NCBI RefSeq assembly: GCF_000429265.1
Contig: NZ_AUBN01000017.1
Location: forward strand, 1 to 64,000
Direction: 5' to 3'
Origin: Actinomyces gerencseriae DSM 6844
GTDB taxonomy: Bacteria > Actinomycetota > Actinomycetes > Actinomycetales > Actinomycetaceae
Length of the DNA stretch: 64,000 nucleotides
Below are positions 1 through 64,000 of the stretch, in pieces. The translations under genes and the position numbers were made by a program. The notes under the pieces were generated by a model, which searched no databases, was not told the DNA's origin, and was given only the letters and a program-made list of their open reading frames with translations. Numbering within the stretch: position 1 is the stretch's first letter; each line of letters begins with the position of its first letter.

Positions 1-626
1 CAGAACTCGCGGCGGGCCTCCGGGTCGAATCCGGTGGTGGGCTCATCGAGGAACAGCAGCTCCGGACGACCGACGATGGCCAGGGCCACATCGAGCCGAC
101 GACGCCGACCACCCGACAGACGCGAGGCCCGAGTACCGGCATCATCGGCCAACCCCACCCGCTCAACCGTACCGGCGACATCAGCCGGATCACCGTAGAA
201 CCGAGCCACATGACCCACCGCCTCAGTCACCGTCAAATCCCCCATATCGGTCGAGGCCTGAGACACGACACCAATACGAGCCCTCCAAGAACGCGAAGAA
301 CGCTGAGGATCCTCCCCCAGAACAGACACAGCACCACCATCACGACGACGCAACCCCTGCAGAATCTCCACAGTCGTCGTCTTACCAGCACCATTGGGCC
401 CCAACAACGCCAGGACGGAGCCGGCGGGGACCGTGAGGTCGAGACCGCGCAGGACCTCCTTGTCCCCGTAGGACTTGGTGAGTCGGTTGATACTGATCGC
501 GGTGCGCGCCATCCGCGCCCTCGCCGCCGAGGTGGTCGCCGCTGCGGGCGCCGTGGCCTCGGTGCCCGTGGCGGTCGATGCAGTGGTCGTGGTCGTCGCG
601 GTCGTCGCCGCTGTCGTTGTTGTCAT
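1..626 (-). CDS. ABC transporter ATP-binding protein (3' end outside window)
   Basis: The minus strand encodes an ABC-type ATPase cut off by the window edge. Visible in order are a Walker A motif (GPNGAGKTT), a signature motif (RLSGGRRRRLDVALAI) and a Walker B motif (LLFLDEPTTGFD), typical of the DrrA/CcmA-type ATPases that pair with an ABC-2 permease for drug or lipid export. The frame can start at ATG 626, which adds an Ala/Thr-rich 38-residue leader, or at ATG 512, which begins directly with the conserved core. The 512 start looks more family-like. The permease would lie beyond coordinate 1. Codon use between about 118 and 415 is visibly poorer in GC than on either side, which suggests a recombined patch. 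Substrate unknown. Confidence 0.85.
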   Translation of the reverse strand, partial: MTTTTAATTATTTTTASTATGTEATAPAAATTSAARARMARTAISINRLTKSYGDKEVLRGLDLTVPAGSVLALLGPNGAGKTTTVEILQGLRRRDGGAVSVLGEDPQRSSRSWRARIGVVSQASTDMGDLTVTEAVGHVARFYGDPADVAGTVERVGLADDAGTRASRLSGGRRRRLDVALAIVGRPELLFLDEPTTGFDPEARREF

Positions 627-743
627 GGCCTTAAGTCTTCGCCGCCGCTCCCCGCCCCGGAAGCGACCGCCCGGACCACACGGGTGTCCACCGGCCGGTG
701 GACACCCATCGTCCATCGGCCCCGCTCCTCTCCCCTCCTCCGC

Positions 744-778
744 CGAGATCGGTTCAGTTCCGGCTCGAGATCGGTCCG
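744..778. repeat. 22-bp iterated repeat, copy A
   Basis: One and a half units of a 22-bp motif beginning CGAGATCGGTTCAGTTCCG and repeating from CGAGATCGGTCCG. The same unit recurs at 55305, 56581, 61712 and 62741, always between genes. It lies in the 627-1173 gene-free stretch, which otherwise holds only the GC-rich tandem repeats below. Function unknown. Confidence 0.8.
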
Positions 779-959
779 CCGCCTCTTCCGGACCATCCGC
801 ATGATGTCGGGCCGCCCCGGCGCATCACCGGGGCGGCCCGACGGCACGCACGCGACCCGAGCCGGCCGGGGGAGACGGGCCCGCGAACCTGCTCGCGGAT
901 GTCGTCGCACCCGCTCCGTCCGTCGGGACCCGCCATCAATCGGGCCGGCCAGGCCGCCC

Positions 960-1130
960 GGGCCGACCAGACCGGGCCGCCCGGGCCGACCAGACCGGGC
1001 CGCCCGGGCCGACCGGGCCGGGCCGCCCGGACTAACAGGCCGGGCCGACCGGGCCGGGCCGAACCAGACCAGGCCGACCGGACTAACAGACCGGACCGAC
1101 CGAACAGAGCCGAACCAGACCAGGCCGAGC
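960..1130. repeat. GC-rich tandem repeats (3 x 23 bp, then 2 x 51 bp)
   Basis: Positions 960-1028 hold three near-identical 23-bp units of the GGGCCGACCAGACCGGG type. Positions 1029-1079 and 1080-1130 are two imperfect 51-bp units, each beginning GGACTAACAG. The array decays on both sides (about 941-1164). It sits downstream of the quinone oxidoreductase gene (stop at 1174) and upstream of the ABC ATPase. No gene is convincing in 627-1173. Confidence 0.8.
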
Positions 1131-1173
1131 AGGGCCGGCCCATCCGGGCCGAGCCGATCAGGCCATCACGACG

Positions 1174-2133
1174 TCACGACGCCGCACTCGGCGCCGTCCC
1201 ATCGACTTTCAGAACGATCTTGCCGACCCCGTGCCTCGAGGCGAGATCGTCGTAAGCGGCACGCACCTCCGTCAAGGGGTAGCAGGCCCGGATGGGTACC
1301 CGGAGCTCCCCGGCGGCGACGAGGTCCGCCAGCTCCGCCACGACCCGACCGGGGTCCTCGACCCCGGCCATGGCGACCATCTGAACCCCGAAGCGCTGCA
1401 CCGCCTCGAAGTCGATGATCGTCTTGATCCGCTCCGGCGGCACGCCGCGGTCGATGGCGGTCTTCACGTAGCCGCCCCCGAAGCAGTCGGCGAGGCCGGA
1501 GATGCCCCCGGGAGCGGCGTCGCGCATCCGCTGGAGCATCCCGTCGCCGTACGGCACCGGGATGGCACCGATCTCCTCCAGTGCCGGCGCGCTCGCGTCG
1601 CTCGCGATGCCGATGACCCGGGCGCCCGCTCGGCGCACGAGCTGCGACACCAGGAAGCCGACGCCGCCAGCAGCGGCGGACACGGCGATCGTCTCCCCCG
1701 CACGGGGCTGCAGGGCGTCGGTCAGCGCCCACGCCGTGGTTCCGGCCACGTACAGGCACGCTCCGACCGCCGGGTCGACGCCATCCGGCAGGGGCACCAC
1801 ACGCCCCTGGTCGATGGTGACGAACTCGGCCTGAGCACTGCGCTCATCACTCATCCCGATGACGCTCTGCCCCACGGCGACTCCGGTCACGCCGTCGCCC
1901 GTCTCCACGACGACCCCGCTGAAGTCGCTTCCCTGACCCTCGTTCGGGAAGTTCGCGGGGAAGTACTCCTTCATGACGCCCTCGCGGATCACGGCCTCCC
2001 CGGGGTTGATCCCGGCGTACGCGACCTTGACGCGCACCTGCCCCCGTTCCGGCGCACGGTCCGGAACGTCCCGAACCTCAAGGACCGACGTCCCTCCGTA
2101 CTCGTCGAAACGAACGGCCTTCATCGTGTTCAT
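1174..2133 (-). CDS. Zinc-independent NADPH:quinone oxidoreductase (MDR family)
   Basis: A 319-residue medium-chain dehydrogenase/reductase of the quinone oxidoreductase branch. The N-terminal GroES-like domain begins MKAVRFDEYGG. A Rossmann domain with the motif SAAAGGVGFLVSQLVRR follows. The catalytic zinc ligands of alcohol dehydrogenases are absent. It would reduce quinones or other activated double bonds with NADPH in the cytoplasm. ATG 2133 is preferred because AGGAG lies five bases upstream. A GTG at 2139 is an alternative. The gene is on the same strand as the large operon above it but separated from it by 237 bp with tandem repeats, so membership in the pathway is doubtful. Confidence 0.85.
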   Translation of the reverse strand: MNTMKAVRFDEYGGTSVLEVRDVPDRAPERGQVRVKVAYAGINPGEAVIREGVMKEYFPANFPNEGQGSDFSGVVVETGDGVTGVAVGQSVIGMSDERSAQAEFVTIDQGRVVPLPDGVDPAVGACLYVAGTTAWALTDALQPRAGETIAVSAAAGGVGFLVSQLVRRAGARVIGIASDASAPALEEIGAIPVPYGDGMLQRMRDAAPGGISGLADCFGGGYVKTAIDRGVPPERIKTIIDFEAVQRFGVQMVAMAGVEDPGRVVAELADLVAAGELRVPIRACYPLTEVRAAYDDLASRHGVGKIVLKVDGTAPSAAS

Positions 2134-2211
2134 GTGCACTCCTCTCAGTTCCCTCCGCCCGCGTCGCCGGACGGAGGCACGGACCTCGCCCCGGATCGGG
2201 TACGAGTCTCG

Positions 2212-2300
2212 GCACGACCGGAGGACCGCGCCGCAACAGCACGGCCGAAGGACCGCGCCGCAACAGCACGGCCGGAGGACCGCGCCACGACCGCACGACC
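2212..2300. repeat. 27-bp tandem repeat, three units
   Basis: Three 27-bp units starting at 2212, 2239 and 2266, followed by eight bases of a fourth. The shared core is GGACCGCGCC flanked by GCACGACC or GCACGGCC. It lies between the HXXEE gene and the oxidoreductase. The stretch just after it repeats TGTCTCGTCAC twice. No gene is seen here. Confidence 0.75.
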
Positions 2301-2370
2301 AGCGGGCATGCGGTCAGCTGTTCACGACTGTCTCGTCACTATTCACTGCTGTCTCGTCACGATCGCCCGT

Positions 2371-2907
2371 TCACGACTCCCCAGCCACGACGCCGAGCGG
2401 CCCGCCCTCCGGGAACAGCCGCCTCTCCAGGCGCGGCCTCAGACGGTAGATGAGATCGAAGTTGGCGGAGATCACCAGGGACAGCCCGACCGCCCACGCG
2501 ATCGCCTCCCACGCCCTGCCGCCGGACGCCAGCGCCCAGATCGCGTACCCGTACCACGGGAGGGTGAGCGCCGCCGTCAGGGCGCTCGGCGTCCGCATCC
2601 TCAGGCGGAGCGCCTCCAGCACGTGCCCCAGCAGGTGGAGCGCGTAGGGGATGAGGAAGCCGGCGATCAGGGGGAGATACCCCGTCACGACACTCACCAG
2701 CGCGATCAGCGAGAACAGGACGAACTCCTCGAAGATCATGGCGGCCAACGTCGGCGTGCTGAATGATCGGAATCCCCAGAACGCCTGCCTGCGCGCACGC
2801 GGGTCGTCCCGGAATCTCGACAGCCACGGTCGGATGAAGATGATCTCCTCGAACTCGTGGACCATGAACAGGACGACGCTCAGCCACACGATCGTGTCGC
2901 GGCTCAT
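2371..2907 (-). CDS. HXXEE-domain small membrane protein
   Basis: About 178 residues, with several hydrophobic stretches predicted to cross the membrane. The family motif is visible near the N terminus as HEFEE (HxxEE). A second acidic pair, IFEEF, follows, and a later histidine sits in YALHLLGH. These spaced His/Glu residues within membrane helices are what define the HXXEE family, whose function is unknown but might include metal binding or an enzymatic role. ATG 2907 is chosen; a GTG at 2910 precedes it directly. It is the last gene of the large biosynthetic run, 46 bp after the acyltransferase gene, so it may be a pathway accessory or a neighbour at the border. Confidence 0.75.
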   Translation of the reverse strand: MSRDTIVWLSVVLFMVHEFEEIIFIRPWLSRFRDDPRARRQAFWGFRSFSTPTLAAMIFEEFVLFSLIALVSVVTGYLPLIAGFLIPYALHLLGHVLEALRLRMRTPSALTAALTLPWYGYAIWALASGGRAWEAIAWAVGLSLVISANFDLIYRLRPRLERRLFPEGGPLGVVAGES

Positions 2908-2953
2908 CACGTCCGCCTCCCCTCGGACCCCACCATCGTGGCGGATGCGCCCA

Positions 2954-3892
2954 TCAGAGATCGCTCATCAGAGCCGCCGTGCTCGCGGCCGAGTCGGTCG
3001 ATCCGATGTCGACCGAGGCACCGAGCTCCCGCCGCGCGAGGGAGGACAGCACACGCCCCGGACCGCACTCGACGTGCGTCCGGACCCCGTCCCGGCGGAG
3101 CTCCTGCAGGGTCTCGCGCCAACGGACTCGCCCCGTCATCTGCTGCACGAGCAGGCCCCCGATGGCCTCCGCCCCGCCGACGGGTCGGGCGGTCACGTTG
3201 GCGATGACCGGGATGACCGGGTCCCTGAACCCGGTCCGCCCGATGACCTCGGCAAGCCCCTCGCCCGCCCGCGACATGAGCGAGCTGTGGAACGGCCCGC
3301 CGACGGCGAGATCGACGCAGCGCGCCCCCTCTCCCCTCACGCGCGCCCTGGCCCGGTCCAGGCCCTCGGCGCTTCCCGACAGCACCACCTGGCCGCCGCC
3401 GTTGTCGTTGGCGACCTCGACCAGCGCCCCCTGCGACTGCAGATCCGCGCACATCCGGTCGACCTCCTCGATGGTCGGACCGATGACGGCGATCATCCCC
3501 GCGTCGGCGGGCACCCCCGTCTCCATCAGACGGCCCCGCTCGGCGACCAGACGCAGGGCGTCGTCGAAGTCGAGGGCCTCGGCGGCCACCAGGGCGCTGT
3601 ACTCGCCGAGGCTGTGCCCGGCGACGAACGAGGGACGCAGGCCCGATCGGTGCAGCAGCCGCCACGTGATCACGCTGACGGTGAAGACCGCGGGCTGCGT
3701 CACCGAGGTCCGGCGCAGGTCGGACGCGCTGCCCTCGGAGCACATGCGCGCCACGTCCCAGCCCAGGATGGCACTGGCGCGGTCCATCCACCGCGCGCAC
3801 AGGTCGGGGGCCCGCTCGACCAGGTGCTCCGCCATGCCCGGCTTCTGGCTCCCCTGCCCGGGGAACACGACGGCGACGGGTTCGTTCAGCAC
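2954..3892 (-). CDS. Discrete malonyl-CoA:ACP transacylase (trans-acting AT)
   Basis: A 312-residue stand-alone acyltransferase of the FabD family, which moves malonyl units from CoA to carrier proteins. Visible motifs are FPGQGSQ at residue 10, the nucleophile in GHSLGEYSA (Ser94) and the catalytic His in PFHSSLM (His202). The GTG start at 3892 has a very good AAGGAGG ribosome site seven bases upstream and overlaps the preceding membrane gene. The cluster's KS-ACP-TE protein and its free ACP have no AT of their own, so this protein is the obvious malonyl donor for both the type II system and the ketide extension on the KS-ACP-TE protein. Whether it prefers malonyl over other extenders cannot be decided safely by eye. 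Confidence 0.92.
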   Translation of the reverse strand: MLNEPVAVVFPGQGSQKPGMAEHLVERAPDLCARWMDRASAILGWDVARMCSEGSASDLRRTSVTQPAVFTVSVITWRLLHRSGLRPSFVAGHSLGEYSALVAAEALDFDDALRLVAERGRLMETGVPADAGMIAVIGPTIEEVDRMCADLQSQGALVEVANDNGGGQVVLSGSAEGLDRARARVRGEGARCVDLAVGGPFHSSLMSRAGEGLAEVIGRTGFRDPVIPVIANVTARPVGGAEAIGGLLVQQMTGRVRWRETLQELRRDGVRTHVECGPGRVLSSLARRELGASVDIGSTDSAASTAALMSDL

Positions 3893-4407
3893 GACGCTGC
3901 CTCCTTGTTCATCGTTCTCGTCGTTGACGTTGTTCTGAGGTATCCGAGGATCCCCACGCCCCACAGCGCGAACAGGAGGTCCCAGATCCCCAGGTGCCCC
4001 CAGAGCGCCGTGAGATCCGCGGGCGACTGCTGCGCCCCGCTCATCGCCCCGATCAGCCCGACGGCGCTCGCCGCCATCGAGACGACGCCGTAGACGGCGA
4101 GGCAGACGCCAGCGACGAGCTCGCCGCCTCGGATGAGCGCCCGGAAGGCGCCGTCGGACGACCGCAGGGCGGCATCGACCAGGGGGACGGCCGTCACGCC
4201 CGCCTTCGCCGCGGCGATGACGCCGAGTAGGAGGGCCCGCCTGGACGGCCCGAGCGCGGAGATCTCCCGGGCGACCTGCCCCACCGTGGACAGCAGCAGT
4301 CCGCTGCCCGCCGCCCAGATCGCCGAGAAAAGTGCGTGCACGGCTCCCGAGAGAGTCGCCAGCATGAGCCATGGGAGCGCTCTCCTCCCACTCCCGGAGC
4401 CGGTCAT
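3886..4407 (-). CDS. Small integral membrane protein, function unknown
   Basis: A 173-residue protein with about four hydrophobic segments (starting near PWLMLATLSGAVHALFSAIW and ending near LLFALWGVGILGYL). The general look resembles DUF3995-type four-helix membrane proteins, but I cannot confirm that family. ATG 4407 overlaps the stop of the upstream FolD-like gene as ATGA, and its own 3' end overlaps the acyltransferase start, so it is translated within the operon. A role in export, self-protection or anchoring of the pathway is possible but is inference from position only. Confidence 0.65.
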   Translation of the reverse strand: MTGSGSGRRALPWLMLATLSGAVHALFSAIWAAGSGLLLSTVGQVAREISALGPSRRALLLGVIAAAKAGVTAVPLVDAALRSSDGAFRALIRGGELVAGVCLAVYGVVSMAASAVGLIGAMSGAQQSPADLTALWGHLGIWDLLFALWGVGILGYLRTTSTTRTMNKEAASC

Positions 4408-5339
4408 CCCCGATCCCGCCCCGATGCCACCGCGGCGAGCACCGCGTTGCGGGCGAGGCCGGCCAGCAGCAGAGGACCGCAGCCCCTGGGGGCGGGGCAG
4501 TACAACGAGGCCACGTTCTCCGCGGCCTCGGGGCGAACGGCGCCCTGGTAGACCGGCCGCCTGGTGCCGTCCTTCTCCTCGTGGACGGCGACCAGCGATG
4601 CGCTGAAGTCGACGACGACGGCTCCGGGCTTCACGCACCCCGAGGTGATCACCCCGGGGTTCTGCTCCGCGGCCACGAGCAGGACGTCGGCGGCGCGGCA
4701 GGCCTGAGGCAGAACCTCGCTGTCACTGGGGATGAAGCGGATATCCGCGTCCCGCGGCCACACCTGACCGGGCCCCACGTGGGCCAGCACCTTCGTGATC
4801 AGGTTGCGCCTCATGGCCGGGCGGTCGACGACGATGACCCACTGGGCGTCGGGCTCGACGGGGGCCGGGGCGGCGGCGATCACGGTCCTGATCACGTCGA
4901 TGATGATGAGCGGGAGCCGGGGCTCGTCCGGGCTCCCCGGGAGGTAGGCGGAGATGTTGTCCCAGCGCATCCCCTCGATCTCCTTGGCGGGCTCGATCGT
5001 ATTGATCGCGACCGCCATGTCGATCGTGTCGGGCGCGGGAAGCAGGATCGTGACGCCGTGGAACGACTCGTCCTCGCACGCCCGGACGATCTCGCCGGTC
5101 AGCACGTCCTGCTCAGTGCTCGCGGGGAGCATCGTCGTGTCCGCCTCGATGCCGCAGTCGGCGAAGAACTTCCGATGCAGCGCCAGCACGGAGGACGCCT
5201 GCACCTCCTGCAGCATCGTCGCCTGCTCGAACGCGATCAGCCGGACCCGAGGCGGCCGCGCGAGCCCCTCCCGCAGGACGCGCACCTCCTCCAGGGTTCT
5301 GAGGCGTTCCGCTGCCGGGTTGAAGATCAAGGTTTCCAT
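4404..5339 (-). CDS. Divergent FolD (methylenetetrahydrofolate dehydrogenase/cyclohydrolase) paralogue
   Basis: A 311-residue protein with the overall FolD layout. An N-terminal catalytic domain contains the LLPAP stretch (canonical QLPLP). It is followed by a Rossmann-like domain and a C-terminal CPAPRGCGPLL resembling the PCTPxG motif. The catalytic pair of E. coli FolD, Tyr50 and Lys54, aligns to Val51 and His55 here, while the following Arg-Lys is kept. The NADP-binding and DVGxxR-type signatures are also degraded. A normal dehydrogenase/cyclohydrolase activity is therefore doubtful. It may bind a folate-like or other ligand, or do new chemistry in the pathway. ATG 5339 is five bases after the KS-ACP-TE stop and is the start that gives the family N terminus. 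Confidence 0.7.
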   Translation of the reverse strand: METLIFNPAAERLRTLEEVRVLREGLARPPRVRLIAFEQATMLQEVQASSVLALHRKFFADCGIEADTTMLPASTEQDVLTGEIVRACEDESFHGVTILLPAPDTIDMAVAINTIEPAKEIEGMRWDNISAYLPGSPDEPRLPLIIIDVIRTVIAAAPAPVEPDAQWVIVVDRPAMRRNLITKVLAHVGPGQVWPRDADIRFIPSDSEVLPQACRAADVLLVAAEQNPGVITSGCVKPGAVVVDFSASLVAVHEEKDGTRRPVYQGAVRPEAAENVASLYCPAPRGCGPLLLAGLARNAVLAAVASGRDRG

Positions 5340-5344
5340 GGTTC

Positions 5345-7783
5345 TCAAAGACTCCCGTTGTCGTGTTCGTCGTATGCGGACAGGATCTCGGCGAGGATGA
5401 CGCCGACGCGGTCGATCGATGCCCGGTCGGAGAGCATCGAGTAGTGGTCGCAGGGGACGGTCGAGACCGTCACGCCCCCGGCGCACCACCGCTCCCAGCG
5501 CACGGCCGGCTCCGGGGAGATCCCCAGGGACTCGAGCACCGGTGAGACGGCCTCCGCGGCGATCACCGAGACCGGCGTCGCGATGGTCGCGGACGGCCGG
5601 TACCCGTAGAGGCACGACGTCGTCACCCGCCAGATGTCCGTCATCGCGGACTCGGCGTCGACGGCCGTCGGCTCCTGTCCGTCCATGACCGCCCGGCCGG
5701 CCCTCAGAAGGGTCTCCTCCGGGGGAGGGGAGTCCGGGTAGGACTCCGGCGTCATGGCATCGAGCATGATCACCTTCAGCGTCCTCCTCGCCAGGGGCTC
5801 CGAGACCGCCACCATCTCGTGGGCCAGATTTCCCCCCAGCGAGAATCCGCCGAGGACGATGTCGCCCGATGCCCGCCCGAAGCGCTCCATGACCAGCCGC
5901 GAGTAGTGCACGGCCAGGTCGTTGACGGACGGCGGCCCGGAGACCCCCGGCGCGATGAACGGCACGGCCGCCACGGTCCAGTCTCCCGGGACGCTGCCGA
6001 GCAGGACGCGGTAGCGCGAGACCGTCCCGCCGGCCGGGTGGACCAGGACGAGGACGGGGCTGCCCGCGCGCCCCGCCCGCAGTTCCACGAGTCGCGAGGA
6101 GTCGTCGCCCGGGACGTCCAGGGCCCCCAGCAGCCCGGCCGGCGTCGGCGCCGCCTCGAAATCGTTGATCGTGAAGGAGGAGGCGCCCCAGCGCCTGCGG
6201 ACCTGCTCCACGAGCTCAACAGCGCCCAGCGAGTCCCCGCCGGCGTCGAAGAAGTCGGTGTCCGCCGACACCGGCGGGTCCACGAACTCCGCGAACAGCG
6301 AGATCACGTCCTCCGACGACGGCCGGCCCCGCCGCGGGGGAGTCGGGTGCTGCGAAGGGGTCGGGCCCGAGGGCCCCGCGCCGGGCCGGTTCTCGGACCC
6401 GCCCCATATGAGAACGGGCATCTCACGACGGTCCGGCCCGGGCACCGGCGCGCGGTCCCGCGTCCTGCCGGTCCACGGCCCGACGACGGCGTGGACATTG
6501 GTCCCGCCGATGCCGAACGCGCTGACCCCGGCGTACGGCCGGTCCTCGGGCCACGGGGCCCGCTCCGCGCCGATGACCAGCGAGGTGCGCTCGATCCCGA
6601 GCTCGGGATTCGGCCGTTCGAAGCGAATCTGCGGGGGGATCTCCCCGCGCTGCCGCATCAGGGCGACCTTGATCAACGACGCGATGCCCGCCGCCACGTC
6701 GAGGTGGCCGACGTTGGCCTTGAGCGACCCCAGTCTCACGGGCGCGCCGGAGGCGCTGGGGGCCAGCACCTGGCTCAGGCCGCGGACCTCGATGGGATCG
6801 CCCAGAGGGGTTCCCGTGCCGTGCGCCTCGACGTAGCCGACTCGTCCGTCCAGGGTCCCGGCGCGCTCGTGCGCGGCGCGGATGACCTCGGCCTGCCCGG
6901 AGGGGCTGGGAGCCGTGTACCCGGCACGACGGCTCCCGTCATTGTTCGCCGCCACCGACTCGATGGCGGCGTAGGCGGGGACGCCGCGCTCGCGGGCATC
7001 GTCTCCGAGCATGAGCACGACCGCACCCGCCCCGTCCCCTCTGACCGTCCCGTCGGCCGCCGCGTCGAACGGCCGGCAGCATCCGGTCGGGGACAGGATT
7101 CCCCCCTCCTGGTACAGGTATCCCCTCGCGCGCGGGTAGGCGATGCTCACCCCGCCCACCACGGCCACCGTGCACTCGCCGCCGAGCAGGGACATCGTCG
7201 CGGTGTGCATCGCCAGGAGCGAGCTCGAGCAGGCGCTCTGGACGACGGCCGCCGGGCCCGTGAACCCCATCAGGTAGGCGATCCGGGAGGCCACGAAGTC
7301 CTTGTCATTGCCGAGGAGGAGGCTGTACTCCGGCGGGCGCTCCCCCTCGGGCAGGGCCAGCAGGTGATGAGCCATGTAGGAGCTGAGCGCCGCACTGGCG
7401 AACACCCCGACGGTCTCGTCGGCCAGGGACTCGCCGACGTCCTCGACGGCCGTTCTCACCACGTCGAGGAGCACCCGGTGCTGGGGATCCATCACCGCCG
7501 CCTCCCTGCGGGTCAAGCCGTAGGCGCTCGCGTCGAAGGACAGCGAGTCCTCCATCGAGCACGAGACCGGGACGAAGCCGGGCCGCTCGGCCTGCGGAGC
7601 CCGCCCGGGCCGCACGGGCTGCCCGGGCTCCGCTCCCGCCGATGCGCCCGCCGAGCGCGGCGGGCCGCCGTCGTCCCGGTGCAGGAGGCAGCGGCCGTCG
7701 AGGAGCGACTCGTAGAAGGCCGCGGCGTCGGCCGCCGGGCCGAACCGGCCCGCCAGTCCCACAATGGCGATGTCATCACTCAT
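5345..7783 (-). CDS. KS-ACP-TE polyketide synthase, AT-less
   Basis: An 812-residue modular protein. A ketosynthase occupies about residues 1-435, with nucleophile Cys185 in SACSSSLLA and catalytic His321 (EAHGTGTPLGDP) and His360 (NVGHLDVAAG). A carrier domain carries the phosphopantetheine serine in FFDAGGDSLGAVEL (Ser518). A C-terminal thioesterase has the nucleophile elbow GGFSLGG (Ser648) and a late His in CDHYSML. No AT, KR or DH domain is present, so malonyl must come from the discrete AT at 2954-3892. It directly follows the C-A-PCP synthetase with an 8-bp overlap. The KS-T-TE layout after a C-A-T protein is the one known from reutericyclin-type tetramic acid synthetases. The TE may hydrolyse or cyclise the product. 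Confidence 0.92.
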   Translation of the reverse strand: MSDDIAIVGLAGRFGPAADAAAFYESLLDGRCLLHRDDGGPPRSAGASAGAEPGQPVRPGRAPQAERPGFVPVSCSMEDSLSFDASAYGLTRREAAVMDPQHRVLLDVVRTAVEDVGESLADETVGVFASAALSSYMAHHLLALPEGERPPEYSLLLGNDKDFVASRIAYLMGFTGPAAVVQSACSSSLLAMHTATMSLLGGECTVAVVGGVSIAYPRARGYLYQEGGILSPTGCCRPFDAAADGTVRGDGAGAVVLMLGDDARERGVPAYAAIESVAANNDGSRRAGYTAPSPSGQAEVIRAAHERAGTLDGRVGYVEAHGTGTPLGDPIEVRGLSQVLAPSASGAPVRLGSLKANVGHLDVAAGIASLIKVALMRQRGEIPPQIRFERPNPELGIERTSLVIGAERAPWPEDRPYAGVSAFGIGGTNVHAVVGPWTGRTRDRAPVPGPDRREMPVLIWGGSENRPGAGPSGPTPSQHPTPPRRGRPSSEDVISLFAEFVDPPVSADTDFFDAGGDSLGAVELVEQVRRRWGASSFTINDFEAAPTPAGLLGALDVPGDDSSRLVELRAGRAGSPVLVLVHPAGGTVSRYRVLLGSVPGDWTVAAVPFIAPGVSGPPSVNDLAVHYSRLVMERFGRASGDIVLGGFSLGGNLAHEMVAVSEPLARRTLKVIMLDAMTPESYPDSPPPEETLLRAGRAVMDGQEPTAVDAESAMTDIWRVTTSCLYGYRPSATIATPVSVIAAEAVSPVLESLGISPEPAVRWERWCAGGVTVSTVPCDHYSMLSDRASIDRVGVILAEILSAYDEHDNGSL

Positions 7784-10700
7784 CGATGTCTCCTCTCGAC
7801 TGGTTGCGACGGCGGCTCAGCCGGCTGCGATCGGGGCGTCCGCCCCGTCGCCGCGGCGAAGGTCCCGCCGTCCCGGCCTCGAGCCTGGCCGCCATCTGAT
7901 CGATCGACGGCGCCTCGAAGACGGTCGTCGTCGTGATGACGGCGTCGGGGAAGAGTCCTGCGAGGCGGTTCGCGAGAACCGGGACCTGCGCCGACGTCCC
8001 CCCGAGATCGAAGAAGCTGAGATCGGGGGAGTCGCTCGCCCCTCCGACGACCGTGTCCCAGGCCCAGGACACCCGCTCCCGGACACCGGCGTCCGCCGGC
8101 GGCTCCTCCCCCACCGGGACGCCGTCATCCGCGGCGGGCGCCGGGAGCATCTCCAGGAGGGCCGCGGAGTCGATCTTGTGGTTCGGGGTGTGCGGCAGGC
8201 GCTCCACGATGATGACGCGGCGCGGCCACATGTACCCGGGGAGCGTCCGCCTGATGACGTCCCACACCGACTGCTCCGACTGCCCCGGGACGAGGACCGC
8301 GAAGGTGTAGAGCGCCACCTCGGCGCCCTCTTCGCGGGGCACGGTCACGCTCGCCCGCACCAGGTTCCCGGTGCCCAGGACGGCGTCGATCTCGGCGGTC
8401 TCCACCCGGTGGCCCCGGACCTGGACCTGGCCGTCCCCGCGCCCGCGGATGTAGATCCGCCCGTCGCGACTCATCGTCACGATGTCGCCGGACCGGTAGA
8501 ACCGTCGCCCGTCGTCATCCGTGACGAAGCGCGACCGGGTCAGCTCCGGCATGCCGACGTAGCCGGGGCTCACGCAGACGCCGCCGATCTGGAGCTCACC
8601 GGGCCTGCCCCAGGGCACGGTCCTGCCTGTCTCGTCGCAGACCCGGACGCACACGTCCTCCATCGCGCGCCCCACCGAGAACGGAGGGGCCTTGGGCACC
8701 TGGTAGATGCCGGCGGTCCGCTCGTGACTGATCCAGATCGCCGTCTCCGCGGGCCCGTAGATGTTGAACAGGGAGGCCTCCTTCGGGGCGAGGCGGTCCC
8801 AGTTCTCGACGATGTCGGACCTCATCGGCTCGCCGCCCACCATCGCCGCCGTGAGCCGGCTCAGGGCCCGCTCCCCGTCCTGCACGGCGAGCAGGTTGCG
8901 CAGGGCGGTCGGGGTCTGGACCATGCACGTCACCGAGTGCTCGATCATGAGCGAGGCGAACCGGGCCGGGTCGCGGCGGACATCGCGCGGAACGACCACC
9001 AGCTCGCTTCCCGTCGAGAGCGACCCCAGGATCTCCAGGACGGACAGATCGAAGGCGTTCGAGTGGAACTGCGGCCACACGCCCGGGGACGCCGCCTCGC
9101 GGGGGAGCTCGTCCGGGAACAGGCGTCCGACCGACCGGTGAGTGGCCATGACCCCCTTCGGCTCCCCGGTGGTGCCGGAGGTGAAGATGATGTACGCGGT
9201 GTCGTCCAGCGCCGGCGGGCCGGGTCGGGCCGCCTCCTCGCCGGTCCCGCGCCGGCGGTCCCCGGGCATCGAGAGCTCCGTCATGCCCGGCGTGATGGTG
9301 AGGGCGCCCGGCAGGCGGAGCGCGCTCACGTCATCGCCGAGAACCGCGAGGATCCTGTCGAGTCGTCGCGCGGGCACGTCCTCGGCGAGGGGGACGGCGA
9401 TCCTCCCGGACATGATGATGCTCAGGAAGGTCACCACGTAGTCGACGGACGGGGCCCCCACGAGGACCGCGTACCGCCCCAGCCCCTCGGCCTCGGCGGC
9501 CGCGGCCACCCGATCGACCTCGTCGATGAGCCCGTCGTAGGTCACGCGCCTGCGCTCGTCCGACAGCGCGGTGCTCGGTCCGAAGCGCCGCGCCGCCTCC
9601 CGCACGATCTCGGGGATCGTGCGCTCGACCGGGACGGCGCTGGGCAGGCGGTGGGACAGCTCGTCCCGGGGAAGGTCCCGCAGACGCGCCTCCGGCTCCT
9701 CCCGCCGGCTCCTCAGCGCGTGCTCGAAGACGGTGCGCAGGATCGCCTCGGGATCCGACTCGGACAGCGCGTCGGCGATGTCGAGCTCGAAGCAGTAGCC
9801 ATCGGCATCCTTGGAGACCGATATCCCCAGCGGGAACTTCACCTGCGACCGCTCCACGACCACGCGCCGGTGCACCAGGGGCCCCGTCCGGAAGACCATC
9901 GGCTCCTGGTAGAAGGTGACCGCCACGTCCGCCGAGGTCGATCCCCGGTAGCCGTCGGGCGCCAGCACGGGCAGGGCGTCCCTCAGGCAGAACGACTCGA
10001 AGCGCGTCGCCCGCCTCACCAGCGCGTGCGTCCGGCGGAACAGCTCGCCCACGCTCCCGCCGTTCAACGGGACCTCCAGCGGGAGCACGTTCACCGTGTT
10101 GCGCACCGATGCATCACCCGGCGCCCGGTTGGAGAAGCTCATCGAGACCACCGGCTCGCCGGCGATCCCCAGGGCGCGCACGGCCTCCGCCACGCAGGCC
10201 AGCACCACCGTCACCGGCGCCACCCGGTGGGTGAACGCGAGGGTGTCGAGCGCCTGGGACCATCTCCGCCCCGGCCTCCACACGGCCACACGGCCCGGCA
10301 GGGGCGCATCGGGCCGCCGGCCCGGCACGAGGCCGTTGTCCAGCCCCTCGCTCCTGTCCCGCACCAGACGGCGGTAGTAGTCCTCGGCTCCCGCCACCCG
10401 GTCCGCCCGGGTCGGGGCCGTCCCGGGCCCCGGAGTCATCCCCGGATCCTCGTAGGCGTCGCCGATGTCCCGCAGTATCCGCGCCATCGCCGTGAAGTCC
10501 ACGATGACGTGGCTGAGCACGAGCCCCAGGTAGGCCCGCTCACCGCAGGTCCACACCCGCGCGCGCACCAGCGGCTCGTCCCCCGCGAGGTTGAAGGGGA
10601 CGTCGGCCAGCGCGCGGATCAGCGAGACCGCCGCATCGTCGTCGAGCGCATCGACGCGCTCCACCCGGCACCCCCGCCCGACGGGGACGACCGCTGCCAC

Positions 10701-10913
10701 CGCGTCGCCGTCGGCGTCGTTCACGATGACGCTGTGCAGGGACGGGTGGCCCGCCATCACCCGCGTCACGGCGCGGCACAGGCGCTCCGCGCCGCAGCCG
10801 GAGACGTCGAACAGGAGAGGGGCGTTCAAGGAGGTGTCGGACGGCCTCAGCACCGCCTGCGCCAGCATCTCCCTCTCGGGCGCCGTCAGGGATCTGTTCT
10901 CATGAGGGCTCAT
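7776..10913 (-). CDS. Single-module NRPS (C-A-PCP)
   Basis: A 1045-residue synthetase with a condensation domain, an adenylation domain and a carrier domain. The C-domain active motif reads SHVIVDF (His135, Asp139), so the usual HHxxxDG has lost its first His and its Gly but keeps the catalytic His. The A domain shows IIFTSGTTGEPKG (A3), FDLSVLEILG (A4), NIYGPAETAIW (A5) and a late GYMWPRRVII region. The carrier site is DLGGTSAQ near the C terminus. By hand alignment to GrsA I read the specificity residues as D-L-L-V-M-G-I-I-W plus Lys. That is nearest to glycine-type codes, with low confidence. As the only NRPS module of this cluster, it should couple an acyl chain to one amino acid. Start ATG 10913 overlaps the upstream stop. 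Confidence 0.92.
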   Translation of the reverse strand: MSPHENRSLTAPEREMLAQAVLRPSDTSLNAPLLFDVSGCGAERLCRAVTRVMAGHPSLHSVIVNDADGDAVAAVVPVGRGCRVERVDALDDDAAVSLIRALADVPFNLAGDEPLVRARVWTCGERAYLGLVLSHVIVDFTAMARILRDIGDAYEDPGMTPGPGTAPTRADRVAGAEDYYRRLVRDRSEGLDNGLVPGRRPDAPLPGRVAVWRPGRRWSQALDTLAFTHRVAPVTVVLACVAEAVRALGIAGEPVVSMSFSNRAPGDASVRNTVNVLPLEVPLNGGSVGELFRRTHALVRRATRFESFCLRDALPVLAPDGYRGSTSADVAVTFYQEPMVFRTGPLVHRRVVVERSQVKFPLGISVSKDADGYCFELDIADALSESDPEAILRTVFEHALRSRREEPEARLRDLPRDELSHRLPSAVPVERTIPEIVREAARRFGPSTALSDERRRVTYDGLIDEVDRVAAAAEAEGLGRYAVLVGAPSVDYVVTFLSIIMSGRIAVPLAEDVPARRLDRILAVLGDDVSALRLPGALTITPGMTELSMPGDRRRGTGEEAARPGPPALDDTAYIIFTSGTTGEPKGVMATHRSVGRLFPDELPREAASPGVWPQFHSNAFDLSVLEILGSLSTGSELVVVPRDVRRDPARFASLMIEHSVTCMVQTPTALRNLLAVQDGERALSRLTAAMVGGEPMRSDIVENWDRLAPKEASLFNIYGPAETAIWISHERTAGIYQVPKAPPFSVGRAMEDVCVRVCDETGRTVPWGRPGELQIGGVCVSPGYVGMPELTRSRFVTDDDGRRFYRSGDIVTMSRDGRIYIRGRGDGQVQVRGHRVETAEIDAVLGTGNLVRASVTVPREEGAEVALYTFAVLVPGQSEQSVWDVIRRTLPGYMWPRRVIIVERLPHTPNHKIDSAALLEMLPAPAADDGVPVGEEPPADAGVRERVSWAWDTVVGGASDSPDLSFFDLGGTSAQVPVLANRLAGLFPDAVITTTTVFEAPSIDQMAARLEAGTAGPSPRRRGGRPDRSRLSRRRNQSRGDIDE

Positions 10914-11470
10914 CGCATCCGTCCTCCCTCTCGCCCGCGCGACTGCGCTCGCTCGCACAGCCTGCGGATCCTGTACAACTGCCGGGTCGACATCACCAGG
11001 TCGCCGGCGGCCAGGAGAGTCCTCCCGACCGGCCCGAGGCCCTCGCCCAGACACGCGTTGGCTCGAAGCCGCGTCGTGCCCGCGGCCGTCTCCTCCACCG
11101 AGTAGGACACCGATATCTCGCCGTAGGAGCCCCGGAACTCCGGTCGGGAGAATCCGGCGATGTACTCCTCCGGCCGGAAGCCGGTGATCGAGAAGATGAG
11201 GAAGCTCTGCCCCACCCGCAGCTCGTCCGCCCCGGGGGTCAGGCGTCCCGGGCTCCTGCGCCCGAAGAAGTCGATGACGTCGAAGCTGTAAGGCGCGACC
11301 GTGAACTGGCACAGCCACCGATAGACCACGGCCCTGCTCGCCCTCACGGTGATGCATCGCACCCACCGGTCCGTCGGCTCCGGTATCAGCGCATCCGCGG
11401 GGCTGGAGGCCGCCACCTCCTCCGCCGTCGCACCGGTGATCCTCAGCATCCTGCCGATGCCCGTCCTCAT
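10910..11470 (-). CDS. SRPBCC-fold (START/polyketide-cyclase-like) protein
   Basis: A 186-residue protein whose pattern of strands around WVRCITVRASRAVVYRW, FLIFSITGFRPEEYIAGFS and EISVSYSVEETAAGTTRL fits the helix-grip (SRPBCC) superfamily, which includes polyketide cyclases and aromatases. The family call rests on fold-like features only, with no catalytic signature. The start is at ATG 11470, preceded by GGAAGGATG and overlapping the stop of the exporter gene as ATGA. In this pathway it could guide cyclisation or bind the hydrophobic product. The short codon-repeat tail of the exporter lies just upstream. Confidence 0.65.
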   Translation of the reverse strand: MRTGIGRMLRITGATAEEVAASSPADALIPEPTDRWVRCITVRASRAVVYRWLCQFTVAPYSFDVIDFFGRRSPGRLTPGADELRVGQSFLIFSITGFRPEEYIAGFSRPEFRGSYGEISVSYSVEETAAGTTRLRANACLGEGLGPVGRTLLAAGDLVMSTRQLYRIRRLCERAQSRGREGGRMR

Positions 11471-13290
11471 GATGACATCCTTCCGTAGGCGGCCGGAGCC
11501 GCATGGCGGCGTCGGTCCGCGCGGGGCGCGGGAGCCGCCCGGCCGTACGCAGCCGGAGCAGCGCCGGGCGCCGCCCCGACGGCGGCCCGTGACGAGGTCC
11601 CCCCGTACGCAGCCGGAGCAGCACCGGGCGCCGCCCCGACGGCGGCCCGTGACGACGTCCCCCCGTACGCAGCCGGAACTGCATGGCGGCGACGGGCCGC
11701 GCGGAGCGCAGGAGCCGTCCGCCCGTGCGCGGCCGGAGCGGCATGCCGTCCACCCGGGGCGCCGCCCCCGCCTCGGGCCTCGCTCTTCGCGCGTCCCCTG
11801 GGAATGGCCACCGATACCACGAGCCCGGCGCACGCGAGCGCCAGCCCGACGAGGAAGCTGACCTGCATCGCCCCGACGAAGGCTCTCTCGGCCTGTTGAA
11901 CGAGTCTGAGGGCCTGGCCCGGATCGAGCCGGCTGGCCGCCTGGAGCGTCACCGTGATCGAGGCGTCCGATCCCGCCGGGGCGTCGACCGCTCCCAGGAC
12001 CCCGGACGCCCGGAGCCGGTCGGTGTACAAGGGTGAGAGCACCGACCCGAACACGGCCACGCCGAGGGCCGTGCTGAGTTGGCGGATCGCCGTGTTCACG
12101 CCCGAGGCGCTGGCGGACATCCGCTCCGGGACCCCGACGATGAACGTCGCCGTGGCGACCGGGACGACCAGCGCGGCCCCGGCGCCGTGGACGAAGAACA
12201 CCACCAGGATCAGCCACATCGCGGTGCGCTCGTCGAAGCGCGAGTACCCGAGGAACGCCAGGGCCGTGAGCGCGAATCCGACCAGGACGGTGACGCGGGG
12301 GTGGATGCGCTTGATCGACGACGACGCCACGGGGGAGATCAGCAGCTGGGCGATCCCGACGGGCAGGAGCGTGTACGCGACGGTGAGCGCGTCATAGCCC
12401 CGGACCAGCTGCAGGTAGAGCATCATGACGAACACGTTGCCCATCAGGAGCATCATCGCCAGCGCGAGGGAGACCGAGGCCCCGGCGGTGCGCTTGCCGA
12501 ACACCATGGACACCGGCATGACGGGCGACGCGCTCATCTCCTGGAGCAGGAAGAAGACCAGGCACAGGAGGACGCCCACCTCGACCAGCAGCGCGGGCAG
12601 CACCAGCTGATCGGGGTTGTCGCCCCACTCGGTGATCCCGTAGACCAGGAGGAACATCCCGGCCATGAGGAGCACGACGGAGCGAACGGAGGCGCGGGGG
12701 CTCTCCGCGTCGAGGCCCCGGGGCACGAAGACGATCGTCAGAGCGAGCAGCAGGCACGACAGCGGCACGTTGATGAAGAAGATCGACCGCCAGCCCAGGT
12801 GCTCCAGGAGCAGGCCGCCGAAGATCGGGCCGCTCACCACGGCGAGCCCCGCCGCGGCCGACCACAGGCCGATCGCCCGCGCACGCAGGCTCTCCGGCAC
12901 GCCCGTGTTGATGATGCTCAGCGACGTCGGCTGCATGCCCGCAGCCGCCACGCCCATGAGCGCGCGCAGGATGATGAGCACCAGCGGCGACGTGCTGAGG
13001 CCGGCCAGCATGGAGAAGACCCCGAAGAGGGCCGTGGCCGCGAGGATCGTGCGACGCTGCCCGAGCCTGCCCCCGATGACCGCCCACACGAAGATGAAGG
13101 CGCCGAAGGAGAGGACGTAGGCGTTGATCACCCACTGGAGCTCGTCCACCCCCGCCCCGAGCCCGCCCTCCGGCGAGGACAGGTACGGCAGTGCCACGTT
13201 GAGGATGCTGTTGTCCATGACGACCATGAACAGGGCCAGCACCATCGCTCCGATCAGGCCGGCGACCCGCGTCCCACCGCCGCGTCTCAT
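11467..13290 (-). CDS. MFS exporter, DHA2 (EmrB/QacA) 14-TM type, with repetitive C-terminal tail
   Basis: A 607-residue major-facilitator protein. The conserved DHA2 features are visible: the helix-1 motif VVMDNSILNVALP, motif A GGRLGQRRT in the first cytoplasmic loop, and motif C GPIFGGLLLEHLGWRSIFFIN. About 14 hydrophobic segments span roughly residues 10-505. It should export the cluster's product by proton antiport. After the last helix the protein carries a tail of about 95 residues, built from 20-residue Ala/Arg/Gly-rich units encoded by a 60-bp tandem repeat, which is not a normal part of the family. ATG 13290 overlaps the upstream stop. Confidence 0.93.
   Translation of the reverse strand: MRRGGGTRVAGLIGAMVLALFMVVMDNSILNVALPYLSSPEGGLGAGVDELQWVINAYVLSFGAFIFVWAVIGGRLGQRRTILAATALFGVFSMLAGLSTSPLVLIILRALMGVAAAGMQPTSLSIINTGVPESLRARAIGLWSAAAGLAVVSGPIFGGLLLEHLGWRSIFFINVPLSCLLLALTIVFVPRGLDAESPRASVRSVVLLMAGMFLLVYGITEWGDNPDQLVLPALLVEVGVLLCLVFFLLQEMSASPVMPVSMVFGKRTAGASVSLALAMMLLMGNVFVMMLYLQLVRGYDALTVAYTLLPVGIAQLLISPVASSSIKRIHPRVTVLVGFALTALAFLGYSRFDERTAMWLILVVFFVHGAGAALVVPVATATFIVGVPERMSASASGVNTAIRQLSTALGVAVFGSVLSPLYTDRLRASGVLGAVDAPAGSDASITVTLQAASRLDPGQALRLVQQAERAFVGAMQVSFLVGLALACAGLVVSVAIPRGRAKSEARGGGGAPGGRHAAPAAHGRTAPALRAARRRHAVPAAYGGTSSRAAVGAAPGAAPAAYGGTSSRAAVGAAPGAAPAAYGRAAPAPRADRRRHAAPAAYGRMSS
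11470..11748 (-). repeat. 60-bp tandem repeat encoding exporter tail
   Basis: Four full 60-bp units (11509-11748) plus a partial unit down to 11470. Each encodes a 20-residue block of the PAAYGGTSSRAAVG type, and two middle units are nearly identical. The period is a multiple of three, so copy-number change would keep the exporter in frame. Confidence 0.85.
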
Positions 13291-13946
13291 CGACGCCCTC
13301 TCGCCGTATCCGTTCGCGCGTCGTCCCCGTCCGGCGCTCCGTCGTCGGCCATCCCCAGGTGCTGGAGGAAGGCGTCGAGGCGGTCCTGCCCCCAGAAGCG
13401 GTGCACCCCGGCCTTGAAGTAGGGGATGCCGAACACGTCGTCGTCGTAGGCGAGCTTCAGGGCCCCGGCCCCCTCGGCGACCAGGTCGTCGTCCGCGTAG
13501 AAGCCGTCGAGCGTCGCGCCCTGGAGCCCGCAGTCGGAGAGGACGTCGGCGATGTTCTCCTCCACGCAGATGTCAACGCCCCTCCCCCAGCGACGCTCGA
13601 TGAGGCGGTCGTAGAGCTCCCACTGCCGTCCGCTCCGCCGGCACGCCAGCCAGGCGAGGTGGGGGAGGTCCCAGCACTGGTCCTTGTCGACGGGCCACAC
13701 CATGGGCATGGACTGCGCCGCGGCCAGGCGCTTGACGTCCTGCAGGATGTACAGATGCCTGGCACGACTCATCTGCCTGTAGTGGGTACCGCCCCCGATG
13801 GCGGCCAGCGCCTCGGCGACACGCGCACGCGGCTCCCAGAACGGGATGTACTCGAAGGCGTCGCGCAGCCCGCGCGCGCTCAGCCTCTCCAGCGCCAGCC
13901 AGCTGTACGGGCTCCGAAAACTGAAGTAGACCCGGGGAATCGCCAT
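13287..13946 (-). CDS. DsbA/FrnE-like thioredoxin-fold protein (2-hydroxychromene-2-carboxylate isomerase family)
   Basis: A 219-residue protein of the DsbA/GST-kappa-like family. The N terminus reads VYFSFRSPYSWLALERL, so the usual CxxC is replaced by Ser-Pro-Tyr-Ser, which rules out disulphide chemistry and fits the isomerase branch. The cis-proline loop is visible as GIPYFKAG and the C-terminal motif as FWGQDRLD. Family members isomerise double bonds or open rings with a bound thiol. In an unsaturated acyl pathway a cis/trans double-bond isomerase would make sense, but that is inference. It overlaps the exporter gene by ATGA. Confidence 0.8.
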   Translation of the reverse strand: MAIPRVYFSFRSPYSWLALERLSARGLRDAFEYIPFWEPRARVAEALAAIGGGTHYRQMSRARHLYILQDVKRLAAAQSMPMVWPVDKDQCWDLPHLAWLACRRSGRQWELYDRLIERRWGRGVDICVEENIADVLSDCGLQGATLDGFYADDDLVAEGAGALKLAYDDDVFGIPYFKAGVHRFWGQDRLDAFLQHLGMADDGAPDGDDARTDTARGRR

Positions 13947-13952
13947 CGGACA

Positions 13953-14891
13953 TCACTCCCCCGACTGCCCGAACGCGTGGAGGAGCTCGTCGTCGAAGGC
14001 GGCCATCGTCCCGGAGAGGCGTCCGCGGGTGATGGCGTATCCGTGCGTGATCGAGGCCCGGGCGACCGTGACCCTCTCGCCGTCGCGCACGACGTGGAAG
14101 CCGATGTCGCTGTCCCACAGCAACCCCTTGAAGACGCCCGTCACGTCGGTGCTGATGACCAGCTCCTCCTCCATGAGGACCGGTTCGTCGATCGTGAGAC
14201 TCCACCGGGTCACGACCGGGATCCACCCGCGCTCGACCAGCAGGCGGCGGACCGACACCCCCTGGGCGCGCAGGAACCGCTCGACGGAGTCCTCCACCAG
14301 CCTCACGTATCCGTCGAACTGCATGACGCTGCTCGCCCGGCAGTACGGGTAGGGGACGGTGAAGAGCCAGTCGTGGAGGCCGGGGGCGGCACCCCTCATG
14401 ATGGACGCGGTGGATGAGACCTCCGGTCCGGCCTGCGCCGCGCGCGAGAGCATCGCGTCGAGCTCCTCGCGGGACCACCCGCGCAGTCCCGCCCTCCCCT
14501 CCAGGCACCGCGCCGACGCCTCCGCCGACACCCTGTCGCCGCGCACGCGCAGAGCGTCCGCGGGCGGCCTCGACGGATCGGCGCGCTCCCCCTCGACGTG
14601 GAGCGACACGCGGGAGTCCGCGTACAGGGGGGACGGGAGCCTCAGGGAGAACTCCACGATGTCGACGCTCTCGCCCGTCTCGCGGAGCATGTCGTCCTGA
14701 GACATGCCGGTCTCCCGCAGGAAGTCCTGCACGGCGCCCTCCGCCAAGTACGAGAAGTGCTTGAAACCGATCCAGGACTCGATATTCGCACCCTCGCTGA
14801 GCGGGCGAGCATCACTTCGAGAAGACGCACTCATCGCCTCTGCCCCTTTCTGAGTATTGCCTCGTGTTCCTTCATGCTTGTTCGCGCTCAT
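13953..14891 (-). CDS. Tandem-hotdog acyl-thioesterase-like protein
   Basis: About 312 residues with two hotdog-like halves. The first begins WIGFKHFSYLAEGAVQDFL. The second begins YCRASSVMQFDGYVRLVEDS and continues to VVRDGERVTVARASITHG. This is the arrangement of acyl-CoA/ACP thioesterase-like and FcoT-like proteins, which hydrolyse or bind acyl thioesters. No clear catalytic residue can be assigned by eye. Two starts are possible: ATG 14891 (GGAG eight bases upstream, 16 bp after the previous stop) and ATG 14834. I prefer the first for its tight spacing. Possible jobs are off-loading or proof-reading of the ACP-bound chain. Confidence 0.7.
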   Translation of the reverse strand: MSANKHEGTRGNTQKGAEAMSASSRSDARPLSEGANIESWIGFKHFSYLAEGAVQDFLRETGMSQDDMLRETGESVDIVEFSLRLPSPLYADSRVSLHVEGERADPSRPPADALRVRGDRVSAEASARCLEGRAGLRGWSREELDAMLSRAAQAGPEVSSTASIMRGAAPGLHDWLFTVPYPYCRASSVMQFDGYVRLVEDSVERFLRAQGVSVRRLLVERGWIPVVTRWSLTIDEPVLMEEELVISTDVTGVFKGLLWDSDIGFHVVRDGERVTVARASITHGYAITRGRLSGTMAAFDDELLHAFGQSGE

Positions 14892-14907
14892 TCACGCTGC
14901 TCCATGC

Positions 14908-15732
14908 CTATTGACGAACGTCGCCGCCGTGTCTCCCCTGCCGTTCCCCGGGCGCGCCCTCATTCGCCTCACGCGGTTCGAGCGCTCCGGGAACGCCCTC
15001 ACCGATCCGGGTCGTCATCCACTCCTCGACCAGCGCGGCGACTCGTCCCGGGGCACTGACGTGGCAGAAGTGCCCCTGCCCCTCCTGGACCTCCAGGCGC
15101 GAGTGCGCGAGTCGGTCGCACAGCTCGCGGCGCTGGGCATCCGTCGTTCCGGGGTCCAGGTCGCCGCCGACGATGAGCACCGGGATCCTCAGCCGCTCGA
15201 GCGGGGCCGCGGTCGTCCGCTCGACGAAGGCCAGAGAGGCCTCGCGCTCGCCGTCGGGGACCTGCCGGATCAGAACGCGCACCATGGCGTCGGTCGTCTC
15301 CCGGCCCTGATCCGCCCGCAGATCCGCCCGCTCGGTGTGCAGGCGCTCCGCCAGCACCGCGTCGAACCGCCGTCGGTGCTCCCGGCGCTCCGAGGCCCGT
15401 CCCACCTCGGCGCGCCTGACGTAGGTCGGACACACCAGGATCATCCCGATGAGGCCGTCGCAGGGACCGCGCTCCGCGACGTAGCGCAGGCACGCCGAGG
15501 CGCCCAGGGAGTGGGCGATGATCCCGAACGCCCCGCCGCGCCGGGCCGCGCCGCACGCCTCGTCCATGAGCCCGCTCATCGCGGGGAAGTCGAGGCGGGC
15601 GGGCCCGGGACGACTCCACGGAGCCTCCAACGGCGTGATCTCCAGTCCGCTCCGCTCGGCCAGCGGGGACCAGGTCCTGCCGTCGTCGTTGAGACCGTGG
15701 ACCCCGATCAGCGGCGGGTACGCGCCCATCAC
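14908..15732 (-). CDS. Alpha/beta hydrolase
   Basis: A 274-residue alpha/beta hydrolase. It has an oxyanion-loop stretch, IGVHGLNDDGRTW, the nucleophile elbow AHSLGAS, a probable acidic residue in GGDLDPG and the catalytic His in GQGHFCHVS. The triad is therefore complete. It could hydrolyse a thioester or ester intermediate or act as an acyltransferase. The substrate cannot be read from sequence. GTG 15732, followed immediately by ATG 15729, overlaps the stop of the truncated KS-like gene. The downstream 16 bp separate it from the tandem-hotdog gene. Confidence 0.85.
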   Translation of the reverse strand: MMGAYPPLIGVHGLNDDGRTWSPLAERSGLEITPLEAPWSRPGPARLDFPAMSGLMDEACGAARRGGAFGIIAHSLGASACLRYVAERGPCDGLIGMILVCPTYVRRAEVGRASERREHRRRFDAVLAERLHTERADLRADQGRETTDAMVRVLIRQVPDGEREASLAFVERTTAAPLERLRIPVLIVGGDLDPGTTDAQRRELCDRLAHSRLEVQEGQGHFCHVSAPGRVAALVEEWMTTRIGEGVPGALEPREANEGAPGERQGRHGGDVRQ

Positions 15733-16448
15733 ACCAGCAGCCGATCACCGAGATCGGACGACGCCGCGTCGAGCGCGGCCTCGAGCACGTGGCGCGCCCC
15801 GTGGTAGCGCGGGAGGAGCGCGTCGTCGTCGTGCCGCGGCTCCGGCGACGGGGCCGAAGGCGTCCTCCCCCGGCCGAGGAGCACCGCCGCCGCCAGGGGC
15901 CGATCGCTCTCGTCCATCGCGAGGAACGGCGCGGGCACCGCGTCGTCGACGCCGAGGACGACGACACGATCGCATCGTCCGGCGGCGAGCAGCAGGGACG
16001 CGATCTCGAGCGCCTCCGCGCCCGCGCGGCGCCCCGAGCACACGCTCACGTTCGGCCCGCGCCACTCGTGGCGAATGGCCAGGCTGCTCCCGATGATGTT
16101 CGCCGAGTGCGTCGGGGCGTCCACCGGGCTGAGGGCCGCCTCCCCCTCCCAGTAGAGCCTGCTGGCGTCCCTGATGACGACATCGGCATTGCTGAAGTTG
16201 GAGGAGACGACGACGCCCGTCCGACCACCGGGGGGAGCCTCCGCCCCGCGCAGGACCGTGAGCCCGTGAGCGGCGCAGAGCGCCATCCGGGTGGCGCGGT
16301 TCTTCCCGAGAAGACCGCGGCGACCGAGCCAGTCCCTGGCGTTGTCGGGATCCGGCATCGGCGCGCCCGTCGCGGCGTCCGGCGCGCCGGGCTCGTACAC
16401 GAACGCCCCGAGCACTCGCGCCGTCCCCGAACCGGGTGCCCGCCTCAT
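15729..16448 (-). CDS. Truncated ketosynthase-like protein (N-terminal half only)
   Basis: A 239-residue protein resembling only the N-terminal half of a thiolase-fold ketosynthase. It has the elbow-like stretch NVSVCSGRRAGAEALEIA, followed by VVVLGVDDAVP, and then ends. The two catalytic histidine motifs (HGTGT and NVGH-like) are missing, so it cannot be an active condensing enzyme alone. It resembles the short ApeC-type chain-length-factor-like proteins of aryl polyene clusters, where such a protein partners an active KS. Start ATG 16448 overlaps the stop of the active KS at 16445 as ATGA, which supports a stoichiometric pair with that KS. Confidence 0.8.
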   Translation of the reverse strand: MRRAPGSGTARVLGAFVYEPGAPDAATGAPMPDPDNARDWLGRRGLLGKNRATRMALCAAHGLTVLRGAEAPPGGRTGVVVSSNFSNADVVIRDASRLYWEGEAALSPVDAPTHSANIIGSSLAIRHEWRGPNVSVCSGRRAGAEALEIASLLLAAGRCDRVVVLGVDDAVPAPFLAMDESDRPLAAAVLLGRGRTPSAPSPEPRHDDDALLPRYHGARHVLEAALDAASSDLGDRLLV

Positions 16449-17596
16449 GCCGACTCGCCCCTCTCGTCGCCCTCGGGGGAGCGCACGACGCACACCGAGT
16501 TGACGCCCCCGAACCCGAACGCCTCGACCTGCGCGATCACGGCGCCCCCGTCATTCAGCGGGGCCCCGCCGTCCGGCGGGAACCGGAGGCCCGAGGCCTC
16601 GTCCAGGGGATCGCGCAGGCCGACGACCGGCGGGACGAGCCGCCGGCGCATCGCGACCAGCGCCACGATCAGGCTCATGAGCATCGAGGCGCCGGAGGTG
16701 TGCCCCGTCGCCCCCTTGATCGCCGAGACGAGCGGGGAGGCGCCCTCGAAGACCGCGCTCAGCATCCGGGCCTCCGTGGGGTCGTTCAGGCGCGTCCCGG
16801 TCCCGTGCGCCATGACGACGTCGATGTCCGGTGGACGCACCCCCGCCCGCTCGTGGGCCAGCGCGACGCATCGCGCAATGCCCTCGGGCGAGGGGGCGGT
16901 CTCGTGGTACCCGTCGCAGGTGATGGCCGCGCCCAGCAGCTCCGCGCGCGCCGGGCGCCCTCCGGTCCGCCCGCGGGCCTCGAGAAGCACCGCGGCCGCG
17001 CCCTCCCCCAGCAGCACTCCCCGCGACTCGGCGTCGAAGGGGCGGAGCCTGTGGGGGGACTCGCGGTTGACGCGCCCCATCATCCCCAGCATCCCCATCG
17101 CCATGACGTCCGCGCCGGCCACCACGACCCGGGACTCCATGCCACTGTCGATGAGATCCGCGCCCATCGTCAGCGCGGTCCCGGAGGCGGAGCACGCCCC
17201 GGTCAGCACCGTGACGGGCAGGCGGACCTCCTCTCCGGCCCGCGAGCGCACGACTGCTTCCTCGGGGAACGCGGCCACCTGGGTCCTCCCCGACCCGATC
17301 GCCGAGACCTCCGTCAGGCGCTGCTCGTGCATGCCCGTGCCGACGATCACTCGGACGCCCTCGAGGTCCTCGCGCGGCAGGCCCCGGCACACCGACGCCA
17401 GCACGGGCGCGAGCAGGGGCCATGCGCTGTTCCGGGGCTGCTCGCCCACCGGGTAGCCGTAGGACACCGTGCTCTCCCCGGCGGGCTCCCCTCCCAGCCG
17501 ACGCTCGCCCGAGGCGCCCGCGAGGAGCCCGGCGCACGTGCTCTCCGCATCCCCCAGGCAGCTCGTCATCGCCGTGCGCGAGATCACGACCGTCAC
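16445..17596 (-). CDS. Beta-ketoacyl-ACP synthase, type II system (second active KS)
   Basis: A 383-residue condensing enzyme with a complete triad: Cys135 in GACSASGTAL, His264 in AHGTGTRLNDPTEA and His299 in IKGATGHTSG, with Lys294. It should extend ACP-bound chains with malonyl-ACP by decarboxylative Claisen condensation. It lies between the two inactive KS-like partners. The GTG start at 17596 overlaps the preceding stop (GTGA), and its stop overlaps the truncated KS-like gene. The layout resembles KS genes of aryl polyene and other highly reducing type II systems. Confidence 0.92.
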   Translation of the reverse strand: MTVVISRTAMTSCLGDAESTCAGLLAGASGERRLGGEPAGESTVSYGYPVGEQPRNSAWPLLAPVLASVCRGLPREDLEGVRVIVGTGMHEQRLTEVSAIGSGRTQVAAFPEEAVVRSRAGEEVRLPVTVLTGACSASGTALTMGADLIDSGMESRVVVAGADVMAMGMLGMMGRVNRESPHRLRPFDAESRGVLLGEGAAAVLLEARGRTGGRPARAELLGAAITCDGYHETAPSPEGIARCVALAHERAGVRPPDIDVVMAHGTGTRLNDPTEARMLSAVFEGASPLVSAIKGATGHTSGASMLMSLIVALVAMRRRLVPPVVGLRDPLDEASGLRFPPDGGAPLNDGGAVIAQVEAFGFGGVNSVCVVRSPEGDERGESA

Positions 17597-18618
17597 GGCT
17601 CCTCCGTCCCCTCGACCAGCACAGCACCGAACTGGTCGCCGTTGCCCTGACCGACGAGCGCGATCCTCCGGGGCCCCTCACGGGAGGCGAGCATCGCCGC
17701 GGCGACCCCCAGCCCCAGCAGTCCCTGACCCGAGCGGAGGAAGTCCGCCCGCTCCGTCAGGTCGAGCACGGCCGGCACCGTCGCCTCCAGCGCCGACGCC
17801 GCGTCCCGTTCGAGGGGGGCCACGCTGACGGCGAGGTCGACGTCGTCCGCCCCCGCGGCCCTCAGGCACCTCATGACGGCGTCCCGCGAGGACTCGCCCC
17901 GCGCGGCCATCCGCGTCACGACGGCGGAGGAGACGAGGCGAGCACCGGCCGCATCGGGTCGGGCGGTCAGAACCGCCGCCACGCCGCCCTCGATCGCCCG
18001 GGCGGCCGATGCCCGCGAATGGGCGTGAAGGGCCCGGTACTCGTCCGTCATCTCCTCGGCGCCGAACACCATGACGTGGTCGAGGTAGTCCCGCCTGGCC
18101 AGGTTCCGCGCGTAGTGGAGGGCCTGGATGCCCGCGAGGTCGGCGCCGGCGATCGTCGCGTTCGGCCCTCGCAGCCCGAAGCGGATGGCGGCCTGCCCCG
18201 CGGCGCAGTTCATGACCGTGTTCGGGAACAGCATCGCGTTCACCAGGTACGGGCGAGCCTCGACCAGCGTCGCGCGGCTGTAGCCCGTCACGGACTTCAG
18301 ACTCGCGTTGGTCGTCGCCGAGACCACGCCGAATCGATCGGTCGAGCTCTCCGGCGCCGGGAGACCGGCCTGCGTCAGAGCCTCCCCGCAGGCGGCCAGC
18401 GCCAGGCAGGTGACCCGGTCGAGGATCTTGATCCCCTTCCGGCCGAGGCGCTCGACCGGGTCGAAGTCGTGGATCCGGTCCGGCCGGTCGCCGTCCGCGG
18501 GCACCGGCTCCAGGAAGTCGGAGAACCGCGCCCGCCCGGGGAGGACCCCTGAGATCGACAGGACCGTCAGGCCGGCGTCCCCCGTCGTCCCCGATTGCTG
18601 TCTCATCGGCTGTCCCAT
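17593..18618 (-). CDS. Inactive KS-like partner / chain-length-factor-like protein
   Basis: A 341-residue thiolase-fold protein without a condensation triad. The nucleophile elbow aligns as NATIAGADLAGIQAL, with Asp at the cysteine position, and no HGTGT-type histidine motif is seen. Chain length factors of type II PKS carry a Gln there, so the Asp is unusual. The core still has recognisable KS blocks (FGVVSATTNASLKSV, VMNCAAGQAAIRFGLRGPN). ATG 18618 shares its A with the stop of the upstream active KS, which makes a KS/CLF-type heterodimer with that protein likely. It may set chain length or stabilise the active subunit. Confidence 0.85.
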   Translation of the reverse strand: MGQPMRQQSGTTGDAGLTVLSISGVLPGRARFSDFLEPVPADGDRPDRIHDFDPVERLGRKGIKILDRVTCLALAACGEALTQAGLPAPESSTDRFGVVSATTNASLKSVTGYSRATLVEARPYLVNAMLFPNTVMNCAAGQAAIRFGLRGPNATIAGADLAGIQALHYARNLARRDYLDHVMVFGAEEMTDEYRALHAHSRASAARAIEGGVAAVLTARPDAAGARLVSSAVVTRMAARGESSRDAVMRCLRAAGADDVDLAVSVAPLERDAASALEATVPAVLDLTERADFLRSGQGLLGLGVAAAMLASREGPRRIALVGQGNGDQFGAVLVEGTEEP

Positions 18619-19838
18619 CAGGCTCGGTCCTCCTTCCCGAAGATGACGATCGCGTTGTTCCCCCCGAACGCGAATCCGTTGTTCTGCGCGACCCCGATAT
18701 GCGCGGGCCGGCTCGTATTCGGGACCACGTCGAGCCCCGTCAGGCGATGATCGGTCTGCCGGTGGTTGACCGTCGGGGGCAGGAATCCCTCGTGGAGGGC
18801 GAGCACCGACGCGATCGCGCCGAATCCGCTCGCCGCGCCCATGGAATGACCGAGCATCGACTTGATCGAGCTGATCGGCGGCGGGTCGTCCCCGAAGACC
18901 GTCTTCACCGCCATGCCCTCGGTGAGATCGTTCGCGGCGGTGCCCGTCCCGTGGGCGCAGATGTAGTCCACGTCCTCGGCACGGGTCCCGGAATTCTCGA
19001 GCGCGAGCCTCATGCACCGCACGATCCCCTCCCGATTCGGGGACACCATGTGCGAGGCGTCGCACGACAGCGCGTAGCCCCTGACGGTCGCGTAGATCCG
19101 CGCACCGCGCGCGACGGCCTGGGACCGCCGCTCGAGGAACAGCGCCGCTCCCCCCTCGGCCGTCAGGATGCCGCTCCTGTGCTCGTCGAACGGCGAGCAG
19201 ACGTCCTGGGTCATGGCGCCGAGCCGGTAGAAGCCCGCGTGCGCCCACCGGCACACGGAGTCGGCGCCGCCGGCGATGACCGCGTCCGCCTCACCGGACA
19301 TCAGGAGGTCGTAGGCGTACCCCACCGCGTAGTTGCTGGCCGAGCAGGCCGTCGAGACCGTCATCGCCTCGCCCCCGAACCCCAGCTCCGCGTTCACGGC
19401 GTCCGCGAGGCTGGACGGCGCCACCCGGCTGGCGTCGGCGCTGTCCATCGGCGCCTGCGGGTCATCGACCCACGCGGCCACGAGCGCCTCGATCTCCTGC
19501 GACTCGCCGCTGGTCGTTCCGATGACGCTGGAGCAGCGTTCCGGATCGAGCTCCGCCGGACCGCCGGCGTCCTCGAAGGCGAGTCTCGCGGCGGAGGCCG
19601 CCAGCAGGGAGCTGCGGCCCCATTCGGACTCGTCGAGTGCTGTGAGTATCGCGCGCGGATCGAAGTCGACGACCTCGCCCGCATTCACGTACGGAAATCC
19701 CGTGGTGTCGAAGCTCCGGATCGGTCCCGTGCCGACCCGTCCCTCCTCGATCCCCCGCCTGAAGGCGTCTCGTCCGATACCGATGCTGGAGACGGGGCCC
19801 AGCCCGGAGACGACTACCGAGTCGTTCAACATGGTCAC
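18618..19838 (-). CDS. Beta-ketoacyl-ACP synthase, type II system (first active KS)
   Basis: A 406-residue KS of the FabF/type II PKS kind. The triad is Cys165 (STACSASNYA), His296 (CAHGTGTAANDLTE) and His331 (MLGHSMGAAS), with Lys326. It follows the ACP gene by 15 bp and is coupled to the inactive KS-like partner by a start/stop overlap, so it probably works as a heterodimer on the free ACP. GTG 19838 and ATG 19832 are both possible starts. Together with the ketoreductase and the dehydratases it would elongate a chain that keeps its double bonds, because no enoyl reductase gene is in the cluster. Confidence 0.93.
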   Translation of the reverse strand: MTMLNDSVVVSGLGPVSSIGIGRDAFRRGIEEGRVGTGPIRSFDTTGFPYVNAGEVVDFDPRAILTALDESEWGRSSLLAASAARLAFEDAGGPAELDPERCSSVIGTTSGESQEIEALVAAWVDDPQAPMDSADASRVAPSSLADAVNAELGFGGEAMTVSTACSASNYAVGYAYDLLMSGEADAVIAGGADSVCRWAHAGFYRLGAMTQDVCSPFDEHRSGILTAEGGAALFLERRSQAVARGARIYATVRGYALSCDASHMVSPNREGIVRCMRLALENSGTRAEDVDYICAHGTGTAANDLTEGMAVKTVFGDDPPPISSIKSMLGHSMGAASGFGAIASVLALHEGFLPPTVNHRQTDHRLTGLDVVPNTSRPAHIGVAQNNGFAFGGNNAIVIFGKEDRA

Positions 19839-19853
19839 GTGGTCACGCCGGGG

Positions 19854-20099
19854 CTAGGCCTTCGCGTGCTCCTGGACGATCGCCCGCACGGACTCCAGAT
19901 TGACCATTCTCGACAATTCATCCTGCGGGATCTCGACGTCGAACGTCTTCTCGATCCTCGCGAGGATCTCGATCGCCCGCAGGGAGTCGGCCCCGTGCTC
20001 CTCCGCGAACAGGGAGGTATCGGTGATCTCCTCGGGCTCGATCTCGAGCACGTCGGCGATGAGCTCCCGCAGCTGGTCGTCGAGGTTGTTGTCACTCAT
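19854..20099 (-). CDS. Acyl carrier protein (type II)
   Basis: An 81-residue acidic four-helix carrier protein. The phosphopantetheine attachment serine is Ser39 in HGADSLRAIEIL. It carries the growing chain between the discrete KS, KR and DH enzymes. Start ATG 20099 overlaps the dehydratase stop by 8 bp. Activation needs a phosphopantetheinyl transferase; an Sfp-type one is encoded at 49066-49722. Confidence 0.95.
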   Translation of the reverse strand: MSDNNLDDQLRELIADVLEIEPEEITDTSLFAEEHGADSLRAIEILARIEKTFDVEIPQDELSRMVNLESVRAIVQEHAKA

Positions 20100-20601
20100 G
20101 GTGTCTCTCCTTTGTTGTTCTCGTCCGACTGGTGCCGGACTTCTCCGTGTAGAAAATGGTCGCCTGGTCGATCGTGCACAGGACTCGGTCCCCCACTCGG
20201 GCGCTCGCCCTGACGAATGACGCGGGCCCGATCGTCCGCTCGATCGTCGCTCGGCCGATCACCCTGTCCCCCGGGAATGCGTCCCCCAGGAAAATCGCGT
20301 TCTCCGCGCGGGCGAAAAGCGGAGACTGCTCCGTTCTCCCGGCATTCGCGCACGCGCACAGGAGAGCGGCCGTCTGACCGAGGAACTCGGTCATCAGCGT
20401 CCTGGGCCACGGTCCCTCCGTCAGGCCCCACTGGGCGTAGCAGGGCTCGTCCAGCGTCACGTCATGAACGGTTTCTGCACTCGGTCCCGCCCCGTCGTTC
20501 GCGCCATTCCCATCATTCCGGCTATTCACGGACACGTCCCGGACGGCGGATATCAACATCATCGCGCCGCGGTGGGGGATGAATGCGGAGGCATCGGTCA
20601 T
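20092..20601 (-). CDS. Hotdog 3-hydroxyacyl-ACP dehydratase-like protein (ApeP-like)
   Basis: A 169-residue single hotdog protein. Its N terminus, AFIPHRGAMMLISAVRDV, matches the IPHRxPMLLxD start of FabZ/ApeP-like dehydratases, with the candidate catalytic His at residue 10. The body shows FLGQTAALLCACANAG and later IGRATIERTIGPASFVRASARVGD. A stretch of about 25 residues rich in Asn, Gly and Asp follows the first strand and looks like an inserted loop. It would dehydrate 3-hydroxyacyl-ACP, perhaps together with the second hotdog protein next door as a heterodimer. ATG 20601 gives the family N terminus. Confidence 0.85.
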   Translation of the reverse strand: MTDASAFIPHRGAMMLISAVRDVSVNSRNDGNGANDGAGPSAETVHDVTLDEPCYAQWGLTEGPWPRTLMTEFLGQTAALLCACANAGRTEQSPLFARAENAIFLGDAFPGDRVIGRATIERTIGPASFVRASARVGDRVLCTIDQATIFYTEKSGTSRTRTTKERHHE

Positions 20602-20626
20602 GATATCGTCATCTCCTTCAGATCCT

Positions 20627-21055
20627 TCAGGCGTCGGGAGCGAGCCGGAGGGCCATCTCCGCGAGCACGCGCCCGCGCTCGTCGCGGCACGAGGCCGACA
20701 CGCGCCGGGTCCCAGGCCCCCCGCCGGGATCCTCCAGTCGCGCAACAACCGTGAATGACTCCCCGGGCGTTCCGGGGGAGACGAATCGAACATTCTCCAC
20801 ACGGCTGAGCGACACGGCCCCAGGCTCGATCCCGCGCAACCGGACATAGGCGCGCGAGGCATTGACGACGCTCTCGATGAAGAACACCCCCGGATAGATC
20901 GGCATATCCGGGTAGTGCCCGTCCTGGTAGGGCGATCGCGACGGCGTCGACTGCCGAGCGGTGAATCCCTCCTCCGTGTGCTCGACGAGCGTCGGCACGG
21001 CCACGGGAGAGGGATGACGGGGAGGCCGAGTCGCGGGAGCGGGGCTCTCGTTCAC
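20627..21055 (-). CDS. FabZ-type 3-hydroxyacyl-ACP dehydratase
   Basis: A 142-residue hotdog protein with the FabZ active-site block GHYPDMPIYPGVFFIES (canonical GHFPGxPxxPGVxxxEA), giving candidate catalytic His47 and Glu61. It should dehydrate 3-hydroxyacyl-ACP to the trans-2-enoyl form. The GTG start at 21055 overlaps the ketoreductase stop as GTGA. With the neighbouring hotdog gene it makes two dehydratase genes in a row, as in aryl polyene clusters, where two such proteins cooperate. Confidence 0.88.
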   Translation of the reverse strand: MNESPAPATRPPRHPSPVAVPTLVEHTEEGFTARQSTPSRSPYQDGHYPDMPIYPGVFFIESVVNASRAYVRLRGIEPGAVSLSRVENVRFVSPGTPGESFTVVARLEDPGGGPGTRRVSASCRDERGRVLAEMALRLAPDA

Positions 21056-21792
21056 AGGACCATCCCGCCGTCGACCCTGAGGACCTGCCCGGTGATGTAC
21101 CCGGCCTCCGGGCTGCACAGGAAGGCGGCCACGGAGGCCACCTCGTCGACGGTGCCGAAGCGTCCGAGCGGGATCGTGGACCGGGCCGTCGTGCGCGCGG
21201 CCTCGGGCAGGTTCGCCGTCATGTCCGTCTCGATGAACCCGGGTGCGATCGCATTGACCCGGACCCCCGACGGCCCGAGCTCCCGCGCCAGCGTTCGCGT
21301 CAGGGTGTTGACTCCCCCCTTCGCCGCGCTGTAGTTCGCCTGCCCCCGATTGCCCGTCACACCGGCGACCGAGGAGATGTTGAGAATCACTCCCCCGCCC
21401 CCGCGCATCATCGGCAGCGCAACGGCGTTGCAGAAGTTGAAGGCGCCGTAGAGGTTGGTCCTCACGACCTCGTCCCACTCCTCGGGCGTCATCAGGGCGA
21501 TCGACCTGTCGCGGACGATGCCCGCGTTATTCACCAGGACGTCCACCGGGCCCAGGCGGTCGACGGCGGTATCGACGAATGCGCGCACCGCCGCATGATC
21601 ACTCACATCGCACGGGGCGTAGAAAGGGCCGTCGTCCGTGGTGGGCCCGTCATAGCTCTCACTGCGCGCGCAGCAGGACACCCGATCACCGAGGGCGGTG
21701 AATGTTTCGACGATTCTCCGACCGATACCACGGCTGGAGCCCGTCACGATAACATGGCGATAGTGCTCGCGGTGCTGCATGGATTGCTTCAC
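21052..21792 (-). CDS. 3-ketoacyl-ACP reductase (FabG-type SDR), first gene of the operon
   Basis: A 246-residue classical short-chain dehydrogenase. The NADPH loop is TGSSRGIGRR, with Asn in NNAG. The catalytic residues are Asn113, a Ser at 140/141 (NISSVAG), Tyr154 and Lys158 (YSAAK). The C-terminal GGMVL ends the family fold. It reduces 3-ketoacyl-ACP made by the discrete KS. The frame opens at GTG 21792 with an internal ATG at 21780; the ribosome site AAGGAA lies just upstream of the first. It is the promoter-proximal gene of the long overlapping run. Confidence 0.94.
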   Translation of the reverse strand: MKQSMQHREHYRHVIVTGSSRGIGRRIVETFTALGDRVSCCARSESYDGPTTDDGPFYAPCDVSDHAAVRAFVDTAVDRLGPVDVLVNNAGIVRDRSIALMTPEEWDEVVRTNLYGAFNFCNAVALPMMRGGGGVILNISSVAGVTGNRGQANYSAAKGGVNTLTRTLARELGPSGVRVNAIAPGFIETDMTANLPEAARTTARSTIPLGRFGTVDEVASVAAFLCSPEAGYITGQVLRVDGGMVL

Positions 21793-21871
21793 ATTCCTTA
21801 GATCAAGTGTTCAAGGACAAGGATCAGGGCGCTCAGAACAGGAATCGGAGCTGCGATTCGATACGAGTTGT

Positions 21872-21900
21872 AGCGTAACGGATTGATATCGGTCCGTCAA
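21872..21900 (-). promoter_or_regulatory. Candidate promoter of the polyene/NRPS/PKS operon
   Basis: On the minus strand, TTGACG (21895-21900) is followed after 17 bp by TACGCT (21872-21877), about 80 bp before the ketoreductase start. The -35 is good and the -10 is weak. This 120-bp gap behind the LysR gene is the only gap of that size within the run. Confidence 0.4.
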
Positions 21901-21914
21901 CGCATCGACGAAAT

Positions 21915-22868
21915 TCACTCGTGAACGTGTCGCAGAACACCAGCGGATCGCTCCGTCGGCACGCAGAGAACGGCGTCGAGCGGCTCGGGCCGCAGGATGT
22001 CCGTGCGACGCACGGCCTCGCGGCAGGCCTCGACGAGCACGTCGATGACGGCGGGACGGGGCCTCTCCGCGCGCGTGACGATCTCGATCCGGCGGTGCTC
22101 CTCGGCCAGCGGGCGCACCCTGACCGCCCGGTGCCGGTAGGCGCTCAGCGCCATCCCGGGCAGGAGCGCCGCCCCCACGCCGGCGGCCACCAGCGCCTGG
22201 ACGGCCACGTAGTCGTCGCTGGCGTAGGCGGTCTCCGGCGTGAAGCCATTGGCCCTGCCCACGGCGATCAGCTGCTCGTGGCAGCGCGCGCACCCGGTCA
22301 CCCAGCGGCACTGCGCGCCGTCGGCGATGTCCTCGATGCCGAGGGGGTGGGTGACGAGGTAGAGGACGTCGTCGAGGAGGCGGACCGTCTCCAGATCCTC
22401 ACCGGCGTCGTCGTCGATGTAGGAGAAGGACAGGGCGGCATCGACCCGCCCGCGACGCAGGGAGTCCAGGGCCTCGGGCGGCTCGGCATCGACCAGCTCG
22501 ATCTCCAGGCCCGGATGCCGCCGGGAGACGACGGCGAGGATGCCCGGGACCAGGGAGGCCACCGCCGAGGGGAAGGCGGCGAGGAGGATCCGCCCCTCCT
22601 CGGCGTGCGCCATGGCGACCGCCTCGCGCTCGGTCCGCTCCAGCAGGTCGATGACCTCCCGTCCGCGGGCGGCCAGGGTCCGCCCCTCCTCGGTGAGGCG
22701 GACGCCGCGCCCCGCCCGGGTGAGCAGCACGGCACCGGTGGCCCGCGACAGCGCGGCGAGCTGGTGGGACACGGCGGACTGGCTGTAGCCCAGGGACTCG
22801 GCGGCGGCCGAGACGGTACCGAGGCGCGCGAGCTCGACGAGGGCCCGCAGCTGCTGCACGTCGATCAC
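21915..22868 (-). CDS. LysR-family transcriptional regulator
   Basis: A 317-residue LysR regulator. The N-terminal winged helix-turn-helix is clear (LGTVSAAAESLGYSQSAVSHQLAAL), followed by the linker helix and a two-lobed effector domain. GTG 22868 gives the normal family N terminus (IDVQQLRALVEL). GTG 22874 and TTG 22877 are alternatives. It is divergent from the dehydratase gene, with a repeated dyad in between, which is the usual LysR arrangement, so the dehydratase is the first candidate target. It also lies directly upstream of, and on the same strand as, the big biosynthetic run and could affect it. Confidence 0.92.
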   Translation of the reverse strand: MIDVQQLRALVELARLGTVSAAAESLGYSQSAVSHQLAALSRATGAVLLTRAGRGVRLTEEGRTLAARGREVIDLLERTEREAVAMAHAEEGRILLAAFPSAVASLVPGILAVVSRRHPGLEIELVDAEPPEALDSLRRGRVDAALSFSYIDDDAGEDLETVRLLDDVLYLVTHPLGIEDIADGAQCRWVTGCARCHEQLIAVGRANGFTPETAYASDDYVAVQALVAAGVGAALLPGMALSAYRHRAVRVRPLAEEHRRIEIVTRAERPRPAVIDVLVEACREAVRRTDILRPEPLDAVLCVPTERSAGVLRHVHE

Positions 22869-22878
22869 GGCCACCAAG

Positions 22879-22912
22879 TATGTCGCACATGCGCCGCACG
22901 TATGTCGCGCAT
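22879..22912. promoter_or_regulatory. Candidate LysR operator: two dyad 12-mers 22 bp apart
   Basis: TATGTCGCACAT (22879-22890) and TATGTCGCGCAT (22901-22912) are direct repeats, each containing an ATG/CAT dyad, placed 22 bp apart (two helical turns) between the LysR gene and the divergent dehydratase. Position and symmetry fit a binding site for the regulator. Confidence 0.55.
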
Positions 22913-22974
22913 CGATGGGTATGGGACGAAACATTCATTGGACCGATAGGCCGGCGACCCTGACCATGAGGGCC

Positions 22975-24447
22975 ATGACAGAATCCGCAGAGCCCGCAGA
23001 AGCCGCAGAACCCGCAGCCGTGTCCGCCGCGCCCGCCGCCGCAGGGCCCGACCGCGGCCCCGATCTCAGCGCCCCCGCCCCGGGCGACGGCATCCCCGCC
23101 CCGGGCCACAGCGACCCGGACGCCTCTGCCCCGGACAACGGCGATTCCGGCCTCCCCGACCCGGGCGCCACCGCCCCCGTGAGTCTCGACTTCGGGGCCG
23201 TCGTGCGCACCTTCGAGGCCGTCTCGGCGGTTCTGCCCGAGACCCCCGCCTGGTCCTACCCCCTGCTCAGCGCGGCGGCCGGAGTCGAGGTCGTCGTCAA
23301 GCACGAGAACATCCAGCCGACCGGGGCCTTCAAGGTGCGCGGCGGGGTGGCGCTCATGGCCTCGCTCGACGAGGAGGAGCGGCGCCGCGGCGTGGTCACC
23401 GCCTCCACCGGCAACCACGCCCAGTCCCTGGCCTGGGCGGGGGCGCGCAGCGGGGCGCCCGTCACCGTCGTCGTGCCGGTGAGCGCCCCGGCCCGCAAGG
23501 TGGCGGCGGTTCGGGCCCTGGGCGCCCGCGTCGTCGTCGAGGGCGACACGATGTGCGACTCGCTCGCCCACGCGGGCCGCCTCGCCGCCGCGGAGGGCAT
23601 GCGCCTGGTGTCGCCGGGCGACGAGCCGGCGATCGTCCTCGGGCACGCCACCGCGTACCTGGAGCTCTTCCGCCGCCACCGGGACCTGAGGACCGTCTAC
23701 GTCCCGGTCGGATCCGGCTCGGGGGCGGCGGGGGCCTGCCTCGTACGCGACGCCCTGGCCCCGCGGTGCCGGATCGTCGGTGTCCAGTCCGCCGCCGCGC
23801 CCGCCTCCCACGACGCCTGGCGGGCCGGCCTGCCGGTGAGCGTCCCGAGCCGCACGCGCGTGGCGGGCCTGGCGGTCGGAGCGAGCTTCGCACTCACCCA
23901 GTCGATCCTGCGCCGCGCTCTGGACGACTTCATCCTGGTCGGCGACGACGACATCCTGGATGCCGTGCGGCTCATGTCGATCCACGCCCACACCCTGGCC
24001 GAGGGCGCCGGCGCCACGGGGCTGGCCGGTCTCATGGCCGATTCCGCGCGTTCCACGCGCGGCGGCCCCTGCGCCGTCGTGTGCACCGGCGGCAATGCCG
24101 ACGACGACGAGCTCGCCGCGCTCGGGTCGCCATCATCCCGGATTCGTGGAACGGGGCGCACGGCCCTCGCCGGGTCCCCGGCCCGCCAGCCCGTTGATGA
24201 TCCCCGCCAGCTCGTCGGCCCGCGCGTACAGGGCGCAGTGGCCGCTGTCGAGCCGCAGCCGACGGGTGCCGGCGGGAAGCAGCCCGGCGTAGCGCCGCTG
24301 CGACGAGGGGCGGATCATCCGGTCACGGCGGGTGTGGACGTATGTCACGTCGAGGCCGTCCGCGAGCCGGTAGTCGACCGGGGTGCCGAGAACGGCCCCG
24401 GACTCCGGGACGAGCCGCGAGAGGATCCGTTCCCGATCGGCGCGTGA
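22975..24447 (+). CDS. PLP-dependent threonine/serine dehydratase with run-on C terminus
   Basis: A fold-type II PLP enzyme. The cofactor lysine lies in PTGAFKVRGG, the substrate loop in TASTGNHAQS, and the phosphate-binding glycines in PVGSGSGAAG. It should deaminate threonine or serine to 2-oxo acids. The first 60 residues are Ala/Pro-rich and not conserved in type, and starts at 22915, 22966 and 22975 are all possible. The family ends shortly after CTGGNADDDELAAL (about 24123). Here the frame continues for about 108 codons through the antisense of the neighbouring hydrolase gene, giving an unrelated tail. That suggests the natural stop was lost when the next cluster was joined. The core looks intact. 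Confidence 0.85.
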   Translation: MTESAEPAEAAEPAAVSAAPAAAGPDRGPDLSAPAPGDGIPAPGHSDPDASAPDNGDSGLPDPGATAPVSLDFGAVVRTFEAVSAVLPETPAWSYPLLSAAAGVEVVVKHENIQPTGAFKVRGGVALMASLDEEERRRGVVTASTGNHAQSLAWAGARSGAPVTVVVPVSAPARKVAAVRALGARVVVEGDTMCDSLAHAGRLAAAEGMRLVSPGDEPAIVLGHATAYLELFRRHRDLRTVYVPVGSGSGAAGACLVRDALAPRCRIVGVQSAAAPASHDAWRAGLPVSVPSRTRVAGLAVGASFALTQSILRRALDDFILVGDDDILDAVRLMSIHAHTLAEGAGATGLAGLMADSARSTRGGPCAVVCTGGNADDDELAALGSPSSRIRGTGRTALAGSPARQPVDDPRQLVGPRVQGAVAAVEPQPTGAGGKQPGVAPLRRGADHPVTAGVDVCHVEAVREPVVDRGAENGPGLRDEPREDPFPIGA

Positions 24448-24921
24448 CAGGCCGCTGCAGAGCATGTACCGGGCTATCGCGCTCGGGAGGACGAGCTCGT
24501 CCTCCCCGATGCCCAGTACGCGGCGCAACAGCGCGAGCGGCCCGGGCAGCAGGTCCCAGTAGCACTGCCCGGGCCGCGGGACGACTGCGGCGATCAGCAC
24601 GATGCCGCCAACCCGTTCCGGTGCCCGGCCGGCCGCGGCGAGCACCGAGATACCTCCCAGGGAGTGCCCCACGATGAGGGACCTCCCCGCGGGTGCGGTG
24701 GCCGAGATCACGGTATCGACCCAGCCGTCCAGGGTGACCGGCCCCGACCCCTCCGGACGGCCCGGAAGATCGACGGCGACGACGTCGCCGGCGAGCCGGG
24801 GGACGACCCGCTCCCAGCACCAGGATCCGTGCATGCCGCCGTGCACGAGCACGATCCTGTCGATCCCGTCGCCCCTGCCAGCGGATCCACCGCCCCCGGC
24901 GGCGCTCGTGGAGGCGGGCAT
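24133..24921 (-). CDS. Alpha/beta hydrolase (last gene of siderophore operon)
   Basis: A 262-residue alpha/beta hydrolase of the esterase/hydroxynitrile-lyase-like branch: HGGMHGSWCWERV at the oxyanion loop, GHSLGG nucleophile, and SGHCALYARADELAGII with the catalytic His. The start ATG 24921 shares a base with the O-methyltransferase stop (TGATG), so it is translationally coupled to the siderophore genes. It could hydrolyse an ester or thioester, for instance in off-loading or siderophore processing; the substrate is not readable. Its 3' 315 bp overlap the run-on tail of the convergent dehydratase. Confidence 0.85.
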   Translation of the reverse strand: MPASTSAAGGGGSAGRGDGIDRIVLVHGGMHGSWCWERVVPRLAGDVVAVDLPGRPEGSGPVTLDGWVDTVISATAPAGRSLIVGHSLGGISVLAAAGRAPERVGGIVLIAAVVPRPGQCYWDLLPGPLALLRRVLGIGEDELVLPSAIARYMLCSGLSRADRERILSRLVPESGAVLGTPVDYRLADGLDVTYVHTRRDRMIRPSSQRRYAGLLPAGTRRLRLDSGHCALYARADELAGIINGLAGRGPGEGRAPRSTNPG

Positions 24922-25940
24922 CAGGCGGTCCCGACGTCGGTGAGCAGGGGCAGCACCGAGAATCCCATGTGCAGCGGAACCGCGGGGCGCGCGACCAGTC
25001 CGGCGTCGCCCGCCAAACGGGCGTACTCGACCTCGGCGCGCTCCCGTCCCTCGGTCATGACGAACATGTGCAGATCGAAGAGCAGGGCCAGCGCATCGCC
25101 CGCCGTCGCCGCGCCGCCGTCGCGAATCATCCGCTCCACCACCAGAATCCTTCCGTCGTGCGCCGCCGCCGAGCCGATGTCGCGCAGCAGCGCGGTGCAA
25201 GACGCATCGCTCCAATTGTGCAGCACCCGGGACAGGACGTAAACGTCGGCCCCGACCGGTACGCAGGTGCGGAAGTCGCCGCCCACGACCTCCGCCCGGT
25301 CCCCGAGGCCCTTGCGCACCAGCGCGTCAGCGGCCTGGGCGGCGACATCCGGACGCTCCACGAGCACACCGCGGGCCTCCGGTTCGGCGGCCAGGATCTC
25401 AGCGAGCATCCTGCCGTCGCCACCGCCCAGGTCCACCACGAGGCGGGGCGAGTCCAGGTGGACCGCGTCGGCGAGCACCGCCCCGTGAGGAGCGCCGGCG
25501 CCGATCGCCTCGACATACCTGGACGCCTCCTGCGGGTGCGTCGCGAGATAGTCGAAGACGGAGACGCCGAAGGCGACCCTGAAAGGCGTCGCGCCCTCGC
25601 GCAGCCCCGTCTCGAGCTCCCGCCACGCCGCATCGAAGTAGTCCTCCTCGTACAGGTCGACGAGCGGTCTCAGCGACGACGGGTGCGAGGAGGTCAGCAC
25701 CGCCCCGGCCTCGGTCAGCCGGTACTCCCCGCCGCCCGGCACCGCGCTGACGAGGTCCAGGCCGGCGAGGAGCCGGAGCAGCCTGCTCAGGGCGGTCTCG
25801 TGCAGGCCCAGCCGGACAGCCAGCTCCGGAACCCCGGCCGCGCCCTCGGCGATCGCGTCGAAGGCCCCCAGGCGGGCCGCCGAGGAGACGATACGGGCCC
25901 TCCAGCCCCCGGTCAGCAGCTCCAGGACTCGATCACTCAT
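24921..25940 (-). CDS. SAM-dependent O-methyltransferase (COMT/hydroxyneurosporene type)
   Basis: A 339-residue methyltransferase with an N-terminal winged-helix dimerisation domain (about 1-85) and a C-terminal Rossmann domain. Motif I is VVDLGGGDGRML, and the catalytic region reads LSRVLHNWSD, with the usual HDW-like position as HNW. It should methylate a hydroxyl, in this context perhaps the aryl cap or an alcohol on the chain. It overlaps the aryl-AMP ligase stop by 8 bp and so is in the same operon. A free phenolate is normally needed for metal binding, so methylation of the aryl hydroxyl would be surprising. The true substrate is unknown. Confidence 0.88.
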   Translation of the reverse strand: MSDRVLELLTGGWRARIVSSAARLGAFDAIAEGAAGVPELAVRLGLHETALSRLLRLLAGLDLVSAVPGGGEYRLTEAGAVLTSSHPSSLRPLVDLYEEDYFDAAWRELETGLREGATPFRVAFGVSVFDYLATHPQEASRYVEAIGAGAPHGAVLADAVHLDSPRLVVDLGGGDGRMLAEILAAEPEARGVLVERPDVAAQAADALVRKGLGDRAEVVGGDFRTCVPVGADVYVLSRVLHNWSDASCTALLRDIGSAAAHDGRILVVERMIRDGGAATAGDALALLFDLHMFVMTEGRERAEVEYARLAGDAGLVARPAVPLHMGFSVLPLLTDVGTA

Positions 25941-27591
25941 CGTCGCCCCTCCCGCCGACCGCGACGGACAGCGCCGCCTTGTCGATCTTCCCGAGCGCGG
26001 TCACCGGAAGGCTGTCGAGGATCTCGCACGCATCGGGCATCTTGTACGCTGCCAGTCCGCGCTCGGTGAGGAAGGCCCTGAGCTCGTTCACCCCGGGGGC
26101 CCGCCCGCTCGGGACGACGCAGACGCAGCAGCGCTCCCCCAGGACGGTGTCGGGGACGCCGACGACCGCCGCCTGCCTGATGCGGGGGTGAGCCATCACG
26201 TGGCTCTCCACCTCCTGGGCGGAGATCTTCTCCCCGCCCCGGTTGATCTGGTCCTTGACGCGCCCCGCGAACTCCACGAAACCGCCCGGCAGCAGGCGGA
26301 CGAGGTCACCGGTGCGGTAATAGCCGTCGCGAGTGAAGGATCGCCGATCGTGCTCCGGCGCCCGGTAGTAGCTCCGGATCGTGTACGGGCCCCGGGCCAG
26401 CATCTCCCCGACCTCGGCCTCCGGCACGTCGTGATCGTCCGCGTCGACCACCCGGATCTCGTCCCCGGGGGAGACGGGCCTCCCCTGGCTGCGGATCCGC
26501 ATCTCCTCGGGATCATCATCGCGAACGAATCCGATGAGACCCTCGGCCATGCCGAACATCTGCTGGAGACGCGCCCCCAGGACGGGTTCCACCTGTCGAG
26601 CGAGCTCGGGATCGAGCTTGCTGCCGCCGATCGCCACCCGGCGAAGAGAGGACAGATCGGCCCGGGTCCAGGGCGCCTCGTCCATCCACAGGAGCGCCGT
26701 GCCCGGAACGAGCCCGGTGTCGGTGACCCGTTCTCGTTCCACCAGCTCGAAGCAGTCGACCGGATCCGGTGTCTCCGCCAGCACGAGGGTGCCGCCCGCG
26801 TGGAACGTCGCCAGCATCCCGTGCGTCAGAGGCCAGTTGTGGCCTATGGCCAGGCTGACCAGCGTCACCGTCGTCGACTCGTAGGGGATGGCCTCGGCCA
26901 TCGCACGGCCGCTGTAGGACCAGTCGTCATGGGTGCGCGGCACCAGTTTCGGCTGCCCGGTGGTGCCGCCGGAGAGCAGGAGCAGAGCGAGGTCGCCGGG
27001 CCGCGCCCTCTCGACCACTCCGATCCGCTCGCCGGGCGCGGGCGGCGCGGTGCTGAGGCGACGGTGATGCCCCGGATCCCCGACGACCAGCGCCGTGCGG
27101 AGGGAGGGCACCGTCTCCAGCATCTCGTCGGCCAGGCCCCGATGGTCGAAGCCATCCACGACGTCCGCGCACAGGTACGCGGTGGCGTCGGTCGTCCTGC
27201 AGAAGTGCTCGACCTCCGACCGCCGGTGCGCGGCGAGCGCGATGACCGGGCGAGCACCGAGCCGGAAGAGCCCGAAGAGGATCGCGACGAAGGCCGCGCT
27301 GTTGGGCAACTGCAGCACCACGGCGTCACCGTGCCGGATCCCCGCCTCCTCGAGTCGGGCGGCCACGACGTCCGCCCGCAGGTCGAGCTCGCGATAGGTC
27401 CACCTGTCGTCGCCGGAGACGACCGCCGTGTGGTCGGGGGCGCGAGTCGCCCATCCGCGCAGCTCCTCGCCGAGCGTCCGGCCCGCCCACCACCCGACCT
27501 CGCGGTAGTGGCGCGCGACGTCGTCGGGCCATCCGACGAAGTCCGGTGTCGAGCGCACGACGGCGGCCCGGGCCGGGTCATCTGGGATCAT
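25933..27591 (-). CDS. Aryl acid-AMP ligase (DhbE/EntE/YbtE/MbtA type)
   Basis: A 552-residue stand-alone adenylating enzyme. Signatures are LLLLSGGTTGQPKLVPRTH, the family-specific HNWPLT stretch (Asn after His, as in DhbE HNYPL), MFGMAEGL, YYRTGDLV and INRGGEKISAQEVE, with the catalytic lysine in ALGKIDK. Such enzymes activate salicylate or 2,3-dihydroxybenzoate and load it on an aryl carrier protein, here the ArCP at the N terminus of the 39520-44649 synthetase. I cannot separate salicylate from dihydroxybenzoate by eye. No salicylate or isochorismate enzyme gene is in this window. ATG 27591 gives the family start. Confidence 0.92.
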   Translation of the reverse strand: MIPDDPARAAVVRSTPDFVGWPDDVARHYREVGWWAGRTLGEELRGWATRAPDHTAVVSGDDRWTYRELDLRADVVAARLEEAGIRHGDAVVLQLPNSAAFVAILFGLFRLGARPVIALAAHRRSEVEHFCRTTDATAYLCADVVDGFDHRGLADEMLETVPSLRTALVVGDPGHHRRLSTAPPAPGERIGVVERARPGDLALLLLSGGTTGQPKLVPRTHDDWSYSGRAMAEAIPYESTTVTLVSLAIGHNWPLTHGMLATFHAGGTLVLAETPDPVDCFELVERERVTDTGLVPGTALLWMDEAPWTRADLSSLRRVAIGGSKLDPELARQVEPVLGARLQQMFGMAEGLIGFVRDDDPEEMRIRSQGRPVSPGDEIRVVDADDHDVPEAEVGEMLARGPYTIRSYYRAPEHDRRSFTRDGYYRTGDLVRLLPGGFVEFAGRVKDQINRGGEKISAQEVESHVMAHPRIRQAAVVGVPDTVLGERCCVCVVPSGRAPGVNELRAFLTERGLAAYKMPDACEILDSLPVTALGKIDKAALSVAVGGRGDDE

Positions 27592-27691
27592 GAGAGGGCA
27601 CCTTTCGTAGGGTTCGCATAAGGATCGAAGGAGACGGGGCCTGTGGCCGGCCGGAGCCGGCGACGGGAGGGCGCGGGACCAGTGCGGAGGA

Positions 27692-28489
27692 CTAGCCCAG
27701 CGCGGCGAGCGCTCGACCGATGTGCGCGAGCGCGGCGTCGCGGTCGGCGTCCAGGTAGAAGTGGTCACCGGGCAGGACGACGACCCGTGCGGGGCCGGCC
27801 GTGCAGGACTCCCATCCCCGCGCCTCGGCCGCGGAGACCTCGGGATCCTCCTCGCCGAGCATGACCAGCAGCGGGCAGCGGAGTCGTGGGTGCGGACGCG
27901 GCAGGTAGGTCTCGATGACCTGGTAGTCCGCACGGATGGTCGGCAGCAGCACGCTCATCAGCTCTCGTGAGCCGAGGGCCTCGGTGTTGGCCGGGTTGAG
28001 ACGGACCAGGTCCGCCAGCAGCTCCCGGTCGCTGCTCCGGTGGAGGTGGCCCGGCCGGTGGAGGGACGGCGGCCTGCTGCCGGAGAGGATGACCAAATCG
28101 GGCGGGCAACCGCGCTCCTGGAGCTCAACGGCCACCTCGTAGCCGAGCATCGCGCCCATGCTGTGACCGAACAGCGCGAGCCCACGGTCTCTCCATCCGC
28201 AGCCGGCGAGCGCATCCGCAAGAGGCATCGCCAACTGCTCCATGCGCGACAGGGGCGCCTCGGCGAAGCGATCCTCCCTCCCGGGGTACTGGGCCGCGTG
28301 CACCTCGACGCTCCCGGCCAGGGGCGACGACCAACGCAGATACCCGTTGGCCGAGCCGCCGGCGTGGGGCAGGCAGACGAGCCGCACCGGAGCCCCCGGA
28401 CGCGGATCCCGACATCGCAGCCAGCGGCTCCACGGCGCCTCGGCTCCGCTCGCACCGCTCATGCCGCCCGTGCTACTCGCATCGCTCAT
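27692..28489 (-). CDS. Type II thioesterase
   Basis: A 265-residue alpha/beta hydrolase of the editing thioesterase family (YbtT/PchC/GrsT type). Motifs: LPHAGGSANGY, YPGREDRF, nucleophile Ser110 in FGHSMGAMLGYE, and the late His in LPGDHFYLD. It removes wrong or stalled acyl groups from carrier domains. Start ATG 28489 overlaps the methyltransferase stop as ATGA. The 100-bp gap down to the ligase holds no gene. Confidence 0.93.
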   Translation of the reverse strand: MSDASSTGGMSGASGAEAPWSRWLRCRDPRPGAPVRLVCLPHAGGSANGYLRWSSPLAGSVEVHAAQYPGREDRFAEAPLSRMEQLAMPLADALAGCGWRDRGLALFGHSMGAMLGYEVAVELQERGCPPDLVILSGSRPPSLHRPGHLHRSSDRELLADLVRLNPANTEALGSRELMSVLLPTIRADYQVIETYLPRPHPRLRCPLLVMLGEEDPEVSAAEARGWESCTAGPARVVVLPGDHFYLDADRDAALAHIGRALAALG

Positions 28490-29934
28490 GCCGTCGCCTC
28501 CCCGGCGGGGGGCCGTCCCGCCCCCGCCCTCCGCAGCGCGAACACGCGCTGCCCTATGGCGCCCAGGGGGTGGGACGCGGGCGGCAGGTCGAGGACCGGG
28601 GACATGTCGGGCAGGCGATCGAAGGCGGCCCTCCACTGGTCGTGGGAGAGGAAGGTCGAATCCGTCATTCGGCGGTCATCGGCCGCGGTCGTCATCAGGA
28701 ACGCCTGAGTCATCGAGATCCACTGCACCTCCCGGGTCGGCTCGGAGATCAGGAGCCAGCCGCCCGGGACGAGGCGCCGGCCCAGAAGCCTCAACGAGTG
28801 GTCGGTATCGCGGGCGTTGTTGAGAACGCCCCCCGCGAGGACCACATCGAACGTCTCGCCCGCGATCCCCTGGTCATCGGGACCGTCGATGTCGAAGACC
28901 GCCACTCTCACCCCGGCCGGTCCGAAGCGCCTCCGAGCCGCCTCGAGGAACGACGGGCCGAGATCCGTGAACAGGTAGTCGACAGGATGCCCTTCCAGGG
29001 CGGCCAGAGCCCCCTCGGTGGTGGCGCCGGTGCCCGCCCCGACCTCGAGGACGCGCAGCGGCCTGTCGGCGGGCAGCGCCCGCACGAGCGCGGCGAGGGC
29101 TCCGGCGATGGCGGCCACCTGGTACTGGACGACGGGGGACTCCCGGTAGATGGCGGCAGCAGTGCCGAGACCGCCTCCGGGGAACAGTAGGGACACGGCG
29201 GATACCGTGCCGCGCATGAGTCCGGGCAGGAGACCCGCATTGGCCCGGATGTACTCCAGCGTCAGTGAGCCGGCCCCCGGGGGAGGCTGCGGATCCGACT
29301 CCGCCCGGGGCCCGAAGATCCGGCACCACGACCGATCGACCGCGTCCCAGGCCTCTGCGACGTCCGCATCGTCCACCGCACGGGATGCCCGCAGCACGTC
29401 CCCGTCGCGGACGAGGAGCCCGTCCTCGGTCAGGGCGGCGACCCATCGCTCGATAAGACCGCGGTGCTCGGGGGTGACGGCGGCCAGCACCGCGTGAAAG
29501 GACGTCCCGGAGGGCGTGACGCCCAGTGAGTGCAGCATCGTCAGGAGCGCCGCTCCGTCGAGGTCCTCGTCGAATCCGAGCACCGCGCTCGTATCGATCC
29601 CGCTCACGGCCTCCTCCGCCGCGCGCTCGGCCGCCTCCGCCACATGGCGCGGATCGATGTCGGGCATCGGCTCCGGCGCGACGGGAGCGCGCTCGACGGG
29701 GACGCCCAGAGCGGCCTCGACATCCTCGGGCACGACCGCGGCATCGGTGCACACGATGCCGCGCAACGCGGACAGGTCGGTCAGAGGCAGAGCCGGCTCG
29801 ACGGCCAGCGCGCGCACCAGCGCACCGGGGAGCTCGGCCCTGACCACGGCGAGACGCTCGAGCTCGGCGAGAACCTTGGCCGGGCGGGTGCCCGGCAGGG
29901 GCCGGTACGTCGTGATCGGTCGACTGTCATTCAC
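28486..29934 (-). CDS. Stand-alone PKS/NRPS-type C-methyltransferase
   Basis: A 482-residue protein. The C-terminal half is a class I SAM methyltransferase with motif I VLEVGAGTGATTEG and later VDYLFTDLGPSFL and ISEPTREVQW, of the kind normally embedded in PKS modules (as in HMWP1). The N-terminal half (about 1-270) contains the helical lid expected for such domains (LHSLGVTPSGTSFHAVLAAV) plus about 100 residues that I do not recognise. It likely methylates an alpha carbon of a carrier-bound intermediate in trans. It is coupled to the upstream fusion gene by an overlap. The next gene upstream carries a paralogous methyltransferase domain. Confidence 0.8.
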   Translation of the reverse strand: MNDSRPITTYRPLPGTRPAKVLAELERLAVVRAELPGALVRALAVEPALPLTDLSALRGIVCTDAAVVPEDVEAALGVPVERAPVAPEPMPDIDPRHVAEAAERAAEEAVSGIDTSAVLGFDEDLDGAALLTMLHSLGVTPSGTSFHAVLAAVTPEHRGLIERWVAALTEDGLLVRDGDVLRASRAVDDADVAEAWDAVDRSWCRIFGPRAESDPQPPPGAGSLTLEYIRANAGLLPGLMRGTVSAVSLLFPGGGLGTAAAIYRESPVVQYQVAAIAGALAALVRALPADRPLRVLEVGAGTGATTEGALAALEGHPVDYLFTDLGPSFLEAARRRFGPAGVRVAVFDIDGPDDQGIAGETFDVVLAGGVLNNARDTDHSLRLLGRRLVPGGWLLISEPTREVQWISMTQAFLMTTAADDRRMTDSTFLSHDQWRAAFDRLPDMSPVLDLPPASHPLGAIGQRVFALRRAGAGRPPAGEATA

Positions 29935-31922
29935 AGCGCTGCTCCTAGAACGAGGTGCTGCCCGCTCGCATCCAGCGGGCCGTCGGGATCGGGCAGGTCG
30001 AAGACGAGCGCGAAGCCCGCGCCGACCAGTTCGCGCCGCCAGGCGCGACGGTCGAGGAACACCTCGTCGGCGCTCCTCTCGCCGTCGGCGGGCGACAGCA
30101 GGAAGGCCATCGAGGTGAGCACGGCGTGGGAGTCACGAGTCGATTCCACGACGGCCAGGACGCCGCCCGGGCGCAGGAGACGACGGATGCGCCGAAGGGT
30201 CCGGCCCACGTGCTCCGCGTTGTGAAGGACGTTGGCCGCCACGACCACGTCCGTTCCCCCCGGCTCGAGGCCCTCCCCCTGATCCACCAGGTCGGCGTTG
30301 ATGTCCAGCAGACCGAAACGCAGTCCCGGCCTCGACAGCCGATCCCGGGCGGCCGAGACGAACGCCGGGGAGACGTCGGTGAAGAGGTAGTCCGGACGGC
30401 CCGCCCCGACCCCCCTCCCGTCCAGGGCGCGGAGCACGGCCCGCGTGCAGATGCCGCCGCCGGCTCCCAGCTCCACGATCCTCAGGGGCCGGTCGGCCGG
30501 AACGGCCCGGCCGACGGCGTCCGCCAGGGCGGCGTTCAGATAGCGGGAGACGACGTTGTCCTGGTATGCGGTGAGCGCCGGGACGATGTCGTGGTGGGCG
30601 AACAGGATCTCCTCGATCCTCGTCTCATCGCGGATCAACTCGCCCAGGCGACCGGCGATCTCCGTGTGCAGCCGGGTCATCAACGGGTTGAACCCCAGGA
30701 GATTGTAGGCCTCGGCGAGGCTCCTCTCCCCGGGGTCGTCGGGCGCCGCCCCCGGGGAGAGGACCCCCTCGCCGTCCTCCAGGACCCGACTGCGAATGAG
30801 GGCGGCCAGCCAGCGGCGCACGAGCCAGGCATGTCGCCTGGACGCCCCCAGCCTGTCGATGACCTCGGCGGCGGAGCGCGCCGGGAGCACCGGTCGCAGT
30901 AGACGGGCCATCGCCGCCCGGCTGTATGAGTCGGCGACGGCGGTGGCCTCCCTCAGCCGACCGATCCGCCGGGGATCCACGGCAGCGGCTCCGGCGGCCT
31001 CGGCAGCGGAGCGAGCGAGGTCCGAGAAGGGCAGCCGGAGGGGGACGTCGTCCGAGGGCCGCGCGAGCAGGTCGGCCGCGTGCACTCGACCGGCGGACGG
31101 CGGACGGCTCCGTCCGGCCTCCCACGTCCCGGCCGGGCACAGCTCGCGGGCATCCTCCAGCACTCCGCTCAGAAGGATCTCCTGCTGGGAGCGGCTGCGC
31201 GAGTCGGCGGGGGACCCGCGAACGGTCAGCTCGCGGAGCAGAGCCCTTCTTCTGTCGTCGGCGAGGGCCGACGCCCGCCCCGTCACCGGGGTCACGGCCT
31301 CCGGGCCGTACTCATCCGCGCACCACAGCAGCGGACCGTCCTCGCTGACGAGCACCAGCTCGCCCGCCGACGAGGCCGCTGCGAGTCGCAACGCGCCGCC
31401 ACCGACTCGCAGCGCGAACCGGGTGCCGCCGGCCGTCCCCTCCAGGACCCCGCTCTCCGCGCGGGAGAGCCGTCGGGGCCTGCCGAAGGCGTCGGTGATG
31501 ATGTGGAAGGCGGTGTAGATTTCCTCCGCCATGCAGCGGACGCGCACGACGCCGATGCCCTCCCGATCGTTCAGGGTCCTGGCGGCCATGACGAAGTCCT
31601 CGACGGAATCGCGTCCGCGGACCGGGTCGACGATCCTCAGCTCCGCGCCGGTGGCCCGCGCCGCTCTGAGCGCCGCTGTGTACTCCGCCCTCCCCACGGG
31701 CGGCTGGAGGACGAGGAGGTGCGGAGCCCCATCGGCGCCCCTGATCAGATCGGCCGGATCAGTCGGACCGACCGCGGCCCCGGGGGCCGCCCACGCCGTC
31801 TCGGCGGACGGAGTGATCCGGACGCCGGCCTCGGCCAGCCGGGCGGCGGTGCGGGCGGGCAGCCGGCCGAACACCATGATGCGGACGCGCGCGTCCCGGG
31901 CGGCGTCGATCTCCTCGCTCAC
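29931..31922 (-). CDS. Fusion of a degenerate thiazolinyl-reductase-like domain and a C-methyltransferase
   Basis: A 663-residue two-part protein. Residues about 1-240 resemble the body of Irp3/PchG-type reductases: MAARTLNDREGIGVVRVRC and the LVLVSEDGPLLWC stretch parallel the matching blocks of the bona fide reductase at 38378 (LTLADAYGPVLW). The N terminus, however, lacks a GxGxxG-like nucleotide loop. Residues about 330-663 are a PKS-type methyltransferase with motif I IVELGAGGGICTRA and DYLFTDVSPAF. My reading is a pseudo-reductase fused to an active-looking methyltransferase, possibly for recognising the thiazolinyl-carrier substrate. GTG 31922 overlaps the previous stop. Confidence 0.7.
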   Translation of the reverse strand: MSEEIDAARDARVRIMVFGRLPARTAARLAEAGVRITPSAETAWAAPGAAVGPTDPADLIRGADGAPHLLVLQPPVGRAEYTAALRAARATGAELRIVDPVRGRDSVEDFVMAARTLNDREGIGVVRVRCMAEEIYTAFHIITDAFGRPRRLSRAESGVLEGTAGGTRFALRVGGGALRLAAASSAGELVLVSEDGPLLWCADEYGPEAVTPVTGRASALADDRRRALLRELTVRGSPADSRSRSQQEILLSGVLEDARELCPAGTWEAGRSRPPSAGRVHAADLLARPSDDVPLRLPFSDLARSAAEAAGAAAVDPRRIGRLREATAVADSYSRAAMARLLRPVLPARSAAEVIDRLGASRRHAWLVRRWLAALIRSRVLEDGEGVLSPGAAPDDPGERSLAEAYNLLGFNPLMTRLHTEIAGRLGELIRDETRIEEILFAHHDIVPALTAYQDNVVSRYLNAALADAVGRAVPADRPLRIVELGAGGGICTRAVLRALDGRGVGAGRPDYLFTDVSPAFVSAARDRLSRPGLRFGLLDINADLVDQGEGLEPGGTDVVVAANVLHNAEHVGRTLRRIRRLLRPGGVLAVVESTRDSHAVLTSMAFLLSPADGERSADEVFLDRRAWRRELVGAGFALVFDLPDPDGPLDASGQHLVLGAAL

Positions 31923-33058
31923 AGCTCGCCCTCCTCGACGATGCTCATCAGGTCGATCGGCCCGTCGACGACGTGAAGCTCGACCCCCGGCACCGCGCTC
32001 ACCCGTTCGAGGGCCCGGATCGGGTCCAGGACCTCGGCCGCGTAGTGCAGCCCTTCGGGGACCTCGTCCTCGAGTACCGCCAGGACGGCAGCGGCAGCGG
32101 CGGCACCGGCGAGGGCGCCCGTCCCGGATCCGCGCAGCATGCCGCTGCGGATCCCCGGGCCCCGCGGCTCGACGCGCTCTCCCCGAACCTCGGCGAGCAG
32201 AACCGCCAGCGGCCGCCTGCCCGCCATATCGATCCGGCTGGCGAGGCAGAGCGCCCCGGCGGCTTCCTCTCGCCCCATCGTGTGCAGACGATCGAGCAGG
32301 TCGCCGACCTCCCCCTCGATCATCAGCGTGTGCCACTGCCCGTCGACCAGCCGCAGGTCGCCCGCGAGTCGCTCCGACTCCGCCGTCATGATGGGGACGT
32401 CGGCGAATCGGGCGCTGGTCCCGGGCACCGCGACCGGCTCGTCCGCACGACGCAGAGCGCGCGATACACGGCGCCCTCTCCGCCACGCCGCCAGCGGCTC
32501 GCTCAGACGCCGGGCGGTCCCCTCCAGGTAGTCCTCGGCGGCCGCCCGCGTGAACCGGTCCATGATCGCCGACCAGGCGGTCAGCGACTCCGCCCGTGCG
32601 AACGCGGCCGCGAGGTACCTGGGCAGAATCGCAGTCAGACCGGGCTGCATCCCGGCCGACAGCAGGTCGACCCGGCCCTCCGTCGCATCGTCGTCTCCGG
32701 ACAGACCGGTGAGGACCCCGTGCAACGGCTCGTCGCCGGCGACGTCCACCAGATGCGCGCCCACGTCGCGCGCCGCGAGCGCCACCGGAGCGCCGACCGC
32801 ACGGGACGGTCCGGCGGCGTTGAGAAGGACCCGGCACCCGTCCGCGAAGTCCCGCAGGGCGCGGGCGTCCGCGATGTCGACGGCGACCGCTGTCCCCGCA
32901 CCGCCGAGGTCGCCGTCGACGAGCGCCTCGGCACGACGAGGATCACGGCCCCCGACACGCAGGGGCCCCACCCCCGCTTCGTGCAGGGCGCGCACGACGT
33001 GCGCGCCGATGTCGCCGTAGCCGCCGAGCACTCCCACCGCGCCGGTCCGGGCCCTCAC
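31919..33058 (-). CDS. Saccharopine-dehydrogenase-like NADP-binding oxidoreductase with VEEGEL tail
   Basis: A 379-residue Rossmann protein of the saccharopine-dehydrogenase-like family; the dinucleotide loop is GVLGGYGDIGAHVV. The C-terminal half carries a long helical/beta domain ending in the short acidic tail SIVEEGEL. From memory, a saccharopine-dehydrogenase-type protein replaces the PchG-type thiazolinyl reductase in enantio-pyochelin biosynthesis; I have not verified this. It may thus reduce one thiazoline ring. The C-terminal VEEGEL also ends the synthetase at 39520, which suggests docking to the same partner. The GTG start at 33058 overlaps the synthetase stop as GTGA. Confidence 0.75.
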   Translation of the reverse strand: MRARTGAVGVLGGYGDIGAHVVRALHEAGVGPLRVGGRDPRRAEALVDGDLGGAGTAVAVDIADARALRDFADGCRVLLNAAGPSRAVGAPVALAARDVGAHLVDVAGDEPLHGVLTGLSGDDDATEGRVDLLSAGMQPGLTAILPRYLAAAFARAESLTAWSAIMDRFTRAAAEDYLEGTARRLSEPLAAWRRGRRVSRALRRADEPVAVPGTSARFADVPIMTAESERLAGDLRLVDGQWHTLMIEGEVGDLLDRLHTMGREEAAGALCLASRIDMAGRRPLAVLLAEVRGERVEPRGPGIRSGMLRGSGTGALAGAAAAAAVLAVLEDEVPEGLHYAAEVLDPIRALERVSAVPGVELHVVDGPIDLMSIVEEGEL

Positions 33059-36000
33059 CTCCGCCCCCTCACGGCGCGACCGAGCAGGTCGGCGACCCTC
33101 GTCACGTGGGGCTCCTCGATGCAGGACAGATGATGTCCCTCGATGTCGATCACGGTCAGCTCCCCCAGGCACGTGTCCGTCCAGTAGGGGACCGACAGCC
33201 CCTCCATCCCGGGGATGATCCCGAAGGACTGCCGCTGGGAGGCGTGCAGCAGAGTCAGGTCGCCGAGGTAGGGATCCAGCCGGACGACGGAGCCGAGCAG
33301 GCTGTGCCGGAACACCTGATACAGCGCGGGCACGAGCTCGGGCTCCACTGGTGCGCCGGCGCGCGCCTCCGACGCCCGCGCGTAGGCGGCGAGCCTCTCC
33401 TCCTGGGGAATCGCGGCGCGCTCGCGGAATGCCGCTGCGACGGCGTCCAGCCCCGGGTCTCCCCCCACCCGGGACAGGGCTCCATCGGGGACGTGACCGT
33501 CGTTGCGGTCGTGAACCATCATGAAGGCGCGGAAGACATCCGCCGAATCGACTCCCCCGAGTACCACCTCACCGGGATCGAGCTTGAGATTGGGGACGAA
33601 CACCGCCTCGAGCGCCAGTTCGTCGTCCGTCGAGACGAGAGTCGGCACGCTGTCGATCAGGGTCAGGTCGGCCACCGGGACACCGGACTCCAGCATCCGC
33701 CGGGCGACCTCGACGGCCAGCAGTCCCCCCAGCGAGTGACCGATCAGCTGGAACCGCGCGCTCGACCGGGACAGCAGTCGATCGGTGTAGTCGTCGGCCA
33801 GCCGGGATATCAGCTCGGCCGGCTCCACTGCGCAGTAGTCGTCCCAGTCGGCCACCGCGATCCCGATGACCGGTCCGAGGCCCTGCTCGACCAGCAGTCC
33901 GCCCAGGGCCTGGAAGGTGTCCAGGGTCCCGAGCGCAGCGTGGAATATCACCCGCAGCGGGCCGTCCCCGCCCTCGCCGCCGAACGGGACGAGAAGGGCG
34001 TTACTGCCCTCGGCACGCGCACCCGCCCGCGGGTCGGGGACGCGCGCGAGAGCCCCGGCCGTCTCCCGCCGCACGTTCTGCGTGGTCGGTCCGGCGCGCA
34101 GCAGGCCCGCGAGAGCCTCCAGCGTCGGCTCATTCAGCATGAGTCGCAGCAGGACGTCGAACTCGAACTCCCCGGCCTCCGGGACCTCCTCGCGAAGGCG
34201 GCCGGCGGCCCTGGCGATGATCAGGGAATCCGCTCCGAGCTCGAAGAGGCTCTCCTGACGCCCGATGCGCTCCACGCCCAGCAGTCCGGACCACAACCGG
34301 GCGAGGCGGCGCTCCAGCTCATCGGCCGGGCGTCCCGTCCCGGTCTCGGCGACTTGCGCCGGATCCCAGGAGACGAGTGCGCTCCGGTCGACCTTGCCGT
34401 TCGCGGTCAGGGGCAGGCGCTCGACGATCTGGAGGCGCTCGGGCACCATGTACGCGGGCAGCTTCTCGCGAAGGTGCGCCAGCAGCGCGTCCGCCCACAA
34501 CGGCGCGCGGTCCGCTCCGGCCACCGCCACGAGGACGGCCGCGCCGACGCCCTCGGGGACGGCGGGCTCGACGACCACCTCGGAGCCCGCGTCGGTGAGG
34601 AGCCGGCGCCAGGCCCCGGGCGATAGCGGCGACCGGCCGGGGACCCCGGCGCCCCCGCCGCTCCCGTCGGCGTCGCCGCCCTCGCCATGCGGCGACGCCG
34701 GCTCGGTCAGGATCAGGATCCCCCCGGGCCTCAGCAGCGACAGGGCCCGCCTCGCAGCCGCGGCCGGGTCGTCGCAGAGGCCGAGGGCACCCGTGGAGAT
34801 CACGATGTCGGCGATCGCGGGACCGTAGCCCTGCTCGCGCAGGTCGCCGGCGATGTCCAGCCGGGCACTGCGCGCGTTGGGGGGCAGGCGGGCCGCGGCC
34901 CCCTCCAGGAGGCGCGGTGAGACGTCGGTGAGGAGGTAATCGACGTCGAAGCCGGCCAGGACCGGCAGCACCGCCGCGGCCATCGTTCCCGTGCCGCCAC
35001 CGATCTCGATGATGCGCACGGGTGACGGCTCGTCGCGGGCGACCTGGTCGGACACCGCGCGGTGGGCCGCCACGGCGACCACCCGATCGAGCCACCGCGC
35101 CGTGGCATCGGCATCGGAGCCGTCACGTTCCACGGCGGGGCCGCTCGTCCGCGGGCCGCCGTGCGCCTCGGGCGCCGGGAGCGTCCGCTCCACCGTCCGG
35201 GACACCCGGCGCGCGTAGGCCCCGAGCGCCTCGGCGTCGATGCTGCGACGCTCCGGCTCGACGAACCCGAGCAGGATCCGGCTCCCGGTCGCCCCGGTCG
35301 CGACGGTGACGGCCGCCGCGCCCACCCCGGGCACCGCGAGCAGTGTCGCCTCGATCTCACCGAGCTCGACCCTATGGCCCCTGACCTTGACCTGGGAGTC
35401 CCGACGTCCGAGGAATTCGATCTCGCCACCGGGCAGGTAGCGCCCCACGTCCCCGGTGCGGTAGCACCTCCGCCCGAGGAGTCGCGGGAACCGCTCCGCC
35501 GTGAGCCCGGGGTCCTCCAGGTATCCGCGGGCGAGTCCGCTGCCGGTGATGCACAACTCGCCCGCCATCCACACCGGCGCGTCCCTGCCCTCGTCGTCAA
35601 CGACCCGGAAGGCCTGGTTGGTCAGGGGACGGCCGTACGGCACGGACGCCCAGTCCGCCAGCACCGGATCGTCGATGACATGGTGGATCGACCAGATGGC
35701 CGCTTCGGTGGCACCGCCGAGGGAGACCACCGTCGCGCCCCGGGTCAGGTCGCGGACGCGGTCCGGCAGGGTGACCGGGATCCAGTCCCCCGAGAGCAGC
35801 ACCAGCCGCAGCGTCGTCGGGGCTCCCGACTCGCGCGCGCCGTGCCCGCAGTACTCGACGAGCATCTGCATCTGGGCGGGGACGCTGTTCCACACCGTCA
35901 CCCGGTGCTCGGTGATCAGGGTCGCCCAGTGCGACGGGTCGGACCGACGACCGGCCTCGGGCAGCACCAGCGTCCCGCCGGCCGACAGCGGGCCGAAGAT

Positions 36001-38271
36001 ATCGAAGACGGACAGGTCGAAGCCGAGCTGGGCCAGCCCGAGAACCCTGTCCGCGGGCCCCATCGCGAACCGCGCGTTGATGTCGGCCACGGTGTTCCAG
36101 GCCGCTGCGTGCGTGATCATGACGCCCTTGGGAACACCGCTGGAGCCGGAGGTGAAGATGATGTAGGCGAGCTCGGCCGGATCGGTGCGGCATGAGTCCT
36201 CCACGACCTCCTGGAGCCCCGGGACCCTGTCCGGTCGGGACACGACCAGTCGGATCGCCGCATCGACCCCTGGATCGACCCACTCCTGGGTGAGCACCGC
36301 CGAGGCGCGGGCCGCCGCCATCATGTGCCGCCTGCGAGGCGCGGGCGAGGTGGTGTCGATCGGCAGGTAGGTTCCCCCCATCAGGAGGACGCCGAGAACG
36401 GCGGCCACCTGCTCGGCCCCCTTGTCCATGATGACGGCGACGCGGTCGCCCCGCCCGACGCCGGCGCACCGTAGCTGCTCGGCGACCGCCCCGGCCCAAC
36501 CGAGTAGGTCGGCGTAGGTCATCTCGCCCGCGGAGGTGATCACCGCCGGCGCTCCGGGCGCGCGGCGCGCCTGATCCAGGACCGCCGCGTGCAGAGGCCG
36601 CGCCTCGATGGGAGCGCTCGTCCTGTTGGCCTCCGCCCTCTCCGCGCGCTGCCAGGTCGGAAGCGGGACCAGCTCGGCCGAGGAGACCCGCCCGGCCCAG
36701 ATCTCCTCCTCCACCAGACGCGACAGCAGATCGAGCAGGGCGTCGGCCAGGTCGGGGACGAGTCCATCGGGCAGGGCGCCCACGCGGGTGTCGAGGTCGA
36801 TGCGCAGTCCCTCCTCGTCGTCCGCGACCTGGCAGTCCAGAGCCACCTGCGGCGTCTGGGTCAGTCCCTCCCCCTGCCGTCCGGAGGTCGCTGAGGCGGG
36901 CGGTCCCGCACCGATGCCACTGGTGAACACCACCGGCATCCTGGCGGCCTCCCTGCCCCGCCTGCGGGCGACCTCCCTGAGAACCTCGACACCGGAGCAC
37001 AGGCGGTGGTTCAGGTCCTCCGCCAGCTGGGCCTGGACGGCCGCCGCGTACTCGGCGAAGGAGGACCGGCCCGGGCGCTCGACGGCGAGCAGGCTCACCG
37101 AGGTGAAGTCCCCGACGACCAGACCGACGTCCGGGTGGAGATCCAGACGGTTGAGCAGGGTGAGGTCGAGGGTGAAGCGCGAGTTCCCGCTCCACCTCTG
37201 CAGGACCACGGCGTAGGCCGACAGCACTGCCGCAGTGGGGGTGAGGCCGTTGCGTCCGGCCGCCTCGCACAGCACCCGCCACTGGGCACGGGGAAGTCGC
37301 CGGTGGTGGCGGGCGAACCGCGCCTCGCCGCCGTCCCGATCCAGGTAGCCCAGGTCGGGGGCGGACGGCAGATCGTCCACCCGCCCGAACCAGTAGTCGC
37401 GGTCCCGTTGGTGGCGCGCACCGTCGCGGAGCTCGCGCTCGGCCAGCACGTAGTCGCGGAAGGTGATCGCCGGAGTCGGCAGCTCGGCCGCCGGATCGGC
37501 GACCAGCGTCTCCAGCTCGTGCATGAGCAGCGCCGCGCTGCTCCAGTCCGCGATGAGGGAGTCGAACGAGACGTGCAGGATGTCCTCGTCATCGGTGCGG
37601 GTGATCCGCAACTCGAACAGCGGCCATGCGGCCGGGTCGGCCATGCGATGATCGAGCTCGGCGCGCGTTGCCCCGAGCGCCCGGAGGCGTTCCTCCGGCG
37701 ATCGGCCGCGCAGGTCATCGACGGCGATCCGGTAGCGCGCGACCTCGGGGAGGACCTGCTGGTGACCATCCGTCGACAGGACGCAGCGCAGCATGTCATG
37801 GCGCGCGATGAGCCGATTCCAGGCGTCCTCGGTCCGGCCCGGGTCGAGCGTCGGGTAGTGCACCTCCGAGTAGCTGTGGCAGCCGACCCCGCCGAGCCCG
37901 AAGGCGTCGTACCTGCCCAACAGGTAGGCGGACTGGACATCGGTCAGGGGGAAGGGATCGTACCGCGACTGCGGATCCGGGACGGCGGACACCGGGATGG
38001 CGGCCTTGCGCAGAGCGGCGATGACGCCGTCGCGATCGGCGCGCAGCGCCTCCTTGCGAGCCTCGGTCAGCGCCCCCCTCGGGGCGCGGAAGCGAATGCG
38101 CCCGTTGTCCTCCCACAGCTCGACACCGGCGGCCTCGAGCTCTCGGATCAGGGCGACGCTCTCAGCGCTCTCAGCGCTCTCAGCGCTCTCGGTGGCCTCA
38201 GCGGCCTCAGCGGCCTTGGTGGTCTCAGCGCTCTCAGGGGTATCAGGGGTAGGATTCGTGTCACTGGACAT
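33055..38271 (-). CDS. NRPS: TubC-dock - Cy - A(MT) - PCP - TE (PchF-like terminal module)
   Basis: A 1738-residue synthetase. An Ala/Glu/Ser-rich head precedes a TubC-like beta-hairpin docking domain (about 38-92). The Cy domain (about 100-520) shows FPLTDVQSAYLLGR, Asp237 and Asp242 of the DxxxxD motif, VVGDFTS and TQTPQVALDCQ. The A domain (from about 560) has IIFTSGSSGVPKG and specificity blocks FDLSVFDIFG, VTVWNSVP, LLSGDW and LGGATEAAIW, which match cysteine A domains of pyochelin/yersiniabactin synthetases. A methyltransferase-like domain (IIEIGGGTGTMAAA, about 1050-1240) is inserted between A8 and the A10 lysine. PCP (FELGADSL) and TE (GHSLGG) end the protein. This is the PchF layout: add a cysteine, cyclise, perhaps N-methylate, release. 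Confidence 0.93.
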   Translation of the reverse strand: MSSDTNPTPDTPESAETTKAAEAAEATESAESAESAESVALIRELEAAGVELWEDNGRIRFRAPRGALTEARKEALRADRDGVIAALRKAAIPVSAVPDPQSRYDPFPLTDVQSAYLLGRYDAFGLGGVGCHSYSEVHYPTLDPGRTEDAWNRLIARHDMLRCVLSTDGHQQVLPEVARYRIAVDDLRGRSPEERLRALGATRAELDHRMADPAAWPLFELRITRTDDEDILHVSFDSLIADWSSAALLMHELETLVADPAAELPTPAITFRDYVLAERELRDGARHQRDRDYWFGRVDDLPSAPDLGYLDRDGGEARFARHHRRLPRAQWRVLCEAAGRNGLTPTAAVLSAYAVVLQRWSGNSRFTLDLTLLNRLDLHPDVGLVVGDFTSVSLLAVERPGRSSFAEYAAAVQAQLAEDLNHRLCSGVEVLREVARRRGREAARMPVVFTSGIGAGPPASATSGRQGEGLTQTPQVALDCQVADDEEGLRIDLDTRVGALPDGLVPDLADALLDLLSRLVEEEIWAGRVSSAELVPLPTWQRAERAEANRTSAPIEARPLHAAVLDQARRAPGAPAVITSAGEMTYADLLGWAGAVAEQLRCAGVGRGDRVAVIMDKGAEQVAAVLGVLLMGGTYLPIDTTSPAPRRRHMMAAARASAVLTQEWVDPGVDAAIRLVVSRPDRVPGLQEVVEDSCRTDPAELAYIIFTSGSSGVPKGVMITHAAAWNTVADINARFAMGPADRVLGLAQLGFDLSVFDIFGPLSAGGTLVLPEAGRRSDPSHWATLITEHRVTVWNSVPAQMQMLVEYCGHGARESGAPTTLRLVLLSGDWIPVTLPDRVRDLTRGATVVSLGGATEAAIWSIHHVIDDPVLADWASVPYGRPLTNQAFRVVDDEGRDAPVWMAGELCITGSGLARGYLEDPGLTAERFPRLLGRRCYRTGDVGRYLPGGEIEFLGRRDSQVKVRGHRVELGEIEATLLAVPGVGAAAVTVATGATGSRILLGFVEPERRSIDAEALGAYARRVSRTVERTLPAPEAHGGPRTSGPAVERDGSDADATARWLDRVVAVAAHRAVSDQVARDEPSPVRIIEIGGGTGTMAAAVLPVLAGFDVDYLLTDVSPRLLEGAAARLPPNARSARLDIAGDLREQGYGPAIADIVISTGALGLCDDPAAAARRALSLLRPGGILILTEPASPHGEGGDADGSGGGAGVPGRSPLSPGAWRRLLTDAGSEVVVEPAVPEGVGAAVLVAVAGADRAPLWADALLAHLREKLPAYMVPERLQIVERLPLTANGKVDRSALVSWDPAQVAETGTGRPADELERRLARLWSGLLGVERIGRQESLFELGADSLIIARAAGRLREEVPEAGEFEFDVLLRLMLNEPTLEALAGLLRAGPTTQNVRRETAGALARVPDPRAGARAEGSNALLVPFGGEGGDGPLRVIFHAALGTLDTFQALGGLLVEQGLGPVIGIAVADWDDYCAVEPAELISRLADDYTDRLLSRSSARFQLIGHSLGGLLAVEVARRMLESGVPVADLTLIDSVPTLVSTDDELALEAVFVPNLKLDPGEVVLGGVDSADVFRAFMMVHDRNDGHVPDGALSRVGGDPGLDAVAAAFRERAAIPQEERLAAYARASEARAGAPVEPELVPALYQVFRHSLLGSVVRLDPYLGDLTLLHASQRQSFGIIPGMEGLSVPYWTDTCLGELTVIDIEGHHLSCIEEPHVTRVADLLGRAVRGRR

Positions 38272-38377
38272 GGAGCGGGCTCCTCGAGGGGTTCTGGTGC
38301 TCGTGATGGAGGACGCTGCACGGGCCCTCGCCGGGGAGCTCGAGCATCCGGCCGGACCTCGAGGGACGGGAGCAGCG

Positions 38378-39445
38378 ATGAGGGTTGTGGTCGCCGGAAC
38401 GGCCTTCGGAAGGATCTATCTGGACGCGGTCGCCTCCGATCCCGGACTGACGCTCACGGGCGTGCTCGGGCGGGGGAGCGGCACGACCACCGCGCTGGCC
38501 GAACGGTACGGAGTGCCGGTGCTGCACTCCCCGGACGATGTCGGCGACGACGTGGACATCGCATGCGTCGTGATCGGTTCGGCGGTCAATGGCGGTCCCG
38601 GGGCGGAGATCGCCGAGGCCCTGCTGCGACGCGGCATCCACGTGCTCCAGGAGCACCCGCTGCATCCCGACGAGATCCGGGGGTGCCTGCGGGCCGCACG
38701 CGATGGCGGGGCGGTGCACCACGTGAACACGCTCTATCCCGATCTGGCGCCCGTCAGGACCTTCCTGGACGCCGCCCGTCGGCTGCGGGATCAGCAGCCC
38801 GCCCTGTTCGTGGACGCCGCGTGCAGCGTCCAGCTGCTGTACCCGCTGCTCGACGTGATCGGTCGCGCGCTGGGCGCCGCCCGGCCGTGGGCCTTCTCCC
38901 CTCCCATGACGCCGCCCCCTGCGGTCGTCGGGAGCATGAGGACGGCGCAACCCTTCCAGATGCTGCACGCCGCTGTCGCCGGCATCCCGGTCAGTCTGCG
39001 GGTGCAGAACCAGGTGAGTCCCGCCGACCGGGACAATCACGCACTGCTGACCCACCGGCTCGCGATCGGGTTCGAGGCGGGGGTGCTGACGCTGGCCGAC
39101 GCCTACGGCCCTGTTCTGTGGAACCCGAGGATGCACGCGCCGAGGGACGGCGACGGAAGGCTGGTCCTCGACGGCCCGCCGGACGATCGGCTGGACGTCG
39201 CCAGCACCGAGTTGCTCGGAGCGGAGGAGTGCTCGATATACCGGGAGATCTTCACCGGTATGTGGCCGCAGGCCGTCCGCGAGGCCCTGAGAAGGCTGCG
39301 CGAGGAGATCGCCGCCCCCGCCTCCCAGCGCACGACGGCCCAATGGGGCATGGCCGTCTCCCGGATGTGGGCTGATCTCACTGCGGAGCTGGGAACGCCC
39401 GAGATCATAAGGCCACGGGATCCGCGGCCCGCCAGTCCCGTGTGA
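38378..39445 (+). CDS. Thiazolinyl imide reductase (Irp3/PchG family)
   Basis: A 355-residue Gfo/Idh/MocA-like oxidoreductase. The nucleotide loop is VVVAGTAFGRIYLDAV, and the family-specific HVLQEHPLHPDEI and LTLADAYGPVLWNPR blocks match yersiniabactin Irp3 and pyochelin PchG. It reduces a carrier-bound thiazoline to thiazolidine with NADPH. ATG 38378 has GGGAG eight bases upstream. Unlike its neighbours it is on the plus strand, divergent from one synthetase (106-bp gap) and convergent with the other (74-bp gap), so it has its own promoter, probably in the short divergent gap. No obvious promoter or iron box is visible there. Confidence 0.9.
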   Translation: MRVVVAGTAFGRIYLDAVASDPGLTLTGVLGRGSGTTTALAERYGVPVLHSPDDVGDDVDIACVVIGSAVNGGPGAEIAEALLRRGIHVLQEHPLHPDEIRGCLRAARDGGAVHHVNTLYPDLAPVRTFLDAARRLRDQQPALFVDAACSVQLLYPLLDVIGRALGAARPWAFSPPMTPPPAVVGSMRTAQPFQMLHAAVAGIPVSLRVQNQVSPADRDNHALLTHRLAIGFEAGVLTLADAYGPVLWNPRMHAPRDGDGRLVLDGPPDDRLDVASTELLGAEECSIYREIFTGMWPQAVREALRRLREEIAAPASQRTTAQWGMAVSRMWADLTAELGTPEIIRPRDPRPASPV

Positions 39446-39490
39446 GTCGTCGGAGGCCGTCGAGCCGCGCACGATCCACCCGATGCACCA

Positions 39491-39504
39491 CGGGCCGTCG
39501 CCCG
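39491..39504. terminator. Possible short convergent terminator hairpin
   Basis: CGGGC and GCCCG form a five-base stem around a CGTC loop between the convergent reductase and synthetase genes. There is no T-run, so this is weak. Confidence 0.25.
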
Positions 39505-39519
39505 TCATGGTCAGGCGCC

Positions 39520-42500
39520 TCACAACTCCCCCTCCTCGACATCGGCGAGCGGGTGCGCGGCCCCGGTCGCCGTGATGGCGGCGGCGCAGCCGGCGACCGT
39601 CGGGCAGGAGAAGAAGGCGCGCAGGGACAGCTCGGCACCGAGGACGCGCTCGACCCGGTCGACCAGACTCGTCGCGGTCAGGGAGTCTCCCCCCAGTGCG
39701 AAGAAGTTGGCCGTCCGATCGAGCACCCGGACGCCGAGCAGGTCGGCCCACAGCGCGGCGACCACGGTTTCATGACCTGCGCGGGGCGGCCCGGGGACGT
39801 CGGTCACGGCCCTGTCACCCGCGTCATCCGCGTCACCCGTGCCATCCGCGCCCTTCAGCGCCGTCGGCCCCGGGAGCCCCTGATCAGCAGAGCGGACGGC
39901 TTCCAGCGGAGCGGACCAGTCGCCATCGGCGCGTGCGCGCACCAGGCGAACGAACATGGCGAACATGGCGTCCAGCACCTCCGGGGCGAACAGCTGCTCG
40001 ACCGCGTCCCAGCGCAGCGCCAGACGGCCGTCGTCCTCGCCCACCTGGCAGTCGATCCAGACCTGGGGAGTCTGCGACAGGCCCCAGGACTCGGTTCCGA
40101 ACGGAGGCGCCATCGGCTCGGGTCCGGCGACGCCGAGCATGCTGGTGAAGACCACCGGCATGGACAGCGCCGTGCCCGAGGCGCGTCGAGCGACTTCGCG
40201 CAGGACCCAGGCCGCGGACACCTCGCTGTGGTCGAGCGCCTCGGCGACGTCCGTCTGAAGCGCCCGCGCCGCGGAGAGCCTGTCCTCCCCACCACGGTGC
40301 GCCGCCAGCAGCAAGGAGGTGAAGTCGCCCAGGACGCGATTGACATGCGGGTGGATATCCCGCCGGTCGAACAGCGTCAACGTGAGCGTCAGCTCGGGCC
40401 GGCCGCTCCAGGCGGCGAGGGTCTCGGCGTAGGCCGAGGCCAGCGCGACCGACGGCGTCAGCCCGTGACCGCGGGCGAAGGCCTGGAGGCGGCCCCATTC
40501 ATCCTCGTCCAGGGCCTCCTGCCGCCGGACGAAGACCGGCTTGTCGACCTCGTCCGGATCCGCGGCCAGGGGCAGTCGCGGCGCCCGCGGGAGCGTCGGC
40601 AGACGAGCCTCCCAGTACCGGCGCGCGTCATCCAGCTGGGCCTCCGACGGCCTCATCGCGCTGAGGTAGTCGCGGAAGGTCAGGTCGACCGGTGGCAGCG
40701 CGGCGGCCGGGGCGGCGTACAGGGCGTCCAGCTCCGCGCGGAGGATCATGACGCTGAGGGCGTCCAGCAGAATGTTGTCGATGCTCATTCCGACACGGAT
40801 CCCGCTGTCCATCCGACAGGCCCGCACGTCGAAGACGGGCCATCTGGTCGGGTCGAGCACCTGCGCGGACATCTGCTCCCGCAACTGTGCGGCGTCCTGG
40901 ACCAGACGGATCTCGAACCGCGGGACCGTGGGGAGCGCGCGCTGCGCCCCGCTGTCGTCGAAAACCGTCCGCAGCGCGTCGTGACGGGCGATCAGCAGAT
41001 TCCAGGCCTCGGTGAGCCTGCCGAGATCGATGTCCCCATCGAGCTCGGTGTAGAGGTGGCATCCGACCCCGCCCAGGGCAAAGCGATCCGAACGGCCGAT
41101 GAGGTAGGCGCGCTGGACCTCGGTCGGCGGGAACGGGTCATAACGTCGTTCGGGATCGGCGACGACGATGGGCCGTCCGGCCCCCGTCCCCTCGTCGGTG
41201 GTCAGTACCGCGGCGAAGTCCGCGAGCACGGGACGTCGGAAGAGGGAGCTGAGCGTCGCACCGCCATAGCCCAGCCTGCGGAGATCCGCGACGAGCCTGG
41301 TGGCGATGAGGGAATCGCCACCGAGAGCGAAGAAGTCATCCCCGCGGGATACGCTCGGGGCGGAGAGCAGCTTCGCCCACAGGGCGGCGACCTCGGACTC
41401 GACCGGTCCTCGCGGAGGGGACGACGGGGACGATCCCTCCCGTGCGAACCGGCTCGACGCCCGTTCGGTCAGAGCCGCGCGGTCGATCTTGCCGTTGCCC
41501 GTCAGCGGCAGATCATCCACCGCCAGCAGGAGCGCCGGTAACGCGTGGGAGGGCAGGCGCCGGCGTATGTGCTCCGTGAGCCGATCGAGGTCCACCGAGG
41601 CCGGGGTGACGAATCCGACGAGCCTACGGCTCGTTCGCTCCCCCGGGGCGACGACCACCGCTGCGCGCACCTGCGGCAGGGTCTCCATCGCGGTCTCGAT
41701 CTCCCCCATCTCGATGCGATGGCCGCGCACCTTGACTTGGGTGTCCACCCGGCCCAGGAACTCCAGCGTCCCATCCGGCCAGTAGCGCCCGATATCGCCC
41801 GTGCGGTACCAGCGACCGCTATCGGTCGTCACGAAACGGGACTTCGTCTGGGCCGGGTCGCCCCGGTAACCGACGGCGACTCCGGCGCCACCGATCCAGA
41901 GCTCGCCACTGACCCAGTCGGGGCAGTCGCGGCCGACCTCATCGACGACTCGGTAGCGCTGACCGCGCAGGGGAAGCCCGTACGGTATCGAGGTCCACTC
42001 CGGGTCCACCAGACGCCCGGGGAAGATGTTGGACCAGATGGAGGCCTCGGTCGCGCCCCCGAGGACGTAGAGCTCGCAGCCACCGGCGGAGGCCTCATCG
42101 AGCCTGGCGGGAAGGTCGGCGGCCGCCCAGTCCCCGGAGACGACGGCGAGTCTCAGGCTCCTGGGCAGGAGGCGATCGGGTCGAGCGGCGAGCAGCATCT
42201 CCAGTAGCACCGGCACCGAGTTCCACAGGGTGACCGAGTGCCGCTCGCACAGACGCAGCCAGGACCTGGCATCCCGGCGCTCGTGCTCCTCGACCAGCAC
42301 GAGCGCGCCGCCGCGACCGAGCATGCCGAAGACGTCGAACACGGACAGGTCGAACTCCAGGGCGGAGACGGCCAGGACCCGGTCATCGGCTCCAACGCGC
42401 CAACGGGTGGCGACGTCGTCGATGGTGTTCCAGGCGGCCTCGTGGGCGACCTCCACCCCCTTGGGCTCACCGGTGGACCCGGAGGTGAAGATGACGTAGG

Positions 42501-44649
42501 CCGGTGAATCGCCCTCCTGCGGAACCGGCTCCGGCAGAGGCCGGGCGAGCAGCGCCCGGCCGAGCTCGAGTGCGGGCTCGGCCTCGAGCAGGGGACTGCT
42601 GTCGGCCACGACGGTCAGAACGACACCGGCCCGCTCCAGGATCAGGGCGCGCCTTCGCCGCGGCTGATCGATGCCGATCGGGACGTAGACGGCACCGGCG
42701 GCGAGGATGCCGAGGACGGCGATCACCCGGTCGGTGCCGCGAGGCATGGTGACCGCGACGGCATCGCCATTGACGATCCCGGCCGAGCGCAGCGCCCCCG
42801 CCACTGTCAGCGCCCGTTCGGCGAGCTCGCCGTAGGAGACCTCGGCATCGCCGCAGATCAGCGCCGTGCGCTGCGGCTCGCTGCGCACCCGCCGGAAGAA
42901 CTCGCCGTGCACGAGCCCGCCGCGAACCCCATCGCCGGTGGCATTGACCCTCTCGCGGACCGCTCGCTGGTCCGGTGGAAGATCGATCGTGACGGGCTGC
43001 GTCCAGTCGAGGGAGGGAAGCCGGGTGAGCAGATCGAGGTAGCTGTCGAACATCGCGTCCAGCACGCCTTGCGGGAACAGCTCCTCGACCGCGTCGAAGG
43101 CCAGATGCAGCCCCTCGGGGTACTCGTTGATCTGATGATCGAGCCATACCTGGGGCGTCTGAGTGATCATGAAGCCCGGTCGGCCGAAGGCCCGTCTCAC
43201 ATTGCCGGTGATCAACTCGTTGCCCAGGTTGCAGGCGAACACGACCGAACCGCTCGCCGCCTGTCCGGACCGGGTCAGGTCGCGCAGCACGTCGACCCCG
43301 GAGTAGGCGATGTGACCCGCGGCATCCCGGAACTCCCGCTGCAGCGCACGGGCGCGCTCGACGAAGGGGACAGAATCCGTCGTATCGACGGGCAGCAGCA
43401 TGAGATCGGTGAAGTCGGCGACGAGCCGTGCGACGTCTGGGTGCACGGACTCATCCCGGGCGAACACCGGCAGATTGATCATGAAGCGCTGGTGCCCGCT
43501 CCAGCGCCCGAGCACCTCGGCGTACACCGCCGCCAGCGCCATCGCCGGAGTCAGGGACAGCGCGCGGGCGGTCGCGACTATCGCGTCCCATGCGGCCCGG
43601 TCGAGCCACGCTTGACGACGGCGGAAACGAGGGCGCTCGATCCGCGTCGGATCGATGGCGAAGGGGAGTTGCGGCGCTCCCGGTAGCTCTGCGAGCCGCG
43701 CTCGCCACCACTGGCGATCACGCTCGCGCTCGACGCGCTGGCGCTCCTCGTGCTCAGCCCGGTACCGGGCGAAGGAGTAGGTGAGCGGCTCGGGCGGCCG
43801 ATCCGGGTTCAGGTAGAGCACGGCCAAGTCGTCCAGCAGGATTCGCAGGCCGATCACGTCAGCAGCGAGGAAGTCCACCTCGATATGAACGCGGGAGGGC
43901 CCGTCGGGCAACTGGCTGAGCTGAATGTCGAAGAGCTCGCCCCTCGAGACGTCCAGTCGACGGTGGGACAGGCGCTCCCGCAGCTCGAGGAGCTCGTGCC
44001 GACCCTGCACCGCATGGACTCTCACGCCCGGCCAGGCGTCATCCTCGGCGATACGCTGGGTTCCGTCCTCGAGGAAGCGGGCGCGCAGCATACCGTGCCG
44101 GGCGACGAGCGCCCGCCCCGCGGCCTCGAGCCGAGCCGGATCGATCCTCTCCTCCGTGTCGAACTCCAGGTAGGCGTGACAACCGACACCACCGAGCACC
44201 TGGTCGTCGCTCCGGCCGACCCAGTACGCGTGCTGCATCGGCGTCAGGGGGAAGGGGGCCGACTCGTCCACCGGCGGGCCCTCCACGGGGCGGAGGCCTC
44301 CCTCGCCGGGCTCTCCGCCGGCCCCGTCGGAAAGCCCGCCAACGGATCGCGGCACCCCGGCGGAAGGCGCCGGCGGATCATCGGGGCGGGCCGCGTCGAT
44401 AACCGCCCACCACTGGGCCAGCGTCGTGCACGTGGCGAAGTCGGCGAAACGAATACTGGCGCCCCGCCTGCGCCATCTGCCGACCAGACGCATGGCGCGA
44501 ATCGAATCCAGACCAAGACCTATGAGATCATCCTCGAGCGACATGCTGCTCGGAGCGATTCCCATCGCCTCAGCAAGATCATCGCGCACCATATCCAGCG
44601 ATAACGGCGCGGAGGGCGGCACGAGTCGATCGGTCGAGTCGGCCATCAT
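39520..44649 (-). CDS. NRPS: ArCP - Cy - A - PCP - Cy - PCP (HMWP2/Irp2-like)
   Basis: A 1709-residue synthetase. The aryl carrier domain comes first (GLGLDSIRAM, Ser49, followed by an EntB-like RWRRRG). Cy1 (about 130-560) has FPLTPMQHAYWVGR and Asp259/Asp264 of DxxxxD. The single A domain shows IFTSGSTGEPKGVEV with FDLSVFDVFG, LWNSVP, VVSGDW and LGGATEASIW, a cysteine-type pocket. PCP1 (ALGGDSLIATRL), Cy2 (YDPFPPTEVQ, SIDNILLDAL, VVFTSML) and PCP2 (ALGGDSLTATSL) follow. This is exactly the HMWP2 order, in which one A domain loads both PCPs to make aryl-bis-thiazoline. The C terminus ends in VEEGEL, a likely docking tail for the TubC domain of the next synthetase. ATG 44649 has AGGAG six bases upstream. 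Confidence 0.95.
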   Translation of the reverse strand: MMADSTDRLVPPSAPLSLDMVRDDLAEAMGIAPSSMSLEDDLIGLGLDSIRAMRLVGRWRRRGASIRFADFATCTTLAQWWAVIDAARPDDPPAPSAGVPRSVGGLSDGAGGEPGEGGLRPVEGPPVDESAPFPLTPMQHAYWVGRSDDQVLGGVGCHAYLEFDTEERIDPARLEAAGRALVARHGMLRARFLEDGTQRIAEDDAWPGVRVHAVQGRHELLELRERLSHRRLDVSRGELFDIQLSQLPDGPSRVHIEVDFLAADVIGLRILLDDLAVLYLNPDRPPEPLTYSFARYRAEHEERQRVERERDRQWWRARLAELPGAPQLPFAIDPTRIERPRFRRRQAWLDRAAWDAIVATARALSLTPAMALAAVYAEVLGRWSGHQRFMINLPVFARDESVHPDVARLVADFTDLMLLPVDTTDSVPFVERARALQREFRDAAGHIAYSGVDVLRDLTRSGQAASGSVVFACNLGNELITGNVRRAFGRPGFMITQTPQVWLDHQINEYPEGLHLAFDAVEELFPQGVLDAMFDSYLDLLTRLPSLDWTQPVTIDLPPDQRAVRERVNATGDGVRGGLVHGEFFRRVRSEPQRTALICGDAEVSYGELAERALTVAGALRSAGIVNGDAVAVTMPRGTDRVIAVLGILAAGAVYVPIGIDQPRRRRALILERAGVVLTVVADSSPLLEAEPALELGRALLARPLPEPVPQEGDSPAYVIFTSGSTGEPKGVEVAHEAAWNTIDDVATRWRVGADDRVLAVSALEFDLSVFDVFGMLGRGGALVLVEEHERRDARSWLRLCERHSVTLWNSVPVLLEMLLAARPDRLLPRSLRLAVVSGDWAAADLPARLDEASAGGCELYVLGGATEASIWSNIFPGRLVDPEWTSIPYGLPLRGQRYRVVDEVGRDCPDWVSGELWIGGAGVAVGYRGDPAQTKSRFVTTDSGRWYRTGDIGRYWPDGTLEFLGRVDTQVKVRGHRIEMGEIETAMETLPQVRAAVVVAPGERTSRRLVGFVTPASVDLDRLTEHIRRRLPSHALPALLLAVDDLPLTGNGKIDRAALTERASSRFAREGSSPSSPPRGPVESEVAALWAKLLSAPSVSRGDDFFALGGDSLIATRLVADLRRLGYGGATLSSLFRRPVLADFAAVLTTDEGTGAGRPIVVADPERRYDPFPPTEVQRAYLIGRSDRFALGGVGCHLYTELDGDIDLGRLTEAWNLLIARHDALRTVFDDSGAQRALPTVPRFEIRLVQDAAQLREQMSAQVLDPTRWPVFDVRACRMDSGIRVGMSIDNILLDALSVMILRAELDALYAAPAAALPPVDLTFRDYLSAMRPSEAQLDDARRYWEARLPTLPRAPRLPLAADPDEVDKPVFVRRQEALDEDEWGRLQAFARGHGLTPSVALASAYAETLAAWSGRPELTLTLTLFDRRDIHPHVNRVLGDFTSLLLAAHRGGEDRLSAARALQTDVAEALDHSEVSAAWVLREVARRASGTALSMPVVFTSMLGVAGPEPMAPPFGTESWGLSQTPQVWIDCQVGEDDGRLALRWDAVEQLFAPEVLDAMFAMFVRLVRARADGDWSAPLEAVRSADQGLPGPTALKGADGTGDADDAGDRAVTDVPGPPRAGHETVVAALWADLLGVRVLDRTANFFALGGDSLTATSLVDRVERVLGAELSLRAFFSCPTVAGCAAAITATGAAHPLADVEEGEL

Positions 44650-45120
44650 GTTTCTCCTATCGGGTCAGGGACATGTGTTCAGGGGGCTCGGGCCAGGAGA
44701 GAGCGGGCCTGCCGGGAGCACGACGGCACGGCCCGGAGATGAAGAGCGATAACGTGCTCCGCACAAGCCCGGTCGGCGACACGGCATCGGCTCGCCGCGG
44801 GCGCTCGCTGAAACCGGGACAACACATCGTGCGCACGACACCGGCGATCAGCATCGCTGGAAGCCGAGGAGCAGCGCGACCGCCATTCCGGGACGTCCTG
44901 CGCCCCGACTCCGCCTGCCGCGGTCCCGACGGGGGACGCTGCACGAATATAAGACTGATACAGTTCGATAGAGGACGATTACGAACAATTATATGTCGCG
45001 AATAGTGCGGCAGAATAGCGGCCGGCGCCGTTCGCAGAACGCAGCACCCCGCAGAATATGAATCAACCGCCGGACACGCAGGAGAACGCGCTCCCCTGCA
45101 CCAGAATCAGCGAACCACTC

Positions 45121-45156
45121 TCACACGGAAACCTCCATGAACATGATCACCATCAT
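45121..45156 (-). CDS. Possible 11-residue leader peptide
   Basis: ATG ATG GTG... reads MMVIMFMEVSV and stops at 45121. It starts right at the edge of the iron box, about six bases after the predicted transcription start, so it could be translated as a nearly leaderless peptide. Very short frames arise by chance, so this is a weak call. Confidence 0.25.
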   Translation of the reverse strand: MMVIMFMEVSV

Positions 45157-45175
45157 TTATGTAAGGCCATCCTAA
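45157..45175 (-). promoter_or_regulatory. DtxR/IdeR-type iron box upstream of the ArCP synthetase
   Basis: TTATGTAAGGCCATCCTAA matches 15 of 19 positions of the consensus TTAGGTTAGSCTAACCTAA and keeps the TTA...TAA ends. It covers the -10 (minus-strand TAGGAT, 45169-45174) of a promoter with -35 TTGACT (45193-45198) at 18-bp spacing. Under iron-replete conditions a DtxR-family repressor would block the promoter. The gene for such a repressor is not in this window. Confidence 0.7.
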
Positions 45176-45315
45176 TTCTCTTTTCTTCCGAGAGTCAAGC
45201 ACGTGATCGATCCGTAACCGAACAGCGAATTCCCCCGGCGGATGCGCAGCCTCTGCGCATTCCGTATGACCCCCCGGGCGAGTCCGACGGCGGCGCCGCG
45301 CCCCGGGCCCTCCTC

Positions 45316-47088
45316 CTACCCGGCCTCCCGCTCGGCGCCGCCGTCGAGCCTCCAGCCGACCGCCTTCCTCTTGGCCCGCCAGAATCTCGCGTACCTGCCA
45401 TCCTGAGCCATCAGGCGAGCATGATCGCCGGACTCGACGATCCGGCCCTCGTCGACGAACAGGATCTGATCGGCGCCCCGGATCGTCTCCAACTGATGGA
45501 CTATGGCGATCACGGTCCGCCCGCGCGCCAGGGCGGAGAAGGCATCGGTCAGGGCGGCCTCGTTCTCGGCGTCCAGAGCCGCAGTCGCCTCGTCGAGCAG
45601 GACGATCGGAGAGTTCTTCAGCAGTGCTCGGGCCACGGACACCCGCTGCCTCTCGCCGCCGGACAGTCTTGCGCCGCCCTCGCCGACCTGCGTATCGAGG
45701 CCCTCGGGAAGGCGCTCACCGATCTCGGTCACGCGCGCCAGGGAGATCGCCCTCTCAACCTCCTCGTCGCTCGCGTCAGGGCGCCCCTGCCGCACGTTGT
45801 CGCGAATCGACCCCTCGAACAGATAGACGTCCTGGAACACGATCGCCACGCGGTCGATCACGGCATCCGACCCCAGATCCCGCACATCGACCCCACCGAG
45901 GCGCACGGCACCGGAGCTGACATCGTAGAAACGGGCCAGTAGCCGCAGAATGGTGGTCTTCCCGGCGCCCGACGGGCCGACGAGGGCCGTCATCGTGCCC
46001 GGGCGGGCGCTGAATGACAGGTCCGTGAGAATCTCGGGAGAATCCTCGGTGTAGCGGAAGCCGACGTCGTCGAACTCGACCTCCAGGTCCCGGTCGGCGA
46101 CGACCGCCGGCCTCTCGGGCTCCGGCAGCGGCACGGTGTCCAGGACCTCCGCGATCCGGGCCAGCGCGTCGTTGGCCCCGCGCAGCGCGTTCGCCAGCTC
46201 GGACAGCTCGGTCAACGGATCGACGAACCGCACCGCGGCGATCAGCAGACCGATCGCCACGGCACCCGGCAATGCCGTCGGTTCCGCCCCCAGGGTCACG
46301 GAGAGCGTGACCACGACCAGGAGCACGAGCCACAGCTGAACCGCGATGGTGTTGAAGAGCATGCCGGGAATCGTCATCCGGATCCCGCGGTCATGGGTGC
46401 GGCTGTACTGCGCGAGCGACTCGTCCAGAGGGGGGTAGGTCCCCACGCCGCGGCCGGAGGACCTCAGCAGAGGCTGGGCGAGGGCGAAGTCGATCACCTG
46501 CTCGTTGACGTCCACGGCGTCGCGGTCGAGACGCGCATCGACCCGCGCGGTGACCCGCGGGGCCAGCCATCCGACCAGGACCGCGATCGGGATGAAGGCC
46601 GCACCGGCCAGCGAGACCCGCCAGTCCCACCGCAGCAGCCCGATCACAACCGTGAGCGGGCTGACCACAGCGGCGATGATCGGCTCGAGCAGGTGCGAGG
46701 TGACCGCGCCCGCGTCCTCGGCGCTCTTGGAGGTCAGCTGCGCGAGCTGACCGGCCCGGGCGCGGTCGAACCAGCCCAGGGGGAGACGCGCGGCGTGGTC
46801 CCCGAGACGGTGCTGCAGGGCGCGCATGAGGATCAGGGAGGTGTTGTACCCTTTGCGCGCCTGGAAGAAGAACAGCAGGGCCGACAGGAGCGCGAGGCCC
46901 GCCAGGACGGCGACGGCACTCCCGGCCCGCCCCCAGTCCTGGTCGATGGCGGCCTCGACCACCGGGATGACGGCGAGGAAGGACAACCCCTGCGCCACGG
47001 CGAAGGCGATCGCCAGGGCCAGGAAGGGCCGGAGCCGAACCCGACCGTGCGTCAGACGGACGATGGTGGAGAACACGCCGGTCATCAC
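45316..47088 (-). CDS. ABC transporter, membrane/ATPase half (YbtQ/IrtB-like)
   Basis: A 590-residue fused TMD-NBD protein with an exporter-type six-helix domain (about 1-320) and an ATPase domain: Walker A GPSGAGKTT, signature LSGGERQR, Walker B IVLLDEATAALD, H-loop IVHQLE. With its overlapping neighbour it makes a heterodimer. In siderophore loci this fold is found as YbtPQ and IrtAB, which import ferri-siderophores despite the exporter fold. Export cannot be excluded. GTG 47088 or ATG 47085 overlaps the upstream stop. Confidence 0.9.
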   Translation of the reverse strand: MMTGVFSTIVRLTHGRVRLRPFLALAIAFAVAQGLSFLAVIPVVEAAIDQDWGRAGSAVAVLAGLALLSALLFFFQARKGYNTSLILMRALQHRLGDHAARLPLGWFDRARAGQLAQLTSKSAEDAGAVTSHLLEPIIAAVVSPLTVVIGLLRWDWRVSLAGAAFIPIAVLVGWLAPRVTARVDARLDRDAVDVNEQVIDFALAQPLLRSSGRGVGTYPPLDESLAQYSRTHDRGIRMTIPGMLFNTIAVQLWLVLLVVVTLSVTLGAEPTALPGAVAIGLLIAAVRFVDPLTELSELANALRGANDALARIAEVLDTVPLPEPERPAVVADRDLEVEFDDVGFRYTEDSPEILTDLSFSARPGTMTALVGPSGAGKTTILRLLARFYDVSSGAVRLGGVDVRDLGSDAVIDRVAIVFQDVYLFEGSIRDNVRQGRPDASDEEVERAISLARVTEIGERLPEGLDTQVGEGGARLSGGERQRVSVARALLKNSPIVLLDEATAALDAENEAALTDAFSALARGRTVIAIVHQLETIRGADQILFVDEGRIVESGDHARLMAQDGRYARFWRAKRKAVGWRLDGGAEREAG

Positions 47089-48857
47089 TGGGCCCCCTCT
47101 TCCGATCCACTGGCCGCCGCCCCGTCATCGGCGCCCGTTCCACCACCCGGATCCGGTGCGTGCTGGGTCTCCCACAGACGGCGGTAGAGACCGCCGGCCG
47201 ACAGCAGCTCCTCGTGGCGGCCGCTCTCGACGATGCGTCCGCCCTCCAGGACGATGATGCGATCGACGTGCGCGATGGTGGACAGCCGGTGAGCGATGAC
47301 CAGCACATCACGATCTCGAGCCGCGTGGGCGAGGGCCTGCTGGAGCGCGACCTCGTTCTCCGGGTCCGCGAAGGATGTCGCCTCGTCCAGGACCAGGACG
47401 GGTGCATCGTGCAGAAGCACGCGCGCGACCGCGATCCGCTGCCCCTCCCCGCCGGAGAAGGAGGCGTCGCGCCCTATCACCGAGTCGTAGCCGTGCGGCA
47501 GGGCCATGATCCGATCATGCACGTTGGCGAGCGCGGCGGCCTCCTCCACCTCGGCCCGAGTGGCGTCGGGACGCCCGAGCCGGATGTTGTCGGCGACGCT
47601 CATCGGCACCAGGCCCTTGCCCTGGAGCAGGAACCCGACGGCGTCGTACAGGGCCGACGCATCGGCCTGGCGCACGTCGGTGCCACCGACCACGACCTCT
47701 CCGGACGTCGGGTCCCAGAACCGCGGGACGAGGCTGGCGCAGGTGGACTTGCCCGCTCCAGAGGGGCCGACCAGTGCGGTGACCGTTCCCGGCTCGAGCG
47801 TCAGATCGACCCGGGACAGGACCTCGGGGCCGTCCTCCCGGTAGCGCATCGACACCTGACGCATCCGCACGCCCCGCCCCTGGATCGCCCTCGGCTCGGC
47901 GGGAACGCTCATGGGCCCGATCGACAGGAAGCTCCCGATCCGGTCGGCGGCCTCCCGACTGCTGCGCAGCTTGACCCCGTAGGCCTCCATCTGCGTGAGC
48001 GGGACCGCCAGGCCCACGCCGAAGACGAGCCCCGCGGCGAGACCGATGATGTCGGTCCACCCCAGCCTCATGAACAGCAGACCCCCGCATGCCATGACGG
48101 CCAGCACGGTCGGCGTCGCGACGATCGCGAGGCCAGCGGCGGAGGCATTGATCATCGGCCCCATCCAACGGCCGAAGAACGTCGCGTAGTCGTCGACCGC
48201 CGCGTGGTACTGCGAGGAGGCCCGGCCGACCTGACCGAAGGTCTTGACCACGGCGATTCCGCGCGCGAACTCGACGGTCGCCGTGTTGACTCGCGTCCTG
48301 GCCCGGTCGTAGTCGTCGAACTGGGAGACGGCCTTGCCCATCATCGCGCCGAAGGCGACGACGAATCCGAGGACCGGGACCAGGGCGAGCAGCGCCATCG
48401 GCCAGGAGTAGAGCAGCAGGGCGACCAGTGCGGCGACCGCCGTCACGATCGTGACCGCCATGTCCCCGACGGCGTGGGCCACGAGGGTGTGCATGGCGGC
48501 CACATCATCGGTGATCAGCCTTTTGACCTCGCCCGACGAGCGGGCCTGGGCCTCCCCGATGGGAATGCGGGCCAGTTGACGGCTCAGTCCCATGCGCAGC
48601 TCGGAGCCGAATCGGGAGTCGGCGAAGTGGTTGAGCGTCACGCCACCGCCGACGAGCACCATCCGCAGCGCCAAACCGCCGACGGCCACCCACACCCACG
48701 TCCATGCGCGCCCCGGCTCCCCTCGAATCGCGAGGACGTCGACGAGCTCGACGATCGCCACCATCGGGAGGAGGCCGACCACGGCCCCCACCGCCTGAAG
48801 AGCCGTGCCGACCACGAGCATCCCGCGAACCGGTTGCAGCAGGTCCTTGAGTCCCAT
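47085..48857 (-). CDS. ABC transporter, membrane/ATPase half (YbtP/IrtA-like)
   Basis: A 590-residue TMD-NBD protein, partner of the gene downstream. Walker A GPSGAGKST, signature FSGGEGQR, Walker B VLVLDEATSFAD and H-loop IAHRLST are visible; the signature FSGGEGQR is slightly unlike its partner's LSGGERQR. It lacks the SIP-type reductase domain that mycobacterial IrtA carries at its N terminus. ATG 48857 has GAAGGG upstream and its own promoter with an iron box, so the pair is expected to be made under iron limitation together with the synthetases. No substrate-binding lipoprotein gene is adjacent. Confidence 0.9.
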   Translation of the reverse strand: MGLKDLLQPVRGMLVVGTALQAVGAVVGLLPMVAIVELVDVLAIRGEPGRAWTWVWVAVGGLALRMVLVGGGVTLNHFADSRFGSELRMGLSRQLARIPIGEAQARSSGEVKRLITDDVAAMHTLVAHAVGDMAVTIVTAVAALVALLLYSWPMALLALVPVLGFVVAFGAMMGKAVSQFDDYDRARTRVNTATVEFARGIAVVKTFGQVGRASSQYHAAVDDYATFFGRWMGPMINASAAGLAIVATPTVLAVMACGGLLFMRLGWTDIIGLAAGLVFGVGLAVPLTQMEAYGVKLRSSREAADRIGSFLSIGPMSVPAEPRAIQGRGVRMRQVSMRYREDGPEVLSRVDLTLEPGTVTALVGPSGAGKSTCASLVPRFWDPTSGEVVVGGTDVRQADASALYDAVGFLLQGKGLVPMSVADNIRLGRPDATRAEVEEAAALANVHDRIMALPHGYDSVIGRDASFSGGEGQRIAVARVLLHDAPVLVLDEATSFADPENEVALQQALAHAARDRDVLVIAHRLSTIAHVDRIIVLEGGRIVESGRHEELLSAGGLYRRLWETQHAPDPGGGTGADDGAAASGSEEGAQ

Positions 48858-48882
48858 TCTCGTACCCTTCGTTCGCTATTCG

Positions 48883-48901
48883 TCAGGTGTGTATAACCTG
48901 T
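48883..48901 (-). promoter_or_regulatory. DtxR/IdeR-type iron box over the transporter promoter
   Basis: On the minus strand the 19-mer carries AGGT and ACCT separated by exactly seven bases, as in the consensus TTAGGTTAGSCTAACCTAA, with 12 of 19 positions matching. It covers the -10 of the promoter listed next. Confidence 0.6.
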
Positions 48902-48917
48902 CTTAACGGCCTGTCAA
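48890..48917 (-). promoter_or_regulatory. Promoter of the siderophore ABC transporter
   Basis: Minus-strand TTGACA (48912-48917), 16-bp spacer, TATACA (48890-48895), about 33 bp before ATG 48857. This is the best sigma-70-like promoter in the window and is overlapped by the iron box. Confidence 0.7.
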
Positions 48918-49065
48918 TGCCTGTTCACCCAGTGGTCGGGTTCGGGCGGAGCGGAGGGATCGGATAGGACGATCAGCCGAGCGACGGGAGCGGCTCGGTG
49001 ATCCGCGGAGGATCCGGGCGCCCGCACGCCATCGGGCCGGGCAGGATGCGCAGTCCGAGAGGGGC

Positions 49066-49722
49066 CTACAGGGGGATCCGGACGCCCGCGCGCCAGCACC
49101 CCGCCGGGACGACCAGCGCCGTGACGAGCACTCCGTCCGACAGCTCCCACCGGCCCGCCAGCCGCAGGTCGTCCGCCTCGCCGAGCGGCACCCGGGCGAC
49201 GAAGGCCCCCTCCGGATCGATCCCGACCTCGGCGTCCTCGAATCCGAGCCAGCTCCGCTCTCTGGGGAACCAGGCCTTGTACACGCTCTCCTTGATGCTG
49301 AACAGCAGACGGTCGAAGGCGAGGCCGGGACGCCCCTGGCACAGGCCTCGCACATGCTCCCGCTCCTCGCGGGAGGCCACCATGTCCAGCACCCCCGACG
49401 GCAGCGGACCGTTCGGCTCGGCGTCGATCCCGATGGCGTCCGCATCCCGCGCCCAGGCCACCGCGGCCGCGCGGTAGCCCTCGCAGTGAGTCATGGCCCC
49501 GACCACGCCGTCCGGCCAGGAGGGCTCGCGATGCGGGCCGGGAACCATGACGGGACGGTCGAGGCCCAGCCCGCGCAGCGCCCGTCTCGCGCAGAGGCGC
49601 ACCGTGGCGAACTCGGCGCGCCGCCCCTCCACCGCCCGCTCCAGGTACGACCGCTCCTGCGGGAAGAGCGGTTCGGCGGCATCGCCCCTGATCTCGCAGC
49701 CGATCACCGACGGCGGCAGCAT
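49066..49722 (-). CDS. Sfp/EntD-type 4'-phosphopantetheinyl transferase
   Basis: A 218-residue transferase with the family motifs GIDAEPNGPL (Mg-binding) and FSIKESVYKAWFP, and WPDGVVGAMTHCEGY before them. The length and the MLPPSV start are like EntD. It activates carrier domains by transferring phosphopantetheine from CoA. It could serve the eight or so carrier domains of both clusters. ATG 49722 is preferred; GTG 49734 is an alternative. It lies upstream of the transporter genes on the same strand, but the transporter has its own promoter in the 208-bp gap. Confidence 0.93.
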   Translation of the reverse strand: MLPPSVIGCEIRGDAAEPLFPQERSYLERAVEGRRAEFATVRLCARRALRGLGLDRPVMVPGPHREPSWPDGVVGAMTHCEGYRAAAVAWARDADAIGIDAEPNGPLPSGVLDMVASREEREHVRGLCQGRPGLAFDRLLFSIKESVYKAWFPRERSWLGFEDAEVGIDPEGAFVARVPLGEADDLRLAGRWELSDGVLVTALVVPAGCWRAGVRIPL

Positions 49723-49777
49723 GAGGCTCAGCACGCGTCGCCCCGTCCAACCGTCCGCGGCGAGCGGGCGGAAGGAT

Positions 49778-49895
49778 CGCGCCTCACGCCTCCACGAGCA
49801 CCGTCACCGGCCCGTCGGCCCCGGCACCGCACCGTCGGCCTCCTCACCACCCCGCGCCTCACGCCTCCACGAGCACCGTCACCGGCCCGTCGGCC
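49778..49895. repeat. 43-bp direct repeat of the dtd 3' end at the cluster border
   Basis: Positions 49778-49820 and 49853-49895 are identical over 43 bp. The second copy is the last part of the dtd gene; the first is a detached duplicate in the gap between dtd and the phosphopantetheinyl transferase. It looks like a scar at the right edge of the accessory region. Confidence 0.85.
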
Positions 49896-50326
49896 TCCAT
49901 GTCGATGAGCATGTGGGCTCCGAAGCGCCCGGTGGCCACCTCCAGGCCGCGCTCGCGCAGCGCCCGGACGACGGCGCCCACCAGCGGCTCGGCCACGGGG
50001 CCCGGCGCCGCCGCGTTCCAGGAGGGCCGCCGCCCCTTGCGCACGTCCGCGTACAGCGTGAACTGGGAGACGACGAGCACCGGCGCACCCAGGTCGGTGA
50101 CGGAGACCTCATGCCCCGGGGCGCCGCCGTCCTCGCCCGGGCCGTCGAACAGGCGCAACTCGGCTATCTTGCGCGCAACCGTGGCGACCTGGGCGGGACC
50201 GTCGTCGTGCGTGGCCCCCACGAGCGCGAGCAGACCGGGCCGGGTGATCTCCCCGACGGTCACCGGTCCGTCCTCACCGTCGACACGCACCGCCGCGCGT
50301 GCGACCCGCTGGAGGACCGCGCGCAT
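49859..50326 (-). CDS. dtd: D-aminoacyl-tRNA deacylase
   Basis: A 155-residue DTD protein. It begins MRAVLQRV, has the catalytic [17 protein letters not shown] block (SQFTL motif) and ends with GPVTVLVEA, where the family's Gly-cisPro region (NxGPVT) reads DGPVT. It hydrolyses D-amino acids (and glycine on tRNA-Ala) from mischarged tRNAs. It marks the first core gene to the right of the biosynthetic region. Its 3' end is duplicated just downstream. The start codon shares a base with the upstream stop (TGATG). Confidence 0.95.
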
Positions 50327-50703
50327 CAGCGCCGCCCGCCGTTCGCGCGGCCGGGTCCCCGGCCGTCCGGGCCGCGCCTGCGGATGCGCACCCGCACCCG
50401 CACGGGCTTGTAGTAGTCCAGGGCCGGGCGGACGTCCGCCAGGTAGACGGCGTTCGCGACCACGCCGAGCAGGCCGAACATCGAGCTCATCCCCATGAGC
50501 ACGACGACCAGCAGTCCTGCGGCATTGACGGCGAGCCAGAATCCCTTGGTGCGCTTGTCCGCGGCGACGAAGTGCTGATCGGGGCGCCGGAGGGTGCTGA
50601 CGAGGGCCCAGGCGCCCAGGACGACGGCGACGACCTGGGCGAGGCGCCAGATCCAGGTCACGGCCAGAGCCAGATAGTGGTCGGCGAGGAGGAGAGGAAT
50701 CAC
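50326..50703 (-). CDS. DUF2516 family small membrane protein
   Basis: A 125-residue protein with three hydrophobic helices ([51 protein letters not shown]) and a basic C-terminal tail. The layout and the ending [10 protein letters not shown] match the DUF2516 family, which is common beside dtd-like genes in actinobacteria. Function unknown. GTG 50703 is the start. The basic tail probably faces the cytoplasm. Confidence 0.8.
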
Positions 50704-50832
50704 GATGTCACTCTACCGGTCGCCCGACAGCGCATCGTGAGGAGGAACTGAGAGGTCCCGGCGAGCCCCGGAGGGCTCAGTGAGCCCGGCGAACCCGGCG
50801 AGCTCAGTGAGCCCCGGCGGACGTCACCGGAC

Positions 50833-52350
50833 TCAGTGCAGCAGACCCCTGCGCAGTCCAGCCCCCGGTCGCCGGGCCGGACTGGCCTGCGCCTTGCCCT
50901 CGGGGGAGACGAGCAGTTCCTGAACGGCGTCCACGCGCGTGGTCGCCGCGGCCCCGCGGCGGGACCCGGCGTCGTCCCCGGCAGGGCCCTCGGGGTCCTC
51001 AACCGCGTCAGATCTCTCAGACCCCTCAGCCGCGTCGGCGATATCCGCCGCATCCGCGATATCAGTGGTGAGTGCGGCGTCGGCGGGCACGCCCCGGCGC
51101 AGCAGGGCCAGGGCCATCGGTCCGTAGTCGTGGTGCCGCGTCACCGAGGTCACGATCCCCACGGCCCGCTCCCCCAGCCTCACGACGGCCCCCGGCGCGG
51201 GCAACCGGCCGGCGAGCCCGTCCAGCTGGAGGATGGTCAGACGACGCGGTGGTCGCCCCAGGTTGAGGGTGCGGGCGACCGTCTCCTGTCCCGGGTAGCA
51301 GCCCTTGGTCAGGTGGACGGCGGTGCGCAGCCAGTCGAGCTCGTGCGGGATGGCGCGCTCATCGACGTCGCGCGCCCACCGGGGCCGTCCCGCCTCGATG
51401 CGCAGCGCCTCCCAGGCCAACGACCCCGCCGGACCGCGCCCGGGGGCGGCCGCCAGGAAGGCATCGACGACGGCGCCGACGGCCTCGACGGGCACGAGCA
51501 CGAAGCCGGCCCGATAGGTCGAGCCGGGGTGGGGGCGGGTGAGCCCGACGTCGTAGCTGGTGCCGCCCTCGACGACACCGGGCCACGGGTCGCGCCACAC
51601 GCCCGGGCGAGCGGCGGCGGGGGCCCCCGGCGTCGCGTCCAGCGGGACCGGGCCGTCCGACGGTGCCGACGGGGCCCGCGAGTCCTGCCGGGGTCCCGGA
51701 GTCGATGCATCGGGGTCGGGGGCACCGGCATCGGCCCGTGGACCAGGCGCACCAGCGTCGCCCCGTGGACCGGCGGCGTCGGCGGCGTGGCCCCGTGGGC
51801 CGGCGGCGTCGGCGGCATCGACCTGTGGACCGGGGGCACCGGCGTCGGCGGCGTCGGCGGCGTCGGCGGCGCCGAGCGCCTCGCGCGCCGCGGCCTCCAA
51901 CCGCGCCGGGCCGTCCCCCATGGCCGCCAGCACGGCGACGTCCTCGCGCACGACCACCTCGACGCGCAGCATGAAGCGCATGCGCTCGAGGAACTCGACC
52001 AGTGCGGGGCCCCGTCCCGCCTCGGTGACGAGCCAGAGCGTCTCGGCGTCATCGAGGGCGGCGAGCGCGTGGGAGATGCGCCCGCGGGCGTCCAGGAGGA
52101 GCGTCTCGACGCCGCCGTCGTCGGGCGTCAGGCCCGTGAGCGCCTGGCTGGACAGGGTCGTGAGCCAGCTCAGGCGGTCCGGGCCGGTCACGGCGACGAC
52201 ATCGCGGGCCAGGGCGGTCACCCCGGCGCCGGACTCCAGGAGGCCCTGCTCGCGCAAGGGGTCGCCGTAGTGGGCGGGAACGAGCTCGTCGGGGTCGCCC
52301 TCGGCGTTGGGCGAGGCGCCGGGGCGATCCAGCAGCGGGGAGCGTCGCAT
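50833..52350 (-). CDS. ygfZ: YgfZ/GcvT-like folate-binding Fe-S maintenance protein with low-complexity insert
   Basis: A 505-residue member of the YgfZ family. The signature KGCYPGQE is present (family motif KGCYxGQE), as are the folate-binding-domain blocks LSWLTTLSSQALTGL and SLAWEALRIEAGRP. YgfZ supports iron-sulphur proteins by a tetrahydrofolate-dependent route. Between the two halves (about residues 190-265) lies a repetitive stretch of Ala/Asp and Gly-Pro-Arg units (ADAADAA..GPRG), and the C-terminal part carries another Asp/Ala-rich stretch. These are not part of the family fold. ATG 52350 shares a base with the upstream stop. Confidence 0.88.
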   Translation of the reverse strand: MRRSPLLDRPGASPNAEGDPDELVPAHYGDPLREQGLLESGAGVTALARDVVAVTGPDRLSWLTTLSSQALTGLTPDDGGVETLLLDARGRISHALAALDDAETLWLVTEAGRGPALVEFLERMRFMLRVEVVVREDVAVLAAMGDGPARLEAAAREALGAADAADAADAGAPGPQVDAADAAGPRGHAADAAGPRGDAGAPGPRADAGAPDPDASTPGPRQDSRAPSAPSDGPVPLDATPGAPAAARPGVWRDPWPGVVEGGTSYDVGLTRPHPGSTYRAGFVLVPVEAVGAVVDAFLAAAPGRGPAGSLAWEALRIEAGRPRWARDVDERAIPHELDWLRTAVHLTKGCYPGQETVARTLNLGRPPRRLTILQLDGLAGRLPAPGAVVRLGERAVGIVTSVTRHHDYGPMALALLRRGVPADAALTTDIADAADIADAAEGSERSDAVEDPEGPAGDDAGSRRGAAATTRVDAVQELLVSPEGKAQASPARRPGAGLRRGLLH

Positions 52351-53090
52351 CAGGCGGGCCCGTCGGTCTCGGGGCCATCGGAGGGCCCGGGGGCCTCGAC
52401 ACGACCCAGCCGTCCCGAGGCGTACGTCGTCGGCTCCTCGACCCCGAAGGCCGCCATGTCCTGAGTCCACATGAGGTCGCCGCCCACGAGCCCGAACATG
52501 CGGGTCATCTCGGTGACCGGGGCGGCGGTGCGGGTGCGTCCCACGGCCTGGGTGCCGATCTGGGCGCGCGGCCCCTGGATCCAGCCCTCCCACACGGCGA
52601 CGTGCCCGGCCGGGTCCGCCGAGACGAGCTCGAGTCGGGTGACGGGGGTCCTCGACGACGTGTGAGCAGCGGCGTCCGTGCCGCCCGTGATGCCATCCGC
52701 GCTGCCTGCGGCGACGGAGTCGCCGGTCCCGGCAACCCCGTCGGCGTCACCGGCGTCGTCCGTGCCGCCGGCGTCCGGGGCCTCCTGCCCGACCGGCCGC
52801 CAGTAGGCGGTCTCGGTGGCCCAGATCCGGGCCGGGGTCAGACGCGAGGCGCCCTGGAGCCCGGGGGTCTCGAAGTCGAGATCCTGGGAGCGGGTGGCGT
52901 CCACGGTCCAGATCGTCGTGACCTGGCGCAGGTAGGGACCGCCGTCGTGATCGAAGGTGATCTCCTGGACCACGGCCTGCTCGGGCACCGTCTCGCCGTA
53001 GGTGAGGACGCCGTAGCCGCGCCACGTGCCGACCAGCCAGGCCAGCGGGTAGATCTCGGGCGCGAGGTCGTCGGGAAGCGTGAAAGCCAT
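52350..53090 (-). CDS. Nitrobindin-like (THAP4/DUF1794) heme-binding beta-barrel protein
   Basis: A 246-residue beta-barrel protein. The family N terminus EIYPLAWLVGTWRGYG carries the GxWxGxG signature, and later strands read YLRQVTTIWTVD and LMWTQDMAAFG. Nitrobindins bind ferric heme and react with nitric oxide or peroxynitrite. A loop of about 45 residues rich in Gly, Asp and Ala is inserted after TAYWRPVGQE, lengthening the protein relative to the usual 160-200 residues. The proximal His of canonical nitrobindin is not clearly identifiable by eye. It is co-transcribed with the ygfZ-like gene. Confidence 0.85.
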   Translation of the reverse strand: MAFTLPDDLAPEIYPLAWLVGTWRGYGVLTYGETVPEQAVVQEITFDHDGGPYLRQVTTIWTVDATRSQDLDFETPGLQGASRLTPARIWATETAYWRPVGQEAPDAGGTDDAGDADGVAGTGDSVAAGSADGITGGTDAAAHTSSRTPVTRLELVSADPAGHVAVWEGWIQGPRAQIGTQAVGRTRTAAPVTEMTRMFGLVGGDLMWTQDMAAFGVEEPTTYASGRLGRVEAPGPSDGPETDGPA

Positions 53091-53151
53091 GGTCGCAGAC
53101 TACGGCAGTCGCGAATGACGGCGACGGCGGCGCAGGCGGGCGCCGGAACCA

Positions 53152-53218
53152 CGAGTCGGTCATTCCTGCGCGAGTCGGACGGCGGCGGCGTCGGACTCGC
53201 GCAGGAATGACCGACTCG
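53152..53218. repeat. 25-bp perfect inverted repeat with 17-base loop
   Basis: Arms 53152-53176 and 53194-53218 are exact reverse complements over 25 bp and include ATTCCTGCGCGAGTC and its complement. The loop is GGC-rich. It lies in the 53091-53618 gene-free stretch between the nitrobindin-like gene and the response regulator gene. No T-run follows, so it is not a standard terminator. Nothing else is seen in this stretch. Confidence 0.9.
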
Positions 53219-53618
53219 ACGCACGGAGACTGCGGCGGCCGCGACGGCGCCGGACCGACTGAGGGGGACGTCGGGCCGGAGAGCGCCAGTCGGCGCGTAT
53301 GCCGCTCGCGGCGGCTTCAGGTGGAGCCCGGGGCCCGTCGCGGCCCGACGTCGATCCCAGGGTACAGGTGCCTCGCCGCCCGCCGGAAGTCGGCCGCCCC
53401 GGACGCGTCGTCGACCGGACGCGCGGTTCGTCGGACGACGGCGGCATCGGCGGCATCAGGAGCCTTGAGGCCATCGCGGCCGTCCGCTGAGCGCGCAACC
53501 CGGCGGGCGCGTCACGCTCCGGGCGGCGGGCCCCACCAGGCGCGGCGCCCGTCCCGCCCGCCTCTCGTCCGGGACGCTGGGGCAGCGTCGTCGATCCTCG
53601 CGCCGAGACTCCCGCCGC

Positions 53619-54290
53619 CTACCCCTCGTCCGGGGCGTCGAGGCGGTAGCCCACGTTGCGAACCGTGCCGATGAGGTGATCGTGCTCGGTGCCGAGCTTG
53701 GCGCGCAGGCGGCGGACATGGACGTCGACCGTGCGCGAGCCGCCGATGTAGTCCTCTCCCCACACCTCGTGCAGAAGCACCTCGCGGGTCAGCACCCGGC
53801 CCTGGTTGAGGGCGAGGTACTTCAGCAGCTCGAACTCCTTGTAGGTCAGGTCGAGGATCGTACCGCGGATACGCGCCGTGTAGGCCGTCACATCGATGAT
53901 GAGGTCGCCGACCTCGATCTGATCGTCGCCCACCGGCGCGGGAGCGATCACCCGGGCGCGCAGCAGCCGCAGGCGCGCGGACAGCTCGGCCGGGGTCGCA
54001 TCGGCCATGACGAAGTCGGCGGCGCCCCAGTCGGGCTGGACGACGGCGGCGCCGCCCTCCTCCATCACCAGAATGATCGGAGGGCAGTCGATCGGTCCGG
54101 ACAGCAACTGGCACAGGGCCCGTGCCCGCATGAGGTCCCCGCGGGCATCGATCATGACGACGTCGGCGTCATCGATCGCGCCGTAGCAGGCGGGCGTGGG
54201 AGGGCGGCACTCGACATGGGAGTCGAGGAAGGACGCCGACGGGAGGACAACGGCGACATCACTCTCGCGGGTGAACATGATGACGCGCAT
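53619..54290 (-). CDS. Orphan OmpR-family response regulator (GlnR-like)
   Basis: A 223-residue protein with an N-terminal receiver-like domain (about 1-110) and a C-terminal OmpR-type winged helix (LTYKEFELLKYLALNQGRVLTREVLLHEVWG...RTVDVHVRRLRAKL). The receiver lacks the normal acidic pocket (an Asp is present in VVMIDARGD but the early acidic pair is missing). That is the situation in GlnR-type orphan regulators that work without a histidine kinase, and no kinase gene is adjacent. Nitrogen control is possible but not shown. ATG 54290 has GAAGGAG upstream. Confidence 0.85.
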   Translation of the reverse strand: MRVIMFTRESDVAVVLPSASFLDSHVECRPPTPACYGAIDDADVVMIDARGDLMRARALCQLLSGPIDCPPIILVMEEGGAAVVQPDWGAADFVMADATPAELSARLRLLRARVIAPAPVGDDQIEVGDLIIDVTAYTARIRGTILDLTYKEFELLKYLALNQGRVLTREVLLHEVWGEDYIGGSRTVDVHVRRLRAKLGTEHDHLIGTVRNVGYRLDAPDEG

Positions 54291-54366
54291 GCTCCGGACT
54301 CCTTCCGCGCTCCGCCGGGGTTCGGGATGTCAGTGAACCACATGCTCGTGCATCAGGTGTGGGACG

Positions 54367-55287
54367 ATGCCTATCGTGAACATCCAGGACGCTCCCGCCT
54401 CCCCGCTCTCCCCGGGCACCGTGTCGCCGCTCGAGGCGACGACGCAGCACGGCGCGTACGGCACCCGCCGCGGCGGGCACCGGCCGATCGAGCCCGGGCT
54501 GGTCGACCCGGCCTGGACGCGTCTGGCCATGGCCGGCATCGTCCCCATTCTGCTGGCGGTCTCCGCCGCGCTGCCGACGTGGGTGCGCCTCATCGTCATC
54601 TGCCTGCTCGTGCCGCTCACCGCGCAGGGCTGGCCCGCCCTCGTCCGCTCCCAGCACGACCAGGGCGCCACCAGCATCGTCGCCCTGACCGGCCTGACCG
54701 CGGCCGTCGTCGTCGCCCTGCGCGGGGACTACGGGGCCGCGGGCGTGGTCATGGCGCTCAGCGTGCTGGCGGCCTTCCTCGCCCAGATGGCTCGTCAGGA
54801 CGGTCGCGGGGAGCTCGTGGAGGACCTGTCCGCCACCGTCGCGGGCAGTCTCATCATGGTCTCGGGCGCCGCTTGGTGCGCCCTCGCCCCGGGCCTGGCC
54901 GATCCGGCGGTCATCGTCCCCTGCGCGCTGGCGCTGTTCTCCGGGGCGCTGCTGACGGTGCTCGAGGTGCGGGCCACCGTCCTGGAGGCGCTGACCCTGA
55001 CGGTTCCCGCGCTCGTGGCCGGCGTGGCCGGAGGCGTCCTGGCGGCGGTGGGCTTCTTCGGGCCGAGCCACGTCGGCCTTCAGCGGGAGCTCCAGTCGGC
55101 CGCCGCGTGCGTGATCGTCGGCTTCGTGGCGGGCGTGCTCATGGCGGCCTCGAACCGCGTGCTGTGGACGCACCGCTGGGTGCCGGGCGGGCGCGCCGCG
55201 GTGGCGAGCGCGATCGTGCCGATCCTGGCGCTGGGCGCCCCGGTGTACGCGATCGCGCGCCTCATGGGCAGCTTCATCGCCGGCTGA
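54367..55287 (+). CDS. Polytopic membrane protein, function unknown
   Basis: A 306-residue protein. About 55 polar N-terminal residues are followed by roughly eight hydrophobic helices (first around MAGIVPILLAVSAALP, last around AIVPILALGAPVYAIARLMG). The repeated long hydrophobic blocks without charged motifs suggest a permease-like or channel-like protein. I do not recognise a family. The gene is divergent from the orphan regulator with a 76-bp gap, so the two may share control sequences. ATG 54367 is the only sensible start. Confidence 0.75.
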   Translation: MPIVNIQDAPASPLSPGTVSPLEATTQHGAYGTRRGGHRPIEPGLVDPAWTRLAMAGIVPILLAVSAALPTWVRLIVICLLVPLTAQGWPALVRSQHDQGATSIVALTGLTAAVVVALRGDYGAAGVVMALSVLAAFLAQMARQDGRGELVEDLSATVAGSLIMVSGAAWCALAPGLADPAVIVPCALALFSGALLTVLEVRATVLEALTLTVPALVAGVAGGVLAAVGFFGPSHVGLQRELQSAAACVIVGFVAGVLMAASNRVLWTHRWVPGGRAAVASAIVPILALGAPVYAIARLMGSFIAG

Positions 55288-55304
55288 CCGGCCGAGTCGC
55301 ACGC

Positions 55305-55360
55305 CGAGATCGGTTCAGTTCCGCGTCGAGATCGGTCCGGTTCCGCACCGAGATCGGTCG
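55305..55360. repeat. 22-bp iterated repeat, copy B
   Basis: Two full 22-bp units and a partial third, each opening CGAGATCGGT, 18 bp after the stop of the membrane protein gene. Same orientation as copy A. Confidence 0.85.
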
Positions 55361-55463
55361 CACCACGGCACGGGTCTGTGGATAACCCGTCTGGAGACCG
55401 CAGTTATCCACAGGCCGGCGTCGAGGTCTGGCGCAATCCCCCGTCGTCGGGCACCTTCGAAGC

Positions 55464-56549
55464 ATGAGCCCGATGATGCGCCCCGCCCCGAGGTCCTCTC
55501 AGGACCGCCCCACTCCGAATGAGATCGAGCATCGTCTCGCCACCGGTGAGCTTCAGCGAGTACGCCGCAGCACCTACGTGCCGGCCGCTCCCGACGCCCC
55601 CGTCTTCTCCACTCGTCGCGACATCCGCGAGGTCCTCCTGCGCGCAGTCCGCAGGGAGAGGCTCGACGGCGTCATCGCCCTTGAGACCGCCGCGCTCCTC
55701 CATGGAGGGCGTGCGCTCCACGAGCCCGCCGCCGTCCACCTCGTCGTGAGCTGGAACGCCGCCGGCCTCAAACGCGGCTCCCGGAGGCGTCCGGCCAACC
55801 GGCCGACCTCGCGCGAGCTCGGGCCGCGCGACCACCGTCGAGCGCTCGGGACCCGACCGTTCGTCCGGCACCGCTACGAGCTCTCCGAGTCCGACGTCGT
55901 CGAGCTCGACGGCCTGCGCGTCACCTCGCTGGAGCGCACCGCCGAGGACTGCGCCCGATTCCTCCCGCCCGACCGCGGGCTCGCCGTCGTCGACTCGCTC
56001 TTCGCGATCGCGGCCGGAGCCGGCGACAGGCCCTGGAACCGTCGCCACGAGATCGACGCCGGGGCCGCGGAGTTCCGCGAGGCTCTGCTCGAACGACTCG
56101 ACGCCCGGCCGCGCGAGCGGGGCGTGCGGCGGGCGCGCGCCGTCGTCATGGCCGCGACACCGTGGAGCCAATCCGTATGGGAGACCGAGGCCCGCAGGCT
56201 GTGCCTCATCGGCGGGATCACGGCGCCGCAACCGCAGATGCCCGTTCTCACCGGGATCGGCACCTTCTACGCGGACCTCGGCTGGCGGGTCCTCATGCTC
56301 GTCTACGAGATCGACGGCGAGATCAAGTACCTGGAGGACGGCGACGCCGTGCTCGCGGCGCAGTACCGGCGTCAGGCGGCGATGGAGGACGCCGGGGCCC
56401 ACGTGGAGCGGGCGACGCCGGCGCAGGTGGCCGACGGCGAGGCCTTCCTCGACAGGCTGCGCCGAGTCCTGCCTCCCACCTTGTGCGAGGAGAGGCCGAT
56501 CGCGGCGCTCCGCACGCCGTCCGAGATTCGACGGCACGCGGAGCGGTGA
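55464..56549 (+). CDS. AbiEi/DUF559-like protein
   Basis: A 361-residue protein. The N-terminal part (about 15-75) resembles AbiEi-type winged helices (GELQRVRRSTYVPA), then comes IALETAALLHGG, and the C-terminal part has a Vsr/DUF559-like endonuclease-fold block (GIGTFYADLGWRVLMLVYEIDGE) with the Asp and Glu expected for metal binding. Such proteins are common in actinobacteria in many copies, and their role is unclear (toxin-antitoxin or defence-like, or regulators). ATG 55464 or ATG 55473 may start it. It is flanked on both sides by the 22-bp repeats. Confidence 0.7.
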   Translation: MSPMMRPAPRSSQDRPTPNEIEHRLATGELQRVRRSTYVPAAPDAPVFSTRRDIREVLLRAVRRERLDGVIALETAALLHGGRALHEPAAVHLVVSWNAAGLKRGSRRRPANRPTSRELGPRDHRRALGTRPFVRHRYELSESDVVELDGLRVTSLERTAEDCARFLPPDRGLAVVDSLFAIAAGAGDRPWNRRHEIDAGAAEFREALLERLDARPRERGVRRARAVVMAATPWSQSVWETEARRLCLIGGITAPQPQMPVLTGIGTFYADLGWRVLMLVYEIDGEIKYLEDGDAVLAAQYRRQAAMEDAGAHVERATPAQVADGEAFLDRLRRVLPPTLCEERPIAALRTPSEIRRHAER

Positions 56550-56580
56550 TGAGCCGACGACGAGAGCGGGCCGCCCGTAC

Positions 56581-56636
56581 GACCGATCTCGAGCCGGAAC
56601 TGAACCGATCTCGACGCGGAACTCGACCGATCTCGG
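56581..56636. repeat. 22-bp iterated repeat, copy C (inverted)
   Basis: Two full units and a partial third in the opposite orientation to copy B (units of ACCGATCTCGACGCGGAACT type), starting 31 bp after the stop of the AbiEi/DUF559-like gene. Copies B and C flank that gene as an inverted pair. Confidence 0.85.
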
Positions 56637-56691
56637 GGTCTCCCCCGAAGCCGCCGGCCCGTCTCCGGCCCGTCCCGGCCGGAGCGGCCCG

Positions 56692-57720
56692 TCAGCGCCC
56701 CTCGGACAGGACCGGCCGCTGCTTCTCGATGGCCACGGCGCGAATCCTGCCGCGCGGGCGCCGCGCCAGATGCACCACCATGATCTCCCCCGTCTTCAGC
56801 CACGGATCGCGGTCGGGGACCGAGCGCAGAAGCTTGCCCGGCGCGTGCCGGGAGATCACCTCCATGACGGACGGCAGCACCGGCCGATGAGTGCACAGGG
56901 CCACCGGCGCGTCCCGGCGGCGCAGCACGTCGGAGACGACCCTCCTGGCGGCCTTGCGCGACTCGGCGTGCGCCAGCTCCGTGAGAGCGGGCTCCGCGAC
57001 GACGTCGAGCCCGGCGGCCTCCGCGTAGGGCGCCACCGTATCCACGCAACGCCGCCACGGACTGGACACGACCCGCCCGACGCCGTAGGCGGCCAGCACC
57101 GGCACGAGCGCGCGCGCACGGACCTCGCCCTGGTCGTGCGTGAGCGGACGAGTGGCCTCGTCGGCCTCCTTGTCCCGCACCCTCTTCGGCCTGTGCCGAC
57201 TCCACACCGAGCGCTTGACGGCACGGGCGTGGCGCACCAGGACGAAGGTCCAGGTGTCGAGCTTGCCGTCCTCCCACAGGTCCACCAGGCTGCCCAGCAG
57301 ATCGCGGTCCATCGCATGCGTCAACTGCTTACGGGCCTTCTTGACGCGCACCCACGCCACGCCGTCGATCTCGCGGGCCGACGCCGGGGTCACCGCGGCG
57401 CGGGCGCGCGCACCCGGCTCATCGGCGCCCAACTCGCGCGCCGCCCAGTAGTAGACGCGCTTGCGCCGCCCGTCGGACATCTTGTAGCGGACGGTCTCCA
57501 GCGGCTGGCCCAACGCGATCCGCACGCCGGTCTCCTCGGCGACCTCCCGCACCGCGCAGGTGCGCACCGACTCATTGCGCTCGACCTTCCCCTTGGGGAA
57601 GGACCAGTCGTCGTACCGGGGGCGGTGCACCAGAAGCACCTCGAGGCGACCGCGGCACTCTCTCCATACGAGCGCACCGGCGGCGCGCACCACGCGCTTG
57701 GCACGCGTTGACGATGACAT
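56692..57720 (-). CDS. mutT1: MutT1-like Nudix hydrolase fused to a histidine phosphatase domain
   Basis: A 342-residue two-domain protein. The Nudix box is visible as GKVERNESVRTCAVREVAEETG (positions about 44-65). The C-terminal half is a histidine-phosphatase-like domain beginning LVRHARAVKR with a later CTHRPVLPS block. Mycobacterial MutT1 has the same fusion and hydrolyses 8-oxo-GTP and diadenosine polyphosphates. It sits next to ppk1, as in Mycobacterium, and on the same strand, which supports the call. Confidence 0.9.
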   Translation of the reverse strand: MSSSTRAKRVVRAAGALVWRECRGRLEVLLVHRPRYDDWSFPKGKVERNESVRTCAVREVAEETGVRIALGQPLETVRYKMSDGRRKRVYYWAARELGADEPGARARAAVTPASAREIDGVAWVRVKKARKQLTHAMDRDLLGSLVDLWEDGKLDTWTFVLVRHARAVKRSVWSRHRPKRVRDKEADEATRPLTHDQGEVRARALVPVLAAYGVGRVVSSPWRRCVDTVAPYAEAAGLDVVAEPALTELAHAESRKAARRVVSDVLRRRDAPVALCTHRPVLPSVMEVISRHAPGKLLRSVPDRDPWLKTGEIMVVHLARRPRGRIRAVAIEKQRPVLSEGR

Positions 57721-57776
57721 GGCCCGCCCTCCTCAGCGGCGTCTCGATTCAGTGGCATTCACTGGTATTCAGTCAT

Positions 57777-60671
57777 TCAGTGGCGGCCCTTGACACGCGA
57801 GCGCGCCCGAGCCATGAGAGTAGTCTGAATGTCCTCCAACCGCTCGCCGTCGGGACCGTAGACGTGGCGGACCCAGGTGCCATCGGGCTCGAGCCACCAC
57901 GATGAGACGGCGTCGGAGGCGGCGTGAGTCACCAGCCACTCGAGCTCGTTGACCATCGCCGGATCGGCGATGCGCACGAGCTCCTCCACGCGCCGGTCCA
58001 GGTTGCGGTGCATGAGATCGGCCGACCCGATGAACAGATCGGTGTCCCCGTCGTTGCAGAAGGCGTAGACGCGCGAGTGCTCCAGATAGCGCCCCAGGAT
58101 CGAGCGCACCCGGATGTTGTCGCTGAGACCCGGCACCCCCGCGCGGATGCCGCAGATGCCGCGCACGACGATGTCGACCGGCACCCCCGCGCGACCGGCC
58201 CGGTACAGGGCGTCGATGCAGGCCTCGTCGATGATCGAGTTGACCTTGAGACGGATCCAGGCGGGCCTTCCCGCGCGCTTGTTCGCGATCTCCCGCTCGA
58301 TGCGCTCGATGAGGCCGTCGCGCACGGTGCGCGGCGCCACCAGCAGCCGCCGGAACCGGGCGCGCGGGGCGTACCCGGACAGCATGTTGAACAGGGTGGT
58401 CATGTCCTGGGCGACGTCGCGATCGCAGGTCAGCAGCCCCAGGTCCTCGTATCCGCGCGCGGTCTTGGGGTGGTAGTTGCCGGTGCCCACGTGGCAGTAG
58501 CGGCGCAGGCCGTCGCTCTCCTGACGCACCACCAGCAGCAGCTTGCAGTGGGTCTTGAGCCCGACCATGCCGTAGACGACGTGGACGCCGGCGCGCTCGA
58601 GCTTGCGGGCCCAGGAGATGTTGTTCTCCTCGTCGAATCGGGCCTTGATCTCCACGATCGCGACGACCTGCTTGCCCTCCTCGGCCGCCTCGATGAGAGC
58701 GTCCACGATGGGCGAGTCGCCGGAGGTGCGGTAGAGGGTCTGCTTGATGGCCAGGACCTTGGGGTCGGCCGCCGCCTGGGAGACGAACTCCTGCACGGAC
58801 GTGGAGAAGGAGTCGTAGGGGTGGTGCAGGAGAACGTCGTGATCCCGCATCGCCGCGAAGACGTTCGGCGCCCGGGAGGACTCATAGGAGGCCAGTCCCG
58901 CCGCGGTGACCGGCACGAAACGCGGGTACTTCAGGTCGGGGATGTTCAGGTCGTGGATCTGGTTGAGGCAGGTCAGGTCCAGGGGCGCCGGAAGCTCGAA
59001 GACGTCGTCGGGGCTCAGGTCCAGGGCGCGCACCAGGTAGCGGCGGGCGAAGGGCGAGATGGTGTTCTCCACCTCCAGGCGCACGCAGTCGCCGAAGCGA
59101 CGGCGCTCCAGCTCCTTCTCCATGGCCTTCAGGAGGTTCTCGGCGTCGTCCTCCTCCACCTCCAGGTCCTCGTTGCGGGTGACCCGGAAGAGGTGGTGCT
59201 CCAGGATGTCCATGCCCGGGAAGAGGTGGTCGAGGTGCTGGCCGATCACCACCTCCAGGGGGATGACGGCGGAGCCGGCGGCCTTGTCGGTGGCCCCCAG
59301 CTCACGACCGGGCACGGTCACCAGCCGCGGCAGGGAGTCGGGGACCTTGACGCGGGCGAAGTGCTCCTTGCCGCTGCGCGGGTTCCGCAGGATGACGGCG
59401 AGGTTGAGCGAGAGCCCCGAGATGTAGGGGAAGGGGTGCGAGGGGTCCACGGCCAGGGGGGTCAGGACCGGGTAGATGTGGTGCCGGAAGTAACGGGTGA
59501 GGCGCTCCTGCTGATGGGGCTCGAGCTCGTCCCAGCCCAGGATGCTCACGTTGCGCTCGGCCAGGGCCGGCCGGATGTCCTCCTGGAAGAGGGCGGCCTG
59601 GCGGGCGGTGAGCTCCTTGGCGCGAGCGGTCACCTGGGCCAGGACCTGGTTGGCGTCCAGGCCGGAGGCGCGCACCGGGGTGATGCCGGCCTTGATGCGA
59701 CGCATGAGCCCGGCGACGCGCACCATGTAGAACTCATCCAGGTTGGAGGAGAAGATCGCCAGGAACCAGGCCCGCTCCAGCAGCGGGAGGTCCCGGTCCT
59801 CGGCCTGCTCCAGGACTCGCCTGTTGAAGTCCATCCAGGTCAGCTCGCGGTCGGTGTAGCGGTCGGCGAAGGATTCCAGCGGGGGCAGCCCGTCCTCGGG
59901 ATCCGACTCCTCGGGGGACGACGGGGACGGGGGATCGACCCGCCCTGCCCGGTCGGTCCGCGACGGCTCGCCCCCATCGGCCGTCTCGGCCGCGCCGGCC
60001 CGGGAAGCCGCCGAAGCGGGCTCCGGGATCGCCTGGTCGACGCCGGCGCGCCCGGCGCCCGGCAGGCCGGGATCCTCCTCGACGACCTCGTCGAAGTCCT
60101 CGTCCTCGTACTGGGGACCGGCGTCATCGGCGAAGTCGCGCGGATCCGCGGTCTCGATGACGTGATCATCGAGCTCGTCGGCGTCATCGAGGTCCGCGAG
60201 GTCGTCATCCTCGGCGAGATCGTCGGCGGGGCCGGGGTCGTCGGCCCCGGCGGAGTCACCCGCGGGGCCGGGGTGGTCGGCCTCGGCGAGATCGTCGCCC
60301 CCGGCGGAGGCTCCGCCTCCGGCAACGACCTCGCCCTCGGGGGAGGCAGCGGTCTCGGAGGCACCGGCATCGGCGTCGCCCCCGGCGGCGTCGCCGCGGG
60401 CATCGGCGTCACCGGCGTCCGAGGCGCCGCCTCCAACCGCATCGACCGCATCATCCGGAGCGGACGACGGTGACTGCGCCTCGCCGTCGGGGCCGGCCCC
60501 GACGTCCGGGGCCCCTGCATCGACGGCGGGGTCGGAGGACTCGCCGTCCTCGGAGCGGGCTTCTCCACCCTTGGCCTGGAAGCGGGTCCAGCCCCCGAGG
60601 AAGGTGGACAGCAGCGCGCGGCTCGGTTGGTCGGTCTGTTGGGCGGTCTCGGAGGAGTCAGGCGTCGTCAT
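57777..60671 (-). CDS. ppk1: Polyphosphate kinase 1 with long acidic N-terminal extension
   Basis: A 964-residue PPK1. The catalytic core starts near residue 285 ([19 protein letters not shown]) and contains [25 protein letters not shown]-like blocks, [16 protein letters not shown] and the phospho-histidine region [14 protein letters not shown]. It makes polyphosphate from ATP at the membrane periphery. The first 280 residues are Asp/Ala/Gly-rich, presumably disordered and strongly acidic, and are not part of the usual enzyme of about 700 residues. ATG 60671 is chosen; the ATG further upstream lacks a good ribosome site. Confidence 0.95.
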
Positions 60672-60797
60672 GAAGGCATGGTCCCACGTCTGAGCCGCCA
60701 AGAGGAGGCCGTCGGCGGGCGAATCTCGTACGTCGCGCTGCCCGACCGGAACGCGCCGACCGGAACGGAGAGGAGGAGCAGACGGAACCGCCGGCGA

Positions 60798-61493
60798 TCA
60801 GTCGAGACCGCCGGAGGCGGCCCTGCGCGAGGCCTCGGCCAGCTCGTCGGCGGTCGCCAGGAGCGCGGAGTCCCGGCGGGTGACGCGGTCGGCGAGCTCA
60901 TCGGCGTCGTCGACGATCCACACCGGGTCCGAGCCGGCCGCGAGCGCCCGCAGGAATGCGGCGGCGACCCGGAGGACCGGCGCCAGGGCGACGACGTCAT
61001 CCAGCTCCCCGGCGAGGACCCGGTCCAGGGCGGCGCGCAGATCCTCGGGCGAGGGGACCGGACGCGCCTCGGCCCGCGCGGCCTCGAAGCGGGACAGGGT
61101 GGTGTCGCCGGCACCGCTGAGGTCGACGACGGTGGCGTAGCGCCGGGCGATCAGCGCCGGATCGCGGCGGATCCACTCGCGCACGAGGAACAGGCGCCAC
61201 AGGGCGCCCGGCAGGGTGGTCGCCGGGGAATCGGCCCACAGCTCGGCGACGGCGTCGACCCCGTGGGCGGCGACGGCGGCCACGACGCCGGGGCGGGTGA
61301 TCCACTCGCCCGGGTCGTCGGATGCGCCGTCGTCATAGGAGCCGTGGGAGTCGTCGGGGAGGGACCGGCCGCCGAGGAGGGCCTGGGCGGCCCGGTGGGC
61401 GAGCTCCGAGGAGGAGGCGGTGTCGGCGGCCCCCTCGATGCTCTCGGCGACCTCCGGATCGAGGCGGGCGGGGCGGTGGAACTGGCGGGTCAT
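60798..61493 (-). CDS. Conserved actinobacterial protein, function unknown
   Basis: A 231-residue mostly alpha-helical protein rich in Ala, Asp and Arg (blocks PGALWRLFLVREWIRRDPALIARRY and VVALAPVLRVAAAFLRALAAG). No signal peptide, membrane helix or catalytic motif is seen. I recall similar proteins near ppk in Actinomyces-type genomes without a known role, but this is not a firm family assignment. ATG 61493 starts it. It precedes ppk1 on the same strand with a 126-bp gap. Confidence 0.65.
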   Translation of the reverse strand: MTRQFHRPARLDPEVAESIEGAADTASSSELAHRAAQALLGGRSLPDDSHGSYDDGASDDPGEWITRPGVVAAVAAHGVDAVAELWADSPATTLPGALWRLFLVREWIRRDPALIARRYATVVDLSGAGDTTLSRFEAARAEARPVPSPEDLRAALDRVLAGELDDVVALAPVLRVAAAFLRALAAGSDPVWIVDDADELADRVTRRDSALLATADELAEASRRAASGGLD

Positions 61494-61711
61494 GGTGTCT
61501 CCTCACGCGGGGCGGCTGTCCGTCCGCCTTGCCGAGCGTCGCGGACGCCCCCATTGTCACGCAGGCCGGCGGACGGAGGACGGCGCGCGCCGCCGTCCCG
61601 GATGTGCAACGGCTCCTCCTCGGCCCCGGCATCCTCGGCATCCTCACGTACATCCGCAGTGCCACGTGCCCGGAGGAGCCCCGGCGTCCCCGGCATCCTC
61701 GGCCCGGACTA

Positions 61712-61750
61712 CGACCGATCTCGACGCGGAACCGGACCGATCTCGAGTCT
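61712..61750. repeat. 22-bp iterated repeat, copy D
   Basis: One full unit and most of a second (ACCGATCTCGACGCGGAAC, then ACCGATCTCGAG) in the same orientation as copy C, in the gene-poor stretch upstream of the conserved protein gene. Confidence 0.8.
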
Positions 61751-62401
61751 CGAGACTGAGCCCGACGCCGAGTCCGGCCGGTCTCGGGTTTCGGGGACTC
61801 CGCGGTCATGCGCGCCACCCCTCCTCATCACGCAAGGCCCGGGACAGCGCGGCCGACACCCTGGACGCCTGCGCGCAGCCCCTCTTCACTACGCAAGACC
61901 ACCGGGACGAGGCTCCACCGGCGCGGATCGATCAGGACCAGGACGGGAGCGCCCTCCAGCGCGGCGGCGAACCCACGGGCGACGGGGGAGATGGCCGTCG
62001 CGTCCGCCTTCCCCGACCGCGATGCGCCGAGCACCCGGTCAATCGGAACGGGTGGCACGGAGCATGGGGACGACGCTACCGCGATGCCGATCGGCGGAGG
62101 CGCCGCCGCTTCTTCTCCGCGCAGATGACGCGCTTCTCCGTGCAGATAGTGCGGCACGGCCATTCCCGCGCTCCCCGAGGCTCGCTGGGCTGCGGGCCAG
62201 CCACCGCGTGCGCATCGACCTCCCGCGCACCCCATGCGGGCCGGAGCGCGGATCCTCCATACGTTGAACCGGAGGCTCACGAGGCGCAGGACCACCACGG
62301 ACCGGAGCGCGCCCGCCGTCGGACGTGCCGATCCGCATCACTCCGCATATCCAACGTGAGCCGAGTCACTCGATACCCCGTGTCGCAAGAATCGGCTCCG
62401 C

Positions 62402-62558
62402 GCGGTCGTACCCGGGCCCGCGCGGTCGTACCCGGGCCCGCGCGGTCGTACCCGGGCCCGCGCGGTCGTACCTTAGAAGGCCTTTAAGGTACGACCGCGC
62501 GGAGAAACGTACGACCGCGAGACTCCGGGTACGACCACGAAGTTTGCCGTACGACCGC
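62402..62558. repeat. 20-bp-phased decamer array around a perfect hairpin
   Basis: The decamer GCGGTCGTAC occurs at 62402, 62422, 62442 and 62462. Its reverse complement occurs at 62489, 62509, 62529 (one mismatch) and 62549, each series at exactly 20-bp spacing. The first three intervals are identical 20-mers. In the centre, arms 62458-62475 and 62485-62502 form an 18-bp perfect stem around a nine-base loop that contains the palindrome AAGGCCTT. The array does not look coding. Confidence 0.95.
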
Positions 62559-62740
62559 GCGAGCCCAGACATGGTCGCGCGAGCAGCCGGCATGCCGCCT
62601 ACCGGCGATGAGAGGGCCCCGGTTCCGCTTCCCCGCGGGGCGAGCCCAGCACATCGCGGCCGGGGACGAGGCGCACGGCGCACTCGGAAAGCGAAGTCGG
62701 AGCAGGGCGCGCCGAGGCGGTCCGTTCGAGCGCGGGATCA

Positions 62741-62776
62741 GGTCTCAACGCGGAGCCGAACCGATCTCGATGCGGA
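62741..62776. repeat. 22-bp iterated repeat, copy E (degenerate)
   Basis: A partial unit (GGTCTCAACGCGGAGCCGA) followed by ACCGATCTCGATGCGGA. Same family as copies A to D but more diverged. It lies 96 bp downstream of the TfoX-C-like gene's stop. Confidence 0.65.
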
Positions 62777-62871
62777 GAACGCCCCGCTCGGGCGCAGGGC
62801 CGGGCCAGAACGAGCAGGTTCTGTCGCGACAGGATGACAATGCCCCCGCTCGTCGGGCGCGGCATCAGGGT

Positions 62872-63135
62872 TCAGCCCTTGCCCGCCTCCCGTCCGAGCC
62901 GCTCGCGGGTGACGTCGTCGAGCTCCCGCTTGGAGACGCCACGGATCGCCGCCTCCAGAGCGAGCAGCGAGTGGAGGCACGTGAAGCGCGGATGGACCGC
63001 CCACCAGGCCTCCACGGAGCCAGTACGTCGCAGCGTCTCAGCATCGGTGATGCCCGCCGCGCGCAATGCGGCTTCCAGCTCGGGACCAACGCCCGGGAGA
63101 TCGCGCAGCTCAGTCACATCAGCCCCGTCAGTCAT
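62872..63135 (-). CDS. TfoX C-terminal-domain-like small helix-hairpin-helix protein
   Basis: An 87-residue protein. The sequence LRDLPGVGPELEAALRAAGI is a helix-hairpin-helix-type motif, and ETLRRTGSVEAWWAVHPRF with LHSLLALEAAIRG matches the TfoX C-terminal domain (PF04994-like). Alone, without the N-terminal TfoX domain, such proteins are of unknown function and may bind DNA or protein. ATG 63135 has a strong GGAGGAGG site upstream. It ends in a basic tail. Confidence 0.85.
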   Translation of the reverse strand: MTDGADVTELRDLPGVGPELEAALRAAGITDAETLRRTGSVEAWWAVHPRFTCLHSLLALEAAIRGVSKRELDDVTRERLGREAGKG

Positions 63136-63953
63136 GATCCTCCTCCGTCTCCGCGCGCACCCGAGGTCTCCAGACCGAACGCCGTGACGGCCTCCTCGAG
63201 CCAGATGCACGTCCTCCCCGGATCGCGGAATCGACCGGTCGAACGCGCAGGCGCACCGGCCCCGCCAACGGCGCCACGGCGGACACCCGGCGCTCTCGGC
63301 CGTCGAGGCCACGATACGCCGACGACGATAGGACGCGTCGGGACGGACGCCCACTCCCCGACGAGCGCCCCCGCCCCCGGGTCGCCCGAGCCTTCGCAGG
63401 GCCCGGTCGCCGCCCGCCCCAGCCGGGCTCCGGTCCCCGGGCACCCGAGCATCCGCCCCGAGGCGACCCGATGCCACCCCGATGCCGATCGAGGTCGCGC
63501 CGCAGATCCTCGATCGTCGCCGGCGCGCGCTGGGCGACGGTCCTCGGAACGGCGAGCCGAGCGCCGTAACGCCCCGACCCCGGACCAGAACGCCCCGATC
63601 CCGGGCCAAGGTGCCGATGACACCGGCCGGCGCATCCTCGAGGGCCTGTCGGGCGAGGACGGCTCCCACCGCATCCGCGTGTGCGCCGCATGGAGATATG
63701 TCACCGGTACCGCCACTCCGGCGCGCTTCCGCGTCATGCTCATCATGGGGACTACCATCCGTTGCCGAATCGTGATTTAGCACCGTACGGTTGCGGTGGC
63801 TCGTCGTCATATCGACGCCTTGTCGCATCGCCACGAGTCCCGCTCCGGGTGCGGCACGAGTCTTCACAGTCCAATGACGTCCTCGAGGAACCCCTGACTC
63901 ATGAGTACGGCACACGCCCATCCGACCGACCAGCCGAACGAGGCTCCGTGATC
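63136..63953. other. 0.8-kb stretch without a confident gene
   Basis: Several long frames exist on both strands but none has a family signature, a ribosome site or natural composition. Just before the last gene, a 16-codon frame (63901-63951, MSTAHAHPTDQPNEAP) ends two bases before the next ATG and could be a coupled leader. Confidence 0.5.
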
Positions 63954-64000
63954 ATGACTGCAACGACCGGAGTCTGGAGTCCGACACGCATCGCCTCCAT
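63954..64000 (+). CDS. 5' end of an unknown gene cut by the window
   Basis: ATG 63954 opens a frame reading MTATTGVWSPTRIAS up to the window edge. It directly follows a 16-codon frame whose TGA lies two bases upstream. Too short to identify. Confidence 0.4.
   Translation, partial: MTATTGVWSPTRIAS

Follow-up and report, generated by a model that had tools for sequence, protein, structure and literature searches.

Gene content and layout of the operon

Positions 2371 to 21792 of the window (the whole stretch of 64,000 nucleotides that was analysed) are filled by 19 open genes, all on the minus strand and with no internal stops (Table 1). With the start codons chosen in this analysis, 12 of the 18 gene junctions overlap, by 1-8 bases, and the remaining six are gaps of 5, 6, 15, 16, 25 and 46 bases, in agreement with the initial annotation, which spoke of about 19 mostly start/stop-overlapping genes. 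Its designation of the locus as a hybrid of type II polyene, NRPS and trans-AT PKS genes is right as a description: a discrete AT is found, together with the KS, KR, two DH, ACP, C-A-PCP and KS-ACP-TE functions that it listed. The KS set can be refined to four proteins, namely two KS with Cys-His-His and two CLF-like partners without the Cys. Some Pfam match was obtained for 17 of the 19 proteins (none for the small membrane protein and the 186-aa protein), with DH2, the double-hotdog protein and the C domain staying under the curated cut-offs.

Table 1. Genes of the operon and selected neighbours in the window, with the evidence for each assignment.
Feature	Position	Strand	Evidence
LysR-family regulator, possible pathway regulator	21915..22934	-	PF00126/PF03466; directly upstream, 122 bases from KR
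KR, FabG-type ketoreductase	21052..21792	-	PF13561/PF00106; TIGR01830 274.2 bits, cut-off 297.75
DH1, FabZ/FabA-type hotdog dehydratase	20627..21055	-	PF07977; motif HYPDMPIYPG
DH2, FabZ-like second dehydratase subunit	20092..20601	-	fabZ NF000582 E 2e-7, below cut-off, shorter reading; weak PF07977
Acyl carrier protein (ACP), GADS	19854..20099	-	PF00550 E 2.1e-15
KS1, ketosynthase alpha, Cys-His-His kept	18618..19838	-	best PDB match 6kxd_A E 5.6e-110
CLF1, KS-beta-like partner, Cys to Asp	17593..18618	-	best PDB match 6kxd_B E 1.2e-19
KS2, second ketosynthase, Cys-His-His kept	16445..17596	-	best PDB match 6kxd_A E 5.8e-35
CLF2, short KS-beta-like partner, Cys to Arg	15729..16448	-	best PDB match 6kxd_B E 9.1e-8
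Alpha/beta hydrolase (ABH), recurring cassette member	14908..15732	-	PF12697
Double-hotdog (4HBT_2-like) protein (HOT2), recurring cassette member	13953..14891	-	PF13279, below cut-off
DsbA-fold protein, 2-hydroxychromene-2-carboxylate isomerase class	13287..13946	-	PF01323; 2imd E 1.7e-7
MFS exporter, DHA2/EmrB-like	11467..13290	-	PF07690 E 4e-47; TIGR00711 201.2 bits, cut-off 230.2
Small protein, 186 aa	10910..11470	-	no Pfam match; structure model unusable
NRPS C-A-PCP, stand-alone, MucD-like domain plan	7776..10913	-	PF00668 (28.8 bits, cut-off 30.6), PF00501, PF13193, PF00550
PKS KS-ACP-TE without AT, MucE-like domain plan	5345..7783	-	PF00109/02801/16197, PF00550, PF00975
FolD-like protein	4404..5339	-	PF00763/PF02882
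Small membrane protein, four hydrophobic segments	3886..4407	-	hydropathy; no Pfam match
Discrete acyltransferase (trans-AT), GHSLG	2954..3892	-	PF00698 E 3.7e-36
HXXEE membrane protein (MucF family), motif HEFEE	2371..2907	-	PF13787 E 7.7e-19
Zinc-dehydrogenase-family (MDR) gene	1174-2139	-	231 bases downstream of operon, same strand
PptT/Npt-like phosphopantetheinyl transferase, neighbouring cluster	49066..49734	-	NF050105 179.3 bits, cut-off 365; PF01648

The initial annotation was right about the FolD paralogue, and the genome encodes another FolD, a better one, at a different place; the residues that the operon protein has lost in the alignment are presumably the FolD catalytic and nucleotide motifs. 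PF01648 matches three places in the genome, and the PptT/Npt-like transferase of the neighbouring cluster, which is one of them, could activate the carrier proteins.

A recurring type II polyene cassette

Enoyl reductase was said to be missing, and none is seen within the operon. For the KR, the top Pfam model (PF13561) carries the description enoyl-ACP reductase, but in NCBIfam the 3-oxoacyl-ACP reductase TIGR01830 comes first, below cut-off; the MDR gene lies outside the operon. For DH2 the dehydratase motif pattern was searched and not found; its position corresponds to that of DH2 in the two complete relatives described below (L116 and L117).

All four KS/CLF proteins find chain A or B of 6kxd as their top PDB match (narrowly for CLF2, 35.3 against 34.0 bits), and they are closer to this solved complex, which we take to be ishigamide Iga11-Iga12, than to FabF. 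The pair 9s5h_B/C is second best for KS1 and CLF1. In the available text of the respective papers, 6kxd is presented as a typical KS-CLF complex (PMC10698177) and the Iga11-Iga12 complex is described (PMC8358021). KS1 shares 60% identity with the cassette KS1s of L116 and L117, against 28% with the match in L002, another KS of its own genome.

The DsbA-fold protein was initially described as DsbA/FrnE-like. The fold stands (PF01323), but its nearest relative is 2-hydroxychromene-2-carboxylate isomerase (2imd, the only PDB match at E 0.01), and such a protein is to be expected in highly reducing type II PKS clusters. With 37-47% identity to five cassette homologues, it is predicted from its sequence to be a polyene cis-trans isomerase. 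The accessible part of PMC9381841 describes isomerase-dependent chain elongation with two or three KS/CLF pairs and a glutathione-dependent cis-trans isomerase, YsfG. We presume that YsfG has its fold in common with the operon protein. Relatives of the double-hotdog protein occur in 3 of 245 other genomes of the class, in all three inside the cassette; a low-confidence structure model resembles FatA-type thioesterases, and the protein is possibly an acyl-ACP thioesterase.

The first 11 genes form a cassette with the order KR-DH-DH-ACP-KS-CLF-KS-CLF-ABH-HOT2-DsbA, which is colinear with loci in other genomes. A distantly related actinobacterial genome (L116) has all 11 in the same order. A second genome (L117) also has 11 of 11 in order, with an extra KS/CLF-like pair inserted and followed by MFS and AT genes (the operon AT is 46% identical to this AT), and a third locus (L118), cut by contig ends, retains 7 of 11 in order. 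The ABH occupies the same place in all three and is also present in Streptomyces clusters. By blastp, two of the latter (L122 and L123) each contain relatives of 10 cassette types, and a third (L125) contains relatives of all 11. On Streptomyces plasmids the genes are reordered; they adjoin NRPS genes in three of the four regions inspected and a fatty acyl-AMP ligase in the fourth.

Judged by its sequences, the polyene half is a highly reducing type II PKS, a known kind (ishigamide, youssoufene, cinnamoyl peptides): it combines a discrete ACP, KR and DH with the lack of an ER in the operon, and the recurring gene set includes two KS/CLF pairs and an isomerase gene (assigned by sequence class only). 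Since cinnamoyl-kind clusters have the same types of cassette gene, two KS/CLF pairs and the isomerase-class gene among them, another reading of the acyl group arises. Instead of a linear polyene it might be an ortho-substituted cinnamoyl, formed through an isomerase-made cis bond, 6-pi electrocyclisation and desaturation (as in skyllamycin-type and youssoufene clusters) before NRPS loading. In NBC_00503 and NBC_00048 three small proteins are found between HOT2 and CLF, two of which in NBC_00503 show weak DsrE/DsrH matches; our guess is that the trio represents the cyclising Kcn17-19. No protein of the trio is significantly matched in the window, nor at E 0.01 in L073 or L116-L121, and the Pfam scan shows no clear desaturase among the 19 proteins. 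As two of the four Streptomyces regions are also without the trio, its absence is weak evidence; still, we consider the cinnamoyl reading unlikely and continue with a polyenoyl chain.

The NRPS and KS-ACP-TE line

Downstream of the cassette, the operon encodes a C-A-PCP protein and, directly after it, an AT-less KS-ACP-TE protein. The KS Cys/His/His, the TE Ser and His, the PCP and ACP Ser and the C-domain H135/D139 are all kept. The C domain finds a single weak PDB match, and an epimerisation domain was not seen in the operon. A tblastn search of plasmids with KS-ACP-TE returned no place reaching 80% coverage. The discrete AT would serve the AT-less module.

The same domain plan is found in the mutanocyclin pathway. 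According to the available text of PMC10161427, MucD is a C-A-PCP protein (of which C-domain residues H135 and D139 were mutated) and MucE a KS-ACP-TE protein without AT, which with a separate malonyl transferase gives an N-acyl tetramate by lactam formation. The same text states that MucE took D-configured substrate only, names no epimerisation domain for MucD, which is proposed to epimerise by itself, and assigns MucF as a deacylase that is missing from most type II muc-like BGCs (PMC10161427). In the accessible part of PMC9112991, MucF is classed with the HXXEE proteins and MucI with the DHA2 transporters. By analogy with MucF, the operon HXXEE protein could cleave the N-acyl chain of the product. 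HXXEE genes are common in the genus (36 of 49 genomes, with five places in this genome), so that this gene could also be a bystander; it is separated from the other genes by the largest gap of the operon (46 bases).

Two other outcomes have to be weighed here. Ring closure is not proven by the sequence, and the TE domain has weak similarity to ordinary thioesterases of PKS/NRPS systems, Vlm2 and EntF for example, with 12 PDB sequences matched at E 0.001. If the TE acted by hydrolysis, the polyenoyl-amino acid, lengthened by one malonyl unit, would leave as an open-chain beta-keto acid, which decarboxylation could turn into an amino ketone amide. Against this, MucD/MucE, the only characterised C-A-PCP and KS-ACP-TE pair in the literature text available to us, forms a tetramate ring, and a member of the N-acyl tetramate deacylase family is found at the operon end; we therefore rate the open-chain product as rather improbable. 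The second outcome is that two independent pathways adjoin. One would end in a polyene acid, set free by either of two thioesterase-like proteins (the double-hotdog protein or the hydrolase), and the other would give a separate small NRPS-PKS product. L116 indeed lacks a best match to KS-ACP-TE in the 9.5 kb downstream of its cassette; in L117 the contig stops shortly behind the AT, which makes this locus uninformative. In the operon, however, the MFS, 186-aa, NRPS and KS-ACP-TE genes continue from the cassette with 4-8 base overlaps, and the AT gene comes after the NRPS/KS-ACP-TE pair, so that both halves are interleaved; a division into two pathways thus seems very remote.

Proposed product and comparison with known systems

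Our preferred reading, which we hold with about even confidence, is that the operon joins a polyene/cinnamoyl-lipid type II PKS set to a C-A-PCP and KS-ACP-TE line of the MucD/MucE plan, with an N-polyenoyl tetramic acid as the likely product. The discrete AT would load malonyl onto the ACP and onto the ACP of the KS-ACP-TE protein, after which KS1-CLF1 would assemble a conjugated chain together with KR and DH1/DH2. One double bond may be turned to cis by the isomerase-class protein, and KS2-CLF2 would extend the chain. The C domain would then couple the ACP-bound polyenoyl group to one PCP-bound amino acid, the KS of the KS-ACP-TE protein would add one malonyl unit, and the TE would form a lactam and so close the ring, as MucE has been shown to do. 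C-3 would be left unacylated, as MucABC are not present. The exporter might carry the product out of the cell, and the HXXEE protein might remove the N-acyl chain, as MucF does.

The predicted product, an N-acylated tetramic acid with an unsaturated chain, is of a kind that the searched titles and abstract openings do not show. The statement that no described cluster has this exact set holds at most for the whole: the union of polyene cassette and MucD/MucE-plan line was not found in those titles and abstract openings. It fails for the parts, as the 11-gene half recurs (L116, L117) and is of a described kind, and the C-A-PCP plus KS-ACP-TE follows the described MucD/MucE plan. More tentatively, and with somewhat less confidence than an even call, a lactam-forming line of the Muc type may have acquired a mobile type II polyene cassette. 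The products would then be the first tetramates with an N-polyenoyl (or N-cinnamoyl-type) chain made to measure by a type II PKS of their own operon. Through a dedicated HXXEE deacylase they would alternate between the free tetramate and an acylated, antibiotic-like form, and a FolD relative that has shed its folate chemistry would have been recruited as a tailoring or scaffold protein.

Both halves are known kinds, and their combination in one operon is the new part as far as the titles and abstract openings searched extend. If the reading is true, the type II polyene cassette can be regarded as a portable module for acyl-donor supply, able to serve not only large peptide synthetases but also a minimal NRPS-PKS. 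Because the operon would make its own acyl group, the identity of the acyl chain would be gene-encoded and testable. Lactam-type ring closure by a KS-ACP-TE protein is shown for MucE only within the literature text available to us, and the locus offers a compact 19 kb system for asking whether such proteins generally close tetramate rings in this way.

Aryl polyene clusters (ApeO-ApeC) likewise iterate type II KS-CLF, KR and DH to a polyene. Membership was rejected: in line with the earlier statement that ammonia lyase and aryl starter are lacking (the latter as expected in the highly reducing kind), Pfam shows no lyase, aryl ligase or aryl starter gene among the 19 proteins, and KS1 scores 371.4 bits to 6kxd_A against 163.2 bits to 7f27_A, which we take to be an Acinetobacter aryl polyene KS. 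The cispentacin KS-CYF (AmcF-AmcG) comes into view since AmcF is the best NCBIfam match of KS2, but its 169.6 bits are far under the 325-bit cut-off, no aminotransferase is found among the 19 proteins by Pfam, and KS2/CLF2 stand in polyene cassette order. The pks and fun polyene clusters of L. reuteri similarly have type II KS and KR without enoyl reductase; in the available text of PMC6498181, amino-acid conjugation is predicted for fun through the aminotransferase-like FunC, not an NRPS, and KS-ACP-TE was not found in the gene tables.

The ishigamide, youssoufene (ysf), globisporamic acid (gla), skyllamycin, WS9326A, kitacinnamycin and epoxinnamide cassettes resemble the operon in their discrete ACP, two KS/CLF pairs, KR, two DH and isomerase, and the cassette kin in Streptomyces clusters have the same recurring hydrolase and double-hotdog genes. 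In contrast to highly reducing type II PKS clusters (the published ones being compared by description only), the operon has no DsrE-like trio and adds FolD-like and HXXEE genes. Moreover, cinnamoyl peptide clusters feed a multimodular NRPS, whereas here a single C-A-PCP module is followed by KS-ACP-TE.

With muc/rtc (mutanocyclin and reutericyclin; Streptococcus mutans and Limosilactobacillus reuteri) the operon has in common the C-A-PCP, the AT-less KS-ACP-TE, an HXXEE gene and a DHA2-type exporter, the likeness to MucD/MucE being one of domain order and company of genes. The KS-ACP-TE gene is shorter (2.4 kb, against 3.2 kb given for mucE in the available text of PMC10161427), and the muc core MucA-C (C-3 acetylation, phl-like) has no counterpart by Pfam among the 19 operon proteins. 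Finally, the acyl donor of muc/rtc is proposed to be a decenoyl-CoA, whereas the operon would make its own, with its own discrete AT.

A one-strand operon and its surroundings

We find that the operon newly combines two biosynthetic kinds that have each been described: a polyene half, formed by an 11-gene cassette running from the KR to the DsbA-fold protein, and a putative tetramate half with an NRPS (C-A-PCP) and a PKS (KS-ACP-TE). Its 19 genes have no internal stops and are transcribed in the order KR, DH1, DH2, ACP, KS1, CLF1, KS2, CLF2 (the CLFs being KS-beta-like partners of the two KSs), an alpha/beta hydrolase (ABH), a double-hotdog protein (HOT2), the DsbA-fold protein, an MFS protein and a 186-aa protein, followed by the NRPS, the PKS, a FolD-like protein, a small membrane protein, an AT and an HXXEE membrane protein. 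With the start codons as chosen, neighbouring genes overlap by 1-8 bases at 12 of the 18 junctions and are separated by 5-46 bases at the others. Proteins were assigned with Pfam and NCBIfam; Pfam gave no match for two of the 19 (the 186-aa protein and the membrane protein), and its scores for DH2, HOT2 and the C domain lie under the cut-offs. The structure predicted for the 186-aa protein is unusable (mean pLDDT 34.3). No phosphopantetheinyl transferase is encoded in the operon; one is found in the neighbouring cluster.

Features of the window and their positions
Feature	Positions	Strand
Operon	2371-21792	minus
FolD-like protein	4404-5339	minus
Open frame with threonine-dehydratase-like PLP domain	22915-24447	plus
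Second biosynthetic cluster	24921-49750	minus

The initial annotation was correct in describing about 19 genes on one strand that combine discrete KS, KR, two DH and ACP enzymes with C-A-PCP and KS-ACP-TE proteins. Its claim of a novel gene set holds at most for the combination: among the literature matches listed (titles and abstract starts, with subscription journals mostly outside the scope), none concerns a C-A-PCP/KS-ACP-TE line supplied by a type II polyene PKS. It does not hold for each half, both being of described kinds. Epifadin, from Staphylococcus epidermidis, is reported as a peptide-polyene compound (PMC11310079), and for Actinomyces type II PKS and aryl polyene gene clusters are reported, with few characterised clusters (PMC8549736). 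That the operon specifies an N-polyenoyl tetramate pathway is the likeliest reading, and to the whole chain of proposed steps we give even chances; the reading of the polyene half, taken alone, is very probable.

The genome measures 3.42 Mb in 28 contigs (the window, with a G+C content of 72%, is in C14). On the same strand as the operon, 122 bases upstream of it, is a LysR gene, from which the PLP open frame diverges. The PLP domain starts about 100 residues into this frame, so that the true start of the frame is unsure. The second cluster encodes an O-methyltransferase, a 2,3-dihydroxybenzoate-AMP-ligase-like enzyme, methyltransferase proteins and two large NRPSs, of which one contains methyltransferase, TubC docking and thioesterase domains. 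It also has genes for a PptT-like phosphopantetheinyl transferase and for two subunits of ABC exporter type, and looks like an aryl-capped siderophore pathway in the style of yersiniabactin or pyochelin.

The polyene cassette and its recurrence

In the PDB both KS1 and KS2 match best to 6kxd chain A, and CLF1 and CLF2 to chain B (CLF2 only narrowly); we take this entry to be Iga11-Iga12 of ishigamide. An alignment with cassette homologues shows Cys, His and His kept in both KSs, while the Cys column holds Asp in CLF1 and Arg in CLF2. KS1 shares 60% identity with its counterparts in two cassette loci of other actinobacteria (L116 and L117), against 28% with its match in L002, where its own genome has another KS. 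As the initial annotation had stated, the operon contains no aryl starter gene; given this absence and the closer relation of KS1 to 6kxd, an aryl polyene cluster was ruled out. A cispentacin-type KS-CYF was likewise dismissed for KS2/CLF2, on a score under the cut-off and the cassette gene order. The 6KXD structure is described as a typical KS-CLF complex (PMC10698177), and the Iga11-Iga12 complex of ishigamide is described in PMC8358021. KS-alpha/KS-beta, KR, DH and isomerase are reported to build the cinnamoyl group of cinnamoyl-containing nonribosomal peptides, with more than one KS pair in some polyene clusters (PMC6510318); two or three KS/CLF pairs are reported elsewhere (PMC9381841). 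A second KS/CLF is assigned to further elongation and the isomerase to the cis bond (PMC9321520).

For the DsbA-fold protein, the single PDB match at E <=0.01 is a 2-hydroxychromene-2-carboxylate isomerase, and five cassette homologues align at 37-47% identity (one annotated as 2-hydroxychromene-2-carboxylate isomerase, two as DsbA family protein). On these matches, a FrnE-like oxidase role is replaced by the isomerase class. YsfG is described as a glutathione-dependent cis-trans isomerase (PMC9381841), and we infer that it shares the fold of the operon's protein. Given the PDB match, the cassette alignment and the published isomerase roles, the protein is predicted to be a polyene isomerase. 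The HOT2 model, of low confidence (mean pLDDT 59.7), compares to FatA-like structures with a TM of at most 0.49 query-normalised and 0.57 target-normalised among the best 50 matches listed, at most a hint that HOT2 might resemble double-hotdog acyl-ACP thioesterases.

HOT2 is present in 4 of 246 class genomes (own genome counted), in all three others within the same cassette. L116 holds 11 of 11 cassette genes with order and strand unchanged, and the adenylation domain has a 27% match there. L117 also has all 11, with an extra KS/CLF-like pair inserted between DH2 and ACP, followed by an MFS gene and an AT 46% identical to that of the operon, just past which the contig ends. A further locus (L118), cut by contig ends, keeps 7 genes in order. 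At an E limit of 1e-3, the FolD-like, membrane, 186-aa, KS-ACP-TE and HXXEE proteins are never the best match in these three stretches.

A plasmid tblastn with HOT2 gave seven Streptomyces records, four of which were examined. Cassette gene types are reordered and adjoin NRPS genes in NBC_00503, NBC_01431 and NBC_00048; in NBC_01244 a fatty acyl-AMP ligase takes the place of the NRPS genes. By blastp, 10, 10 and 11 of the 11 cassette types were matched in regions L122, L123 and L125, DH2 being the type missed. These cinnamoyl-type type II PKS clusters (L122-L125) reside on large linear plasmids. A scan of genome contigs (the best 80 among 405 relatives, nearly all of them matched only in the KS part) yielded a Paractinoplanes ovalisporus locus (L073) where ABH, HOT2, CLF, DH, KR and DsbA types adjoin a giant type I PKS, possibly a further downstream partner for the cassette.

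Two of the four Streptomyces regions carry, between HOT2 and CLF, a trio of small proteins (two of them weakly DsrE/DsrH-like) that is missing from the window, L073 and L116-L121. This absence leans towards a linear rather than a cyclised acyl chain, but does not settle it, because the other two Streptomyces regions lack the trio as well.

Rarity of the assembly line

The KS-ACP-TE search scored 7,993 candidates, 4,629 at E 0.001. Among the 120 matches listed, 14 cover at least 98% of the query (the protein of the window itself, 11 at 33-36% identity and two closer ones at 88% and 50%; names where given are Arthrobacter, Leucobacter and Klugiella) and the remaining 106 cover 44-58%. Six of 58 related genomes match the KS region at 1e-40, and none of the 58 matches past residue 476 of 812. 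With the Leucobacter protein as query and a limit of 1e-110, none of 296 other order genomes gave a match; the protein of the window barely passes this limit (9.8e-113), so that more distant relatives could be missed. Plasmid tblastn with the KS-ACP-TE and NRPS queries gave no operon relative among the best 25 of 750 and of 667 records.

CLF1 has relatives in 3 of 197 other order genomes (1e-10), and KS1 in 3 of 48 other genomes of the genus (1e-60): G018 and G564 carry a simpler ACP-KS-CLF-KR-DH-AT cluster (L150 and L148) in stretches where neither the second KS/CLF pair nor the isomerase nor the NRPS has a best match, and G031 an ACP-KS-CLF-KR-DsbA cluster (L119). All three are other highly reducing type II PKS clusters of the genus, different from that of the operon. 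Large type I PKS clusters, with at least 10 ketosynthase matches each, occur in two members of the genus, G031 (C1:2206000-2257000) and G004 (C7).

The FolD-like protein, for which 245 other class genomes gave no relative at 1e-35, is a true paralogue as had been claimed, a second FolD being found on C2 of its own genome. Its alignment shows Leu, Arg, Leu and Glu at what we take to be the catalytic Tyr, Lys, Gln and Asp positions, and an altered nucleotide motif; given these replacements, an active dehydrogenase/cyclohydrolase is doubted.

The putative tetramate half compared with the mutanocyclin cluster

The adenylation code, read by eye as DLLVMGIIWK at presumed positions, leans by known codes towards a small residue (Gly, for example), but too weakly to be used.

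In the mutanocyclin (muc) cluster of Streptococcus mutans, MucD (C-A-PCP) and MucE (KS-ACP-TE) have been shown to make an N-acyl tetramate via lactam bond formation, in an assay of MucE that contained a separate malonyl transferase; acetylation is ascribed to MucABC and removal of the N-acyl chain to MucF (PMC10161427). MucF belongs to the HXXEE proteins, and MucI is a transporter of the DHA2 type (PMC9112991). The operon encodes its own AT and, unlike muc, has no MucABC counterpart.

HXXEE-family genes occur in 36 of the 49 genomes of the genus and at five places in the genome of the window (on C13, C7, C12 and C14, two near each other on C7), so that the HXXEE gene, taken by itself, gives weak evidence and no strong proof of a muc cluster. 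One Lactiplantibacillus HXXEE region (of 27 records matched) shows no NRPS/PKS gene in its incomplete gene table.

Since the KS-ACP-TE gene is shorter (2.4 kb, against a reported 3.2 kb for mucE) and MucD/MucE were compared by description rather than by sequence, the relation to muc is a likeness of plan, not proven membership. The likeness comprises the MucD and MucE domain plans in two adjacent proteins whose motifs are intact (His135 and Asp139 of the C domain among them), an HXXEE gene with the motif HEFEE, and a DHA2-type exporter (score under the cut-off).
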